The notes beneath the pieces were generated by a model. The model was not told the DNA's origin, did not search any database, and saw only the letters and a list, made by a program, of their open reading frames with translations. Below, in pieces: positions 1-52,238 of a stretch of 52,238 nucleotides of DNA. Both the position numbers and the translations under genes were made by a program. Positions within the stretch are counted from its first letter, which is position 1, and each line of letters opens with the position of its first letter. The stretch is from a virus. Location: the IMG/VR virus record IMGVR_UViG_3300048554_000415, positions 1-52,238 of that record. The stretch is one strand, 5' to 3'.

Positions 1-108
1 GTTACAATGGCACAGTAGAGCCCACTCTTTTGGTTCGTTTCCCTCAGGCAAGTTCCGACGGCCCGTATTGCTACGAACAATCTCAATGCTTTTAACAAAG
101 AGGGTATG
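1..108 (-). other. Open frame without a clear start, continuing the GIY-YIG gene frame past its stop
   Basis: Reading the minus strand, the 36 codons after the TAA that ends the GIY-YIG gene stay open to the window edge in the same frame. They contain no ATG or GTG; the only usual alternative start is a TTG at about position 49-51. The encoded stretch (…NTGRRNLPEGNEPKEWALL, then C-H-C) looks protein-like rather than random. It could be the beginning of a separate downstream gene with an unusual start, the far exon of an interrupted gene, or the former C-terminus of a longer endonuclease broken by one stop codon. No tRNA fold was found here. Confidence 0.25.
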
Positions 109-537
109 TTACGACTGTTGTCTGTTTAGTGATTCTATAAGTGCCTTGGAACTGCCAACTCTTACGTTTATAATGCCGTTATAGTATTCATCAGTTTTAA
201 GAACTTCACGGTCAAACTGTTCTTTAGCTTCTAAGTAACTTAGTTCGCCTCTGCTGGTGCAGTAGTACAGTATTTCTCTTGTGAAGTTTTCTGGGCCTAA
301 ATGTTCAACATCTGCATTCAAGTGATCACTGCTTCCCCAATAGGTTCTCCAGTCACTTTCTTTAGTTGAACGTCTTTTGTTTTTCTTGCCTTTGAGTGGT
401 TTTTTGGTTACTTTAAACTTTGCTAGTTTTTTGCCAATGTATTTTTTGCCGTTTGTGAGGTTGGTAATAAGATATACAAATCCTATGTATTCCTCACTAA
501 TTTCTTCTACTATTTTGCCTTGATAAGTCCATTGCAT
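109..537 (-). CDS. GIY-YIG family endonuclease (homing/Seg-like)
   Basis: A 142-residue protein carrying the GIY-YIG nuclease signature near its N-terminus: GFVYLI at residues 19-24 and KYIGKK at 32-37. A basic Lys/Arg-rich segment (about 38-57) and W-x-x-Y-W-G-S-S (about 63-70) follow. Small stand-alone proteins of this class are common in T4-like phages as mobile homing nucleases or DNA-degrading enzymes; which role applies here is not visible. The gene ends the leftward gene series but has its own consensus sigma70-type promoter in the 52-bp gap upstream. No Shine-Dalgarno motif is seen before its ATG. The frame stays open beyond its TAA. Confidence 0.8.
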   Translation of the reverse strand: MQWTYQGKIVEEISEEYIGFVYLITNLTNGKKYIGKKLAKFKVTKKPLKGKKNKRRSTKESDWRTYWGSSDHLNADVEHLGPENFTREILYYCTSRGELSYLEAKEQFDREVLKTDEYYNGIINVRVGSSKALIESLNRQQS

Positions 538-554
538 ATTTGTTTATAGCAACA

Positions 555-584
555 ATTATATATATCTTCTAAGACATTTGTCAA
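555..584 (-). promoter_or_regulatory. Consensus sigma70-type promoter for the endonuclease gene
   Basis: On the minus strand TTGACA (plus-strand 579-584) and TATAAT (555-560) are both perfect and separated by 18 bp. They lie in the gap between the phosphomannomutase and the endonuclease genes. The predicted transcript starts about ten bases before the endonuclease ATG, leaving little room for a ribosome-binding site. Confidence 0.75.
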
Positions 585-589
585 CCGGT

Positions 590-1279
590 TTAGTACATCT
601 TTTTTAAGATTTTCCAAGTTTGATTGTAGCCTTCGTCAATCTGATGAAAATGTGTACTTGCCTCTGCGGCTGTAAAATCATTACCATCAGGGTAACAGTT
701 GTCTCCGAAAAAAATTGTTGTGCCTTCTTGTTCTAATACAGCTTGACTCTTGTCACAGCCTTTTTTGTAAATGTCTATACTGGTTTCTCCTGCTACTGTA
801 GCAACACTATCTGAGAATTTATTGTTATATGCTTCTGCGATAAATTCTCTACCTTTGTTTTTACAATCCCATTCTGCATAACGGGAGCGTTGATCCCAAT
901 TGGCATTTCTGCCCACGATACTTATATTAGCAGTACCGGTTCTTTGTTCAATATGATTGCCAGTTTTTTCGTTGTAGCTAATACTGTCTAGCAAATTTTC
1001 TAAAAAATTATACTGTTCTGTGTTTAACATCCAATCATTTTTTGATACTTCTTTTGCACCAACGTACACATGATTGCCGCTACAATGATATACCCTGTGG
1101 AATGTGTTTGTTAGCTCTAAACCGATCTGTTCTATAGTTTTTGGTCTATCACTACCTGTTACAATCATACATTTATGTTTGTCAATAAACTCTAACATAA
1201 ACTTACGAAATTCTGGATCGATAGGTTTACGAGCATCAGTGAGTGTACCATCAACATCAAACATAAAAGTATTAGTCAT
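590..1279 (-). CDS. Phosphomannomutase, eukaryotic/HAD type
   Basis: A 229-residue HAD-superfamily phosphatase-fold protein. It matches the eukaryotic-type phosphomannomutase family (mannose-6-phosphate to mannose-1-phosphate) rather than generic HAD phosphatases. HAD motif I is DVDGTLTD (Asp8, Asp10), motif II is TGSDRPK, the Lys motif lies in IYKKGCDKSQ, and motif IV is FFGDNCYPDGND. The cap region has ISIVGRNA and GETSIDIYKKG, as in PMM enzymes. It is a little shorter than the usual 245-250 residues. Its ATG overlaps the end of the 106-residue gene by 8 bp, so it is translated as part of the gp47-gp46 gene string. It pairs functionally with the PMI-type cupin near 35 kb to supply mannose-1-phosphate. 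A related hexose-phosphate phosphatase is the main alternative. Confidence 0.8.
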   Translation of the reverse strand: MTNTFMFDVDGTLTDARKPIDPEFRKFMLEFIDKHKCMIVTGSDRPKTIEQIGLELTNTFHRVYHCSGNHVYVGAKEVSKNDWMLNTEQYNFLENLLDSISYNEKTGNHIEQRTGTANISIVGRNANWDQRSRYAEWDCKNKGREFIAEAYNNKFSDSVATVAGETSIDIYKKGCDKSQAVLEQEGTTIFFGDNCYPDGNDFTAAEASTHFHQIDEGYNQTWKILKKMY

Positions 1280-1592
1280 CGCTTCGTTCTTTCATTTCCT
1301 TAGGGTACCATTTGTATAGTATATCAAGTGGCAATTTCTTTTGTTTACTAGGTGCATGATGTCCTAGTCCTGTTAAAGTTACAGTTCCAACATTCGATGA
1401 TATCATTGTACTTGTACAGTTGGTTGCACATGTGTTGTACATAGAAGCATTATCCACAATAGATAATGTTGTATCTCCTAATAGAGGAGCTTCTGTTTCT
1501 AACCAAGTTTCAAAATCATCGTCACCTTTTTGACCTTTGTTATTAAAGCTATCAATGTGTATTGTGTATTGGTCTTCGTTGTGATCTCTCAT
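1272..1592 (-). CDS. Unknown small protein with C-terminal LPxDIxYK motif
   Basis: A 106-residue acidic protein that I do not recognise. It overlaps the preceding small gene by 4 bp and the phosphomannomutase gene by 8 bp, which supports real, coupled translation. A Thr/Ser/Asn-rich middle part includes three Cys residues (two of them in CATNC). Its C-terminus, KKLPLDILYKWYPKEM, resembles KKILPIDIFYKLFGKK at the end of the neighbouring 66-residue protein. The two therefore share a short tail motif, perhaps by duplication or because both bind the same partner. No function is assigned. Confidence 0.7.
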   Translation of the reverse strand: MRDHNEDQYTIHIDSFNNKGQKGDDDFETWLETEAPLLGDTTLSIVDNASMYNTCATNCTSTMISSNVGTVTLTGLGHHAPSKQKKLPLDILYKWYPKEMKERSDD

Positions 1593-1789
1593 AGTTTTTT
1601 TCCAAAAAGTTTATAAAATATGTCTATAGGTAGTATCTTCTTTGTTAATAATTCTTGTGGATGATAACCATACAGTTGTTCACCTGTGGTTTTTATAATT
1701 TTACGACTAGAGTGCGGAGAATTAAATTCTCTTTCATATACAGTTTTGCCACCGTCTGGGCTTTCATATATCTTAGGCTTATTTGGCAT
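1589..1789 (-). CDS. Unknown 66-residue protein with C-terminal LPxDIxYK motif
   Basis: A small basic protein downstream of gp46. The frame is open further upstream, but the ATG at 1789 (MPNKPKIYES…) is preferred. It gives an 11-bp overlap with the end of gp46, like the other junctions in this operon, whereas the longer version would lie 50 bp inside gp46. It contains a KPKIYESPDGGKTVYERE segment that looks like a beta-hairpin. The tail ILPIDIFYKLFGKK resembles the end of the next gene product. Function unknown. Confidence 0.65.
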   Translation of the reverse strand: MPNKPKIYESPDGGKTVYEREFNSPHSSRKIIKTTGEQLYGYHPQELLTKKILPIDIFYKLFGKKL

Positions 1790-3548
1790 CAACAAACTCT
1801 GTATCAGTACTGAATGTAGTAAACCCACCTTCTTTAATAACTTGTAGTATTGTGTTTACACGACCTACTAGTTCATCTCTGTGTGAGATTAAGAAGATGT
1901 TTTTATTACGTTCACGCTCTATCTTTTTAAGTACACCCAATGCACCATCAACACCATTAGTGTCCATGCCACTATCAATAAGTTCATCAATAGCCAAAAA
2001 GTTTATTGGTGTGTTCATACTTTCAAAAACATCTCTAAAACTCCAACTAAGTCCTAGTATCAATCTGTTGCGTTCGCCTCTGCTAAGATTATCAAAGTCT
2101 AAATCTCTGCCTAGTTCTGTAATCTCTACAGTTAAGTCTGGTTGAAATGCAACTTCATGTGGTAATCCTAATTTGGTCAAGTAATAAGCTAGTCTACTGT
2201 TTAGGTATTGCAAGTTCTGTTCAATGATACGTTTTCTAATAAAGCTGTCTTTGTTTGTTAACAGTTTGTATAGGAAGTCCTGATGATCTTTTACTGTGTT
2301 CAGTTGATTCATAGTATCCCAAGTTATTTCTTGTACACCTGTTTCACGCAGACTTTCTATCTGTTCTTGATATGTATCGCTTTCATTTTGCTTGTTTGTA
2401 ACTTGACTACGCAAGTTTTCCAATTCCATATTGTGTTTGTGTGCTTCAGTTTCAGTATTGTAGTGTGTTACTGGCATTTGACCTAGTTCGCCTAAAGAAG
2501 TCAAAGCGTCTGACCATTCTTGTTCTTCTAAAGCGTTTACTGCTATTTGCTCACTAGCTTCTTTCCGTAAACCTTGTTTACTAGAGAGGATCTCCTCTTG
2601 TTTAGCATCGTGTATTTCTTGTCCACATGCATGACACTTGTGATCTTCTAATAGTGCAAGCTCTTTATCTAACTTATCAATAAGTCTTTGTTGTTTTGTA
2701 TTGTCAGTTTGTATATTAGATAACCAACGTTCTGCTTCGTCTTTCAGTTTTTTCTTTTCTAGGTAATCACTCAACAATTTATGATTGCTAAGTTCTGTTT
2801 GGATATCTATTTTCTCTAATGTGTTTATTTGCTGTTGGATACTTTCGACAGTAATTTTTTGTTGATCCCGCCAAATTTTCTGCCTGCGTTCCAGATCACC
2901 GATACTTTTCTCAATTCTGGAATTTGCTTCTTCAACTGCATTAATTCGATACTCTTCTTCTTTGATTGCATCTCTTGTTAGCCTTTGTTGTTCTTTAAGA
3001 ACCTCTGCTTTTTCACTAAGCATTGTTATGCCTAGTAACTGCTCAATAATTGCTCGCTGATCGTTTGCCCGCATACTGAGAAAAGGTTCTGTATATGTGT
3101 TAAGTGCAACAATGTGTTTAAACATATCATGACTCATGCTAAACAGTTTTTCTATTTGTGCTTGAGTTTGACGATTTTCACCTTGTGCTTCGTCTTCGTC
3201 AACATTCTCTTCATTGACATAGTATTTAAGCACATTAGGCTTTCTACCCCGTTCAATACGGTAACTTGTACCATCTTTAACAAAATCCAGTGTAACCATC
3301 ATGCTTTTGCCGTTGGTTTTGTTTACTAGATTGTCTTTGCGTATGTTTGTTAATGCGTTTCCGTAGATAGCATAACTGAGTGCATTAATGATAGTGGTCT
3401 TACCAGTACCATTTCTACTACCATCTCCGCCCAAGTCTACATTATTTCCTAGTACAAGTGTTAATCCGTCATTAGTAAAACGTACAGCCTGTGTAACGTT
3501 GCCAACACTCATAAAGTTTTTTACGGTTAAGTCTTTAATTACTATCAT
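1779..3548 (-). CDS. 46: gp46-like recombination nuclease subunit (Rad50/SbcC family ATPase)
   Basis: A 589-residue SMC-like ATPase. The Walker A region is GDGSRNGTGKTT (about 41-52). Long heptad-rich coiled-coil arms (about 170-300 and after 310) flank a zinc hook C-H-A-C (Cys305, Cys308). The ABC signature LSRGERNR lies near residue 486, Walker B FLAIDELID near 516 and the H-loop LISHRDEL near 552. In T4, gp46 with gp47 processes DNA ends for recombination-dependent replication and takes part in host DNA degradation. The start overlaps the end of gp47 by 4 bp (ATGA), so the two subunits are translationally coupled. Length is close to that of T4 gp46 (560). Confidence 0.96.
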   Translation of the reverse strand: MIVIKDLTVKNFMSVGNVTQAVRFTNDGLTLVLGNNVDLGGDGSRNGTGKTTIINALSYAIYGNALTNIRKDNLVNKTNGKSMMVTLDFVKDGTSYRIERGRKPNVLKYYVNEENVDEDEAQGENRQTQAQIEKLFSMSHDMFKHIVALNTYTEPFLSMRANDQRAIIEQLLGITMLSEKAEVLKEQQRLTRDAIKEEEYRINAVEEANSRIEKSIGDLERRQKIWRDQQKITVESIQQQINTLEKIDIQTELSNHKLLSDYLEKKKLKDEAERWLSNIQTDNTKQQRLIDKLDKELALLEDHKCHACGQEIHDAKQEEILSSKQGLRKEASEQIAVNALEEQEWSDALTSLGELGQMPVTHYNTETEAHKHNMELENLRSQVTNKQNESDTYQEQIESLRETGVQEITWDTMNQLNTVKDHQDFLYKLLTNKDSFIRKRIIEQNLQYLNSRLAYYLTKLGLPHEVAFQPDLTVEITELGRDLDFDNLSRGERNRLILGLSWSFRDVFESMNTPINFLAIDELIDSGMDTNGVDGALGVLKKIERERNKNIFLISHRDELVGRVNTILQVIKEGGFTTFSTDTEFVDAK

Positions 3549-4561
3549 AGGTTATTATATATGTCCACTAGAAGTTTCTTGTCTATCATATCGCTGTCTA
3601 CAGCATTCAAACTATTATACACTATTTGGTCTACATTTTCAACCTCAATGTCATCGACTACACGCCAGTCCTGTGCATGTTCTTCTTTCTTAGTTGGCAT
3701 AAGTGTTATTTCTCTTACACCATACTGTTGGCTAAATGTTTCCTTAATAAAGCTAGCTTCTTCATAACTGATTGCAATGTCTAGTGTAGCTCTACAATAC
3801 GTTTTACTATTGAGTATTGTATCTGGTTCATCTATTAGCCTACTTAAACTTACAGTTCTATAACGTGGACCATCGAAGTTTATATACTCTGGTTCGCCGC
3901 CCCACTCTAACACCATCATACCACGATCATCATCCCATGCATCAGCATAGTTGTGTGGGAAAGGTGAACCTAAGTAGTGTACGTTGCCTTTGTTTTGTCT
4001 TTTGTGAAAGTGACCAGTAAACACATACTCTGGACCTTGCAAGTGTTCTGCATTTAATTGTCCGTGATCTGGCATTTCTACCATAGCATTCATTTTAAAG
4101 TAAGGAAGTTCAAAATGACCAAACATGTATCTACATTTGGTCTTGCTTACTTGTGTCCACTCATCTCCAACTAACCAAGGCACAAGTGCTACTTCATCTT
4201 GTACCAGTGTTTTTTCATTTATCAAGTGTACATTCTCAAACAGTTCTGCATAAGGTAAACTGTTATAGTCACGCTTCTCTCTATAATACAAGTCATGATT
4301 ACCAGTAATCATGTATACTTGCTTGAATGCACGACTGAGCTTTGCTACGTTTTCCACACTATAGTTGAGTGTACTCACATTTACACTGGCACGATGATGG
4401 TGCCAATCTCCTAAGAATATGCAAGTTTCACAGTTTTTCTCTTTGGCTTGTTCAACAAACCAATCAACAAAGTCTACACAGTCACGATTGTGTTGTTTGC
4501 TATTATTCTTGTTTCCGAAATGTATATCCGTAAAACAAGCCGCACGATTAAAAAATGTCAT
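3545..4561 (-). CDS. 47: gp47-like recombination nuclease subunit (Mre11/SbcD phosphoesterase)
   Basis: A 338-residue calcineurin-like phosphoesterase with the expected metal-binding motifs in order: D-x-H (Asp12, His14), GDWHHHR (51-57), GNHD (87-90), GHFELP (148-153) and GHFHKR (183-188). It forms the nuclease half of the gp46/gp47 complex, equal in length to the T4 protein (339). The minus-strand leader carries GGAG four bases before the ATG. The gene starts just downstream of its own TTGACA-N17-TATACT promoter in the gap after the gp55-like gene. Confidence 0.96.
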   Translation of the reverse strand: MTFFNRAACFTDIHFGNKNNSKQHNRDCVDFVDWFVEQAKEKNCETCIFLGDWHHHRASVNVSTLNYSVENVAKLSRAFKQVYMITGNHDLYYREKRDYNSLPYAELFENVHLINEKTLVQDEVALVPWLVGDEWTQVSKTKCRYMFGHFELPYFKMNAMVEMPDHGQLNAEHLQGPEYVFTGHFHKRQNKGNVHYLGSPFPHNYADAWDDDRGMMVLEWGGEPEYINFDGPRYRTVSLSRLIDEPDTILNSKTYCRATLDIAISYEEASFIKETFSQQYGVREITLMPTKKEEHAQDWRVVDDIEVENVDQIVYNSLNAVDSDMIDKKLLVDIYNNL

Positions 4562-4594
4562 GGAACTCCGTTCACTCAGTTTAAACTTTAACTT

Positions 4595-4623
4595 AGTATA
4601 GCTTCATAGCTATACCTTGTCAA
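4595..4623 (-). promoter_or_regulatory. Sigma70-type promoter for gp47-gp46
   Basis: On the minus strand TTGACA (plus 4618-4623) and TATACT (4595-4600) are separated by 17 bp, about 35 bp before the gp47 start codon. The -10 and following bases read TATACTAAGTT, the same as in the promoter upstream of the gp55-like gene. An exact inverted repeat covers the spacer and most of the -10 box. Confidence 0.75.
4596..4615. repeat. Perfect 8-bp inverted repeat within the gp47 promoter
   Basis: GTATAGCT at 4596-4603 and AGCTATAC at 4608-4615 are exact reverse complements around a 4-base loop. The repeat sits between the gp55-like and gp47 genes and overlaps the spacer and -10 box of the leftward promoter. 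It could be an operator for a dimeric regulator or a weak RNA hairpin at the end of the gp55 transcript. No U-run follows on the minus strand, so an intrinsic terminator is unlikely. Confidence 0.6.
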
Positions 4624-4626
4624 TGC

Positions 4627-5505
4627 CTAAACGTTGTATCCGTGTTCTTTACGTTCTTTGTCAGCTTTTTCGTCCCATTTGGCTCTTTCTGCCATTTCAT
4701 GTTCAATTTGGCGTGTCCAACTGGGCATTTGACCTGCTTCTTGCAGTAGGTCATCTCTAATGTTTTGATTACGTTTCTCTAGGTTTAGTACTCTAGTAAA
4801 GCTGTTAGTAACTGCGGCAGTATAATAAGCAAATGGATTTTCACTTTTTAGTTCGTTGAACTGCAATCCAATTTGACTTAACTGCAATAGTGCATGACTA
4901 CGCATTTCATCTACATATGTGTATCCACGCCAGTTACTACGCATACTGTAACGTTCGCAAAGTTTAATATACATCTTTGCTAGATTATTTGTAATTTTAC
5001 CATGCTGTGTATTAAATTTACCGTTATCTAATCCACCTTCCCAATGACTACGCAAGCATTCTTTAAGTTCTCCGTTCACATAAGCATAATGCTTAAATGG
5101 AGGAAAGTTACATTTGCTATGATGATCCGCTACAGTTTTTGGTTTATTTTTTCTACCAGGCTCTAGAGGCACATGGTCAAAGGTCATTAATCTAAACACT
5201 AGACTTTTTTCTTCAATTGTGCTTGGGTCAATCTTATAATTTACTTGTTTGGGCTTTTGGCTTTGTTTTCTACTGGTATTATCGTACCATTCCCAATATG
5301 CACTTTCATATGCTAGTATGCTTAATTCTTTTGCTCGATTTTCTTTTGCAGTTTGAATAAACTCTGGGTTCTTAATATCTTCAATGTTTTCTACTATTGT
5401 ATCGAATCTATTGAATTCCTCATCTAAGACATAACAATAGCTTAACTTGCTTTTGTGTATTTCTTTAAGCATGTCTTTGTTGTTTAAATAATTTTGTTTT
5501 CTCAT
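4627..5505 (-). CDS. 55: gp55-like sigma factor for late transcription
   Basis: A 292-residue protein. Its second half matches the conserved core of gp55-like sigma factors in marine T4-like phages: SNWRGYTYVDEMRSHAL (about 187-203), GLQFNEL, then NPFAYYTAAVTNSFTRVLN and EKRNQNIRDDLL, which resemble sigma region 2. In T4, gp55 directs host RNA polymerase to the TATAAATA late promoters, several of which occur in this window. It is longer than T4 gp55 (185), with an N-terminal part containing MTFDHVPLEPGRKNKPK and a CNFPPF/HYAYVNGE segment of unknown role. An AAGGAA ribosome site precedes the ATG, and a TTGACA/TATACT promoter lies just upstream. Confidence 0.85.
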   Translation of the reverse strand: MRKQNYLNNKDMLKEIHKSKLSYCYVLDEEFNRFDTIVENIEDIKNPEFIQTAKENRAKELSILAYESAYWEWYDNTSRKQSQKPKQVNYKIDPSTIEEKSLVFRLMTFDHVPLEPGRKNKPKTVADHHSKCNFPPFKHYAYVNGELKECLRSHWEGGLDNGKFNTQHGKITNNLAKMYIKLCERYSMRSNWRGYTYVDEMRSHALLQLSQIGLQFNELKSENPFAYYTAAVTNSFTRVLNLEKRNQNIRDDLLQEAGQMPSWTRQIEHEMAERAKWDEKADKERKEHGYNV

Positions 5506-5527
5506 TGATAATTCCTTAGTTGAACTT

Positions 5528-5556
5528 AGTATACACGGTTAACATGTAATTGTCAA
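5528..5556 (-). promoter_or_regulatory. Sigma70-type promoter for the gp55-like gene
   Basis: On the minus strand TTGACA (plus 5551-5556) and TATACT (5528-5533) are separated by 17 bp. The predicted start is about 15 bases before the gp55 ribosome site. The downstream bases TATACTAAGTT repeat those of the gp47 promoter. It lies back to back with the rightward late promoter at 5578, so this gap is the early/late divergence point. Confidence 0.8.
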
Positions 5557-5577
5557 TAACTACACATATAATTATCC

Positions 5578-5585
5578 TATAAATA
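5578..5585 (+). promoter_or_regulatory. T4-type late promoter opening the structural operon
   Basis: A perfect TATAAATA octamer, the T4 late-promoter core, placed so that transcription should begin near 5591. It is followed by AGGAG (5593-5597) and the ATG at 5605. It is the only obvious promoter before the tail/baseplate genes. Confidence 0.85.
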
Positions 5586-5604
5586 CAACTATAGGAGAAC
5601 CCAT

Positions 5605-6198
5605 ATGAGAGTATCGCAGTTAACAGAAGACATCGCAAAAGATATTGCTGTGTTTTACGGTGGCAGATTTCAGCCTATGCATAAAGGTCATCATAAAGTG
5701 TATATGGACTTAGTGGAACAGTTTGGTTCCTCTAACGTATTTATCGCTACTACAATAGCCAAGACAGCGACACCAGAAAAGGATCCTTTCAGCTATGAAG
5801 AAAAAACAAACATAATGACTGAGATGTTTGGTATACCACAAAAACAAATTGTTAAGACCAGTCCATATAGACCTGATGTGAGTTTAACAGGCAAAGATCC
5901 AAACAGTACTGCTATTGTATTGGTATTCAGTGCCAAAGATGCAGGACGTTTAAAAGGTGGTAGTTATCTTAGAGATTATAAACCAGGTGCTGAGTTGGTA
6001 CCTAGTGATCAAGCAGGATATATACTTGAAGTTCCGATACAAGAAGGTGGCATGAGTGCTACTGATTTTAGAGACGCAATGAAAAGCGAAACACTCAACG
6101 ACAATCAAAAGATGATGGTGTTTAGAGAATTTTTTGGAACAATTGAACCAAAAGTATTTGCATTTATAAAGGATAAATTAAATGGCAGTACTAGCTAA
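5605..6198 (+). CDS. NMN adenylyltransferase-like nucleotidyltransferase
   Basis: A 197-residue protein of the HxGH nucleotidyltransferase superfamily. The nucleotide-binding motif is GGRFQPMHKGHH (about 19-30; His26, His29). The C-terminal motif MSATDFRDAM (150-159; Ser151, Thr153, Arg156) corresponds to the ISSTxxR motif of NadM/NMN adenylyltransferases. It could therefore join NMN to ATP in NAD synthesis, or transfer a nucleotide to another phosphate substrate. It begins the late structural operon behind a strong ribosome site, and its last codons overlap the gp48-like gene by 17 bp. An enzyme in this position is unexpected; it may be packaged or may modify a virion part. Confidence 0.75.
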   Translation: MRVSQLTEDIAKDIAVFYGGRFQPMHKGHHKVYMDLVEQFGSSNVFIATTIAKTATPEKDPFSYEEKTNIMTEMFGIPQKQIVKTSPYRPDVSLTGKDPNSTAIVLVFSAKDAGRLKGGSYLRDYKPGAELVPSDQAGYILEVPIQEGGMSATDFRDAMKSETLNDNQKMMVFREFFGTIEPKVFAFIKDKLNGSTS

Positions 6199-6790
6199 AA
6201 ACAGAGCGAGATTAATTTTAAAACCAGGTGCTAGAAGTATATACTTTGGTGGAAATAATATACTAGCTCCACTACAACCTCATCATGGTATTATGTTTCC
6301 TAACCAACCAGATATCACATATTCGCAAGCTGTGTCATATTCAGCATATGATTTAACACATACAAATTATACTTTTCAAGCATATAGAAATACTCCTAGT
6401 CCGGACATTCAGCTAACTTGTCAGTTTGCTAGTGTAACCGATGATGAAGCTAGATATACATATGCTGTATTACACTTTCTAAGAAGTGTTTCAAAAATGG
6501 CTTTTGGTTTAGGACAAGGAAGCCCAGTCCCAGGTACACCGCCTCCTGTATTAGAGTTTAGTGCATTTGGAGATAAACAATTTAAGAACATACCAGTTGT
6601 TGTAACACAATTTAGTACAACATATGATAGTAACGTTGATTTAAAAATATTTGATGGAGATACTCAAATTCCTGTGCTTATGAATATGTTTATCGGCATT
6701 GCAGTAATGCAAAATCCAACAAGACAAAAAGAAACATTTACAACTGAAAACTTCATAAACGGTTCTGCTTATACACAAGGATTCATTTAA
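6182..6790 (+). CDS. gp48-like baseplate/tail-tube-cap protein
   Basis: A 202-residue protein with AYDLTHTNYTFQAYRNTPSP (about 57-76) and an LHFLRSVSKMAFG segment (about 98-110). These are recalled from gp48-type baseplate proteins of marine T4-like phages, which cap the baseplate where the tail tube begins. It is much shorter than T4 gp48 (364). Its place directly before gp53 in a baseplate gene string supports the call. It overlaps the nucleotidyltransferase gene by 17 bp and shares a single base with gp53 (TAATG). Alternatively it is another small hub or wedge protein. Confidence 0.6.
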   Translation: MAVLAKNRARLILKPGARSIYFGGNNILAPLQPHHGIMFPNQPDITYSQAVSYSAYDLTHTNYTFQAYRNTPSPDIQLTCQFASVTDDEARYTYAVLHFLRSVSKMAFGLGQGSPVPGTPPPVLEFSAFGDKQFKNIPVVVTQFSTTYDSNVDLKIFDGDTQIPVLMNMFIGIAVMQNPTRQKETFTTENFINGSAYTQGFI

Positions 6791-7089
6791 TGGTAGAATA
6801 TTCAAGCACTAGTAACTATGTAATTACAGGGGTTGGAGCAAAAGCATTAGATTTATATGATCCGCCTTTGACATCAGAGACGCTGTCGGACGAAACAGTT
6901 TCTTTAGTAATACAAGCTAAATTTAATCGTCGACCAGATTTACTAGCACATCAAATGTATGGATCAGCTAGACTCTGGTGGGTGTTTGCACATTATAATA
7001 GAGACACGCTTGTTGATCCTATAATGGATTTTAAATCCGGCACAAGGATTATTGCTCCTAGAAACTTTACTGTTCAAGGAACAAACTAA
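6790..7089 (+). CDS. 53: gp53-like baseplate wedge protein
   Basis: A 99-residue protein whose core FNRRPDLLAHQMYGSARLWW (about 46-65) followed by VFAHYNRD and DPIMDFKSGTRIIAP is typical of gp53-like wedge proteins. The C-terminal part resembles a short LysM-like fold. T4 gp53 is about twice as long, so only the conserved core is present. The start and stop codons overlap those of its neighbours (TAATG at both ends), showing tight operon packing. Confidence 0.85.
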   Translation: MVEYSSTSNYVITGVGAKALDLYDPPLTSETLSDETVSLVIQAKFNRRPDLLAHQMYGSARLWWVFAHYNRDTLVDPIMDFKSGTRIIAPRNFTVQGTN

Positions 7090-9836
7090 TGGCTAACGTA
7101 CAATTCTATGAAGATAACATACTCAACGGGTATGACAATTATACATACAATTGGAAAATTATTATGGTGCGTCCAGAAGACGTTGCCAAGTACGATGAAG
7201 TTCTCAAAACAAAAAGATTTAAAGTTATTGCTCACAGCGGTGTAGAATCTGAAGTAAACATACAAAGTGTAACACACGAAATGAAGCTGTCATTTAATAA
7301 GCAGTTACCTGACAGAGAAGCAGTAGCTAATGTTTTTAGTGCAAATTTAATTGAACCACTGGGCTCTACACTTTATACTAGAATTTATAAAGCCGCTCGA
7401 GATTTAAACATTACTAATCATTTAAAAGCCGCTTATTTGCTACAACTTAACTTTCTAGGATATCTTCCTGATGGTACGCCAGTTGAAAAAATTACTCAAA
7501 CATACAACTATATGTGTACACTTACTGGATTAGATTTTAGCTACAGAGATGGAGCAACACAATACAGAGCTGACTTTATGGAAACTACACAAGATGCTTT
7601 TAAAAAGTTAGCTTTGCATCTTAAATCTGAGATTAGTATTACTGCTAGTAATTACGGCGGGTTTTTAGGAGAACTTTCTAGATTAGTTAATGAACAAGAA
7701 AAAGAACAAACACTATCTTCCACTGTAAAAAGATTTTGGCACGAATATACACTAACAACAGGTGCTGACGTAGCTGAATGGCAAGAGTGGGCATTTGATA
7801 CAGGTGCTGGCAATAGTGAAGAAAATCCAGATTTTGCAGGTGTAAGTGTTACAGGAGACGGAACCTTAACGTTTAAGGCAGATCAAGGATCTAGTATAAG
7901 TGATCTTATGATTATTGGTTTGATGCACACAACAAAATTTAGAAAACTACCAACAGCGAAAAATGCATTTCATAAAGAAAACCCCAATGATGCAGTTGCA
8001 CTTAAAGATACATTTGCAGATTTAAGCAAGTGGTTTACTTTTGATACAGATGTAGTATATGATGTGTTTGACGTGTTGAGTAGAGACTATAAAAAGAAGT
8101 TTACATATAAGATTGATGGTTTCATTGTTCCTGAACTTGTACATGATAATATATCGTTTATGGATATGTTTGATGATCAAAAATTACAGGAAGATAGATT
8201 AGGAAACATTGTTTCCAATGATCTGTTGAAGAAAAGGTTTGACTATACTTTTACTGGACTGAATACAGAAGTTCTCAATTTAGACATTTATCTTAATAAT
8301 ACATACTATACTTTACAAGCACTTAATCAAGGTGAGAGAACAAAGATTGGTCAAACTTTTGCAGGTGAAGGTGGTCCGGACCAAGAGCTAAATCAAATTG
8401 AATCCGATAGACAAGGTCTTAGAAATAAAATTACAGAAAATCAGAATAAGATATCGGCACTTAAACAAAAAGTTAAAGCTAACAACGATCAGATTGAAAA
8501 TTTATCCGGCGCAGAAGGATCTGAAATTCCTGAAGCTGAAAGTGCTATAGGATCTATAGTTGCTGAAAACACTGCCGCTCAAGCTGAGATAGTTGATTTA
8601 GAAAGTCAAAACGAAGCACTAGAAGTAGATATTAAAAAACTTGTCCCAGAGCAAGAGAAACTAACACTAGAAAAAGAGGCAGCCGATAGATTAAAACAAG
8701 GTGATTTAAATTCTCTAAACTCTGGTGAGAATTATATTAGACAACAAGATATAATTGGACAACCTCGAAATGACAAGTTTAGTAATCCTCATGTGTTTGA
8801 CATAAGTCATGTAAACAGTAAAGCTACTAATGGCCCAGATGAAGGCGATACTAGTGGAGCTGTATTACTAGGCGCTGTTGAAATTAATTTAAATGCTATG
8901 ACAGATCTTGCTGTGCAACAAATTGAAATAAGAGGTGATCCGTATTGGCTTGGTAGACCCAAATCTAGACAAGGAAAAAGAACAGGCAAAGGTGCAAATT
9001 ATACTAGAGGAGGAGTAAGTTATTTTCTTAATCTAAATCTTCCGACGTATCCTGAAGATGATGGACCAGAGACTGGGTCAGGACTAATGAATATACCTGA
9101 GGCAAATTTTGCTATTATTGGATTGTATAGAGTACACTCAGTAGTTGCTAGATATTCAGATGGTCAATTTACAATGACACTAGATTCTTTTAGAGATCAA
9201 AATACAAATATAGGTAGACTGTGGACTTTTTTAAGCAAAGGTCAAATGCCTACAGGTGACAAACGTACAACAGAGCCACTTAATCTTCCAGAAGGTGAAG
9301 ACGAATTAGACATAGATACTACACCTCAAGTAGATACTGAAAGTATTGGAGATCCAGTTGATGGCAATGTTGTAACTCCTAATGTTACAGAAAGTCAATC
9401 TAATGTAGCAAGCGTAAGAAAATTATCAATAGCAAGTGATTTAAAAGCTATCTTACAAACTGCCGCAAGCCGTACAGGAGTTAATGTTGATGTCAGAAGT
9501 GGTGGACAAGACAGTAGTACTGGATTTACAGGAAGTACAAGACACAACAACGGACATGCGGCTGATGTTGCACTTACACTAGCAGACGGCACAAGACTGA
9601 CAACAACTAATCCACAACATTTACCTATTATTACAAACTTTCTTGCAGAAGCTAAAAAAGCAGGAGCAACTGGCATTGGTGCAGGAAATGGTTATATGGG
9701 CAACAATACTTTCCATATAGATAACGCACAACAATACGGACAAGGTAATGCAGGATACTGGGGTGGACAACTCGATGGAGGTACATTTAGATCTCGCAAT
9801 GCTCCGGGTTGGTTAAGAGATATATTTACAGCATAG
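7089..9836 (+). CDS. Large baseplate-hub-associated protein with C-terminal M15-type peptidase
   Basis: A 915-residue protein. The N-terminal half (about 1-430) is a structural region I recall only as a conserved marine T4-like virion protein. A long coiled coil follows (about 434-537, heptads rich in Glu/Lys/Gln). A beta-rich part spans about 560-740. The C-terminal domain (about 780-915) has the zinc-ligand pattern of M15-like D-Ala-D-Ala peptidases: HxxGxAxD (His819, Asp826) and FHID (His876). This suggests a tail-tip enzyme that cuts peptidoglycan cross-links during entry, taking the role of the lysozyme domain of T4 gp5. It sits between gp53 and the gp5-like spike gene. Confidence 0.7.
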   Translation: MANVQFYEDNILNGYDNYTYNWKIIMVRPEDVAKYDEVLKTKRFKVIAHSGVESEVNIQSVTHEMKLSFNKQLPDREAVANVFSANLIEPLGSTLYTRIYKAARDLNITNHLKAAYLLQLNFLGYLPDGTPVEKITQTYNYMCTLTGLDFSYRDGATQYRADFMETTQDAFKKLALHLKSEISITASNYGGFLGELSRLVNEQEKEQTLSSTVKRFWHEYTLTTGADVAEWQEWAFDTGAGNSEENPDFAGVSVTGDGTLTFKADQGSSISDLMIIGLMHTTKFRKLPTAKNAFHKENPNDAVALKDTFADLSKWFTFDTDVVYDVFDVLSRDYKKKFTYKIDGFIVPELVHDNISFMDMFDDQKLQEDRLGNIVSNDLLKKRFDYTFTGLNTEVLNLDIYLNNTYYTLQALNQGERTKIGQTFAGEGGPDQELNQIESDRQGLRNKITENQNKISALKQKVKANNDQIENLSGAEGSEIPEAESAIGSIVAENTAAQAEIVDLESQNEALEVDIKKLVPEQEKLTLEKEAADRLKQGDLNSLNSGENYIRQQDIIGQPRNDKFSNPHVFDISHVNSKATNGPDEGDTSGAVLLGAVEINLNAMTDLAVQQIEIRGDPYWLGRPKSRQGKRTGKGANYTRGGVSYFLNLNLPTYPEDDGPETGSGLMNIPEANFAIIGLYRVHSVVARYSDGQFTMTLDSFRDQNTNIGRLWTFLSKGQMPTGDKRTTEPLNLPEGEDELDIDTTPQVDTESIGDPVDGNVVTPNVTESQSNVASVRKLSIASDLKAILQTAASRTGVNVDVRSGGQDSSTGFTGSTRHNNGHAADVALTLADGTRLTTTNPQHLPIITNFLAEAKKAGATGIGAGNGYMGNNTFHIDNAQQYGQGNAGYWGGQLDGGTFRSRNAPGWLRDIFTA

Positions 9837-9850
9837 GTTAGGATAAAAAA

Positions 9851-11488
9851 ATGAGATACAGTACATCAAATAGCGTAGGCAGAACAGGAGCTCCAAAAGA
9901 GTATAACAAAATGGCTGGCGCTGGCGGAATTCCTAAACTCACAGGAATGTTTATTTGTAAAGTAATTGACCTTGTTGATGATCGATACGAAGGATTTATG
10001 TATGTAGAAGTTATCGGACAAGGGTATACTGGATCAACTGGCGAAGCAGATAAAAGAAAAGAATTTCATAGAGTAAGACGAGGCAGTCCATACGGTGGTA
10101 GCTATCAGTTTACTGGATTTACAAACACATATGGTATGAGTTGTCATCCACCTGCTCCAGGAACTCAAATATTAGTTGCCTTTTGCAATAACAGTGATGT
10201 TGGGGTAATGATAAGTGTATTACCAGACACAACAAGAAATGCTGGCGTACCTACTAATCCAGCAACTTATGTTGAAAGTGAACCCGGTTCTGTTGGCCCA
10301 ACATATGATCCAAGTGTATTACTTCCACAAGTTGACAATAAAAGACCAAGAGCTAATCCTGAAAGTCACAATGTGGGTGAGTCTAGTGAATACAAAGATA
10401 ATTGTAACACAAACAATGGCGGTGCAGAAGTTGGCGAGCAAGGGATAGGTATAGATAGTCTCAGAGGACTTAGTAGCAGTAGTCAAAGAAGAGAAAGCCC
10501 TACACAAGTATTTGGTTTTAATACACCTGGCGGGCATCATTTTGTTATGGATGATGGTACAAAAGAATTAAGTGATACATGCTTAACTCCTGACAAAGCA
10601 AGACAAAAAGGGTTGAGTAACCTATGTCGCTGGCGCAGTGCAGGAGGTGCTCAAATATTAATGCATGACGGCACTGGAATGATTTATATTATAAATCAAA
10701 ACGGAAGTAGCTGGATACAGATGAGTTCCGATGGAAAAATTGATGTCTATGGCAGTGGCGATATTAGTATGCACACAGAAAATGACTTCAACTTATATTG
10801 CGGCGGCGCCTTTAATTTAGATGCTGATAGTATTAATATGAAAGCAAGAGAAAAAGACGGAATAACTGTAGAAGCCACTTTGGGAGAATTTAATTTACAT
10901 TGTAACAAAGATTTAAAGTTGACAAGTGATTTAAACGGACATATTAAGTGCGAAGGCTTCCACAGAACAACTGCATCACTAATAGATTTGAACGGCCCAG
11001 CGGCAACACCAGCTACAAAAACTGTTACACTTAACAGGACTGAAAATACAACTATTAAAGAGAGTATTAATACTAGAGTACCAGAAGCTGAACCGTGGGG
11101 AGGTCACACCGAAGAACAAGAGATATTACCACAACCTGCAAGTCCAAATACAGACTTGACTGCAACAGATATAGATGTAAGCAACTTAGGGCAAGATCAA
11201 TGTACAGGTCCAGTGCCAGATGATGTAAGTGGATTAATAGGTACATTGCCCAGCGGTGAAGAAAAAACATCAAATCCTAGAAAAGGATTATCAGCTAAAA
11301 ATAACCTAGGTAACCTAGATCCTAATTTAGTAGCCGCAGGATTTAATAGTAGTAATATAGCATATAAAAAAGGTGGCCCAGGAAAAGGAGGATATGTGAG
11401 AACAGATCGTCCGGGATGGTACAAAGATGATGCTCCGGTCACATATTTGTCAACAGATCCTATAAAAAGACCTGGTGGTGCTCAATGA
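9851..11488 (+). CDS. 5: gp5-like baseplate hub/central spike protein
   Basis: A 545-residue protein. The N-terminal OB-fold-like part (about 32-135; GMFICKVIDLVDD…GTQILVAFCNNSDVGVMI) matches the gp5/VgrG start. A middle part (about 225-380) carries HHFVMDDGT, GAQILMHDGTGMIYIINQNG and SSDGKIDVYGSGDISM, repeated strands typical of the triple-stranded beta-helix spike. T4 gp5 has an inserted lysozyme; no lysozyme motif is seen here. The C-terminus ends in a Gly/Pro-rich tail with DRPGWYKDD, echoing NAPGWLRD at the end of the preceding protein. A TTAGGA ribosome site precedes the ATG, and the stop overlaps the next start (ATGA). Confidence 0.8.
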   Translation: MRYSTSNSVGRTGAPKEYNKMAGAGGIPKLTGMFICKVIDLVDDRYEGFMYVEVIGQGYTGSTGEADKRKEFHRVRRGSPYGGSYQFTGFTNTYGMSCHPPAPGTQILVAFCNNSDVGVMISVLPDTTRNAGVPTNPATYVESEPGSVGPTYDPSVLLPQVDNKRPRANPESHNVGESSEYKDNCNTNNGGAEVGEQGIGIDSLRGLSSSSQRRESPTQVFGFNTPGGHHFVMDDGTKELSDTCLTPDKARQKGLSNLCRWRSAGGAQILMHDGTGMIYIINQNGSSWIQMSSDGKIDVYGSGDISMHTENDFNLYCGGAFNLDADSINMKAREKDGITVEATLGEFNLHCNKDLKLTSDLNGHIKCEGFHRTTASLIDLNGPAATPATKTVTLNRTENTTIKESINTRVPEAEPWGGHTEEQEILPQPASPNTDLTATDIDVSNLGQDQCTGPVPDDVSGLIGTLPSGEEKTSNPRKGLSAKNNLGNLDPNLVAAGFNSSNIAYKKGGPGKGGYVRTDRPGWYKDDAPVTYLSTDPIKRPGGAQ

Positions 11489-12387
11489 CCGAAACTACAG
11501 TTATTAGAAAACTTCAAACAGTATGGAGTGACTTTACTGTAAAAGACGAAAGTTTGTACTCTACACAACTTGAGTTGTCTACGACAATTGCCAGTGAAAG
11601 TCTAAAAGACCTTTGTTTAAACTTCTTTGGTAATTATAGCGGATTCAACGGTACTGCTTACGGTGAAGGATTTTTTGATCTAGGATTAACTGAGCAAGAA
11701 TCATATGATTATTGGCAAAAGATATTCAATGAGCAACAAGCTCTTGCTAAAAAGCAATTAATTAATGCAGGCATAACAACTATACCTCAAAGTGTATATG
11801 ATGGACTAATATTGTTACATTGGGTTACTAAGAGAGTGTTAACTGTTATAAACAAAGATGTAACTTATGATCTAACAGATCCTTTACTACAACAAAAGTA
11901 TGATATAGTAGCAGATATGATATTCAACAGTAGTGACAATAAAGCTCTTTGTAGAATTGGTGCTACTGTATTGCGACTAGCTGACTACGGAAGACCAAAG
12001 TCTCGCACTTGGCAACGTAGTAATGGTGTATTCAAACTCAGAGACTTTAATGAAAAAGGCATACTAACTACAGACCAGCTAAAAAGAGCTAGATTTAGTT
12101 ATTATGCTGAAACTTTAAATTTTCTACCTTTTACACCAGAAGGACTACAAAGACAAATTGTAAAAGAATATGAAACTTCGTTGGTAGTACAAAACTTTAC
12201 ATTTAGTGGCACTAATACATTTACTTTGGAAAGAGCGCCTGCGATGACGCCACAAGAAAAAATTAAAGTATTCATAAATGACGCTGTACAACAACACTTT
12301 TATGATTTTACAGTAGACGGGTTTACACTAACAATTAGTAAAGCTATGAATACAGGCGATATTGTTAGAACAATCATTAAAATATAA
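11485..12387 (+). CDS. Unknown baseplate-operon protein, mostly helical
   Basis: A 300-residue protein between gp5 and gp25. The first part is helical: YGEGFFDLGLTEQESYDYWQ (about 57-76), then IPQSVYDGLILLHWVTKRV. This faintly resembles the layout of GH24 lysozymes (a loop, then an LT-E-E helix, then a hydrophobic helix), but I cannot place the catalytic Glu. The C-terminal part (about 225-300) is beta-rich with a TFTLERAP segment. Its ATGA overlap with gp5 and its position between gp5 and gp25 imply a tail or hub role. No firm function. Confidence 0.6.
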   Translation: MTETTVIRKLQTVWSDFTVKDESLYSTQLELSTTIASESLKDLCLNFFGNYSGFNGTAYGEGFFDLGLTEQESYDYWQKIFNEQQALAKKQLINAGITTIPQSVYDGLILLHWVTKRVLTVINKDVTYDLTDPLLQQKYDIVADMIFNSSDNKALCRIGATVLRLADYGRPKSRTWQRSNGVFKLRDFNEKGILTTDQLKRARFSYYAETLNFLPFTPEGLQRQIVKEYETSLVVQNFTFSGTNTFTLERAPAMTPQEKIKVFINDAVQQHFYDFTVDGFTLTISKAMNTGDIVRTIIKI

Positions 12388-12409
12388 TAAACTGGGCAGT
12401 TAATTTTAC

Positions 12410-12417
12410 CATAAATA
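12410..12417 (+). promoter_or_regulatory. Late-promoter-like box CATAAATA before gp25
   Basis: One mismatch from TATAAATA, in the 35-bp gap before gp25. By T4 spacing the transcript would begin at 12423, the A of the gp25 ATG. No Shine-Dalgarno motif lies before that ATG. Confidence 0.5.
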
Positions 12418-12422
12418 ATAGT

Positions 12423-12785
12423 ATGGTGACCTACATTGGATATAGCACAATAGATAGTATTAGTGGAAGCAAGACGCTGACAGACTCAGATATTGCAAAA
12501 CGTGATTTATTGAATCACTTTTATACTCGGCGTGGAGAAAGAGTACAAAATCCTTTATTTGGTAGTATATTACCGGATCTAGTTTTTGAACCTTTAGACG
12601 AATCCACTATCAGAGAAGCTACCGAAGATGTCGACAGAATTGTTAATAATGATCCTAGATGGAATGTATTAGAAACATTGGTTACTAAGCCAGATGATCA
12701 TACATTAAATATTAAGGTTAGGATGGCATACATGTCTTCAGGTACAGCAGAAGAACTGTTTTTAACATTTACAGGTGAGGAATAA
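12423..12785 (+). CDS. 25: gp25-like baseplate wedge protein
   Basis: A 120-residue member of the gp25/gpW family with the hallmark TRRGERVQNPLFGSILPDLV (about 36-55), FEPLDEST, and EDVDRIVNNDPRW (about 68-80). Gp25 is a small wedge protein with the lysozyme-like EPR-type fold at the sheath-baseplate junction; length is near that of T4 gp25 (132). Its stop overlaps the gp6 start (TAATG). It lacks a visible ribosome site and lies exactly at the predicted start of a late transcript. Confidence 0.93.
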   Translation: MVTYIGYSTIDSISGSKTLTDSDIAKRDLLNHFYTRRGERVQNPLFGSILPDLVFEPLDESTIREATEDVDRIVNNDPRWNVLETLVTKPDDHTLNIKVRMAYMSSGTAEELFLTFTGEE

Positions 12786-15700
12786 TGGCACAAGGCGCAC
12801 GACAGAGTAGTTTGTTTGCCGCGGAAGATTTTACCGTAGCATATGAAAGTTTTGCACAAGCAAACTTACAAGCATATGATTTTGAAACTATACGAAATGC
12901 TATGGTTGAATATATTAGAACAAACTATCCAGAAAACTTTAACGACTACATTAACAGTAGTGAATTTATAGCACTCATTGAATTGATTGCATTTTTAGGA
13001 CACAACTTAGCATTTAGAGCAGATCTAGGACAAAGAGAAAACTATCTTAGTACAGCAGATCGTAGACAAAGTGCTTTGCGTATTGCTGAATTTTTAGGAT
13101 ATACTCCAACTAGAAATGTCGTGGCTAGTGGATATTTAAAAATTGATAGTATTAGTACCAAAGAGGATATCTTTGATGCATCTGGTAACTCACTGCGAGA
13201 TGTAAAAGTACAATTTGAAGATATAACAGATCCTTCCAGTTATCAAAATTTTCTTACTATTATGAATTCAGTATTACAAAGTAGTAGTCAATTTGGATCA
13301 CCTTTTTCGAGTTTTGTACAAGGTAACGTACAGAATGACATATACAGAACTAACAGTACAAATAACAAAGCTGTTAGAGAATTTAATGGTAGAATAAACG
13401 GAGCCAGTAGTACATTTAGTTTGCACAGTGTAGGACTTGACAGCTTAACAAATTCATTGCAAGAAAAAGAACCTGATCCATATGGAAAGATCGATATACT
13501 ATACAAAAACGATAACAGTGGATTTGGCAGTGCAAACACAGGATTTTTTATGGGATTTAAACAAGGAAGTTTGTTATACAAAGATTTTAATATAACAAAC
13601 GGTCTTCCTAACCTAGTGTTAGATATCAATAGTGATAATATAGCAAATGGAAATGTTTGGGTTCAATCAATAAACAGTGCTGGACAAGTTCAGAAGAAGT
13701 GGACTAGAGTTGATAGATTATTTGGTTCAAGTACAATTTTTAATGCTAGACAAAATAAAATTAGAGACATATACAGCATTAGTAGCAGAGAAAATGATCA
13801 AATTAGTGTTGTATTTTCAGACGGAAACTTTGGTAACATTCCACGTGGAATTATCAGGGTATGGTATAGAACTGGAGCCAATTTATCATATACACTAACA
13901 CCAGACAATTTTTCAAGTGTTAACTTTGCTTTTGATTATACCGGCAGAGATGGTAACATACACACAGCTAGTGTTAGAGCAAGTTTAAAAAGTATAGTTA
14001 CCAATGCAAGTGCAAAAGAAAGTGTAGCCAGTATTAAAGCTAATGCTCCAAGATATTTTGCAACACAAGACAGATTAGTCACAGCTGAAGATTATGCAAT
14101 TGGTGCGTTAACAGCTAGTGGTAATGTTAGAAAGATTAAAAGTGTTAATAGAGTTCACAGCGGACACAGTAGATTTAGAGACTTGTACGATCCAACAGCA
14201 ACTTATACAGATGCTACACAGTACAGTGATGATGTATACATGTATCAAAACAATGTAACTGATAGAAGTTTAGTTTCATTGCCTAATAATTTAACAGGTC
14301 GTCAAATCTTTAACAAGTATCTAAAGCCTATGCTGTCTAATCCAGAATTGTTTAATTTTTATTACAGTAGACAAGGCTATTCAAGTTCAACACATAATGC
14401 ATTCCAAGATTTTAATGATACAACTGTAGGGATAACTGTTCTTAATAGTACACAAACTGATGAAACAAATGTGTTTAGATTCAATCAAATTACTAAAGGA
14501 AGTAATGGTTGTAGTGGTTATATAACACAAAATAGTATTGTACAACGTATGGGACTAATGGCTACAAACAGTTTAAAGAAAGCTGATATCAACGGGTTAG
14601 TTGAATTTATTCAAAGCCCATATAAGATGGGATATATTGCTACTATAGCTGTGGTTGATGGCGGCAGTGGATACACCAGTACACCAACTGTTACTGTTAC
14701 AGGCGCAGGCTCTGGCGCAACTGCAAGTTGTACAATAGCAAATGGTCAAGTAACAAGTGTCGCAGTTCTTACTAGCGGTGCAAACTATAATCAATCGACA
14801 AATGTTGCAATAAGCGGCGGCGGCGGAAATGGCGCAGTTGTTAAAGCTAGTGTTACTGATGCTAAAACCCAATGGGTTAAAGTTGATAAACTTTATAAAG
14901 GCGGCATCGGAGACGATGATGTAAATGGTACACCTACTGGCATTGACAATACTGGTAAAGGTGCTATAGTATTAGGATCCGTTGTAGCAGATAAAAGTAG
15001 AATTAGAAGAATTGTTCCAAGAATTAGTACAGATTTAGATGAAGTAACACTTGAAAGTGTTATTGCAAAAATAGATGCTAAACTTACATTTGGACTTCGT
15101 TATAATGCGGCGGCACAAAAATGGATTGTAATCAATGGTGCAAATTTACCTGTAAACAGTATCACACTAAATGATGCAAGTCAATGGAATAGACAGTACG
15201 AAGGAGACGGTTCGAGTACTGGAATAGATAATAGTTGGTTGATAAGATTTAATCATACTGCAACCAGTTGGGAGATGCTACAAAGAAAAACTCAATATGT
15301 GTTTGGTAGCCCTGACAAGTTGAAGTTTACAAATTTAAACTTCAATGCTTCGTTTAGTAGCGAAACATTAAAACCTCTCAGAGACAATCTCAAAGTATTA
15401 AAGATTAATCCAAAAAGTTCTATAGATTCAAATCCATTGGGAACAGATTACAAGTTTAATGCTTTTGGATATTTCACATACACAGATGGATATACAGATC
15501 CTCACAATATTAGAATGAGCATTGCTGATCCAGACAACGATGGATATCCTAATAATCCGGAAGCATTTAATATTATAGTTGGATCTGAGACTATTAAACT
15601 AGGAACAAAAACTGTTCAAGGTTATGATTATTCTATTGTAGATAACACAAACGGAACAACTGTTGTATCAGGTATTTCAAATTTACACTGCCAATATGAT

Positions 15701-16372
15701 AGAATAGCTGATTTAAATCAACTAATTGATCCTGCGACTACAAATATAATTGATACATATGTACTCACTGGTAGCTACAACACATTGTTTAGAAATTGGG
15801 CATTGTATGATGGAAGAGCTGAGACACAACCCAATCAACCTTCAATTAGTGAATTAACAGACTTGTTCGATGGATTAAACAGCAAAAAGTCAATCAGTGA
15901 TCAAGTGATATACAGACCAGTAAAATATAAACTATTGTTTGGCGACATAGCAAGCGGAGACTTGCAAGCTAAATTTAATGTAACTAAAACTTCCAACAGT
16001 ACACTTACCGATACTGAAATTAAACAACGTGTGATAGCACTAATTACAACTTATTTTAATATTGATAACTGGGACTTTGGAGAAGACTTTTACTTTACTG
16101 AAATGGCGGCATTCATTCATAATAATATGATTGGAGAGATTAGTCAAATTACTATTGAAAGTGTTGCTGACCCTTCCAATGCAATCAAACTATTTGAGAT
16201 ATCCAGCGCCAGTGATGAATTATTTTTGCCAGTAGTAAAAAGCAGTAATATATCTGTAACTAGAAGTCAAATAGGAAACTTAACAACTATTGGAGAAAAC
16301 TCCACTGGTAATACAAGTTCAGGCGCTACAAGCGGAAGCAGTAGTTCCAGCAGTGGAGGCGGAGGCTACTAA
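12785..16372 (+). CDS. 6: gp6-like baseplate wedge protein (enlarged)
   Basis: A 1195-residue protein. Its N-terminus (FTVAYESFAQANLQAYDFET…NFNDYINSSEFIALIELIAF…GQRENYLSTADRR) matches gp6, the main wedge subunit that forms the inner baseplate ring. It is almost twice the size of T4 gp6 (660). An insertion around residues 615-695 has a GSGYTSTPTVTVTG-type beta domain that recurs in the giant downstream protein. The C-terminus ends in a Ser/Gly-rich low-complexity tail (about 1170-1195). The start overlaps gp25 and the stop overlaps the giant gene, each by one base (TAATG). Confidence 0.88.
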   Translation: MAQGARQSSLFAAEDFTVAYESFAQANLQAYDFETIRNAMVEYIRTNYPENFNDYINSSEFIALIELIAFLGHNLAFRADLGQRENYLSTADRRQSALRIAEFLGYTPTRNVVASGYLKIDSISTKEDIFDASGNSLRDVKVQFEDITDPSSYQNFLTIMNSVLQSSSQFGSPFSSFVQGNVQNDIYRTNSTNNKAVREFNGRINGASSTFSLHSVGLDSLTNSLQEKEPDPYGKIDILYKNDNSGFGSANTGFFMGFKQGSLLYKDFNITNGLPNLVLDINSDNIANGNVWVQSINSAGQVQKKWTRVDRLFGSSTIFNARQNKIRDIYSISSRENDQISVVFSDGNFGNIPRGIIRVWYRTGANLSYTLTPDNFSSVNFAFDYTGRDGNIHTASVRASLKSIVTNASAKESVASIKANAPRYFATQDRLVTAEDYAIGALTASGNVRKIKSVNRVHSGHSRFRDLYDPTATYTDATQYSDDVYMYQNNVTDRSLVSLPNNLTGRQIFNKYLKPMLSNPELFNFYYSRQGYSSSTHNAFQDFNDTTVGITVLNSTQTDETNVFRFNQITKGSNGCSGYITQNSIVQRMGLMATNSLKKADINGLVEFIQSPYKMGYIATIAVVDGGSGYTSTPTVTVTGAGSGATASCTIANGQVTSVAVLTSGANYNQSTNVAISGGGGNGAVVKASVTDAKTQWVKVDKLYKGGIGDDDVNGTPTGIDNTGKGAIVLGSVVADKSRIRRIVPRISTDLDEVTLESVIAKIDAKLTFGLRYNAAAQKWIVINGANLPVNSITLNDASQWNRQYEGDGSSTGIDNSWLIRFNHTATSWEMLQRKTQYVFGSPDKLKFTNLNFNASFSSETLKPLRDNLKVLKINPKSSIDSNPLGTDYKFNAFGYFTYTDGYTDPHNIRMSIADPDNDGYPNNPEAFNIIVGSETIKLGTKTVQGYDYSIVDNTNGTTVVSGISNLHCQYDRIADLNQLIDPATTNIIDTYVLTGSYNTLFRNWALYDGRAETQPNQPSISELTDLFDGLNSKKSISDQVIYRPVKYKLLFGDIASGDLQAKFNVTKTSNSTLTDTEIKQRVIALITTYFNIDNWDFGEDFYFTEMAAFIHNNMIGEISQITIESVADPSNAIKLFEISSASDELFLPVVKSSNISVTRSQIGNLTTIGENSTGNTSSGATSGSSSSSSGGGGY
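14637..14860 (+). repeat. GSGY-type beta domain inserted in gp6
   Basis: Codes for a roughly 75-residue Gly-rich module in two halves, GGSGYTSTPTVTVTG…ATASCTIANGQVTSV and SGANYNQSTNVAISGGGGNG. The DNA is visibly richer in GGC/GCG codons than its surroundings. A second copy of the module lies in the giant protein at 20900-21100. Confidence 0.6.
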
Positions 16373-19300
16373 TGAACGAACGCACATCAAAACCAATAAT
16401 TGCTCCTAAGATAACAAGACCTGGAGAAAGCCTTGAACATAAAGGTAGCAGACGTGTAACAGAATTATTGCCTGACATTTTACAAACAACAGTAAACAAA
16501 CAATTCTTTGATAGTACACTAGAGCAACTTATGTCAAGTGGTAGTCTCGAACCTATTAAATATTTTGTTGGCAACTCAGTAAGTACCACTACGTTCTCTC
16601 CTAGTATTGATGACAACTATCTACAAGACGGAAGAGATATTGATCCATATCAATTACAGCCAGGTATGGTTGCAAAAAACAATGACTCCACTATAAATGA
16701 AACTTTAGTATACGATGACTTGATTCGTAGTTTAAAGTATAATGAAGTTGCTACAAACAATCACAATAAAGTTTTAAACGAAACAGGATACACACTTGAT
16801 ATTCCAATTAACTATGATATGTTTTTAAATTATCATAGGTACTATTGGGTAGTTGATGTACTACCTGTGTTAGAACTTGCGGCTCATGCCCCTTTTACCA
16901 ATTGGAATGTAGAAGAACTATTGGGAGAAACAGCTTACACAACTCGTGCTTTGACTAACGGTAAAACACTAACATTAGAAAATGGCATGCGTATTAGATT
17001 TAGCCCAACTGATGTAGCTAGATTTACGCAATTCAATTCAGGCAATACAACATTTACATCTAATGTTCAAAATGCAGGCACAGTGAAAATATATGTTAAC
17101 AATGTGTTAACAACTAGTGGCTGGACATATGATGGGCCTTCGGGTGTATTAACATTTACTTCTGCTCCCGCAGTTAATTCAGAGATAGAGATACATTCTT
17201 ATTATACCAGCGTAACTACTTTAGAACATGATGCTATCTATATTGTTGACGGAGTTGGCGAACCTACTGGTATAACACTTACAAAACAATTTGAACCGGG
17301 ACAGTTCGAAGGACAGCAAGGTAAACGTACTTGGTTAAACGTAACAACTTATAGTGCTCAAGAGCCCGGCGAATTTGACGCAGACACAATGAGTTTTGAT
17401 TTTAGAGGATTTGATCTCAGAGAACATAGAATGACAACTAGAGATTATTCTGTAGAGCAAAGACAATCACAAGATAAAAGTGCATGGAGTCGAAGTAATT
17501 TATGGGTACATGAATCTACTATCCAGACAGTATTAACACATTTAGATATAACTAATGATGTTTACACACTTGAAAAATACAAAGCAACACGACCTATTAT
17601 AGAATTCAAAGCAAATATTGAAAAAAGTGACTTTGGTAAAACACATATTGTCAATGTTGAACACAGTTTAGAATCAACTAATGATCCTGGAATAGAAATA
17701 GTTGGACAAACAAGTTACAGTGTAATGCTAAACGGATTCACTACTGAGTGGTTTTCAGCCAAAGGTTATGACAGAGGCGACAAAGTAAAACTAACTAGAG
17801 GACAAGCTCCAAATCAAATTATTACCTATTACGAATGTGTGCAAGCTCACGGCGACCCAGCAGATCCTAGTTTAGGATCTAATGCAGATTTATGGGAAAG
17901 AGTTATTCCTATAGAAGTTGAAGACGAAGATTTAATAATATTCTTTGGAAGTTCAAATGCTACATACAATAACAAAATTTGGAAAATCGGCGGCGTTGGC
18001 ACAAGTATAACTTTAACTGAAACTTATAACTTTGATGGAAGCAACAGTGCAACGCAAATTAACAACGATGATAAAATTGTTGTTCTCAACGGATTTAATA
18101 CACTAGATACTACTCACTTGGGTGATATTTCCAAGTCAAACATTGATGCTCCTATAAGTGGATCTGAATTGTATTGGGATGGTAGTAAATGGAAATACGG
18201 ACAGCAAAAACAACATAGAAGTCAAAGTTTTAAAGCAAACTTATATGATGCTGATTTAGAATACATGGACAACTCCACAAAATATCCTAACAGTGATTTC
18301 TTTGGTGCTACTATATTTGATTTTGTACACAGCGAAACAGGTCAATTTGATGATCCGCTAGGGTTCAAACCAGAGTATGTAGACTATGGTAATAATCCAG
18401 GATTAAATTTTAAAATGGATCTGTTAACTAAACGTTTTACTTGGATTAAACAAAGCATAAATGAAAGTAAAAGTAATCAAATTGAAATAGACGGATATTA
18501 CTACTATAGATATTTGGACACAGATAGATATCACAACGGCTGGTCTCCTATTAGGAATGGTCAGGTAGTTAGAAAACAATTAAGAAAAGCAGTTACTGAT
18601 TCAACAGTTCCACTTAGAGTTGATGTTGGACATGCAAACTTTGTTGGAGATAGATGCTACAGCTTTGTAAAAGTAGCCTCTGCTTCGTTCCAGCAGGCTG
18701 GTAGCAGTCTAAGTGTATACAGTCAACCAGAAGCTGACGTTAATTTAGGAAGAGTCAATTTAATTGGTGGCAAACTACCAACATTGTTCTTCTATCACAA
18801 CAACACTTATCAAATAAACACACTTTTCCCACAAGCTGAAATAGAATTTGTGAACATGGATGGTACCGCAACTAGTGCTGTCAGTAGGACAGCTGGTGTA
18901 GGTAATAGTTTTAATCTATCTATTGCAACACCTACTGAAAATAGTATAAAGTACAGAATGGTTGCTGATCCTACGATTGCTGGTGTAATATACTTGAGTA
19001 ATAACCCAAGCGAAACTAGTGTTAATGTTCGTAAAAACGGAGAACCGTTTACAAATTATAGTCATACAGGTAATGTTATTAGTATAACAAGCGGACTTAA
19101 AAATGACGATGTGTACGATTTTGATTTTTATACAGATAGAGAATATGCCAGTGAAGGTGAAGGAGACCATCAGGTTGCTTCAACACAGTTCAATAACCCA
19201 CAAAATAAAGACTTTGGAAAACTAAGTTTTGGAGATATGGTTGAACATATCAGACTAACACTAACAGCTAATCCACTACTAACTGGAGATTGGTTTGGTG

Positions 19301-22300
19301 TAAACAACTACAGAAATATTCCACATGTTCATAACTTTGCAGGAGCTATTAGACAGCAACCTTATTCAACAGAACTATTGAATCAACTATTGGTTGATAA
19401 TAATACAAATCCGTATAGTGCGTTACAGTTTAATAGTGCAAGCTACCAACAGTTTCTTGACAAATTTAAACTAAAACTTGTACAGCTACACAAAGATATG
19501 GAAATAAGTCAACCTGTTTGGTTACTAGTTGACAAAGCATTAGAAGCCTTGCATTTAGGTAAAAATAAATCTAGTGCATTTTCTAATAGTGAAATGTTAA
19601 TGTACAGAGATTATAAAGAAATCACACACGATGTAAGCAATGCTACCAATGTTTATAATTTACCTGAAGAAATAAACACCTATAGTGATACACAAAATCA
19701 TATCCAAGTTTGGCTCAGAGACGTAGACATAGCTGGCGACTATAGATGGAGAGCATTAACAGCTTGGGCAGATTATACAATTGAAGAAGGCACTCGTGTA
19801 AAACTTATAACTGGTGTTAATTATTATAATCAGGTTGCTCAGTTACATGTTAGATGGTATAAAAGAGGTAGTAATAGTTTTGTTCCTCCTAGTGCAGTTA
19901 AACTAGGATTAATTAAACCATTTGTTCCAGAGCTTAGAAGCGACTATAGTAAAGATAGTACAGGTCAAACTACTGATAGAGTTATTATAGGACATGATGG
20001 TAATGTTCATGTACGCAACGGAACAGAACTGTTTAATAGAACTCTAGTAGGATTTGATCCAATAGATGCAGGTTTATGGGATTTGGAACTTAGAATCTAT
20101 AATAACTTACATGTTGACTTGGACAAAACACTTAATCAAAATGCATATAGACCTAATGCACACAGACCAGCAGTTTATACTTGGAAAGAGTATAACGATA
20201 CAATACGAAGTGAGTTTAACAAATACAAAACTAAAAATAACATCACAGAGTTAAACAGCGACACATACTATGATGGCAGTGACAAGTTTACTTGGAACTA
20301 TAGTAGTGTAGGTCCTGGCATTGGCGGCTGGAGAGGGTTGTATCATTATTATTTCAATACAGATAGACCGCATACACATCCTTGGGAGATGTTAGGGTAT
20401 AACAAAAGACCAACATGGTGGGATACACATTACAGTTGGACAGATGCACCAAAACGTGCGGCACTATTGTTGGCACTAAAGCACGGACATGTAAATGATC
20501 CTGATGAACCAGCTGAATATGATATTAATTATAGCTATATAAATTATACTTGGCAAACTTCTACACTTGTAACACTTACAGCAAACTTGAACGATCCGGT
20601 AGCATCTGGTATAGTACCTAACCCGGCAATAGAAGATAGACAAAAAGACTTTGTATTTGGCGACTGGGGTCCTGTAGAAAACGAATGGCGCAGAACTAGT
20701 GAATGTAAACTTGCAAACAGTTTGGCTTTTATGAGAACTAGACCCTTGGTTGCAATGAACAATTACTTTAGAACTGTACAGAGAAAAACCAATACTAATG
20801 CAAAGTATGATAGTCCTCAAATAGTAAATGCAAATGTTAATAAGTTAACATGCTGGAAAGACACAGATATTAGCGGATCTGCCGTTATTGGTAACATTAT
20901 CGAAAGTGTTAATATACTAAACCCAGGCAGTGGTTATAGTGGACCGCCTGCTATAGACATTAATGATAACTTTGGCATTAACGGGTCAATAAGATTGTTT
21001 GTAGAAAATGGCGAAATAATAAGTGCAAGAGTAATGAATCAAGGTAGCCAATATTACAATAAGCCAAGCATTACTCTTTCCAATGGGACAGGAAAACTTG
21101 AAGCTATTCTTAGTGGACAAGCAACTCACTATTACAATGGATTGAATAATAGTATTATAGACTTTGGTAAAACTTATGGCACCAATGCAGATGTACTCAG
21201 TGTTAGATTACGCAATACAAGTTTCCAGCCTATAATAAAAGCAGGCGGATACGTTAACAAAAACAATCAGTTTATCTTAGAAAGTAGTCAAGCTAAAGGT
21301 AAAGTTTTTATACCAGAAGAAAATGTGTCAACTTTGCTTTACACAGGTAAACCAGATGTTGAATACTTCTTTGGCGGAATTAAAATTGATAAAGTGGATA
21401 GAGGATATAAAGTATCGGGCTATGACAACAGTTTAGAATATTTTAACTATAATAAACCAAACAAAGCCAGTAATGCTATACTAGTTGAAGATGCCGCAAG
21501 TGAAAATATTTTTAGATATTCAGAATACGACACTAATGTTACTAAAATGGACTATAACACAGTTCTAACAACAAAACAAGATGTTTATGACTTTATACAA
21601 GGATATGGACATTATCTCAATCAACAAGGATTTACTCAACAGTGGAGATCTAGTGCTAATAATTTTATTATTTGGGCAGTTGGTTCAAGTGATATTACAC
21701 TAAAAGTTATTCCTGATCCTAGTAAAGTTACAGTATCGGATGGAGTAGACGGATACTTTGATAACATCGACAAAAAATATGATGGACTTTATAATATTAT
21801 AGATGCTAACGGAAATCAGCTTCCTGCGAATAGTCTTCTAATAGACAGAAAAAGTATGGAAACAGACAGTGAAACAGTGTTCCAAGTTAAAGACGCTGAT
21901 ACTGCACTTTACGGTATCAGACTTTATAAAGTTCAACTAGAACATATATTTGTATTGGACGAAATAACAAACTTTGATGATGTTGTGTATGACCAAACTA
22001 TAGCTCAAAAACACGATAGAATAATTTGGAGAGGTAGCAGAACTAAAGACTGGAATGGTAAATTATATTCACCAGGTTATATTGTTAATGATAATACAGT
22101 TATACCAAACTATGATACAGTTGCTAGAGAGGTAGATCAATATTATGGAAGAACTAATACACTAAGCAACAAACAAACAAGCGATATTGCTAGATTCAAT
22201 ATAGGTTATAACAAGCCTACATGGAGTGAAAACTTAGATTTAGATGATGACACACTATTTGAATTTACAAAAGGTAGTTATAATTATAAAGGCACACAAC

Positions 22301-25300
22301 ATGCATTAAAAGCATTTATGCGTAATCAAGAATTGTTTGACGGCGAAGCAAGTGCAGAGCTACTAGAGCAATGGGCGATTAGAACTGCTGACTTTGGAGA
22401 TCTAAGACGCAGAGACAATTTAGAATTTCAAATTCCAAAAGACTTACTAACTACAAATCCTCAACCTGTTAGATTTACTACAGGGTATAAGCACGATGTA
22501 CTAAGTGACTTGATTATTGACATAGGTTCAACTAGTCCTCTATTGATACACGATAGCGAGGACAATCAATTTGTTACTAGAGATGTAAACACATATAAGA
22601 AAACAGCAGACGAAAGATACTCTAATGACTTAACTACTGCTGGTTTACCTTTGCTGACAGAAACTGACTATAGAGTAATCAATAAGGATGACTTTGAAGT
22701 ATTTCCAGATGAAGTTAAAATTGTATACGATCACAGTGGTGATTGGAGAGATATCAATCAGTGGGATCCAAAACTTAGCTATAAATTTAATGACCAAGTA
22801 TTATACAAAGGTAAAACTTGGACAATGCTTGATCCAGATGGCAGTAGTGGACTAACAACTGCAAATAATCCTATTGAGATACACGGAGAAATAGTATTGC
22901 CTGTTGTACCTAGTAGTGGTCAAACATTAATAGTTGATGGTAACACAATAACACTAAACAAAAGTGCTACAAGTGAAACTTTAAATGCAATTACAGTTAC
23001 AGCTACTAACGATATTAAGAGTAGCAATGTAGTTGCTGATGGTAGTACTCTCATATTAGGTCAAACTAGTGCTACAACTACTTCTGTAATTTTTAATAAC
23101 AGTGTTACAACAACTACTTTTAAAGACATTGAAAAAATAGGTAATGTTATTAACCCAACAATCACAGGCGATCCTAGTGCTACATTGATTATTGATGGTC
23201 AAACTGTAACATTCGCTGATTCGGGAACTCCTGTAACTAATAACATTACATCTCAGCAAGCATTTGAAAATGCTTTTAACACAAGCTGGATTCAAAATCA
23301 AAGTACTATTTCATCTACAGCAACAATTAGATGTACTAGAATAGAAGCATTACGTTCAGCATATATCACACAGTTTAGCCAATCTGCTTGGAACAGCTGG
23401 ATCCAAACATACTTTGCAAATAATGCTGGAATTAATATAAGTCACTTGGTCGCACTAGTTACTCTAGGAGGCAGTACACAAACAGCGGCACAGTTTATGT
23501 TAGATCAAGATTTGACTTTGATTAACAATATTAGAGGAACATCTTATCTCGGAACAACTGTTGGCGATGGTAGTGTTGTTGTTAGTCCTGCAGATATAAC
23601 TGCAACACAAGGTGCTCTTAATAATGGAACTTATACAGCTGACATTGCAGTTTATTTACAAACGTCTCTAGGAACTACAACTGCATTCACCAACACTACA
23701 GTTGTTAAACAAATTACAACTACAGGCTTGTTGACCTATGCACTCAGTGATATTGTACAAGAAATTAATGATGCAGGTATTCCAAACGTTACTGCTAGTG
23801 CAACCAGTAGCAGTCAACTTAAACTTACTAAAACAACAAACGATCCATCATCATCATTTACATTACAAATTAGCGTTGGTACACAAAATGCAAATGTTGG
23901 TTTTAGTACAGCGGTAGAAACTAAAACTTCGGGTAGTGAGAGTATAACCTCAACACCTCCTCTAACTCAACAACAAGTGATTGATCAAATTAACCAAGCA
24001 GGTATTAGTGGTATAAGTGCTCAAGCTGGCGCAAACAATAATAATCTGTTACAAATTAACTGTGTTCTTTCAAGTTTGTTTATTGGCTCAGGAACAGCTA
24101 ATAGTGCAATTGGAATGCCAACTGGATTGGTGCCAGCTACAAAAACTGTCACTACTAGTACTGTAGGACTTAATCTAACTGACATTGTTGAAAAGGCAAA
24201 CGCCGCAAATATCTCTGGTGTTACTTTTACAAATCAGCAGAATAAACTTTACATAACCAGTATTAATAGTATACTAACTATTGGTGCAGGAACAGCAAAC
24301 GCAACAATAGGTCTAACCGCACAGACATTTAGTGCAACACAATCAGGTATTAGTAATGTGTTTAATGCTATAGCGGGCAGTGACGGAAATCCTATGTTTA
24401 GAGACGTCACAAACGATCCTAATGTGTTTAACATATGGGTTGCAGATGACAGTGAATTTGGATCATTTAATAAAGGTTACGAAGTTTATCAAACAATGGA
24501 TTTTGGAATGTATACTGATGATATTTGTTCTGGAATCGAAAGTGCCGACGAAGCACAAATAGATATAGTAAGACAAAGCGGAGATATACAAGCTCATAAC
24601 TTTGTTGTAGGTGATTATGTATTAATTAGAGGCAGTGATAGTGTACCTAGTATTGATGGAATACATCAAGTTACTAAAGTTGATACAAATAATCAAGCAC
24701 GTTTTTATATAGATGAGTTCATTGAAACAAACGGGTCTGTTGGAAACATTTATCCTTTAAGAAAGATGCGTTTTGGTACATATGCAGAATTAGAAGCAGA
24801 TAGACAAACAAGATTACTAAAAGGCGTTGAAGATCCAAATGGTGTATACAAGTATAATTTTGCTGATGTTAGACAAACAAATGCACTTAATTCAATTTAT
24901 GCTTTCGTAGATGATGATGGAACAGAAACAAGTGCAGTGTATGCATGGGAAGGTTCTTGGAACGATACAAACGGTCATATAGGTCAATGGAAGCAAGTTA
25001 GAACTGGTATTAGACAGGCAAGAAATGATATAGTTGCAAACGTTAAGATTTATGATGCTGAAAAACAAACAACACTTACTAATATAGAAGTTTTTGATCC
25101 AGCTAAAGGTATTATATTTGGTTTTGTTGATAACGAAATCGATTATAAAAACAATACTGATTTGGCAAACTACAACTTCAATACATTAGACGGTGCAGTA
25201 GAAAATGTAAACAGTTGGGGAAGAGATTTCTTAGGAAAACGTTGGTGGAATACCAGTACCGCAGTTTACTTGGACTACGAACAAAGCACAATCGATTACC

Positions 25301-27681
25301 AGCAAAACAACTGGGGTAAACTGTTTGACGGTGCAAGCATAGACATATATGAATGGACAGCAAGTCCTGTACTTCCTGAACAATGGGAAAATATAGTAAT
25401 TGCAAAAACTATAATAGATGGACAAGAAGCTAGTGGTGAAGCATTATCCAATGTAATCAATGGACAAACAATTTATAACTGGACTGAAGAATCATACTAT
25501 AATGAAAGAAAGAAACAGTCTGAAACAATTTACTATTTCTGGGTAAAAAACAAAACTACTTCTCCTAGAAACAGAAACTATAACACATTGCAAATTAGTT
25601 TGATATTACAAAATCCAGACAGCTTTAATATTACATGGGCCGCACAAGCTGGAGAAAATGCTTACTTGTTTTCAAATATAGAAAACTTTATATCTGATAA
25701 CACAGTTATACAACTTAATGGTGGTAGATCCTTTAAACAATTCCAAAGCCTGAGAAAAGGACTTGCAATGCAAGATTGGATAATGTTAGCTGAAAACGAT
25801 CCCAACGTTACTATTCCAGAATATTTACATATTAAGATAAGGGATAGTTTAGCAGGCTTCAATGCATTTAGTATTGATAAACCTTTTACAACTTGGAGTA
25901 GTGCGACTGTGTATGCCGACAATGAAGTAGTTAAAGAAGGTGCAAATTACTACATAAGTCTAACAGCTAACAATCAAAATGAACAACCAAGCAACGACAC
26001 AGACATGACTCATTGGAGTAGGATTTACGATTATAGTTTGGTTGAAAAAACTGAAGCAGATGATATAAGAATTTGGAGAGGACAACCTGTTCCAGATCTA
26101 AAATTACACAAGTTTGCTAGATATGGATTTTTAACTAGACCTAGACAAAGTTTGTATAGAAATGTAAAAGACGCTAGACAAAACTTCGTTCATAGTGTAA
26201 ACTCTTTATTAAGTGAAGTTAACGTTGTTGATGAGATTAACACCTGGAAATCTGCATTCCAAGAAACATTTGTTGAAGGCTCAGTTACATATCATGTAGA
26301 AGATTATGTAAATTTAGTTGATTGGCATTTAGTTGAAAAAGATACTGACGGTAATGTGACATATAGGTTTAATCCTAATACAGTAGCTGACTTGGTATAC
26401 AACACCAAAGCAGAGTATATAGCCGCAGGAGAACCTGAAGCTGACGGAACTTATGTATTAATTAAAGGGTCAAGTCCGGGTGCAGATATAAACAGAGAAG
26501 AAATGTATCACTATATAGATGGCACAGATAAACTTGTTTATAAAGAAAAAGCAACGGTAGAACTTAGTGAAGAAATGTGGAATCAAGCCAAGTTTGGCAA
26601 CGGATTTGATGCTATTGGTTATGATGTAAATCCATACGATTCATGTAGTGACAATGTAATTGCTAGAGTTATGGATATAATCAGAACAAAAATATTTACT
26701 GGTAGACATCATGTTAAGTACAACAAGCTATGGTTTAAAATGTTGTTTACAGCTATAACACAAAATACAGCAGATGACTTTGCATTTAAAACTACACATA
26801 CTCATTTGGGAGTAAAACGTCCGTTGTTGTTGAATAAAAATAAATTTCAAACATACGATATAGAAAAAGTAGAAAATTTTGTTAACAATATTAAACCGTT
26901 CCATACAAAATTACTGAGCAGTATGGAAAGCAATACACACAGCGAAGCTACAAATATTGAAATAGAGGATATTACTCGTAATAATATTATAACTATGAAA
27001 TATGAAGATCATAGTACAAGAACGTGGGACGGAGACGAAGTACTAACCGGAGGCGACTTCACTAGCACACTTACAAACGTAGATAGTTCATTGTTTACAA
27101 CACAACAAGCTGATTTAGAATTTGAATATAACGGTAATGTGTTTGTACAGCCAGTACTAGAAGGCTGGGGCGAAGAGCTTATGCCTGTAGATTATACAGA
27201 GAATATTAGTATACTAGTACAAACTAATGTTAGCGGTAGTGGATTTACAGCGGATAGTAGAGCATTTAGAATGAACATATATCAGCCCGCTGACATACAT
27301 CAAAGCACAGTTATAGTAGATGCAAATAAAACTTTCTTAGCAACAAATTGTACTGTTTTTGATACTGAACTTGACTTAAACACTGTTACTGGAATGCCAG
27401 CAAGTGGATTTGTTTGGATTGAAAATGAAAGAGTAGAGTATGGTGCAATAGACGGAAACGTACTAAAGTTTTGCACAAGAGGCACAAAAGGAACATCAGC
27501 ACTGGCACATTCTACTGGCGCAGTCGTTGAAGCTGAAGAAGTGATACCAACAGTAGAAAAATTCTCACACTACGGCGACGGCTTGCGTTTAGCATACAAC
27601 GATAGTGGTGTAAGTCTTGCTTCGGCAGGAACTACGCCTGAACATGCATTCATTAGAAATGCAGGCGCAGGAACGATATAA
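16372..27681 (+). CDS. Giant tail/baseplate structural protein (3769 residues)
   Basis: A single open frame of 11.3 kb in the position of T4 gp7-gp10. The N-terminus (VTELLPDILQTTVNKQFFDS) and a LENGMRIRFS segment (about 204-213) are recalled only from very large virion proteins of marine myophages. Recognisable internal parts include many aromatic-rich beta stretches in the first third, a GSGYSGPPAIDIND module near residue 1518, and paired LIVDGNTITL/LIIDGQTVTF segments (about 2185 and 2271). Three successive repeats of about 70-77 residues (about 2450-2660) carry the pattern DIVxxINxAGIxxV…IGxGTAN. There is no signal peptide or membrane segment. It likely forms wedge arms or a fibre-bearing ring. 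The gene lies between gp6 and three fibre-type genes. A tape-measure role seems less likely, because it sits within the baseplate genes and is beta-rich rather than helical. Confidence 0.75.
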   Translation: MNERTSKPIIAPKITRPGESLEHKGSRRVTELLPDILQTTVNKQFFDSTLEQLMSSGSLEPIKYFVGNSVSTTTFSPSIDDNYLQDGRDIDPYQLQPGMVAKNNDSTINETLVYDDLIRSLKYNEVATNNHNKVLNETGYTLDIPINYDMFLNYHRYYWVVDVLPVLELAAHAPFTNWNVEELLGETAYTTRALTNGKTLTLENGMRIRFSPTDVARFTQFNSGNTTFTSNVQNAGTVKIYVNNVLTTSGWTYDGPSGVLTFTSAPAVNSEIEIHSYYTSVTTLEHDAIYIVDGVGEPTGITLTKQFEPGQFEGQQGKRTWLNVTTYSAQEPGEFDADTMSFDFRGFDLREHRMTTRDYSVEQRQSQDKSAWSRSNLWVHESTIQTVLTHLDITNDVYTLEKYKATRPIIEFKANIEKSDFGKTHIVNVEHSLESTNDPGIEIVGQTSYSVMLNGFTTEWFSAKGYDRGDKVKLTRGQAPNQIITYYECVQAHGDPADPSLGSNADLWERVIPIEVEDEDLIIFFGSSNATYNNKIWKIGGVGTSITLTETYNFDGSNSATQINNDDKIVVLNGFNTLDTTHLGDISKSNIDAPISGSELYWDGSKWKYGQQKQHRSQSFKANLYDADLEYMDNSTKYPNSDFFGATIFDFVHSETGQFDDPLGFKPEYVDYGNNPGLNFKMDLLTKRFTWIKQSINESKSNQIEIDGYYYYRYLDTDRYHNGWSPIRNGQVVRKQLRKAVTDSTVPLRVDVGHANFVGDRCYSFVKVASASFQQAGSSLSVYSQPEADVNLGRVNLIGGKLPTLFFYHNNTYQINTLFPQAEIEFVNMDGTATSAVSRTAGVGNSFNLSIATPTENSIKYRMVADPTIAGVIYLSNNPSETSVNVRKNGEPFTNYSHTGNVISITSGLKNDDVYDFDFYTDREYASEGEGDHQVASTQFNNPQNKDFGKLSFGDMVEHIRLTLTANPLLTGDWFGVNNYRNIPHVHNFAGAIRQQPYSTELLNQLLVDNNTNPYSALQFNSASYQQFLDKFKLKLVQLHKDMEISQPVWLLVDKALEALHLGKNKSSAFSNSEMLMYRDYKEITHDVSNATNVYNLPEEINTYSDTQNHIQVWLRDVDIAGDYRWRALTAWADYTIEEGTRVKLITGVNYYNQVAQLHVRWYKRGSNSFVPPSAVKLGLIKPFVPELRSDYSKDSTGQTTDRVIIGHDGNVHVRNGTELFNRTLVGFDPIDAGLWDLELRIYNNLHVDLDKTLNQNAYRPNAHRPAVYTWKEYNDTIRSEFNKYKTKNNITELNSDTYYDGSDKFTWNYSSVGPGIGGWRGLYHYYFNTDRPHTHPWEMLGYNKRPTWWDTHYSWTDAPKRAALLLALKHGHVNDPDEPAEYDINYSYINYTWQTSTLVTLTANLNDPVASGIVPNPAIEDRQKDFVFGDWGPVENEWRRTSECKLANSLAFMRTRPLVAMNNYFRTVQRKTNTNAKYDSPQIVNANVNKLTCWKDTDISGSAVIGNIIESVNILNPGSGYSGPPAIDINDNFGINGSIRLFVENGEIISARVMNQGSQYYNKPSITLSNGTGKLEAILSGQATHYYNGLNNSIIDFGKTYGTNADVLSVRLRNTSFQPIIKAGGYVNKNNQFILESSQAKGKVFIPEENVSTLLYTGKPDVEYFFGGIKIDKVDRGYKVSGYDNSLEYFNYNKPNKASNAILVEDAASENIFRYSEYDTNVTKMDYNTVLTTKQDVYDFIQGYGHYLNQQGFTQQWRSSANNFIIWAVGSSDITLKVIPDPSKVTVSDGVDGYFDNIDKKYDGLYNIIDANGNQLPANSLLIDRKSMETDSETVFQVKDADTALYGIRLYKVQLEHIFVLDEITNFDDVVYDQTIAQKHDRIIWRGSRTKDWNGKLYSPGYIVNDNTVIPNYDTVAREVDQYYGRTNTLSNKQTSDIARFNIGYNKPTWSENLDLDDDTLFEFTKGSYNYKGTQHALKAFMRNQELFDGEASAELLEQWAIRTADFGDLRRRDNLEFQIPKDLLTTNPQPVRFTTGYKHDVLSDLIIDIGSTSPLLIHDSEDNQFVTRDVNTYKKTADERYSNDLTTAGLPLLTETDYRVINKDDFEVFPDEVKIVYDHSGDWRDINQWDPKLSYKFNDQVLYKGKTWTMLDPDGSSGLTTANNPIEIHGEIVLPVVPSSGQTLIVDGNTITLNKSATSETLNAITVTATNDIKSSNVVADGSTLILGQTSATTTSVIFNNSVTTTTFKDIEKIGNVINPTITGDPSATLIIDGQTVTFADSGTPVTNNITSQQAFENAFNTSWIQNQSTISSTATIRCTRIEALRSAYITQFSQSAWNSWIQTYFANNAGINISHLVALVTLGGSTQTAAQFMLDQDLTLINNIRGTSYLGTTVGDGSVVVSPADITATQGALNNGTYTADIAVYLQTSLGTTTAFTNTTVVKQITTTGLLTYALSDIVQEINDAGIPNVTASATSSSQLKLTKTTNDPSSSFTLQISVGTQNANVGFSTAVETKTSGSESITSTPPLTQQQVIDQINQAGISGISAQAGANNNNLLQINCVLSSLFIGSGTANSAIGMPTGLVPATKTVTTSTVGLNLTDIVEKANAANISGVTFTNQQNKLYITSINSILTIGAGTANATIGLTAQTFSATQSGISNVFNAIAGSDGNPMFRDVTNDPNVFNIWVADDSEFGSFNKGYEVYQTMDFGMYTDDICSGIESADEAQIDIVRQSGDIQAHNFVVGDYVLIRGSDSVPSIDGIHQVTKVDTNNQARFYIDEFIETNGSVGNIYPLRKMRFGTYAELEADRQTRLLKGVEDPNGVYKYNFADVRQTNALNSIYAFVDDDGTETSAVYAWEGSWNDTNGHIGQWKQVRTGIRQARNDIVANVKIYDAEKQTTLTNIEVFDPAKGIIFGFVDNEIDYKNNTDLANYNFNTLDGAVENVNSWGRDFLGKRWWNTSTAVYLDYEQSTIDYQQNNWGKLFDGASIDIYEWTASPVLPEQWENIVIAKTIIDGQEASGEALSNVINGQTIYNWTEESYYNERKKQSETIYYFWVKNKTTSPRNRNYNTLQISLILQNPDSFNITWAAQAGENAYLFSNIENFISDNTVIQLNGGRSFKQFQSLRKGLAMQDWIMLAENDPNVTIPEYLHIKIRDSLAGFNAFSIDKPFTTWSSATVYADNEVVKEGANYYISLTANNQNEQPSNDTDMTHWSRIYDYSLVEKTEADDIRIWRGQPVPDLKLHKFARYGFLTRPRQSLYRNVKDARQNFVHSVNSLLSEVNVVDEINTWKSAFQETFVEGSVTYHVEDYVNLVDWHLVEKDTDGNVTYRFNPNTVADLVYNTKAEYIAAGEPEADGTYVLIKGSSPGADINREEMYHYIDGTDKLVYKEKATVELSEEMWNQAKFGNGFDAIGYDVNPYDSCSDNVIARVMDIIRTKIFTGRHHVKYNKLWFKMLFTAITQNTADDFAFKTTHTHLGVKRPLLLNKNKFQTYDIEKVENFVNNIKPFHTKLLSSMESNTHSEATNIEIEDITRNNIITMKYEDHSTRTWDGDEVLTGGDFTSTLTNVDSSLFTTQQADLEFEYNGNVFVQPVLEGWGEELMPVDYTENISILVQTNVSGSGFTADSRAFRMNIYQPADIHQSTVIVDANKTFLATNCTVFDTELDLNTVTGMPASGFVWIENERVEYGAIDGNVLKFCTRGTKGTSALAHSTGAVVEAEEVIPTVEKFSHYGDGLRLAYNDSGVSLASAGTTPEHAFIRNAGAGTI
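20920..21100 (+). repeat. Second GSGY-type beta domain (in the giant protein)
   Basis: Codes for NPGSGYSGPPAIDINDNFG…LFVENGEIISARVMNQGSQYYNKPSITLSNG. It has the same order of elements (GSGY, P-x-I/V, nG-x-I-x-S, GxxY, P-x-I) as the module in gp6, which suggests a shared oligomerisation or decoration domain in two baseplate proteins. Confidence 0.5.
23731..24350 (+). repeat. Three diverged internal repeats in the giant protein
   Basis: Copies begin near 23740 (LSDIVQEINDAGIPNVTAS), 23965 (TQQQVIDQINQAGISGISAQ) and 24175 (LTDIVEKANAANISGVTF). Each is followed by a beta stretch, ending in IGSGTANSAIG or IGAGTANATIG in the last two. Spacing is about 70-77 codons. The helix-turn-strand pattern resembles repeats seen in flagellar hook-cap and fibre proteins. 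They have diverged at DNA level. Confidence 0.65.
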
Positions 27682-27684
27682 ATA
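27677..27684 (+). promoter_or_regulatory. T4-type late promoter for the tail-fibre genes
   Basis: A perfect TATAAATA overlapping the stop codon of the giant gene. The predicted start near 27690 leaves a leader containing GGAAAG (27694-27699) before the ATG at 27704, which also fixes that start choice. Confidence 0.8.
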
Positions 27685-27703
27685 CATTATAATGGAAAGA
27701 GCA

Positions 27704-28306
27704 ATGAGTCTAGATAATTTAAATGATACATCACTGATAGGAATTGAGGGACATATTAAGATATGGGATCCTGAATCAGGTGAAGTTCTGGTTAAAAGAA
27801 GAAATGCAATTAATTATGAAAACATGAGTATTGCAATAGCTAGTTTACTAGCAAATGAAACAGGTAGTACAGGTACTCACCAAGTTGCTACAATGCGATT
27901 TGGAAACGGCGGTACAACTATCGATGGTGCAGGAACAGTAACTTATAAAGCTACAAATACAAATACTGCTAGTGCCGCACTATACAATCAAACATTTAGT
28001 CAAGCAGTTGACGAAGCAGTAACAGGTAGTGCAGAGAACGGAACAGAAATTGCTCATACAAGTCCAAATACATTTAGTGATGTTGTTATTACTTGTACAC
28101 TAGACTATGGTAGTGTAACTGGACAAGACCTACTAGATACTGCTACTAATATGGACGGAACATATGTGTTTGACGAATTAGCAGTTTATAGTGGCAACAA
28201 CGATTTGTTGACACATGTTGTATTTCATCCTGTACAAAAAAGTGCAAATAGAAAAATACAAGTAATTTACACATTAAGAATTAGATCAAGTTTTGCAGAC
28301 TTGTAA
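27704..28306 (+). CDS. Putative virion/tail-fibre protein
   Basis: A 200-residue protein beginning MSLDNLNDTSLIGIEGHIKI. The frame is open upstream into the giant gene, but the ATG at 27704 is chosen because a late promoter and GGAAAG lie immediately before it. The sequence has HIKIWDPESGEVLVKRRNAI (about 16-35) and a Thr/Ala/Asn-rich beta central part. I recall it as a conserved marine T4-like virion-associated protein without assigned function. Position between the giant gene and two fibre-type genes supports a role at the tail tip. Confidence 0.6.
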   Translation: MSLDNLNDTSLIGIEGHIKIWDPESGEVLVKRRNAINYENMSIAIASLLANETGSTGTHQVATMRFGNGGTTIDGAGTVTYKATNTNTASAALYNQTFSQAVDEAVTGSAENGTEIAHTSPNTFSDVVITCTLDYGSVTGQDLLDTATNMDGTYVFDELAVYSGNNDLLTHVVFHPVQKSANRKIQVIYTLRIRSSFADL

Positions 28307-28317
28307 AGGGAAAAGAC

Positions 28318-29241
28318 ATGCCGTATACAATAGATTATAGCCAAAGTAGTAAAACAGCAATAGTTGTAAATGATGGAACAATTGATACCAGTACTAGCAT
28401 TGGGCTAATTGGTAAAAACTACACACGTTTTGGGGAAACACTGAACGAAAATATGTTGCATCTATTAGAAAATTTTGCTAATAGCAGTGCTCCTAGCAAT
28501 CCAACTGAAGGTCAACTTTGGTACGACACAGCAAACAGCCAACTTAAAATATACGATAACGGTGTTTGGAGTGTAATTTTAAGTGGTGCTGGTACAACCA
28601 AAATTGAATTTCGAAACAGGAAAGATACAGGCGGCAACTTTCATAAAACGATAGAACATATTGTAGATTCAAATATTGTAACAATTATGACAGATGATAC
28701 TGTAGCTTGGACACCTCATGTAGATGAAAAACTAGAAGATGGTGTAACGGCATTAAGCACACAGTTTCCTACTATACAAGCTGGCACAACAATGAACAAC
28801 ACAACACATTACAAATTTAGAGGTACAGCAACCAGTGCAGAATATGCTGACCTTGCAGAACGTTATGAGGCAGATGCTGTGTATACTGAAGGCACAGTTG
28901 TTAGACTAGGCGGCGACAAAGAAATTACACAAACAACATTAGGTGGTGATCCTGATGTATTTGGAGTTATTAGTACAGCACCGGGATTTGAATTGAACGC
29001 AAGTGCAGGAACAGATAAAACACATCCGTTTGTAGCACTAGCAGGGCGAGTGCCTTGCAAAGTCGTTGGCAAAGTAGCCAAAGGACAGAGACTTATTTCG
29101 TCTGAGAAACACCCAGGATTTGCAAAAGCAGACTGGGGACAAAACGAAACGTCTTTTTGGGCACAAATTATTGGAAGAGCGTTAGAAGACAAAACTACAG
29201 CTGGAAAAGGTACAATAGAAATAGTGGTAGGAGCCAAGTAA
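28318..29241 (+). CDS. Tail fibre/virion structural protein with short fibre modules
   Basis: A 307-residue protein. The N-terminal region has the fibre-type module PTEGQLWYDTANSQLKIYDN (about 62-81) followed by GVWSV. The C-terminal half begins with AEYADLAERYEAD (about 176-188) and continues through HPFVALAGRVPCKVVGKV, KGQRLISS and IIGRALEDKTTAGKGTIEIVVG. This is a module found at the ends of phage fibres and related virion proteins, sometimes as an intramolecular chaperone-like domain. AAGGGA precedes the ATG. It lies one codon before the next gene. Confidence 0.75.
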   Translation: MPYTIDYSQSSKTAIVVNDGTIDTSTSIGLIGKNYTRFGETLNENMLHLLENFANSSAPSNPTEGQLWYDTANSQLKIYDNGVWSVILSGAGTTKIEFRNRKDTGGNFHKTIEHIVDSNIVTIMTDDTVAWTPHVDEKLEDGVTALSTQFPTIQAGTTMNNTTHYKFRGTATSAEYADLAERYEADAVYTEGTVVRLGGDKEITQTTLGGDPDVFGVISTAPGFELNASAGTDKTHPFVALAGRVPCKVVGKVAKGQRLISSEKHPGFAKADWGQNETSFWAQIIGRALEDKTTAGKGTIEIVVGAK

Positions 29242-30429
29242 ATGGTTCAAATTATTGGTGAACTAGCAACAAACGAACATTACAATCTTGTTGCTGTAGA
29301 TGTAAACAAAGTTTTTGGCGACAAGTATCCAACTGCGGCGGTTACAGATGCGTCTAGAAAAAATACACACAAGTTTGGGTGGGGTGCAGTCAATATTGCA
29401 GATGCACTTGTAGACGGAACATTAATTACTGCTGAAAGATTACAAGAACTTGTAACAAGAACTAATATTAGTATTGATCATACTGAAATAACTGACAGTA
29501 CAATAATATTTGCAGTACCTGCAAACAGAACTACAGTTTCAATGGGCACAGCGATAAGAGCAGAAGATTTAAATTTAATTAGATCAAAATTTGCTCCTAT
29601 ATTGCTAGACAATAAACATGCAACTGTTGATCCTAGTAATGCTAGTGCTTTTGTAGCAAACACATCAAACTATAATAGAACAGCAACATGGGATCATCAG
29701 CTAAACGGTGAACACAAATTTGAATGGGCAGACTATAATTCAGCTAGATACTTTTTTAATGGTGGTGGACAGCTTAGAGTAAGTTTGAACATGGCAGGCG
29801 GCAGTACAGCAGGATACTACAACTGGAGTGACGTAATTAACGAAATGGGTGTTCTCAACTTTACTTGGGACACAGTTACACAGAGTAGTGCTAAGACAAG
29901 CGGAACAAGTGCAGGAAAAGGTTTTTATGACCTTACACCATTTTATGGTGATGGCTCAGATGCTGGCGCGGCAGATGAAGGATTATTGTTTACATCAAGC
30001 GGTGTTACAATAGATAGAAAAGTTGGAACGTATCCAGGTCAATATGGTTATGGATATGGTTATATTAGTCCTGAAGGTAACTATGCGGCTTGGGCAGATC
30101 CTGCAATTAGAGGCACAGGCTACGGATATGGATATGGCGGCTACGGATATGGGTACAGTGGCATTTATGTAAGTTCATACAGTCGCTATAGTACATATCA
30201 GCAGTTAAAATTTAGACTTTACGGAAAGTACATTAATAACGGCGCCGGAGTGCAATTTAAATTGGTTTTAGATGACACTACACATGCTAATATTGTTGAC
30301 GGAAGTATCACTCCAACATGTAGTTACTTAATGCCTGATACATTAACTATTGGTACAACTAGTTTTGATGTTAGCCCTGCTCCTACATTTGCAGTTACTA
30401 ACAACTTCGTAAACTTCGATGACAGCTAA
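29242..30429 (+). CDS. Virion structural/tail-fibre protein with Gly-Tyr repeats
   Basis: A 395-residue protein with fibre-type segments: DGTLITAERLQELVTRTN, FEWADYNSARYFFNGGGQLR (about 160-179), and GKGFYDLTPFYGDG. The ARYFFNGGG motif followed by NWSDVINEMG is recalled from marine myophage virion proteins. Two Gly-Tyr-rich stretches (about 267-276 and 294-308) interrupt the protein and may form a flexible or sticky surface patch. It ends the structural operon; the next promoter follows within 10 bp of its stop. Confidence 0.65.
   Translation: MVQIIGELATNEHYNLVAVDVNKVFGDKYPTAAVTDASRKNTHKFGWGAVNIADALVDGTLITAERLQELVTRTNISIDHTEITDSTIIFAVPANRTTVSMGTAIRAEDLNLIRSKFAPILLDNKHATVDPSNASAFVANTSNYNRTATWDHQLNGEHKFEWADYNSARYFFNGGGQLRVSLNMAGGSTAGYYNWSDVINEMGVLNFTWDTVTQSSAKTSGTSAGKGFYDLTPFYGDGSDAGAADEGLLFTSSGVTIDRKVGTYPGQYGYGYGYISPEGNYAAWADPAIRGTGYGYGYGGYGYGYSGIYVSSYSRYSTYQQLKFRLYGKYINNGAGVQFKLVLDDTTHANIVDGSITPTCSYLMPDTLTIGTTSFDVSPAPTFAVTNNFVNFDDS
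30040..30165 (+). repeat. Gly-Tyr coding repeats
   Basis: Two clusters of alternating GGT/GGA/GGC and TAT/TAC codons (about 30040-30066 and 30118-30162). They code for QYGYGYGYI and GYGYGYGGYGYGYSG. Codon choice within the tracts varies, so the amino acids rather than the DNA repeat appear to be kept. Confidence 0.8.
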
Positions 30430-30436
30430 AAAACTG

Positions 30437-30466
30437 TTGACAAACCTTACATAAATAAGTTATAGT
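30437..30466 (+). promoter_or_regulatory. Composite promoter: sigma70-type with a late box in its spacer
   Basis: TTGACA (30437-30442) and TATAGT (30461-30466) are separated by 18 bp. Within the spacer CATAAATA (30450-30457) is one base from the T4 late core. AAGGAG (30481-30486) and the ATG at 30494 follow. The right-arm glycan genes could thus be read both before and after gp55 takes over. No other clear promoter precedes this gene string. Confidence 0.75.
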
Positions 30467-30493
30467 AGTAGTTAACTATAAAGGAGAAACTCT

Positions 30494-30841
30494 ATGGATG
30501 AGAGACTCGAAAAAGCGTTAGAATTTGCTAATTATCGAATTACATTAGGAAATCAGAAACGTACATTAGAGCAACGCACACAGGTATTGCAAACAGTACA
30601 CTATGCAAAGGGCGTATTTGTTGCAAATATGACCACCATTGCATTTGTAAAAGCATTAGTTGATTTAGATAAAACACAAGCAATTATTTTGGATACAAAG
30701 AAAAATCCAATACAAGTGGATGATACAACTGAATTTTTAGAAACACTGTTAAGTGCCTATACCGAAGCTACGAATGCTTACAAAGTGCAATCGGATAAAA
30801 TTAAAAAAGCAAGAAATATTAAGAGCTTAATGGATTGGTAA
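30494..30841 (+). CDS. Unknown small helical protein
   Basis: A 115-residue protein predicted to be almost all alpha-helical, with charged heptads at both ends (MDERLEKALEF…NQKRTLEQRTQVL and YKVQSDKIKKARNIKSLMDW). I recall similar small proteins near the tail genes of marine myophages but know no function. It is the first gene after the composite promoter and has a strong AAGGAG site, so it is probably well expressed. The next gene starts 3 bp after its stop. Confidence 0.6.
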   Translation: MDERLEKALEFANYRITLGNQKRTLEQRTQVLQTVHYAKGVFVANMTTIAFVKALVDLDKTQAIILDTKKNPIQVDDTTEFLETLLSAYTEATNAYKVQSDKIKKARNIKSLMDW

Positions 30842-30844
30842 AAG

Positions 30845-31744
30845 ATGTCTGAGAAGCAAGGAAATGGCATCTGTATGTTCTGTTATAATAATGAACAGTT
30901 AGATTACGGTAAGTTTGCTGTTCTAGCCGCAACATATGCTAAAAAACAAACAGGATTGCCAGTAACAGTAATAACAGACGATGGATCTAAAGATTACTTG
31001 TATGAACAGCGTGGTGCTGAACTAGTTGATAGTGTCATTGACAGTTTTGTTATAGATGCTCCTAATTTAGATATTAGAAATCCTAGGCGGCATATGGATA
31101 GTCCTTGGACAGAATTTAATGCTCCTTTTTTTAATAGTAACAAGCATAAAGTTTTTGAACTTACACCTTATGAGCGTACACTACTGATTGATACTGATTT
31201 TCTAATTACTAATAACTTTTATAACTATATCTTTGACACAGACGAACCTCTTGCTCTGCATAGGTTTGCACAGTATATTGGCTCAGAGGTTCCTTATAGA
31301 AACGAAGTGACCCTTAACGATGCTGGAATTAATCACTGGTGGAGTACCGTGGTTTACTTTGATCAAAGTGAAGAAAGTAAACTGTTTTTTGATATATGGA
31401 GTCACGTAAAAGATAATTGGGAATACTATAGCTTGCTGTATCAATTTCCAAAAATGTTGTTTAGAACTGACTTTTGTGTTAGTATTGCTTGTCACATGCT
31501 CAACGGTATGAACAATAGTGATTTTGTACACGACTTTAAAGGTGTCCCTTTACTTAATATGGATCAAAAAGATGATATTGCAAAAGTAAACGGTTATGGC
31601 GATGTTGTATTTTTTAAACACGATAGAAGAGAGCAATGGAAAAATTATTTGTTTAGATATGAGAAAGATAACTTACATATTATGAACAAGCGAGCATTGG
31701 ATCGTCATTGGGATTCATTGATGGAAGTGGTTGATAATGGCTGA
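30845..31744 (+). CDS. Glycosyltransferase-like protein (GT8-like, GT-A fold)
   Basis: A 299-residue protein with a nucleotide-sugar-transferase layout. An N-terminal beta-alpha-beta part (CMFCYNN…VTVITDDG) is followed by LLIDTDFLI with a D-x-D pair (Asp116, Asp118) that would bind the metal and nucleotide sugar. NHWWSTVVYFDQS (about 160-172) corresponds to the acceptor-side loop of GT8-like enzymes. Donor and acceptor cannot be read from the sequence. It begins a run of three GT-A-like genes and overlaps the next start by 8 bp. Confidence 0.65.
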   Translation: MSEKQGNGICMFCYNNEQLDYGKFAVLAATYAKKQTGLPVTVITDDGSKDYLYEQRGAELVDSVIDSFVIDAPNLDIRNPRRHMDSPWTEFNAPFFNSNKHKVFELTPYERTLLIDTDFLITNNFYNYIFDTDEPLALHRFAQYIGSEVPYRNEVTLNDAGINHWWSTVVYFDQSEESKLFFDIWSHVKDNWEYYSLLYQFPKMLFRTDFCVSIACHMLNGMNNSDFVHDFKGVPLLNMDQKDDIAKVNGYGDVVFFKHDRREQWKNYLFRYEKDNLHIMNKRALDRHWDSLMEVVDNG

Positions 31745-32648
31745 TGTAGAAATAGAACAAATAGAAGATGCACCCAAAAGAGGATACTTAACAATGGGTA
31801 TCAATACCGGCGAGGATAATGTTCGGTATTGTTATGCACTAGCATGTAGTATAAAATTATGTGATCCAGATGCAAGCATTACACTAGTAGTGGATAAAGG
31901 ACATTTAGGTAGTGTTCAAAAATACTATGAACATGTATTTGACTACATGATAGAATTGCCTTACGGTAACAGTGCTCACCAAGATGGATTTCATGGCATG
32001 AACTTTTGGCAAGTAATACATGCTTCACCTTATGAGGACACTATCTATGTAGATTACGATACACTGTTTTTAAATGTAGACACTGAACTCCTATGGGATA
32101 CTATGGCCAATGGAGATATCAGCGTTCCTAAGTTAGCAAAGAGTTTTAAAAATTACAGTGCTCCTACAGCATGGCGTTTTGAATATGAGTATCATTATAA
32201 GTTGCCTAGATTATACTATAACATTATGTATTTTAATAAGAATAGTAAACTAGCTCTACAATGGTTTAAGATGGCAGATCCAGTTATGCAAAACTGGAGA
32301 GATGTATATAGTAAGTTACTCACAGAGAAAAGACCAAACGACTTTTATAAAAATTTACTTAGTAATATAACCACATACTATTTAGATATGGCAGATGAGA
32401 TGAAAGTAGATATATCAGAACATTATGATCTACATTCACTAAGTCATGGTGTATTTCCTAGTCCAGACGAAGTGCCTACAAACTGGACCGATATGTTAAA
32501 TTATTGGGTTACTCCTGGTAGGAAAATACAAATCGAAAATAGTGTATTAAGTAGTGGAATTATTCACTATAGTGACGAAACGTTTTTAACAGATGAAGTA
32601 GTAAATGTCTTTAGAACCAGTCTTATTGAGAGATTACAAACGAGATAA
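31737..32648 (+). CDS. Glycosyltransferase-like protein (GT8-like), paralogue of the previous gene
   Basis: A 303-residue protein with the same layout as its upstream neighbour: GYLTMGINTGEDNVRYCYAL, then DTIYVDYDTLFL with a D-x-D (Asp106, Asp108), then a LYYNIMYFN segment. The ATG at 31737 is preferred to the in-frame TTG at 31731 because GGAAG (31723-31727) is correctly spaced for it. The gene overlaps the following gene by 44 bp. Donor and acceptor are unknown. Two linked GT-A enzymes suggest stepwise chain building. Confidence 0.65.
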   Translation: MADVEIEQIEDAPKRGYLTMGINTGEDNVRYCYALACSIKLCDPDASITLVVDKGHLGSVQKYYEHVFDYMIELPYGNSAHQDGFHGMNFWQVIHASPYEDTIYVDYDTLFLNVDTELLWDTMANGDISVPKLAKSFKNYSAPTAWRFEYEYHYKLPRLYYNIMYFNKNSKLALQWFKMADPVMQNWRDVYSKLLTEKRPNDFYKNLLSNITTYYLDMADEMKVDISEHYDLHSLSHGVFPSPDEVPTNWTDMLNYWVTPGRKIQIENSVLSSGIIHYSDETFLTDEVVNVFRTSLIERLQTR

Positions 32649-33615
32649 ACCTCCTACTAAGTGGTGTGTTTATTTTGATGATGAAACAGGCGATATTGTT
32701 ACTGTAACAAATCGCAAGAAAGACTTTCTCAAAGAGTCTTTCATCGAAACTGATGACAATAATGCAAAACTAATGCTTATGGGTGAAGTAGATCCTAAGA
32801 AGTTTTCGGTAGTTGAAATAGAACAACAACTTAAACTTGTTGAAAAATCTGCGGTACTCAGAATTAAGAAAGCTGAAAACAGACTTAGTATTGTTCCGCT
32901 TAGTGCTAAAAAGAGAGCAGATGTTAATATAACAATGTATCTAAACAGTTGGAAGATGGAAGTTAACTTTAATCAAGATACACTGTATAGAATGACCGGT
33001 AAACGCTACTTTAAAAATGTAAGTTTAAATCCAGAACAACAAGGAAAGTACGACCCGATCGTATTTTACCTTATAAAAAATAATGATCCTAATCACTTGT
33101 TAAGGACTATTGAAATTGACCCCGGTGAGCTTATTGAAGAAGGTTACTTGATATTTGATATGTCTCCTCTGAGATCATATGCAGGTCTAGGCGAGATAAG
33201 TATATTGACTAAGAAGATATTTTCTTCTTACGGTTTGACCAGAAAGTCAAATTTCACAGGCACTGACTACACAACTAGATTTCAAAAACGTAGAATGTTC
33301 TCAGTACCAACACCGCAACAGAAACAAATAGATAGTCAATTTACAGTGTTTTACAGAAATAATAGATACTACTTAAAAAGTAATTTTGATGATCCGCAAG
33401 AGGAAAAAATATATTCTGATATAGCAATATATCTGACAGACAAAACCAATCCGAGTAACTTATTGGGTCACTTAACTTTGCCAGTAAGCGATATCGGATG
33501 GAAAAGCACTATAGAGCTTGACACAACAGTTAACCTATTTAACTGTGGCATACTAGCTTCTGATGCAACAAAAAACATATCAATAGACTATATCACTGAA
33601 GGAGCCAAAGAATAA
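32605..33615 (+). CDS. Unknown protein between glycosyltransferase genes
   Basis: A 336-residue protein, not recognised. It starts inside the previous gene (44-bp overlap). The N-terminal WCVYFDDETGDIVTVTNRKK (about 20-39) looks like a beta-hairpin domain, and a YFKNVSLNPEQQGKYDPIVFYLIKNNDP stretch follows. Two similar beta-rich halves are suggested by FYLIKNNDPNHLLRTIEIDP and IYLTDKTNPSNLLGHLTLPV, so the protein may consist of a duplicated domain. Its stop overlaps the next start (TAATG). Context suggests a link to glycan transfer or to virion attachment, but this is inference. Confidence 0.6.
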   Translation: MSLEPVLLRDYKRDKPPTKWCVYFDDETGDIVTVTNRKKDFLKESFIETDDNNAKLMLMGEVDPKKFSVVEIEQQLKLVEKSAVLRIKKAENRLSIVPLSAKKRADVNITMYLNSWKMEVNFNQDTLYRMTGKRYFKNVSLNPEQQGKYDPIVFYLIKNNDPNHLLRTIEIDPGELIEEGYLIFDMSPLRSYAGLGEISILTKKIFSSYGLTRKSNFTGTDYTTRFQKRRMFSVPTPQQKQIDSQFTVFYRNNRYYLKSNFDDPQEEKIYSDIAIYLTDKTNPSNLLGHLTLPVSDIGWKSTIELDTTVNLFNCGILASDATKNISIDYITEGAKE

Positions 33616-34592
33616 TGAGCAATACGCCAATTACAGAATTCGACATCGTATTCATTAGCTATGATGAGCCAAACGCTGAACAAAATTATGCAGACCTATT
33701 GGACAAGTGTCCTTGGGCCAAACGCAGTCACGGAGTATGGGGTAGCGATGCCGCACACAAAGCCGCGGCGGCATTAAGCGAAACAGAGAGATTTATTACT
33801 GTAGATGCTGATAACATTGTAAGAGAAGATTTTTTCAACAACGAACTTGATATGAGTCGTGTTAGACAAACTGATGTTATTAGTTGGGCAGGTAAAAATA
33901 CAGTAAATGGGTTAGTATATGGTAACGGTGGTATCAAGTGTTGGCCCGTAGATGTTGTCAATAATATGCGTACACATGAAGCGGCACCTGAAAGTGATAA
34001 AGCCGCACAGGTTGACTTTTGTTGGAATATACGTTATATACAAATGAATAATGTGTACTGTGATGTAATGAACAACGGCTCACCATTACAAGCATGGAGA
34101 GCAGGCTTCCGTGAAGGTGTAAAGATGGGACTAGAGGGAGGAGATGTTGTTGACCCTATGGAACTAAAGAAAATACATCAGGAAAACTTTAAACGCTTGT
34201 TAGTATGGATGACTGTAGGTGAAGATGCAACAAACGGTTTATGGGCAATTTATGGTGCAAGACTTGGATGTCATATGACCAACGTTGAAAGACGCAAATG
34301 GGACTGGCGTAATGTTAGAGACTTTGATTGGCTCAGCAATTACTTTAAAGAAGAATTATTTCCAGAGTTTGAAGGCGGTGACGAACTGTGTGTGAATACA
34401 GGATTAACTTGGGATTGGAATAAACTCAAAGCCAAAACTGTACAACTAGGCGAAGACCTCAGAGGCAAACTGGATTTAGAAATTAGTGATTTAGATCACA
34501 CAGGTAGTAGATTCTTTAAGAAGGTTTATAAAAATCCTCATAGAATGGGTGCTATGGTGAGAGAAGACCAAGTGGATGATAGTATTGAGTAA
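33615..34592 (+). CDS. Glycosyltransferase-like protein (GT-A fold)
   Basis: A 325-residue protein beginning with a typical GT-A opening FDIVFISYDEPNAEQNYADL and a FITVDADNIV segment with D-x-D (Asp64, Asp66). A conserved block GNGGIKCWP (about 104-112), a VDFCWN segment and a basic C-terminus follow. I recall homologues among marine T4-like phages annotated as glycosyltransferases or unknowns. Its first and last bases overlap the neighbouring genes (TAATG on both sides), placing it in the same translational unit as the cytidylyltransferase-isomerase fusion. Confidence 0.6.
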   Translation: MSNTPITEFDIVFISYDEPNAEQNYADLLDKCPWAKRSHGVWGSDAAHKAAAALSETERFITVDADNIVREDFFNNELDMSRVRQTDVISWAGKNTVNGLVYGNGGIKCWPVDVVNNMRTHEAAPESDKAAQVDFCWNIRYIQMNNVYCDVMNNGSPLQAWRAGFREGVKMGLEGGDVVDPMELKKIHQENFKRLLVWMTVGEDATNGLWAIYGARLGCHMTNVERRKWDWRNVRDFDWLSNYFKEELFPEFEGGDELCVNTGLTWDWNKLKAKTVQLGEDLRGKLDLEISDLDHTGSRFFKKVYKNPHRMGAMVREDQVDDSIE

Positions 34593-35359
34593 TGATAACA
34601 GTATTAGTGACAGGCGGCTTTGATCCTCTACACAGTGGACATATAGAATATTTTAAAGCCGCTAAAGCCTTGGGCGATCGACTTGTGGTTGGTATAAACA
34701 GTGACGAATGGCTTGCTCGTAAAAAAGGAAGAGCGTTTATGCCGTTTACGGAACGTGCGGCAATTATTAGAGAGCTAGAAGTAGTAGATAAAATAATTGG
34801 ATTTGATGATAGTGATGATACAGCAAATCAAGGAATATTTTTAGCATTATCTACTTCAGCTGGAAAAATTATTTTTGCCAACGGCGGAGATAGAAGCAAC
34901 ACTACAACTCCAGAATACGAAGCGTATGGAAATCATCCAGATGTAGAATTTGCATTTGGAGTAGGTGGTGATGATAAAAAGAATTCAAGCAGTTGGATAT
35001 TAGATGAATGGAAAACACAAAAGACTGAACGTGACTGGGGTTATTGGCGTGTACTTGACGATAAACAGCCAAGAGTTGGACAAAAAGTAAAAGAGCTTGT
35101 CATTAAACCTAGTTGTAGTTTAAGCGATCAACGTCACAAGTATAGGAGTGAACATTGGTATGTACTAGAAGGTGAAATACAAATTGACTTAGAATTCCCC
35201 AATGGAGAAACGCAAATACAAATGCTTGAAGCATATACAAATTTTTTAATAAGACCTGAATGGTGGCACAAGACCACTAACATAGGAGATACTCCTGCAC
35301 ACATAGTAGAAATACAATACGGCGAACAGTGTGAAGAAAACGATATCGAAAGAAGATAA
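34592..35359 (+). CDS. Fusion of a cytidylyltransferase domain with a mannose-6-phosphate-isomerase cupin
   Basis: A 255-residue two-domain protein. Residues 1-140 form an HxGH nucleotidyltransferase of the glycerol-phosphate/heptose-phosphate type: TGGFDPLHSGHIEYFKAAKA (7-26), VGINSDEWLARKKGR, ERAAIIREL, and SSSWIL (132-137). Residues 148-255 form a cupin closely resembling the C-terminal isomerase part of type II phosphomannose isomerases: WGYWRVLDD, HKYRSEHWYVLEGE (182-195), RPEWWHKTTN, HIVEIQYGEQCEENDIERR. It would interconvert fructose- and mannose-6-phosphate and activate a sugar phosphate with a nucleotide. Typical isomerase-fused enzymes carry a guanylyltransferase of a different fold, so this pairing is unusual. 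It follows three glycosyltransferases. Confidence 0.85.
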   Translation: MITVLVTGGFDPLHSGHIEYFKAAKALGDRLVVGINSDEWLARKKGRAFMPFTERAAIIRELEVVDKIIGFDDSDDTANQGIFLALSTSAGKIIFANGGDRSNTTTPEYEAYGNHPDVEFAFGVGGDDKKNSSSWILDEWKTQKTERDWGYWRVLDDKQPRVGQKVKELVIKPSCSLSDQRHKYRSEHWYVLEGEIQIDLEFPNGETQIQMLEAYTNFLIRPEWWHKTTNIGDTPAHIVEIQYGEQCEENDIERR

Positions 35360-35361
35360 AA

Positions 35362-36969
35362 TTGAATAGTTTAGCTGATATTGATTTTGAGAAGAATAGT
35401 AAAAATGAAATAGTTAAGAGTGTTGATAATACTAGACGTATGAAGACATTGCTTGATAAAACAGGTTGTGGATTCTGTTTGGCTAAGTGGACGCAAGTTA
35501 CAATGCACTTAGGCACTGGACTTACACATAGTTGTCACCATCCAATACCTCACAAGATAGATTTAGAAGAACTTAAAAACAATCCTAGTGCATTACACAA
35601 CACTTCTTATAAAAAGAAACAGCGTAAAGAGATGCTACAAGGAGGACGACCTAAGGAGTGTGATTACTGTTGGCGTATTGAAGACGGCAATGGCGAAGGA
35701 CTAAGTGATAGACATCATAAAAGTTTAAGTGATTTCAGTTTCAATAAGCATGACGAAATTGCACAAATGACAGGTGATGAAAATGTTTATCCGACATACT
35801 TAGAAGTAAGTTTTAGTAATGTATGTAACTTTAAATGTAGTTACTGTGGTCCAGACTTTAGTAGCAAATGGGTACAGGAAATAAACAAACATGGATATTA
35901 TGATTTGCCTGGACAAGGATATAATCATACTGAACATAAACATATTCCAAATAACGAAGACAACCCGTACACTGATGCATTTTGGTTATGGTTTCCGGAC
36001 GCAAGAGAACATTTACACACACTGAGAATTACTGGTGGCGAGCCTTTAATGAGCAAACATACTTTTAAATTGTTAGAAGATATTAGAGATAACCCCACGC
36101 CCGATTTGGAACTTAGTATCAATACAAATGGAAATGCTCCTGCTAAAAATTGGAAACGTTTTTTAGACCTTATAATAGATATTTGTCACAACAACAAAGT
36201 AAAAAAGTTTACACTGTTTACTAGTGCAGAAGCTTTTGGTGAACGTTCAGAGTACAGCAGATATGGTATGGACTTTGAATTATTCCAACAGCAAACACAA
36301 GAGTTTTTAGAAAAAACACACAATACTAGAGTTGTGTTTATGTGTGCTTTTAATATTTTTAGTATTACTAGTTTTAAAGAATTCTTAGAATGGGTATTGT
36401 ATCTAAAAAAAGCCTACAACTTTAATGGTCTAAGCGATTGGATGGAAGGCATTGGGCTTGATCCTGTAAACAACTTGCTGGCGACCGGAGTGCCCAACTA
36501 CGAATACTTCCCTATGCAAACTATAAAGGTTAGAAAAGAAAGAACCAAAGAACAAATATTTGCTAGGGTTGGAATAGATATACCATATGTACGTTATCCT
36601 GATTTTTTAGATGCAAACATTGCAACCAAAGATTTGATAGTAGATTATTTTATGCCAGCACTAAACTTTATGTTTCAGTATGCTGAAAGCAAAGAATGGT
36701 TTGACTGCTTGGGTTTTGAAGATTGGGAAGCACTAAAACTAAAAAGAATCTTTACTAACATTGCATTTCAAGTTGACAGAGATGATGATGAAGACGGATT
36801 ATCTAACAACGAACATGTGTCTAGCAGAAGAGCAAGATTTTATAAATTTGTACAAGAATACGATAAAAGAAGAGGTGTTGACTTTTTAAGTACATTCCCT
36901 GAAATGGCACATTTTTACAATGTATGCGAACAAGAATATGAGAGGTTAAATCAAAATGAGGAAAAGTAA
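35362..36969 (+). CDS. Radical-SAM protein with N-terminal auxiliary cysteine region (A)
   Basis: A 535-residue protein with a TTG start 2 bp after the previous stop; AGAAG lies six bases before it, and the first internal ATG would remove conserved sequence. The N-terminal auxiliary region has CGFCLAKW, SCHHP (57-61) and CDYCWRIEDG (100-109). The radical-SAM cluster motif is CNFKCSYC (Cys155, Cys159, Cys162), followed by ITGGEPLMS, the usual SAM-contact motif. The architecture matches twitch/SPASM-like proteins seen in marine phages; substrate unknown. The C-terminus (about 380-535) is long and acidic. Its end overlaps the SGNH gene by 14 bp. Confidence 0.8.
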   Translation: MNSLADIDFEKNSKNEIVKSVDNTRRMKTLLDKTGCGFCLAKWTQVTMHLGTGLTHSCHHPIPHKIDLEELKNNPSALHNTSYKKKQRKEMLQGGRPKECDYCWRIEDGNGEGLSDRHHKSLSDFSFNKHDEIAQMTGDENVYPTYLEVSFSNVCNFKCSYCGPDFSSKWVQEINKHGYYDLPGQGYNHTEHKHIPNNEDNPYTDAFWLWFPDAREHLHTLRITGGEPLMSKHTFKLLEDIRDNPTPDLELSINTNGNAPAKNWKRFLDLIIDICHNNKVKKFTLFTSAEAFGERSEYSRYGMDFELFQQQTQEFLEKTHNTRVVFMCAFNIFSITSFKEFLEWVLYLKKAYNFNGLSDWMEGIGLDPVNNLLATGVPNYEYFPMQTIKVRKERTKEQIFARVGIDIPYVRYPDFLDANIATKDLIVDYFMPALNFMFQYAESKEWFDCLGFEDWEALKLKRIFTNIAFQVDRDDDEDGLSNNEHVSSRRARFYKFVQEYDKRRGVDFLSTFPEMAHFYNVCEQEYERLNQNEEK

Positions 36970-37645
36970 ACTATTTGTAGGAGGTTGTAGCTTTAGTGAC
37001 AGGTTTGGCAAAATCAACACCTGTTGGGGAGAAGAACTGGCAAAAATAAAAAATATGGATTATTGTCATGATGCAGTTAGAATATCCGGAAGCAATGACA
37101 GGATATGGCGTATACTGACTGATAAAATTATGTCAGGTGAAATTGAGCCCGAGGACAAGGTAATAGTTCAATATACTTTACCAAGTAGACGAGAGTTTGT
37201 AACTTGGAAAAATCCAAAGAGTGATGTTTACAAGGATAGATTTCCTGGTAGTGAAGAAGATTTGTATCTTGTAAAGTTTAAAGACAAGTCTCATGAATGG
37301 CACAAAGACATAGATGTAAGGGAATTTCTTAAATTATATGAGATCTTTTTCTCTATGGATGAATATGAGAAGCGTATCTTCAATCATCGACAGTATCAGT
37401 TTCAAATGCTGTGTGAGGTTCATAACATAAATGCATTTATTTTAAGCGTTAACACATATACATTTTGGGATAATTGCGATTTTACAACTTCTCAAAAGTT
37501 TAAAAATGAAAGAAGAATATTCAAAGATAATAAATTCGGATATGAAGAAGATGAAAGATACTCAGAAGATGACCCGCATCATTTGAGTGTAAAAGGGCAT
37601 ATTAAATTTGCAAACTTAATCAATAAATGGATTGGACCCAGATAG
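36956..37645 (+). CDS. SGNH/GDSL-like hydrolase (1)
   Basis: A 229-residue protein with GGCSFSDRFG (9-18) in place of the SGNH block I GDSxS, with Ser12 the likely nucleophile. The late motif DPHHLSVKGHIKFANLI supplies the Asp/His pair of block V. Such enzymes remove or transfer acyl groups on sugars. No signal peptide is seen. It overlaps radical-SAM A by 14 bp and radical-SAM B begins two bases after its stop, so it is sandwiched between two radical-SAM genes. Confidence 0.7.
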   Translation: MRKSKLFVGGCSFSDRFGKINTCWGEELAKIKNMDYCHDAVRISGSNDRIWRILTDKIMSGEIEPEDKVIVQYTLPSRREFVTWKNPKSDVYKDRFPGSEEDLYLVKFKDKSHEWHKDIDVREFLKLYEIFFSMDEYEKRIFNHRQYQFQMLCEVHNINAFILSVNTYTFWDNCDFTTSQKFKNERRIFKDNKFGYEEDERYSEDDPHHLSVKGHIKFANLINKWIGPR

Positions 37646-37646
37646 A

Positions 37647-38951
37647 ATGAAAATAGCTGACTTGCCAAACAACAATTTGTTTTGCCCGTTGCCTTGGCGA
37701 GGTGCTCACATCATGCCCAATGGAACATTCAGCTATTGTTGTGTACAAAATCAGTTTGACGAAGATCTGAAAGCCGCCGGTGATCTTAGTAAACAAACTA
37801 TATCACAAGCAAGGACCAATGCCTGGTCAAACGAACTTAGGAAAAATTTAATCGATGGCGTTCAACACAAAAGTTGCAGAAGTTGTTGGGACTTGGAAAA
37901 TCAAGGCATAGCAAGTTTGAGACAACACTATCATAATCAATGGTTCGAACATAACGGATATGCGGAAAATTTTGAATTTAATAGTGACGGTACATTAGAC
38001 AATCAGAACATAATATACTGGGACGTTAGGCAAACCAATTTGTGTAATATGAATTGTGTAATGTGTGGTCCAGACTACAGTAGTTTATGGAATAGAGATA
38101 TCTTAAAGAGTCAAGACAAACCATTGAAAAATGCAGGTGTGATTGATGCTGTGCAAGTTAGCAAAGACAACATACTTGATATAATCAAAAAAGATATAGA
38201 CAAAACTTATAAATTTTACTTTGCAGGAGGCGAGCCTTTAATTAGTCCTATGCATTGGGCAATACTAGAAGAGTTAGTAGAGAACAGACTTTTTAACGTA
38301 GAGCTTGCTTACAATACAAATCTACTCAAACTAGATTACAAAGGTAAAAATGTAATTGATTACTGGAAAAAGTTTAAGACAGTATATGTTGGATGTAGTG
38401 TTGATGCAGTAGGAGCAAGAGCAGAAACTGTGAGGTCAGGAACAGTATGGGAAACTGTTAACAAAAACTTTACCAGAATACATGACGAGCTGTATTACGC
38501 TAAAGCATTAAACATTTCAACTAGCAATTTAACTATAGCTGGTTTGGGAGATACAATAGAATGGGCTAAGAGTTTTGAATGGAAAAACGAAGAGCATACA
38601 CTATTAGCAAACAATATAGTATACTATCCTGAATGGCTAAGTGTAAACATATTGCCTAGATACCTCAAAGAAAGTATATGGAAAGATATTAAAGGTCCTC
38701 TTAACACACTAAAAAGCAAACGAAGCATAGAACAAATTGAAAGTGAACTATGGAAAGAAACAGACCCAGATTATTTTGAAAGAATGTGTATAAAATTTGC
38801 ACATCATATTGAATGGGTTACTTATATGAGAGGTACAGATCCTCAAACATTCTTAGAAAAAGGATGTCCAGAACTAGCAGAGTGGTGGAGTAAATTAAAT
38901 ATACAATATCGTCAAGAATTAGAAGATATCAATGCAGGGAAAGAAATATAA
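37647..38951 (+). CDS. Radical-SAM protein with N-terminal auxiliary cysteine region (B)
   Basis: A 434-residue protein; the ATG at 37647 is preferred over an in-frame TTG 15 bp upstream that lies inside the SGNH gene. The N-terminal auxiliary region reads FCPLPWRGAHIMPNG…YCC (12-32) and SCRSCWDLENQG (76-87). The radical-SAM motif is CNMNCVMC (Cys133, Cys137, Cys140), followed by FAGGEPLIS. The CxxxPW…pnG…CC arrangement resembles a SPASM-type second cluster moved to the front of the protein. Substrate unknown, but the gene sits directly before a GT10-like glycosyltransferase. Confidence 0.8.
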   Translation: MKIADLPNNNLFCPLPWRGAHIMPNGTFSYCCVQNQFDEDLKAAGDLSKQTISQARTNAWSNELRKNLIDGVQHKSCRSCWDLENQGIASLRQHYHNQWFEHNGYAENFEFNSDGTLDNQNIIYWDVRQTNLCNMNCVMCGPDYSSLWNRDILKSQDKPLKNAGVIDAVQVSKDNILDIIKKDIDKTYKFYFAGGEPLISPMHWAILEELVENRLFNVELAYNTNLLKLDYKGKNVIDYWKKFKTVYVGCSVDAVGARAETVRSGTVWETVNKNFTRIHDELYYAKALNISTSNLTIAGLGDTIEWAKSFEWKNEEHTLLANNIVYYPEWLSVNILPRYLKESIWKDIKGPLNTLKSKRSIEQIESELWKETDPDYFERMCIKFAHHIEWVTYMRGTDPQTFLEKGCPELAEWWSKLNIQYRQELEDINAGKEI

Positions 38952-40421
38952 ATGTTTGATAAAAAATTACCCTGTTATTTTGATCACGACAGAGATCCAG
39001 AAAACTATTATCCTTGGGTTAATGGTATATCTAAACAGATGCTTACCAAATTTAAGACCGAGGTGATTGGTTGTGCTGACGAGTCTGAAACTGATAATAT
39101 GCCAAGTTGGTATTCCTTAGGTAAGCCACAACCTTTTTTTATTGATGTTGTTACAAATTACAATGAAAATTTTAGAAGCTACGAAGAAGGAAGAGAACCT
39201 TTCATTTATCCTATTCACATTTGTCCTGCCCTAACACCATACGGAGATATACTAGATGAAAGATCTGTGGATTTTTGGACAAATTATATACACATAAATT
39301 CAGATGTACTATATCGTATTTGTAAAAGACAAAACGGTAAAATTTGTTTGTATAATAATTGGGAAGCATGGAGCGTTGGTTCTTACAAGCTAATAACAGA
39401 TATAATGATAGAAAAATATGGAGAAGAATTTGGATTAAGCAAGTGGCATTTTATTATAGCAAGTGGCAATGAAAACTTAAAAATAAATGGGGTGTATCCT
39501 CATACCACATCAACTCCTTTAATGAATCTACCTTGGCATCCTTCCGAAGTAGTAAACGAAGTTGTTGAAAAAATTAAAAATAAAGAACCACGAGAGAACA
39601 AATTCATTTGCCTCAATAGAGTTACTAAATCTCATCGACTAGCCGCTGTTGCTGAATTATGGGACGACAGAGAAGATGGTATAATAACAGCAATGTGTGT
39701 ACATTATGGTAATCCTGGAATTGATCATTTTGCTGAACTGACACGCAAAGAAGTAAGTCAACCTGCCTTCCCACAAATACATCAAATGCAAAAAATGCAC
39801 ACAGACTCCGATTGGAACAATTATGTCAAAGATCAAGTATTATCTGTAGGTAGAATGCGTTGGCACTATGATAGAGAATTACAAGAAAATTATCCCCAGT
39901 CTTTTGAAAAGTTTAAAGAGCACAAGCTGATTGATATGATGCCAATTTTAATGGCAGACGACATAAGTCCTATTGTTAATCCAGTGCCTGATCCTCTTAC
40001 ACAAAAGTTTTTTGATTCAAGTTTAAATATTGTTACAGAAACTTACGGATTAGAAAGCCAACAGAGTATACAACTAACAGATAAAATATGGAAGCCTATG
40101 TTACATTTTCAACCATTTGTTGTTATAGGATCCAAGGGTCATCTTTCAGCACTACATCAACGAGGATTTAAAACCTTTAATACATGGATCGATGAAACAT
40201 ATGATACAATACGAGATGATCAAAAAAGAATGACAGCGGCAATAACTAGTGCTAAAGAATTTTACAAAAGATCTAAAGAAGAGATTGCAGAAGACTTAGC
40301 TGATATGCTGGAAGTGTTATTGCACAACAATGAGCATTATCGACATTGTTATGAGAGTCATAGAATAAATGCTGTATGGCAAGTAGCACTTAATCTTAAT
40401 TACTGTAGAAAGGAATCATAA
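38952..40421 (+). CDS. GT10-like (fucosyltransferase-type) glycosyltransferase (1)
   Basis: A 489-residue protein. The middle has FICLNRVTKSHRLAAVAELW (about 218-237). The C-terminal donor-binding half has SLNIVTETYG (about 357-366), TDKIWKPMLHFQPFVVIGS and RGFKTFNTWIDETYD (about 397-411). This order (histidine/Glu strand, T-E/D-K-I, P-F-V-V-G, GFKTF-WIDE) is found in GT10-related transferases of phages and bacteria and is shared with the second copy at 47.7 kb. GT10 enzymes use GDP-fucose, which would fit the GDP-fucose-synthase-like gene nearby, but the donor is inferred. It abuts radical-SAM B without a gap. Confidence 0.65.
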   Translation: MFDKKLPCYFDHDRDPENYYPWVNGISKQMLTKFKTEVIGCADESETDNMPSWYSLGKPQPFFIDVVTNYNENFRSYEEGREPFIYPIHICPALTPYGDILDERSVDFWTNYIHINSDVLYRICKRQNGKICLYNNWEAWSVGSYKLITDIMIEKYGEEFGLSKWHFIIASGNENLKINGVYPHTTSTPLMNLPWHPSEVVNEVVEKIKNKEPRENKFICLNRVTKSHRLAAVAELWDDREDGIITAMCVHYGNPGIDHFAELTRKEVSQPAFPQIHQMQKMHTDSDWNNYVKDQVLSVGRMRWHYDRELQENYPQSFEKFKEHKLIDMMPILMADDISPIVNPVPDPLTQKFFDSSLNIVTETYGLESQQSIQLTDKIWKPMLHFQPFVVIGSKGHLSALHQRGFKTFNTWIDETYDTIRDDQKRMTAAITSAKEFYKRSKEEIAEDLADMLEVLLHNNEHYRHCYESHRINAVWQVALNLNYCRKES

Positions 40422-41542
40422 TGAAAATAGGATGGATAGGATTAGGCAAATGCGGATTGCCTATCGCAGAACGTATAGCACAAACATGTGATGTAATTGC
40501 ACACGATAAATTACCAAAGGAAACGCCTATATATACACACAATGTAGCAGACCTATTACAGACTGAGATTACATTTGTACTTGTAGAAACTCCTCATGTT
40601 AATAAAACACTAGACGGCAGTGTGCCCATAGATTTACAAACTGTAGAAGATTATGATTATACCGCATTAAACAGTGTATTACTAACATTGGCTAGCCATA
40701 GCTATGAAGGAGTAGTAGTAATTAGCAGTACTGTTAGTCCGGGAACTACAAAACAACTAGCAAAAAAGTACAATGATCTGAGAATTGTTTATATGCCTGT
40801 AATGATACATATAGGAACCGTAGCAGAAGACTTTGTTACTGCACCCATGTATTTTGTTGGAGGTAACAATGAAGCGGATAGAACACAAGTTGAAACCTGT
40901 ATAAAGCAATTTGTAAGTGGTAGTGTTAGACATGGAACGTACGAAGAAGTTGAAATGTACAAGATGTTTGGAAACATATATGCCAGCATAAAAATTGGAT
41001 TTGCAAATACTATAAGTGAAATGATCGAGTATGGAAACTTCAATGCTAGTAGTTGGAATGTCATGGACGCACTACTAGCTGAAAAACAAAACTTTAATAC
41101 TACAAACTATTTTCGTCCAGGCAGTGGTAACGGCGGACCGTGCCATCCAAGAGACGGTGTAGTTTTAACATGGCTTACAGATAAACTTAAAATGGAAAGT
41201 AAACTGTTAACTAATATCACACAGGTTAGACAGGATCAAGCACTGGCGCTTGCTAAACATCTTGTAAGTTATGACTTGCCTATTATAATATTAGGTAAAA
41301 GTTTTAAACAAGGAGTAGATTTAACAGTAGGAAGCTACAGCGTACTAGTAGGCGAATATTGTATAATGCTAGGTGCAAAAATAATGTATGATGATGTATT
41401 ACATCAACCTGCGGTTGTACTATTGGCTCACCCTAATAGAAAATTACTAGAAAAATATGAACCAGCTGAAGACAGTGTAATTGTTGATTTATGGAATCTT
41501 GGAATACCCAACGCTAAAGTTTGGGGTAATAATGCAACTTGA
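40421..41542 (+). CDS. Nucleotide-sugar 6-dehydrogenase (UDP-glucose/GDP-mannose dehydrogenase family)
   Basis: A 373-residue protein with an N-terminal Rossmann motif GWIGLGKCGLPIAERI (4-19), SSTVSPGTTK, and the catalytic block GSGNGGPCHPRD with nucleophile Cys241. FKQGVDLTVGSYSV corresponds to the FKxxTxDxRxS C-terminal sugar-binding motif. The enzyme would oxidise the C6 alcohol of a nucleotide sugar to the acid with two NAD. It is somewhat shorter than typical members (about 390-440), with a shorter C-terminal domain. It overlaps the previous gene by one base and radical-SAM C by 11 bp. Confidence 0.85.
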   Translation: MKIGWIGLGKCGLPIAERIAQTCDVIAHDKLPKETPIYTHNVADLLQTEITFVLVETPHVNKTLDGSVPIDLQTVEDYDYTALNSVLLTLASHSYEGVVVISSTVSPGTTKQLAKKYNDLRIVYMPVMIHIGTVAEDFVTAPMYFVGGNNEADRTQVETCIKQFVSGSVRHGTYEEVEMYKMFGNIYASIKIGFANTISEMIEYGNFNASSWNVMDALLAEKQNFNTTNYFRPGSGNGGPCHPRDGVVLTWLTDKLKMESKLLTNITQVRQDQALALAKHLVSYDLPIIILGKSFKQGVDLTVGSYSVLVGEYCIMLGAKIMYDDVLHQPAVVLLAHPNRKLLEKYEPAEDSVIVDLWNLGIPNAKVWGNNAT

Positions 41543-42638
41543 TCGCTGGTGGAACAAAAAAACTGCCACTACAAAAAATCTCAAAGGCAAATACTGTCCA
41601 AAACTATTTGAGTGGTTTGAGGTAGATCTTGTAGGCAATGTAAGACTTTGCTGTTCAACTTGGCTACCACAACCGATTGGAAACCTACTAGATAACACAC
41701 TTGAAGAGATATGGAACAGTGATAGAGCTATAGAATTACGCAATCAAGTTTTTACCGGAGATTGGAAATATTGCGACCATGAGCTGTGTCCTGTTATAAA
41801 CTCTGATGCATTACCTGATATCAATGACGAACATCATACCTCACCTTATGTTAAAGAACTTCCAAAACAGATAAATTTTTGTAATGATCAGAGCTGTAAT
41901 CTGATGTGTCCTAGCTGTCGCAATGAAAAAATTTTGCTTACCAGTGGACCTCAATATGAAAAAAGTAAACTCATCAATGATAGAATCTACGAAGGATTAT
42001 TCAGTAGACCAACAGATCAAAAAGTTGAAATTTTTGTAACTGGTGCAGGAGATCCTTTTGCTAGTAAAATTTTTAGAGAGATGTTGCAAAATATTGATGG
42101 AAGCATATTTCCTGGACTTGAAGTTAATTTACAAACCAATGGCACAATGATGACACCCAAGACGTGGCAGAGTCTACACAAGATACATGATAATATAAAT
42201 TTCTGCAGAATAAGTTTAGATGCAGGCTGTAAAGATACCTATGAAAACAAAGTAAGACTAAATGGTAATTGGAACTTACTGTTAGAAAATTGTAAATATT
42301 TAGACAGTCAAGTACCTCATAGTAAACAGCTAAAAGTAATGTTTGATTTTGTTGTACAGTATGACAACTACAAAGAAATGAAGGATTATGTGACACTATG
42401 TTTAAACACATTCAAAAACATTTATAAAATACACATATCACTGATCAGTGATTGGGGCACTTGGTCCTCGGAAATATATAAACAAAAATGTATATGGTCA
42501 GACAATCACCCTGAGTATCAACAATTTCTATCAGAACTAGATGATCCTATTTTTGATCACCCATTGGTTGATATGACAAATGTAACTTCAATTAGGAATT
42601 CAATATACAATAGCAGGAGTATTTTAAGTGAAGTATAA
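41532..42638 (+). CDS. Radical-SAM protein with N-terminal auxiliary cysteine region (C), atypical GGEP motif
   Basis: A 368-residue protein; the ATG at 41532 (MQLDRWWNKK) is chosen because the upstream extension lies wholly within the dehydrogenase gene. The auxiliary region reads YCPKLFEWFEVDLVGNVRLC (21-40) plus Cys41, then YCDHELCP (80-87). The radical-SAM motif is CNLMCPSC (Cys122, Cys126, Cys129). The usual GGEP motif is replaced by TGAGDPF, a notable change. It is the shortest of the four related proteins in the window and the most typical of SPASM-like peptides or sugar modifiers. It overlaps the SGNH gene that follows by 11 bp. Confidence 0.8.
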   Translation: MQLDRWWNKKTATTKNLKGKYCPKLFEWFEVDLVGNVRLCCSTWLPQPIGNLLDNTLEEIWNSDRAIELRNQVFTGDWKYCDHELCPVINSDALPDINDEHHTSPYVKELPKQINFCNDQSCNLMCPSCRNEKILLTSGPQYEKSKLINDRIYEGLFSRPTDQKVEIFVTGAGDPFASKIFREMLQNIDGSIFPGLEVNLQTNGTMMTPKTWQSLHKIHDNINFCRISLDAGCKDTYENKVRLNGNWNLLLENCKYLDSQVPHSKQLKVMFDFVVQYDNYKEMKDYVTLCLNTFKNIYKIHISLISDWGTWSSEIYKQKCIWSDNHPEYQQFLSELDDPIFDHPLVDMTNVTSIRNSIYNSRSILSEV

Positions 42639-43407
42639 AAGATTATATACCTTTGGTTGTAGTTTTACAAGATGGTATTGGCCAACATGGGCTGACATAA
42701 TTGCATACGATACAAAGTTACCTTATGAAAATTGGGCGGACAGTGGGTCAGGCAATGTGGGTATAGCAAACAGAATGTTAGAATGCGATCTCACAAATAA
42801 GTTTACAAAAAGAGATATGGTGCTGGTATGTTGGTCTACATTTTGTAGAGAAGATAGATATATTAGACCCGACGGATGGATTTTCGGCGGTAATATATTT
42901 AATTCAAGAATGTACGATGATGCATTTAGAGAGAAATATCATAATTCAGCAAATGACATTATAAAGAATATGCACAGTATAATTACATCAAGACGCAGTT
43001 TTCCCATTGCATACGAAGCACAAATTACAGAGTCACTTGGTTCAGACATAATTGAAAGTGGAGATGATATATGGCAAGACAAGTTAGAACACATTATTGA
43101 TTTTTATAAACCTTATCAAGTTAAAAATATATTTCCCTGGGATCATAATCATCAAGCACCATTTGAAAATTATGCACCAGATTGGGACGGACATCCTGAT
43201 ATCCAAGCACATTTAAAATTTGTAACAGACTATATATACCCAAGTTTAGGATTAGCAATAAAACAGCCTACAGTAGATCATTTTATGGAACTACAAGATC
43301 ACATAACAAAAACAGCTAAAACACAAACATTTAAAAAGTTTGAGGATTTAAAGACTTGGTTTAACAAAACTATAGACCATCCAGATAGAGAAATAGGAAT
43401 AATATAA
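42628..43407 (+). CDS. SGNH/GDSL-like hydrolase (2)
   Basis: A 259-residue protein with FGCSFTRWYWPTWADIIA (9-26), where Ser12 is the likely nucleophile. NWADSGSGNVGIANRM gives the block II/III Gly-Asn region, and WDGHPDIQAHLKFV supplies the Asp/His end motif. The start is GTG, supported by AGGAG at 42615-42619 with an 8-base gap. It repeats the radical-SAM plus SGNH pairing seen at 35-37.6 kb. The substrate is likely an acylated sugar, by family analogy only. Confidence 0.7.
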   Translation: MKYKRLYTFGCSFTRWYWPTWADIIAYDTKLPYENWADSGSGNVGIANRMLECDLTNKFTKRDMVLVCWSTFCREDRYIRPDGWIFGGNIFNSRMYDDAFREKYHNSANDIIKNMHSIITSRRSFPIAYEAQITESLGSDIIESGDDIWQDKLEHIIDFYKPYQVKNIFPWDHNHQAPFENYAPDWDGHPDIQAHLKFVTDYIYPSLGLAIKQPTVDHFMELQDHITKTAKTQTFKKFEDLKTWFNKTIDHPDREIGII

Positions 43408-44241
43408 TTGTTGACCACTGATACAGTAATCTTAGGAGCAGGAGCATTTAGTCATGCACACATTAGATGTTTGCTTGAGTTAGGAGTAACTGAATGTACA
43501 ATAGCAAAGCAGTCCGAATGGACTGGTGAACAAAAACACAAATTTGCAGAAGACTATCCACTTATGGCATTTACATTTGATAATAGTCCAAATGCTAAAG
43601 ATAAAAATGTGCATATAGTTACACCCAGTAATACACATGCTGAATTATTAAATCGTTACAATACTTGGGCCGCTAAAATTTTTGTAGAAAAACCCAGTGT
43701 GCTTTATAATAAACCCAGAGACTTTGACTATGCAAATCTAGTTACCAACACAATATATCAAAACGACTGGTTAGCACAAGTACAAAATCATAGGACTTGC
43801 AAGGACAAACCTAGTATAGTAAATTTTACATACCATGTCAAGAACAGAGATGATATAGATCACATTACTGAAATATGGAGTCATGTTATAAACTTTATAA
43901 GCCAGTGGATAGAACCAGATTGCAATATTTTTATACACAGCCAAAGTTATAAAAAGAGAACTAGAAGTATTAATTGTATTATCAACAATGAACTTACATT
44001 AAACATTAACAGTACAAACGGACTTGTGGAAAAAAGCGAGTGGCATTTGCGTGTAGATGATGAACAATTTGAAAGCAAACAGTTCGGTGGTAATTTACTT
44101 ATAAATACATTAAATACTATGTTAACTGGAACTGTGCCTTTGACTGATTGGTACACATCTAGTTGGTTATTACATAAATTCAGATTGTTGTCAAGTAAAG
44201 AAATATTTGATAGTCAATTTTTATTAAACTATAGGAAATAA
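43408..44241 (+). CDS. Gfo/Idh/MocA-like oxidoreductase
   Basis: A 277-residue protein with an N-terminal dinucleotide fold GAGAFSHAHIRCLLEL (10-25), VHIVTPSNTHAELL (about 68-81) and KIFVEKPSVL (about 90-99). These match the Gly-rich loop, TPS/TP-x-x-xH and EKP motifs of NAD(P)-dependent Gfo/Idh/MocA sugar oxidoreductases. The family is usually about 340-400 residues, so the C-terminal sheet domain is reduced. The start is TTG immediately after the previous stop, with AGGA nine bases upstream. Likely acts on a (nucleotide) sugar made by neighbouring genes. Confidence 0.7.
   Translation: MLTTDTVILGAGAFSHAHIRCLLELGVTECTIAKQSEWTGEQKHKFAEDYPLMAFTFDNSPNAKDKNVHIVTPSNTHAELLNRYNTWAAKIFVEKPSVLYNKPRDFDYANLVTNTIYQNDWLAQVQNHRTCKDKPSIVNFTYHVKNRDDIDHITEIWSHVINFISQWIEPDCNIFIHSQSYKKRTRSINCIINNELTLNINSTNGLVEKSEWHLRVDDEQFESKQFGGNLLINTLNTMLTGTVPLTDWYTSSWLLHKFRLLSSKEIFDSQFLLNYRK
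44100..44107 (+). promoter_or_regulatory. TATAAATA octamer inside the oxidoreductase gene
   Basis: A perfect late-promoter core, 136 bp before the dioxygenase gene at 44243. It lies in coding sequence that naturally reads Leu-Ile-Asn-Thr, so it may be chance in AT-rich DNA. If used, it would give an internal late start for the dioxygenase and epimerase genes. Confidence 0.3.
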
Positions 44242-44242
44242 A

Positions 44243-44950
44243 ATGGATATTGATGTAGATTATATTAAAGAAAATGGCTATGCAGTCATGCCAAATTTTT
44301 TAACATCAGACGAAGTAAAACAACTACAAGACTTGTGTGATAGCAGTCCAGTAGCAATGGGAGAAACTTGGGCTGGAGAAGATGGAAAAACAGAATACTT
44401 GCCAGACTTGGATCCAGATTCATATATGCATTGGTGGAGTTATAACATGAGTGAACATGCTATTGTACAGCAAGTCAAAGACAAAATAAAGCCAATGGCT
44501 GACAAATGTTTTAATGGAGAGTTTGAACAACTGGGCGGCGACTTTAAAGTTACCAATCCTGATAGTGGATACATGTATTGTCATTTTGATACACCTTACA
44601 GACATGATCGTTGGGCAAATGATTTTGGAGAAGATATTAAAGGTATGCAGTTTGGTATAGCACTTGATAAATTTGATGATGTAAGCGGAGGTACTAGAAT
44701 ACTTCCTGGCAGTCATAAAAAAGTTTATCATAAAACAGATATGGATGCACGAAAGCATGACCAAGAATTTCTACGTGACGGTGTTACAATGGAACTTGAA
44801 CCAGGCGGATTGTTTTGTTATCACAGTAGAACTATGCACAGTACTATGCCAAACAACAGCGGTAAACCACGCAGGTTAATGTTGTTGTTACACTTGTGGA
44901 ATGATCCTACATTTAGACAAGAGCTACAACAAGAAGAATCCAAATGCTAG
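44243..44950 (+). CDS. PhyH-type Fe(II)/2-oxoglutarate dioxygenase (1)
   Basis: A 235-residue protein of the phytanoyl-CoA dioxygenase (PhyH) family. The iron triad is visible as HFD (His114, Asp116) and His199 in MHSTMPNNSGKPRR, with Arg209/Arg210 placed to hold 2-oxoglutarate. GGTRILPGSHKK (149-160) is the typical bridge between them. Family members hydroxylate or epimerise lipids, amino acids, antibiotics and sugars, so the substrate is open. Here it sits among sugar genes. It overlaps the second copy by 7 bp. Confidence 0.85.
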   Translation: MDIDVDYIKENGYAVMPNFLTSDEVKQLQDLCDSSPVAMGETWAGEDGKTEYLPDLDPDSYMHWWSYNMSEHAIVQQVKDKIKPMADKCFNGEFEQLGGDFKVTNPDSGYMYCHFDTPYRHDRWANDFGEDIKGMQFGIALDKFDDVSGGTRILPGSHKKVYHKTDMDARKHDQEFLRDGVTMELEPGGLFCYHSRTMHSTMPNNSGKPRRLMLLLHLWNDPTFRQELQQEESKC

Positions 44951-45594
44951 ACTTGTTAGAAAAATTTAATCGTGACGGATATGTTATAGTTGAAAATTTA
45001 TTAGACAGTAACGAAGCACTTAGGCTACGAGATATATGTGATGCTATACCACAAGGCGTAAATGTTGATAGTGAAGAATGGTGGACAGACTATAGTCATA
45101 GTGTAGCACAAGCTGATAAAATTTTTTTAGATACAATTACACTAAAACAAAGAGATATTGCAAATATATTATTTCAAGGTAGTGAAAATTATTCCAGTGG
45201 TGTTGCCGGATTTAAAGTTACAAAACCAGGAGGAGGAAAAGTTGCACCGCATTTTGATACTCCTTATGATAGACCTGAATATTATAACGATTTTAGCTTT
45301 ACTAAATGCATACAAGGGTGTATACTAGTAGATAAGTTCGATCATACAAATGGTGGTACTATGATATGGCCCGGTAGTCAGACTATAGAGTTTGACTATG
45401 AAAAAGTTTTAGCAGGAGACTACAACGAACAGTTTTTACAAAATGGTGTTCCTGTTATAGCTGACGAAGGATCAGCTATGTTTTTCCATGCTAGAGTTAT
45501 GCACAGTACAATGCCAAATAGATCGCAACAACGTAGAAGATTAATGTTAAATTTACATCTATCTACGGACAAGGAGTTTCGCAATGGATATTAG
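44944..45594 (+). CDS. PhyH-type Fe(II)/2-oxoglutarate dioxygenase (2)
   Basis: A 216-residue paralogue of the preceding gene. The iron ligands are HFD (His103, Asp105) and His187 in MHSTMPNRSQQRRR, with the GGTMIWPGSQ bridge. The two proteins align along their full length but have different middle loops (WWTDYSHSVAQADKIF versus MHWWSYNMSEHAIVQ), as expected for a duplication followed by change in substrate. It overlaps the cupin gene by 11 bp. Confidence 0.85.
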   Translation: MLDLLEKFNRDGYVIVENLLDSNEALRLRDICDAIPQGVNVDSEEWWTDYSHSVAQADKIFLDTITLKQRDIANILFQGSENYSSGVAGFKVTKPGGGKVAPHFDTPYDRPEYYNDFSFTKCIQGCILVDKFDHTNGGTMIWPGSQTIEFDYEKVLAGDYNEQFLQNGVPVIADEGSAMFFHARVMHSTMPNRSQQRRRLMLNLHLSTDKEFRNGY

Positions 45595-45970
45595 AAGAAT
45601 AAAAAAATTAGATCCAGAAATTAATCCCATTACATTCAAGGATGGTAGAGGTATAATTCAAACTTATTATCCTGAACAGTATAATATAGTTGAATGGAAC
45701 TATATTGTAACACTCAAGGGAGCAGTAAGAGGACATCATCTACACAAAGAGTTTGATGAATATATAATGTTTGTAGAAGGAGAGGGTGTGTACACAGAAC
45801 TTACAGAAGGTAAAGAACTTGTAACACCGGTAAGTGCAGGAGATTGTATATACTTGCCTATGCTGATGCCCCATACATTTTATCCAACTGCTGACTGCAA
45901 AATGATTGCAATGATTACCAAACGTTGGAATGATTGTGATGAACCAATAACAAAGGTAGAAATAAAATGA
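45584..45970 (+). CDS. Cupin of the WxcM/FdtA type (sugar isomerase/epimerase-like)
   Basis: A 128-residue single-domain cupin. The conserved block FKDGRGIIQTYYP (18-30), IVTLKGAVRGHHLHKEFDEY (41-60) and DCIYLPMLMPHTFYP match the double-stranded beta-helix of dTDP-4-keto-sugar isomerases and epimerases (FdtA/WxcM, RmlC-like). It would change the stereochemistry or keto position of a nucleotide-linked sugar. Its end overlaps the SDR gene by 4 bp, so it is translated with the following two SDR enzymes. Confidence 0.7.
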   Translation: MDIRRIKKLDPEINPITFKDGRGIIQTYYPEQYNIVEWNYIVTLKGAVRGHHLHKEFDEYIMFVEGEGVYTELTEGKELVTPVSAGDCIYLPMLMPHTFYPTADCKMIAMITKRWNDCDEPITKVEIK

Positions 45971-46866
45971 AACGAATAGCAATAACAGGAGGAGCCGGCT
46001 ATATAGGCTGTAGACTCAGTGAATATTTTTTACAACAAGGATATACAGTTGATTGCATCGACTGGCTCAAATGGGGTGTTGAACCTATACTCAATATTGT
46101 TGACCATAAAGACTTTAACTTACACAATGTTGATATTTGCACACCAGAAGTAGAGCCTATACTTGCTAAAGCTGACATAGTAATACACCTAGCTGGCATT
46201 ATTGGATTTCCAGCTTGCAATGCAGAACCAGACCTAGCATATAGAATTAATGTTGAAGGCACTAAAAGAGTTATCGAAGCAAGTGCAGGCAAACGTTTTG
46301 TGTATGCAAGTACCGGCAGTGTGTATGGAGCACTAGATAGTGTATGTACCGAAGAGGCAGAAGCCAATCCTATTAGCACATATAGTGTCTATAAACTAGC
46401 AGGTGAGCGTATGCTAGATGACCAAGCAGTAATTATAAGACCAGCCACAGCGTTTGGTGTTAGTAATAGATTACGCAATGATTTGTTAATAAACGACTTT
46501 GTACGCAAAGCCTGTATTGGTGAACACATGGTTTTGTTTGAAGGACATTTCAAAAGAACATTTATCAGTATAAATGATCTAGTACGCTCGTTTGCTTGGA
46601 CCGTTGATAGATATGAGGAAATGCGTGGACAAATTTGGAATGTAGGTGATGAAACACTCAATCATACCAAACTAGAAATATGCGAAACTATACAAAAGCA
46701 TATACCCACTTGGACTTATGAAAACAATACTACGCTTGAACATGACCAAGATGGTAGAAACTATTTTGTTGATTATACAAAAATTAGGAACTTAGGATTT
46801 ACAGCAACTGAGTCACTAGATCAAGGAATTGAAAATTTAATTAAAGTATACAAGGCAGTGATATGA
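45967..46866 (+). CDS. NAD-dependent sugar epimerase/dehydratase (extended SDR)
   Basis: A 299-residue extended short-chain dehydrogenase. The cofactor motif TGGAGYIG (7-14), VIHLAGIIG, RFVYASTGSVYG and catalytic YSVYK (Tyr139, Lys143) are all in place. FKRTFISINDLVRSF (about 196-210) fits the substrate-binding part of nucleotide-sugar epimerases. Specificity (4-epimerase, 4,6-dehydratase or other) cannot be read. It overlaps the fucose-synthase-like gene by 4 bp. Confidence 0.85.
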   Translation: MKRIAITGGAGYIGCRLSEYFLQQGYTVDCIDWLKWGVEPILNIVDHKDFNLHNVDICTPEVEPILAKADIVIHLAGIIGFPACNAEPDLAYRINVEGTKRVIEASAGKRFVYASTGSVYGALDSVCTEEAEANPISTYSVYKLAGERMLDDQAVIIRPATAFGVSNRLRNDLLINDFVRKACIGEHMVLFEGHFKRTFISINDLVRSFAWTVDRYEEMRGQIWNVGDETLNHTKLEICETIQKHIPTWTYENNTTLEHDQDGRNYFVDYTKIRNLGFTATESLDQGIENLIKVYKAVI

Positions 46867-47741
46867 CAACAGTACTAACCGGTGGTAGCGGATTTTTACT
46901 TAGTAATTTACAACAAGAGTATACAGCTGATTATATATCACCTCGCAGTAGTGAAGTTAATTGGATAACAGGCGAAGGTGTAAACACTTTACCTGATCAG
47001 CCAGATGTATTTGTACACAGTGCGGCTATATACGGAGGCTTGGTATTCAATCAACAGTATCCTGAACGTATACTACTAGATAATATGCGTATGTCAATAA
47101 ATGTCTTTGATTACATATTGACAGCAAAGCCAAAAAAAGTTATTATTATAGGAAGTGCATGTAGCTACCCCGGCGGCGCAACAGGCAAATTAACTGAAGA
47201 TATGATCGGCAGTGGTCGAATGGAGCGTACCGTTGAGCTTTATGCAATGAACAAGTTGTGGCAATTAGCGGCTAGTGAGCGTTTACTATCTGATTGGACA
47301 CATCTTGTACTTGCCAATATGTACGGACCAAATGATCACTTAGATTTAGAAAAAGCACATGTAGTTGGAGCATTGATGAAAAAGATATCTAATGCAAAGC
47401 GTGACGGCACTGATGTACAATTACTAGGCACCGGAGAAGCAATGCGTAGTTTAGTGTTTGTAAAAGATGTGTGTGCAGTTGTCAACCAATTCGCTACACA
47501 AGATTTACCCAACGGAGCATACAACGTTGGACACGATTCGGGTATTAGTATTAAACAGATGGCAGAAACTATTGCAGATGTAGTTGGATTTACTGGCAAC
47601 ATACTATGGGGAGATCCTAAAGATAATGGAGCTATGGTTAAAATATTAGACTATACAAAATTAGACGCAGTATATTGTGATAGACCTAAAACAAGTCTAT
47701 ACGACGGACTCGATGCATCTAAAGAATATTACAATGGATGA
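46863..47741 (+). CDS. GDP-L-fucose-synthase-like SDR
   Basis: A 292-residue extended SDR with TGGSGFL (6-12), IIGSACSYP (95-103; Ser98, Cys100), YAMNK (Tyr127, Lys131) and AHVVGALMKK (His166). The Cys/His pair is a hallmark of GDP-4-keto-6-deoxy-mannose epimerase-reductase, which makes GDP-L-fucose. FNQQYPERILLDNMRMSINV also matches the family's P-x-x-F-x-x-x-N region. It would need GDP-mannose 4,6-dehydratase, which is not in this window unless the upstream SDR does that job. It overlaps the GT10-like gene by 8 bp. Confidence 0.8.
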   Translation: MTTVLTGGSGFLLSNLQQEYTADYISPRSSEVNWITGEGVNTLPDQPDVFVHSAAIYGGLVFNQQYPERILLDNMRMSINVFDYILTAKPKKVIIIGSACSYPGGATGKLTEDMIGSGRMERTVELYAMNKLWQLAASERLLSDWTHLVLANMYGPNDHLDLEKAHVVGALMKKISNAKRDGTDVQLLGTGEAMRSLVFVKDVCAVVNQFATQDLPNGAYNVGHDSGISIKQMAETIADVVGFTGNILWGDPKDNGAMVKILDYTKLDAVYCDRPKTSLYDGLDASKEYYNG

Positions 47742-49113
47742 AGTAAAAGTACCAGTCTGGATGTTAGACTTTAATGGCACCAGTGCTATTACCAATGACT
47801 GGAAAATGTGGTACAACGGCTATAGCCGACCCAAATTAAAACAATACTTCGCCGACTTCATGCCTCAAATGTTAGAGAACCAAACTCTCAGAGAAATGTG
47901 CATTCCACTAATACCCAACGTTAATGCTAGAGATTATCTTAATTGTTTGACTTTGAATCAGAAGCATGAAAACTTTTTTTATCCAATTGCTATAAGTTGG
48001 TGGATTAACTATCCGGGTTTAATTGAAGCATCAATGGAAATACCTGACTTTATAATAGATAAAATAAAAGATAAAAAAGCAAAAATACTTTTATACAACG
48101 ATAGAGAACAATGGGGATGTACTTGGTGGAGAGAAAATGTATTAGAACCAATCTGTGACAAATATCCTGCTATCCAGTTTGAAGACTTTGCTATTGCTTG
48201 TAACAATCCAGATTTGCGAGGAGTAGAAAGTATTAAACTTATGACAAACCAAGCAATGCCACAAAGTTCAAGTTACTTTTGGTCACATGAACTTATGAGA
48301 GATAGTATTCGAAACAAAATACTAAATCCCACAGCCAATGAACACAACGGCAAAGGAAGTAGACCTTGGAAGTTTGTTTGCTTGCTTCGCAGACCTAGTC
48401 CTGTCAGATGGGCTATAAGTGCAGAGCTAATGCAATATAAATTCGATGATGATGCTTTGATGAGTATGAGTTGTGACATTGAACTTATTCCTCAGAATGG
48501 AATAAAGTTTGAAAAACTAGAAGATGGTTATTATGAATACATGCGAGAAAATTTTTGGGTAGGGAGATGTACAATTCCTGGCTATGATGAAGCACATCAC
48601 AAGTATACTAAAACCAGCGAACTGTTATACAAGTGGGATAAAGAATATCCATTTTGGATTCAAAATGATACTAATCCTTTAACCAATCCTCTTATTGAAG
48701 ATCAGATATGGAAGTTTACAGACAGCTATCTACACATTGTAAGTGAAACATATTTTGTCTCAGAAAAAGAAGGAGTGTGTTTAAGTGAAAAGGTCTTTAA
48801 ACCAATCTGGTATATGCAACCTTTTGTTGTATTTGGGTCAGCACATACACTCAGTGCTTTACGAGAGTTGGGATATAAAACATTTGACAAATGGATAGAC
48901 GAAAGTTACGATACAATCGACGATCAAGTTGAAAGATTCTATTCAGCTATCAGCAGTATTAAAAAGTTTGTGGATCAAGATGCGGAAACATTAGATGAAA
49001 TAATGAAAGAAATATTACCTGTATTAGAACACAATGTACAAGTATTAGATCACAACAATGAACATCTATATAAAGACTTTAAACAAAGCCTTGTCGATTC
49101 ATTGGGAAAGTAA
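47734..49113 (+). CDS. GT10-like (fucosyltransferase-type) glycosyltransferase (2)
   Basis: A 459-residue protein from the ATG at 47734 (MDEVKVPVWM); the frame extends 57 bp upstream to a GTG, but that lies in the fucose-synthase gene. The C-terminal half shares HIVSETYF, LSEKVFKPIWYMQPFVVFGS and LGYKTFDKWIDESYDTI (about 333-392) with the first GT10-like protein, and FVCLLRRPSPVRWAI corresponds to its FICLNRV block. It lies directly after GDP-fucose synthase and directly before radical-SAM D. This suggests fucosylation or related transfer, by context. Confidence 0.65.
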   Translation: MDEVKVPVWMLDFNGTSAITNDWKMWYNGYSRPKLKQYFADFMPQMLENQTLREMCIPLIPNVNARDYLNCLTLNQKHENFFYPIAISWWINYPGLIEASMEIPDFIIDKIKDKKAKILLYNDREQWGCTWWRENVLEPICDKYPAIQFEDFAIACNNPDLRGVESIKLMTNQAMPQSSSYFWSHELMRDSIRNKILNPTANEHNGKGSRPWKFVCLLRRPSPVRWAISAELMQYKFDDDALMSMSCDIELIPQNGIKFEKLEDGYYEYMRENFWVGRCTIPGYDEAHHKYTKTSELLYKWDKEYPFWIQNDTNPLTNPLIEDQIWKFTDSYLHIVSETYFVSEKEGVCLSEKVFKPIWYMQPFVVFGSAHTLSALRELGYKTFDKWIDESYDTIDDQVERFYSAISSIKKFVDQDAETLDEIMKEILPVLEHNVQVLDHNNEHLYKDFKQSLVDSLGK

Positions 49114-50445
49114 ATGGACAAACATACGCTTTTAAATCAATCAAAAGTGTTCTGCATGGCTCCTTGGACTCACATGCATGTATGGCCCAACGGCACAGCT
49201 AAACCATGTTGTGTTACAAATAGTGAACAAAAATACGGTAACACACACGACAATACAATTCAAGAACTATGGAATAGCGAAAGTGCATGTAAGTTAAGAA
49301 GTGACATGCTGGCAGGTAAACCTAATGAATATTGTAATCATTGTTATGCAGTTGAAAAAACAAACCAAGGTAGTTTACGCACAAGTTTAAACAAAAGATT
49401 TGGTGAAGATCATTTTGATAAAGTAAAAATTACCAAAAGTGATGGCAGTCATGACGAACCAAATTTTACATACATGGATATACGTTTTAGTAATATATGT
49501 AATCTAAAATGTAGAACTTGTAATCCAACTTGGAGTAGCAGTTGGTATGACGAATATAAAAAAGTAAATGGCAGTGTACCAGTACAGATAACGCCAAAAA
49601 AATATACACAAATAACAGACAAAGATAAACTACTGGAAGAAATACTAGGGTTAATAGATACTACTGAAGGAGTTAACTGGGCAGGCGGTGAACCGTTTAT
49701 TACAGAAGAACACTGGACTGTTATGGATCACTGGGTCAGTACTGGTAAGGCAAAAGATATAGAAGTTGATTACACCACTAACTTTAGTATGCTCAAGTAT
49801 AAAAAACGAGATTTATTTGAATTGTGGAGTCATTTCAAACAAGTGAGAATACATGCCAGTCTAGACGGAAGTTGGCAAAGAGGAGAATACCTACGCAAAG
49901 GATTAGATTGGCAACAAGTAATTGACAATCGAAAGCGTATGTTAGAACAAGCTCCACATATACAATTTGAGATCATTCCCACAGTGAGCATACTAAATGC
50001 AATGCATTTACCAGACTTTCACAAAGAATGGCTAGAGAATGGCTGGATATACAATGCAGATCATTTTAGATTTAATTTTTTATTTTCACCAAGTGAATTT
50101 TGTTTGAGAAATGCTACCAATCGATACAAAAAGAAAGTGTCTAATAGATGGCGTGAACACAAACAGTGGCTTATTGACAACCAACACAGCAAACCAGATG
50201 ATAGTATAATTCAATGGATTGACGGTTTAGAAAAATTTATGTATGTTAAAGCAGAAAAAGTCAACATGGATAAGCTGTTAACAACTTACGATAGAGTTAG
50301 AGATGAACGCTGGTGGCAGGTATTTCCAGAACTAATGGATAGAGATACATTGGTCAATACAGTTGTTAAGAAAATAAAAAGAAAATATATACGCTATCGT
50401 GTGAATAAACGAATACAGCGTAAGCAAAAATTTATAATGGATTAA
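49114..50445 (+). CDS. Radical-SAM protein with N-terminal auxiliary cysteine region (D)
   Basis: A 443-residue protein. The auxiliary region reads FCMAPWTHMHVWPNGTAKPC (13-32) with Cys33, then EYCNHCYAVEKTNQG (72-86). The radical-SAM motif is CNLKCRTC (Cys129, Cys133, Cys136), followed by WAGGEPFIT. It is closest to radical-SAM B in overall layout. The C-terminus is Lys/Arg-rich (IKRKYIRYRVNKRIQRKQK), which could bind nucleic acid or a membrane. It starts directly after the GT10-like gene and converges, with a 14-bp overlap, on an SGNH gene of the opposite strand. Confidence 0.82.
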   Translation: MDKHTLLNQSKVFCMAPWTHMHVWPNGTAKPCCVTNSEQKYGNTHDNTIQELWNSESACKLRSDMLAGKPNEYCNHCYAVEKTNQGSLRTSLNKRFGEDHFDKVKITKSDGSHDEPNFTYMDIRFSNICNLKCRTCNPTWSSSWYDEYKKVNGSVPVQITPKKYTQITDKDKLLEEILGLIDTTEGVNWAGGEPFITEEHWTVMDHWVSTGKAKDIEVDYTTNFSMLKYKKRDLFELWSHFKQVRIHASLDGSWQRGEYLRKGLDWQQVIDNRKRMLEQAPHIQFEIIPTVSILNAMHLPDFHKEWLENGWIYNADHFRFNFLFSPSEFCLRNATNRYKKKVSNRWREHKQWLIDNQHSKPDDSIIQWIDGLEKFMYVKAEKVNMDKLLTTYDRVRDERWWQVFPELMDRDTLVNTVVKKIKRKYIRYRVNKRIQRKQKFIMD

Positions 50446-51121
50446 ACTTGGCTATTTCTTTGACCAAGTGGTCACACAATATTTCATGTGATTCGGGTCC
50501 AAAATGATAATCTGGTTCGTGTTGCATACCGAGATCGTGGCAATGCACAAAAGGAATAATATTAATTCGATCATTTACCCAATCATAATGACCCTTAACA
50601 CTGGGCTGAAAAATATCTACGAACCAACTAAAAAATACACATTTCACATCGAAGTTTTCACATATCTGATGCATAGTTATAATGTCATGAAACACTTTAT
50701 AATCGTTGTATACACTAGTAATCATATGAGGTAATACTGCCGCATCTGCGTTCACTTGCTCGCCGATATACTCACTTAGCCATATGTCGTTGTTGTTTGA
50801 TTTCCAAGTATATGTACCGATATCATCAATAACTCTATGATTACTCAACTCACCGTCTTGCCAACGGGCACTTCTATTAGGAGTACTCCATCCAGTTACA
50901 GCTCTAGCAGGATCTGTTAATTGTATTACAGCAAGTTCCACATCTGGATTGTTTCTAAGTATATAATGAAGTTTTTCTATATACACACCGTTGCCACTGC
51001 CTACGTTAAAGCTGGTGATACCCGGCATGTCGAATCGTCTTGGTAAAATTTGTGCCCATGTGTCTCCCCAAATTTCGTTTGATGCATTGCTGTCTCCTAT
51101 AGTCACCAGTTTACCAGTCAT
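50432..51121 (-). CDS. SGNH/GDSL-like hydrolase (3), opposite strand
   Basis: A 229-residue protein with GDSNASNEIWGDTWAQIL (9-26), the SGNH block I with Asp10 and Ser11; the fourth position is Asn rather than the usual Ser/Leu. NVGSGNGVYIEKLHYI (39-54) supplies the Gly/Asn blocks, and PDYHFGPESHEILCDHL the Asp/His end block. It is the only minus-strand gene of the right arm. A perfect late promoter octamer and GAAGGGA ribosome site lie upstream, so it is expressed late. Its end overlaps the end of radical-SAM D by 14 bp. Confidence 0.75.
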   Translation of the reverse strand: MTGKLVTIGDSNASNEIWGDTWAQILPRRFDMPGITSFNVGSGNGVYIEKLHYILRNNPDVELAVIQLTDPARAVTGWSTPNRSARWQDGELSNHRVIDDIGTYTWKSNNNDIWLSEYIGEQVNADAAVLPHMITSVYNDYKVFHDIITMHQICENFDVKCVFFSWFVDIFQPSVKGHYDWVNDRINIIPFVHCHDLGMQHEPDYHFGPESHEILCDHLVKEIAKFNPL

Positions 51122-51145
51122 GTAAATCCCTTCATTAAGTGCGTA

Positions 51146-51153
51146 GATAAATA
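51146..51153 (+). promoter_or_regulatory. Late-promoter-like box GATAAATA before the epimerase-like gene
   Basis: One base from TATAAATA; by T4 spacing the transcript starts at 51159, the first base of the ATG. No ribosome site lies between. It overlaps the leftward late promoter by two bases. Confidence 0.45.
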
Positions 51154-51159
51154 TTTATA
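51152..51159 (-). promoter_or_regulatory. T4-type late promoter for the minus-strand SGNH gene
   Basis: On the minus strand the octamer TATAAATA is perfect (plus TATTTATA). It predicts a start near 51146, about 25 bases before the SGNH ATG, with GAAGGGA (51128-51134) between. Confidence 0.75.
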
Positions 51160-51767
51160 TGAAACTAAGTTTAAGTTATATATGTGATAGACCATACAAT
51201 ATCTATCAAAGCTATGAGAAATTAAAACCACATTACGATATGAGTGTACACATGGACTTTATGGACGGACACTTTGTTCCACGTTTGGGTGTACATCCAG
51301 AAGCAGTAAACGAATTAAGTTATCCTAATTATATTGACATACATGCAATGATAACTTGCAACAACCCAGCATGGGATGACATACTCAAAACACAGGCAAA
51401 CGTAATATTTGCACACTATGAAAGTTTTCACAGTGACCAACAATGTGTTGACTTTTTAACAAGAGATAGTAGACTAAAACTAGCATTCAAACCTTATCAT
51501 ACTATTCAACAAATAGATTCAATTTGTGATAGATTAGATGTAGATGAATTTTTATTAATGGCTTATGCACCAGGTATTAAAGTGCAAGACGCATACTACA
51601 ACTTGGAAACACTAGAAGATACACAACGTCATGTTACAGTAGACGGCGGAGTTACAATAGACACAGTAAGACATTTTAGAGAAGATCCCAAAGTAACATT
51701 GGTAGTAGGTAGTAAAGTATTGTTCAATGAAAACTATGAGGAAAATTTAAATTGCCTAATCTCTTAA
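51159..51767 (+). CDS. Ribulose-phosphate 3-epimerase-like protein
   Basis: A 202-residue TIM-barrel protein with the RPE metal and catalytic residues: HMDFMDGHFVP (His31, Asp33), DIHAMI (His62) and VTVDGGV (Asp162), followed by VVGSKVLF for phosphate binding. The family equilibrates ribulose- and xylulose-5-phosphate or related sugar phosphates (allulose-6-phosphate). It is slightly short (usual about 220). Within this sugar island it may supply an epimerised sugar phosphate rather than pentose cycling. Its ATG has no ribosome site and coincides with a predicted late start. It overlaps the next gene by 16 bp. Confidence 0.8.
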   Translation: MKLSLSYICDRPYNIYQSYEKLKPHYDMSVHMDFMDGHFVPRLGVHPEAVNELSYPNYIDIHAMITCNNPAWDDILKTQANVIFAHYESFHSDQQCVDFLTRDSRLKLAFKPYHTIQQIDSICDRLDVDEFLLMAYAPGIKVQDAYYNLETLEDTQRHVTVDGGVTIDTVRHFREDPKVTLVVGSKVLFNENYEENLNCLIS

Positions 51768-52238
51768 TACCTTGCAGTGGTCCAGGCACTAGAAGTGTTG
51801 GTTATACAAAGTTTCACAAAGCACTAATACGCATAGGCGACAGTGCAGTAATAGATCATATCATTGATAGCTTTACGGATATAGAAAAGATATACATTAC
51901 TCTGGGTTATGAAGCTGAGTATATACGAGAGTATATACAGCATACGGGTCGCAAAAATGTAGAGTTTATTGAGATTGAAAACTGGAATAGCAGTCAGATA
52001 GCCAGCTTTAAACAAATACCCCAACATGTATTTGACGAACCCGTGTATTACAATGCATGTGACAACTGGAGTACACAAGTTCAAAGCGTAAAACACAATA
52101 CCTATTACACCTGTAAACCTGAAAATGATGAATACTATGACACAAGTGAATGGGGTGTTTACAGTGGTATTAGTTTTATAAAAGATTCAAAAGAATATTA
52201 TGATATATTACAAGCAACAGACATAAGCAGAAATGATT
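51752..52238 (+). CDS. Sugar nucleotidyltransferase (partial, runs off the window)
   Basis: An open frame from a TTG at 51752 to the window edge (162 codons, no stop). GAGGA (51738-51742) lies nine bases before the TTG. The N-terminus reads NLLIPCSGPGTRSVGYTKFH (3-22) then KALIRIGDSAVIDHIIDSF. This matches the nucleotide loop and P-K-A-L-I-x-I-G region of hexose-1-phosphate nucleotidyltransferases, with a changed Gly-rich loop. YNACDNWS (about 106-113) would hold the metal-binding Asp. It may make the NDP-sugar used by the neighbouring dehydrogenase and epimerases. Only the first half is visible, so the base and sugar are unknown. Confidence 0.7.
   Translation, partial: MPNLLIPCSGPGTRSVGYTKFHKALIRIGDSAVIDHIIDSFTDIEKIYITLGYEAEYIREYIQHTGRKNVEFIEIENWNSSQIASFKQIPQHVFDEPVYYNACDNWSTQVQSVKHNTYYTCKPENDEYYDTSEWGVYSGISFIKDSKEYYDILQATDISRND

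What the first reader, a model, noticed from the sequence alone, without database searches (positions are those of the whole stretch)
35362..51121. Recurring radical-SAM / SGNH / GT10-like modules in a phage sugar island
Four related radical-SAM proteins, three SGNH hydrolases and two GT10-like transferases recur as neighbours: A-SGNH1, B-GT1, C-SGNH2, GT2-D-SGNH3. Between them lie nucleotide-sugar and oxygenase genes. Most junctions overlap by a few bases. Such a repeated enzyme set is unlikely to be random cargo. It may be a system for making, acylating or deacylating, and attaching unusual sugars to virion fibres, host envelope or phage DNA.
Basis: partly seen in the sequence, partly recalled or inferred. 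Interest (0 to 1): 0.85.

Follow-up and report, generated by a model that had tools for sequence, protein, structure and literature searches.

The report
Radical-SAM sugar-editing island in marine phages
A stretch of a large ocean phage genome, next to its tail-fibre genes, packs four radical-SAM enzymes, three SGNH esterases and several sugar transferases; the same toolkit recurs in hundreds of uncultured marine phages, with up to 15 radical-SAM genes in one virus, and most likely builds and chemically edits unusual sugar chains inside the infected cell.

Summary
Four intact N-terminal-twitch radical-SAM proteins (rA-rD), three SGNH-fold proteins of one family (S1-S3) and two homologous GT-B transferases distantly related to GT10 lie next to each other as described. 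Between them lie nucleotide-sugar genes, and nearly every junction overlaps. The toolkit recurs: baits other than rSAM (gB, GT1/2) still recover rSAM in 39/66 and 28/43 non-redundant viral loci. Single phages carry up to 15 family members, mostly in one island. The strict trio is not the unit: rSAM-SGNH adjacency is at or below shuffled order in rA-type viral loci, although GT-SGNH, GT-rSAM and rSAM-rSAM pairs are enriched. The four rSAMs sit in four separate clades, not recent duplicates. Almost nothing in these islands has a membrane segment (26/1637 viral versus 193/729 bacterial ORFs), which argues against a self-contained envelope-polysaccharide pathway. Best reading: a cytoplasmic cassette that makes and radically edits glycans, most plausibly on virion proteins; host glycans remain possible; DNA is unsupported. 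Sugar islands and rSAM cassettes in such phages were reported before; this composition and scale were not found described.

The parts
28318..29241 (+). virion fibre-type protein immediately upstream of the island
   Evidence: PHROG tail fiber / virion structural hits; fibre-type genes (this family or the neighbouring gene at 29242) lie just upstream of the GT8-like pair in 65 of 80 gB-bait loci
30845..31744 (+). GT8-like (GT-A) glycosyltransferase, first of a conserved pair
   Evidence: family profile hits only glycogenins (GT8) in the PDB below E 0.01 (best 1.3e-3); same profile family as the next gene
31731..32648 (+). GT8-like (GT-A) glycosyltransferase, second of the pair
32605..33615 (+). 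gA, conserved protein of unknown fold, almost always next to gB
   Evidence: gA-gB adjacent 63 times against 15.4 expected in gB-bait loci
33615..34592 (+). gB, strongly conserved; putative GT-A glycosyltransferase (DxD motif, inferred from sequence only)
   Evidence: 113 relatives in the first loci; no Pfam or credible PDB hit; D64/D66 conserved in 90% or more
34592..35359 (+). cytidylyltransferase-cupin fusion (nucleotide-sugar formation and isomerisation)
   Evidence: Pfam CTP_transf_like plus MannoseP_isomer
35362..36969 (+). rA, N-twitch radical-SAM protein of the gB-linked clade
   Evidence: NF033640 291 bits; gB-rSAM adjacency 59 against 22.5
36956..37645 (+). S1, SGNH/DUF6071-like protein
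37632..38951 (+). rB, N-twitch radical-SAM protein
   Evidence: NF033640 291 bits; SPASM and Radical_SAM
38952..40421 (+). GT1, GT-B transferase distantly related to GT10
40421..41542 (+). UDP-glucose/GDP-mannose dehydrogenase family enzyme
   Evidence: Pfam E 2e-14
41532..42638 (+). rC, divergent N-twitch radical-SAM protein
   Evidence: SPASM and Radical_SAM; NF033640 56 bits, below cut-off
42628..43407 (+). S2, SGNH protein
   Evidence: profile family; GCSF block I
43408..44241 (+). GFO/IDH/MocA-like oxidoreductase
   Evidence: weak Pfam hit, E 6e-4, below cut-off
44243..44950 (+). PhyH-family 2OG-Fe(II) oxygenase 1
   Evidence: Pfam E 2e-18
44944..45594 (+). PhyH-family 2OG-Fe(II) oxygenase 2
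   Evidence: Pfam E 7e-19
45584..45970 (+). cupin, possible sugar isomerase
   Evidence: Pfam Cupin_2
45967..46866 (+). NAD-dependent sugar epimerase/dehydratase 1
   Evidence: Pfam E 1e-35
46863..47741 (+). NAD-dependent sugar epimerase/dehydratase 2
   Evidence: Pfam E 8e-26
47677..49113 (+). GT2, GT-B transferase homologous to GT1
49114..50445 (+). rD, N-twitch radical-SAM protein, best match to NF033640
   Evidence: 376 bits
50432..51121 (-). S3, SGNH protein (GDS block I), convergent with rD
   Evidence: recovered by SGNH profiles seeded from other members; TATAAATA 38 nt upstream of the start
51159..51767 (+). ribulose-phosphate 3-epimerase family protein
   Evidence: Pfam E 4e-19
51752..52237 (+). 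nucleotidyltransferase-like protein, cut by the contig end
   Evidence: weak NTP_transf_3, E 1e-4, below cut-off

Best explanation
A phage-encoded glycan building and editing island. Nucleotide sugars are made and oxidised by the dehydrogenase, the epimerases, the cupins and the cytidylyltransferase. GT8-like, gB and GT-B transferases assemble a glycan. Radical-SAM enzymes make otherwise difficult C-H changes (epimerisation, dehydrogenation, deoxygenation or coupling) on individual sugar positions, PhyH oxygenases hydroxylate, and SGNH enzymes add or remove acyl groups. A conserved core (GT8L, GT8L, gA, gB and, in many loci, an rA-type rSAM) starts the structure, and exchangeable cassettes diversify it. 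The enzymes lack export signals and membrane segments, so the work happens in the cytoplasm. The island adjoins fibre genes, so the most plausible acceptor is the phage's own fibre or tail protein. Shown: gene content, recurrence, conserved core, separate rSAM clades, intact cluster ligands, lack of membrane segments. Inferred: chemistry, substrate, acceptor.
For: Sugar enzymes identified by Pfam. GT-B/GT10 relation and GT8 relation. SGNH fold. Co-occurrence from baits other than rSAM: with GT bait 28/43 loci hold rSAM, 28/43 SGNH, 23/43 UGD, and GT-SGNH adjacency is 39 against 16.2; with gB bait 39/66 hold rSAM. Conserved block GT8L-GT8L-gA-gB in 56/80 gB-bait loci, with fibre-type genes upstream in 65/80. 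Up to 15 NF033640 matches per virus record. B12-dependent rSAM and C-methyltransferase genes in related islands. Membrane segments in 26/1637 viral against 193/729 bacterial ORFs; N-terminal hydrophobic stretch in 0/277 window and viral SGNH proteins against 12/17 bacterial relatives. All 611 rSAM proteins keep CX3CX2C.
Against: No substrate is known for NF033640 proteins, and twitch/SPASM enzymes often act on peptides. No acceptor protein was identified; the 3769-aa structural protein has only one moderately Ser/Thr-rich stretch. Gene position next to fibres is a general feature of the host-recognition island and may not mean the product goes on fibres. Late expression is only weakly supported. 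Lack of membrane proteins could be met by host export machinery. Neighbours of cellular rSAM-SGNH clusters are mixed, not clearly glycan loci. Some related sugar cassettes lack rSAM.
Confidence: 0.5

Rival explanations
1. Host-surface remodelling: the island changes the host's LPS or capsule precursors in the cytoplasm, using host flippases, to block superinfection by other phages.
For: This is the published reading for pelagimyophage and jumbo-phage sugar clusters (PMC7029224; PMC7824862). The Vibrio phage K566 record has six family matches and a PagP lipid A acylation gene nearby.
Against: Almost no membrane proteins, flippases or exported acyl-modifying enzymes in the islands. Bacterial SGNH relatives mostly have N-terminal hydrophobic segments, viral ones do not. 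The core sits with fibre genes.
Confidence: 0.3
2. Protein-modifying array: twitch/SPASM radical-SAM enzymes install side-chain or backbone changes on fibre proteins or small peptides (RiPP-like), and the sugar genes are separate neighbours.
For: SPASM/twitch enzymes are often peptide maturases (background knowledge; the rSAM profile also hits SkfB). rA-type rSAM is tied to gA and gB beside fibres.
Against: Association with GT-B, UGD, epimerase and B12-rSAM genes; the profile also hits BtrN and cytosylglucuronate decarboxylase, which act on cyclitol and nucleoside-sugar substrates. Precursor peptides were not searched for systematically.
Confidence: 0.13
3. Phage DNA hypermodification: the sugars are attached to phage DNA bases.
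For: Glycosylated DNA is known in T-even phages (background); GTs and oxygenases are present.
Against: No DNA base-modifying enzyme was recognised among the genes annotated here; the island is placed with fibre genes, not replication genes; PhyH enzymes are not TET/JBP.
Confidence: 0.03
4. Loosely assembled cargo: the island is a hotspot where unrelated host-derived genes accumulate, with little joint function.
For: Mosaic identities of 49-90% between neighbouring genes of the window and L287, with genes missing and one SGNH inserted; rSAM-SGNH adjacency at or below chance in rA loci.
Against: Co-occurrence and specific adjacencies far above shuffled order, from independent baits; intact active-site cysteines throughout.
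Confidence: 0.04

Closest known systems
Host recognition cluster (hypervariable island) of pelagimyophages (PMC7029224)
   Different: That paper reports rSAM cassettes in passing; no SGNH family, GT10-like pair, gA-gB core or N-twitch assignment was found in it. This phage's gp6-like protein is nearest to those of jumbo phages.
T4-like environmental viral genome with 12 radical-SAM genes (PMC5332604)
   Same: Many radical-SAM genes in one marine T4-like genome; A-type Fe-S carrier also present in 6 of 12 records here
   Different: Interpreted there as Fe-S metabolism; no link to SGNH or glycosyltransferase genes was seen in the passages read.
Jumbo-phage 'capsular polysaccharide modification systems' (PMC7824862)
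   Same: NAD epimerases, cupin isomerases, nucleotidyltransferases, 2OG-Fe oxygenases and GTases in variable clusters
   Different: The terms radical SAM and SGNH do not occur in that paper's text.
NCBIfam NF033640 N-terminal twitch radical-SAM proteins
   Same: rA, rB, rD are members above cut-off; rC is a distant relative
   Different: The family model names no function.
CAZy GT10 (PF00852) fucosyltransferases
   Same: GT-B-like fold and the TEK...P...G nucleotide-sugar motif
   Different: No Pfam hit; the relation is seen only by profile-profile comparison (hhalign probability 27%).

Membership tests
NF033640 N_Twi_rSAM | score above curated cut-off (170 bits) | tested here: met
   rA 291.5, rB 291.3, rD 376.4 bits; rC 56.4 does not meet it
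NF033640 N_Twi_rSAM | CX3CX2C radical-SAM cluster motif plus N-terminal twitch cysteines | tested here: met
   all four window proteins
CAZy GT10 / PF00852 | Pfam gathering score | tested here: not met
   no PF00852 hit in the window or in the 39 aligned relatives
CAZy GT10 / PF00852 | GT-B fold and conserved TEK-P-G nucleotide-sugar motif | tested here: inconclusive
   Foldseek top hits are GT-B enzymes but the best E is about 0.01; hhalign score 35.6 against at most 17.9 in controls
SGNH hydrolase superfamily | block I G-x-S and block V D-x-x-H with SGNH fold | tested here: met
   block I in 232/276 and block V in 240/276 viral members; PDB profile and fold hits. S2 shows no block V in its last 45 residues as printed, so its catalytic state is less certain.
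SGNH hydrolase superfamily | catalytic hydrolase or acyltransferase activity | not testable with these tools
   needs biochemistry
Pelagimyophage-type host recognition cluster | variable island beside VrlC/tail-fibre genes with glycosyltransferases | tested here: met
   island follows a 3769-aa structural protein and fibre-type genes; recurrence of fibre-GT8L-gA-gB. That the 3769-aa protein is VrlC itself was not tested.
Pelagimyophage-type host recognition cluster | the virus is a pelagimyophage infecting SAR11 | tested here: inconclusive
   gp6 matches are best to jumbo phages of other hosts, all below 60% identity; host unknown
O-antigen/capsule pathway (Wzx/Wzy or ABC type) | integral-membrane flippase, polymerase or initiating transferase | tested here: not met
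   no ORF over 150 aa in the window reaches the TM threshold; 26/1637 in related viral loci. Host-encoded parts cannot be excluded.

The most novel reading that the evidence does not exclude
Abundant uncultured marine phages carry a dedicated, cytoplasmic radical-SAM editing line (up to 15 enzymes per virus) that turns a core glycan, started by the GT8L/gB transferases on a virion protein, into strain-specific non-standard sugars: a virus-encoded way of varying virion surface chemistry.
Probability: 0.25. Interest if true: 0.85.

Novelty: new variant of a known kind. Interest (0 to 1): 0.6.

Why it matters
The conserved gene order gives concrete partners (gA, gB, GT8-like, GT-B, SGNH) with which to find the substrate. 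If the products sit on virions, phages would have radical-enzyme glycan chemistry of their own, bearing on host range, competition between phages and new carbohydrate enzymology.

Tried and rejected
Recent tandem duplication of rSAMs: rejected, four separate clades. A strict rSAM-SGNH pair: not enriched in rA-bait viral loci. Fusions between component families as functional links: none found. Late-promoter test of expression time: TATAAATA is rare in the window (4 hits, 8.8 expected); one lies upstream of S3 and one upstream of the structural gene at 5605, but island genes elsewhere are mostly coupled and carry no promoter of their own, so only suggestive. S1 as viral bait found no relatives. 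Genome scan with the broad rSAM alignment failed for lack of conserved stretches, replaced by A4. PDB search with the GT alignments gave nothing meaningful and gB none. Ser/Thr-rich acceptor search in the large structural protein: no clear mucin-like domain. gB against GT8L profile: no relation seen. Several 'bacterial' loci (L052, L053, L055, L059, L070, L115, L116) have the phage gene order and were treated as viral in the membrane-segment counts.

Full report
WHAT IS THERE. The window is a whole IMG/VR record of 52,238 bases, probably a fragment. It carries T4-type genes (SbcC/SbcD-like subunits, late sigma factor, baseplate genes) and a 3769-aa virion structural protein followed by fibre-type genes. 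Its gp6-like baseplate protein is nearest to jumbo phages such as Phosso, Munch and Atu_ph07, all below 60% identity. gA, gB, rA, GT1, S2 and the first GT8-like protein have no match in 50,697 phage records, and rD finds only distant relatives, mainly in Vibrio phages. This is a lineage without close cultured relatives.

Each named gene class was tested. The four radical-SAM proteins match Pfam Radical_SAM, and rA, rB and rD match NCBIfam NF033640, radical-SAM proteins with an N-terminal twitch domain; rC is a distant relative. They keep CX3CX2C and four auxiliary cysteines, so each is predicted to hold two Fe-S clusters. S1-S3 are one profile family with DUF6071/GDSL proteins, with PDB profile and fold matches to SGNH esterases. 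GT1 and GT2 have no Pfam hit. Their predicted fold resembles GT-B enzymes (best E about 0.01, so weak alone). A profile comparison with genuine GT10 proteins gave E 7e-4 and score 35.6, against at most 17.9 for shuffled controls and 17.0 or less for the other island families. 'GT10-like' is therefore fair; 'GT10' is not established.

A LARGER ISLAND. The genes at 30845 and 31731 are GT8-like (the only credible PDB matches are glycogenins). Then come gA, gB and a cytidylyltransferase-cupin fusion. In loci fetched with gB as bait, GT8L-GT8L-gA-gB occurs in 56 of 80, fibre-type genes lie just upstream in 65 of 80, and rSAM follows gB within three genes in 42 of 80. That gB is a GT-A glycosyltransferase is inferred from its DxD motif and sequence pattern only.

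RECURRENCE. The rD bait gave 41 viral loci. Profile searches over the first 201 loci found 512 rSAM, about 160 SGNH, 98 GT10-like and 113 gB proteins. Against shuffled gene order in non-redundant loci: rA loci, gB-rSAM 59 against 22.5, rSAM-rSAM 41 against 22.2, GT-rSAM 25 against 11.3, rSAM-SGNH 10 against 16.9 (not enriched); rD loci, rSAM-rSAM 51 against 17.0, rSAM-SGNH 16 against 11.1; bacterial loci, rSAM-SGNH 20 against 11.0. With baits that are not rSAM: gB, 39 of 66 loci hold rSAM; GT, 28 of 43 hold rSAM and 28 of 43 SGNH, with GT-SGNH 39 against 16.2 and GT-UGD 17 against 5.5. These loci were chosen as best matches, so the rates describe relatives of this island, not all phages. Long virus records hold up to 15 NF033640 matches each, mostly in one stretch, including weaker partial matches; six of twelve records also hold an A-type Fe-S carrier.

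EVOLUTION. In a tree of 269 representative rSAMs the four window proteins fall in four separate clades, each nearest to a protein of another virus. The nearest locus, L287, has the same order but lacks GT1, rC, S2 and one PhyH and carries an extra SGNH; protein identities range from 49% (GT2) to 90% (cupin). This is cassette exchange around a conserved core.

WHERE IT WORKS. Only 26 of 1637 ORFs over 150 aa in viral island loci have a transmembrane-like segment, against 193 of 729 in bacterial loci. None of 277 window and viral SGNH proteins has a hydrophobic N terminus, against 12 of 17 bacterial relatives. A self-contained O-antigen or capsule pathway needs membrane flippases and transferases (background knowledge), so the phage either uses the host's or works on a cytoplasmic acceptor. 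With the fibre-gene location this favours virion proteins, without proving it. Late expression is suggested by a TATAAATA motif 38 nt upstream of S3 and by continuity with structural genes, but the motif test over other loci was not conclusive.

PRIOR WORK. Pelagimyophage host-recognition islands with GT8 enzymes and radical-SAM cassettes (PMC7029224), a T4-like genome with 12 radical-SAM genes (PMC5332604) and jumbo-phage sugar clusters (PMC7824862) are published. The SGNH and GT10-like partners, the gA-gB core, the N-twitch family assignment, the scale across hundreds of contigs and the lack of membrane proteins were not found described in the papers I could search (subscription journals are mostly not held). 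Novelty: a new variant of a known kind.

VERDICT. Observation confirmed, interpretation partly supported. Best reading, at 0.5: a cytoplasmic glycan building and radical-editing island, most plausibly for virion proteins.

Noticed in passing
34592-35359: Fusion of a cytidylyltransferase-like domain with a mannose-6-phosphate isomerase C-terminal cupin domain, probably a bifunctional nucleotide-sugar enzyme.
   Followed up: partly
109-537 (-): Small ORF that looks like a GIY-YIG-type protein (VYLITNLTNGKKYIGKK) near the window start; judged by eye only.
   Followed up: no
29242-30429: Fibre-region protein with GYGYG repeats; relatives sit beside the conserved island core in many phages.
   Followed up: partly
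L052, L053, L055, L059, L070, L115, L116: Contigs binned as Betaproteobacteria, Verrucomicrobia, Pelagibacter, Rhodobacteraceae or Rickettsiales MAGs have the phage gene order and are probably misbinned phage contigs.
   Followed up: partly
L063, L068, L072, L062, L066: Bacteroidetes genomes and MAGs carry their own clusters of several N-twitch radical-SAM genes with SGNH proteins that mostly have membrane or signal segments; function unknown.
   Followed up: partly
L046 (Vibrio phage K566): Sequenced Vibrio phage with several radical-SAM genes and a PagP lipid A acylation gene nearby; a possible system for experiments.
   Followed up: partly
L010:7331-9505 and relatives: A 720-aa B12-binding radical-SAM protein sits inside the radical-SAM arrays of one viral clade.
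   Followed up: partly
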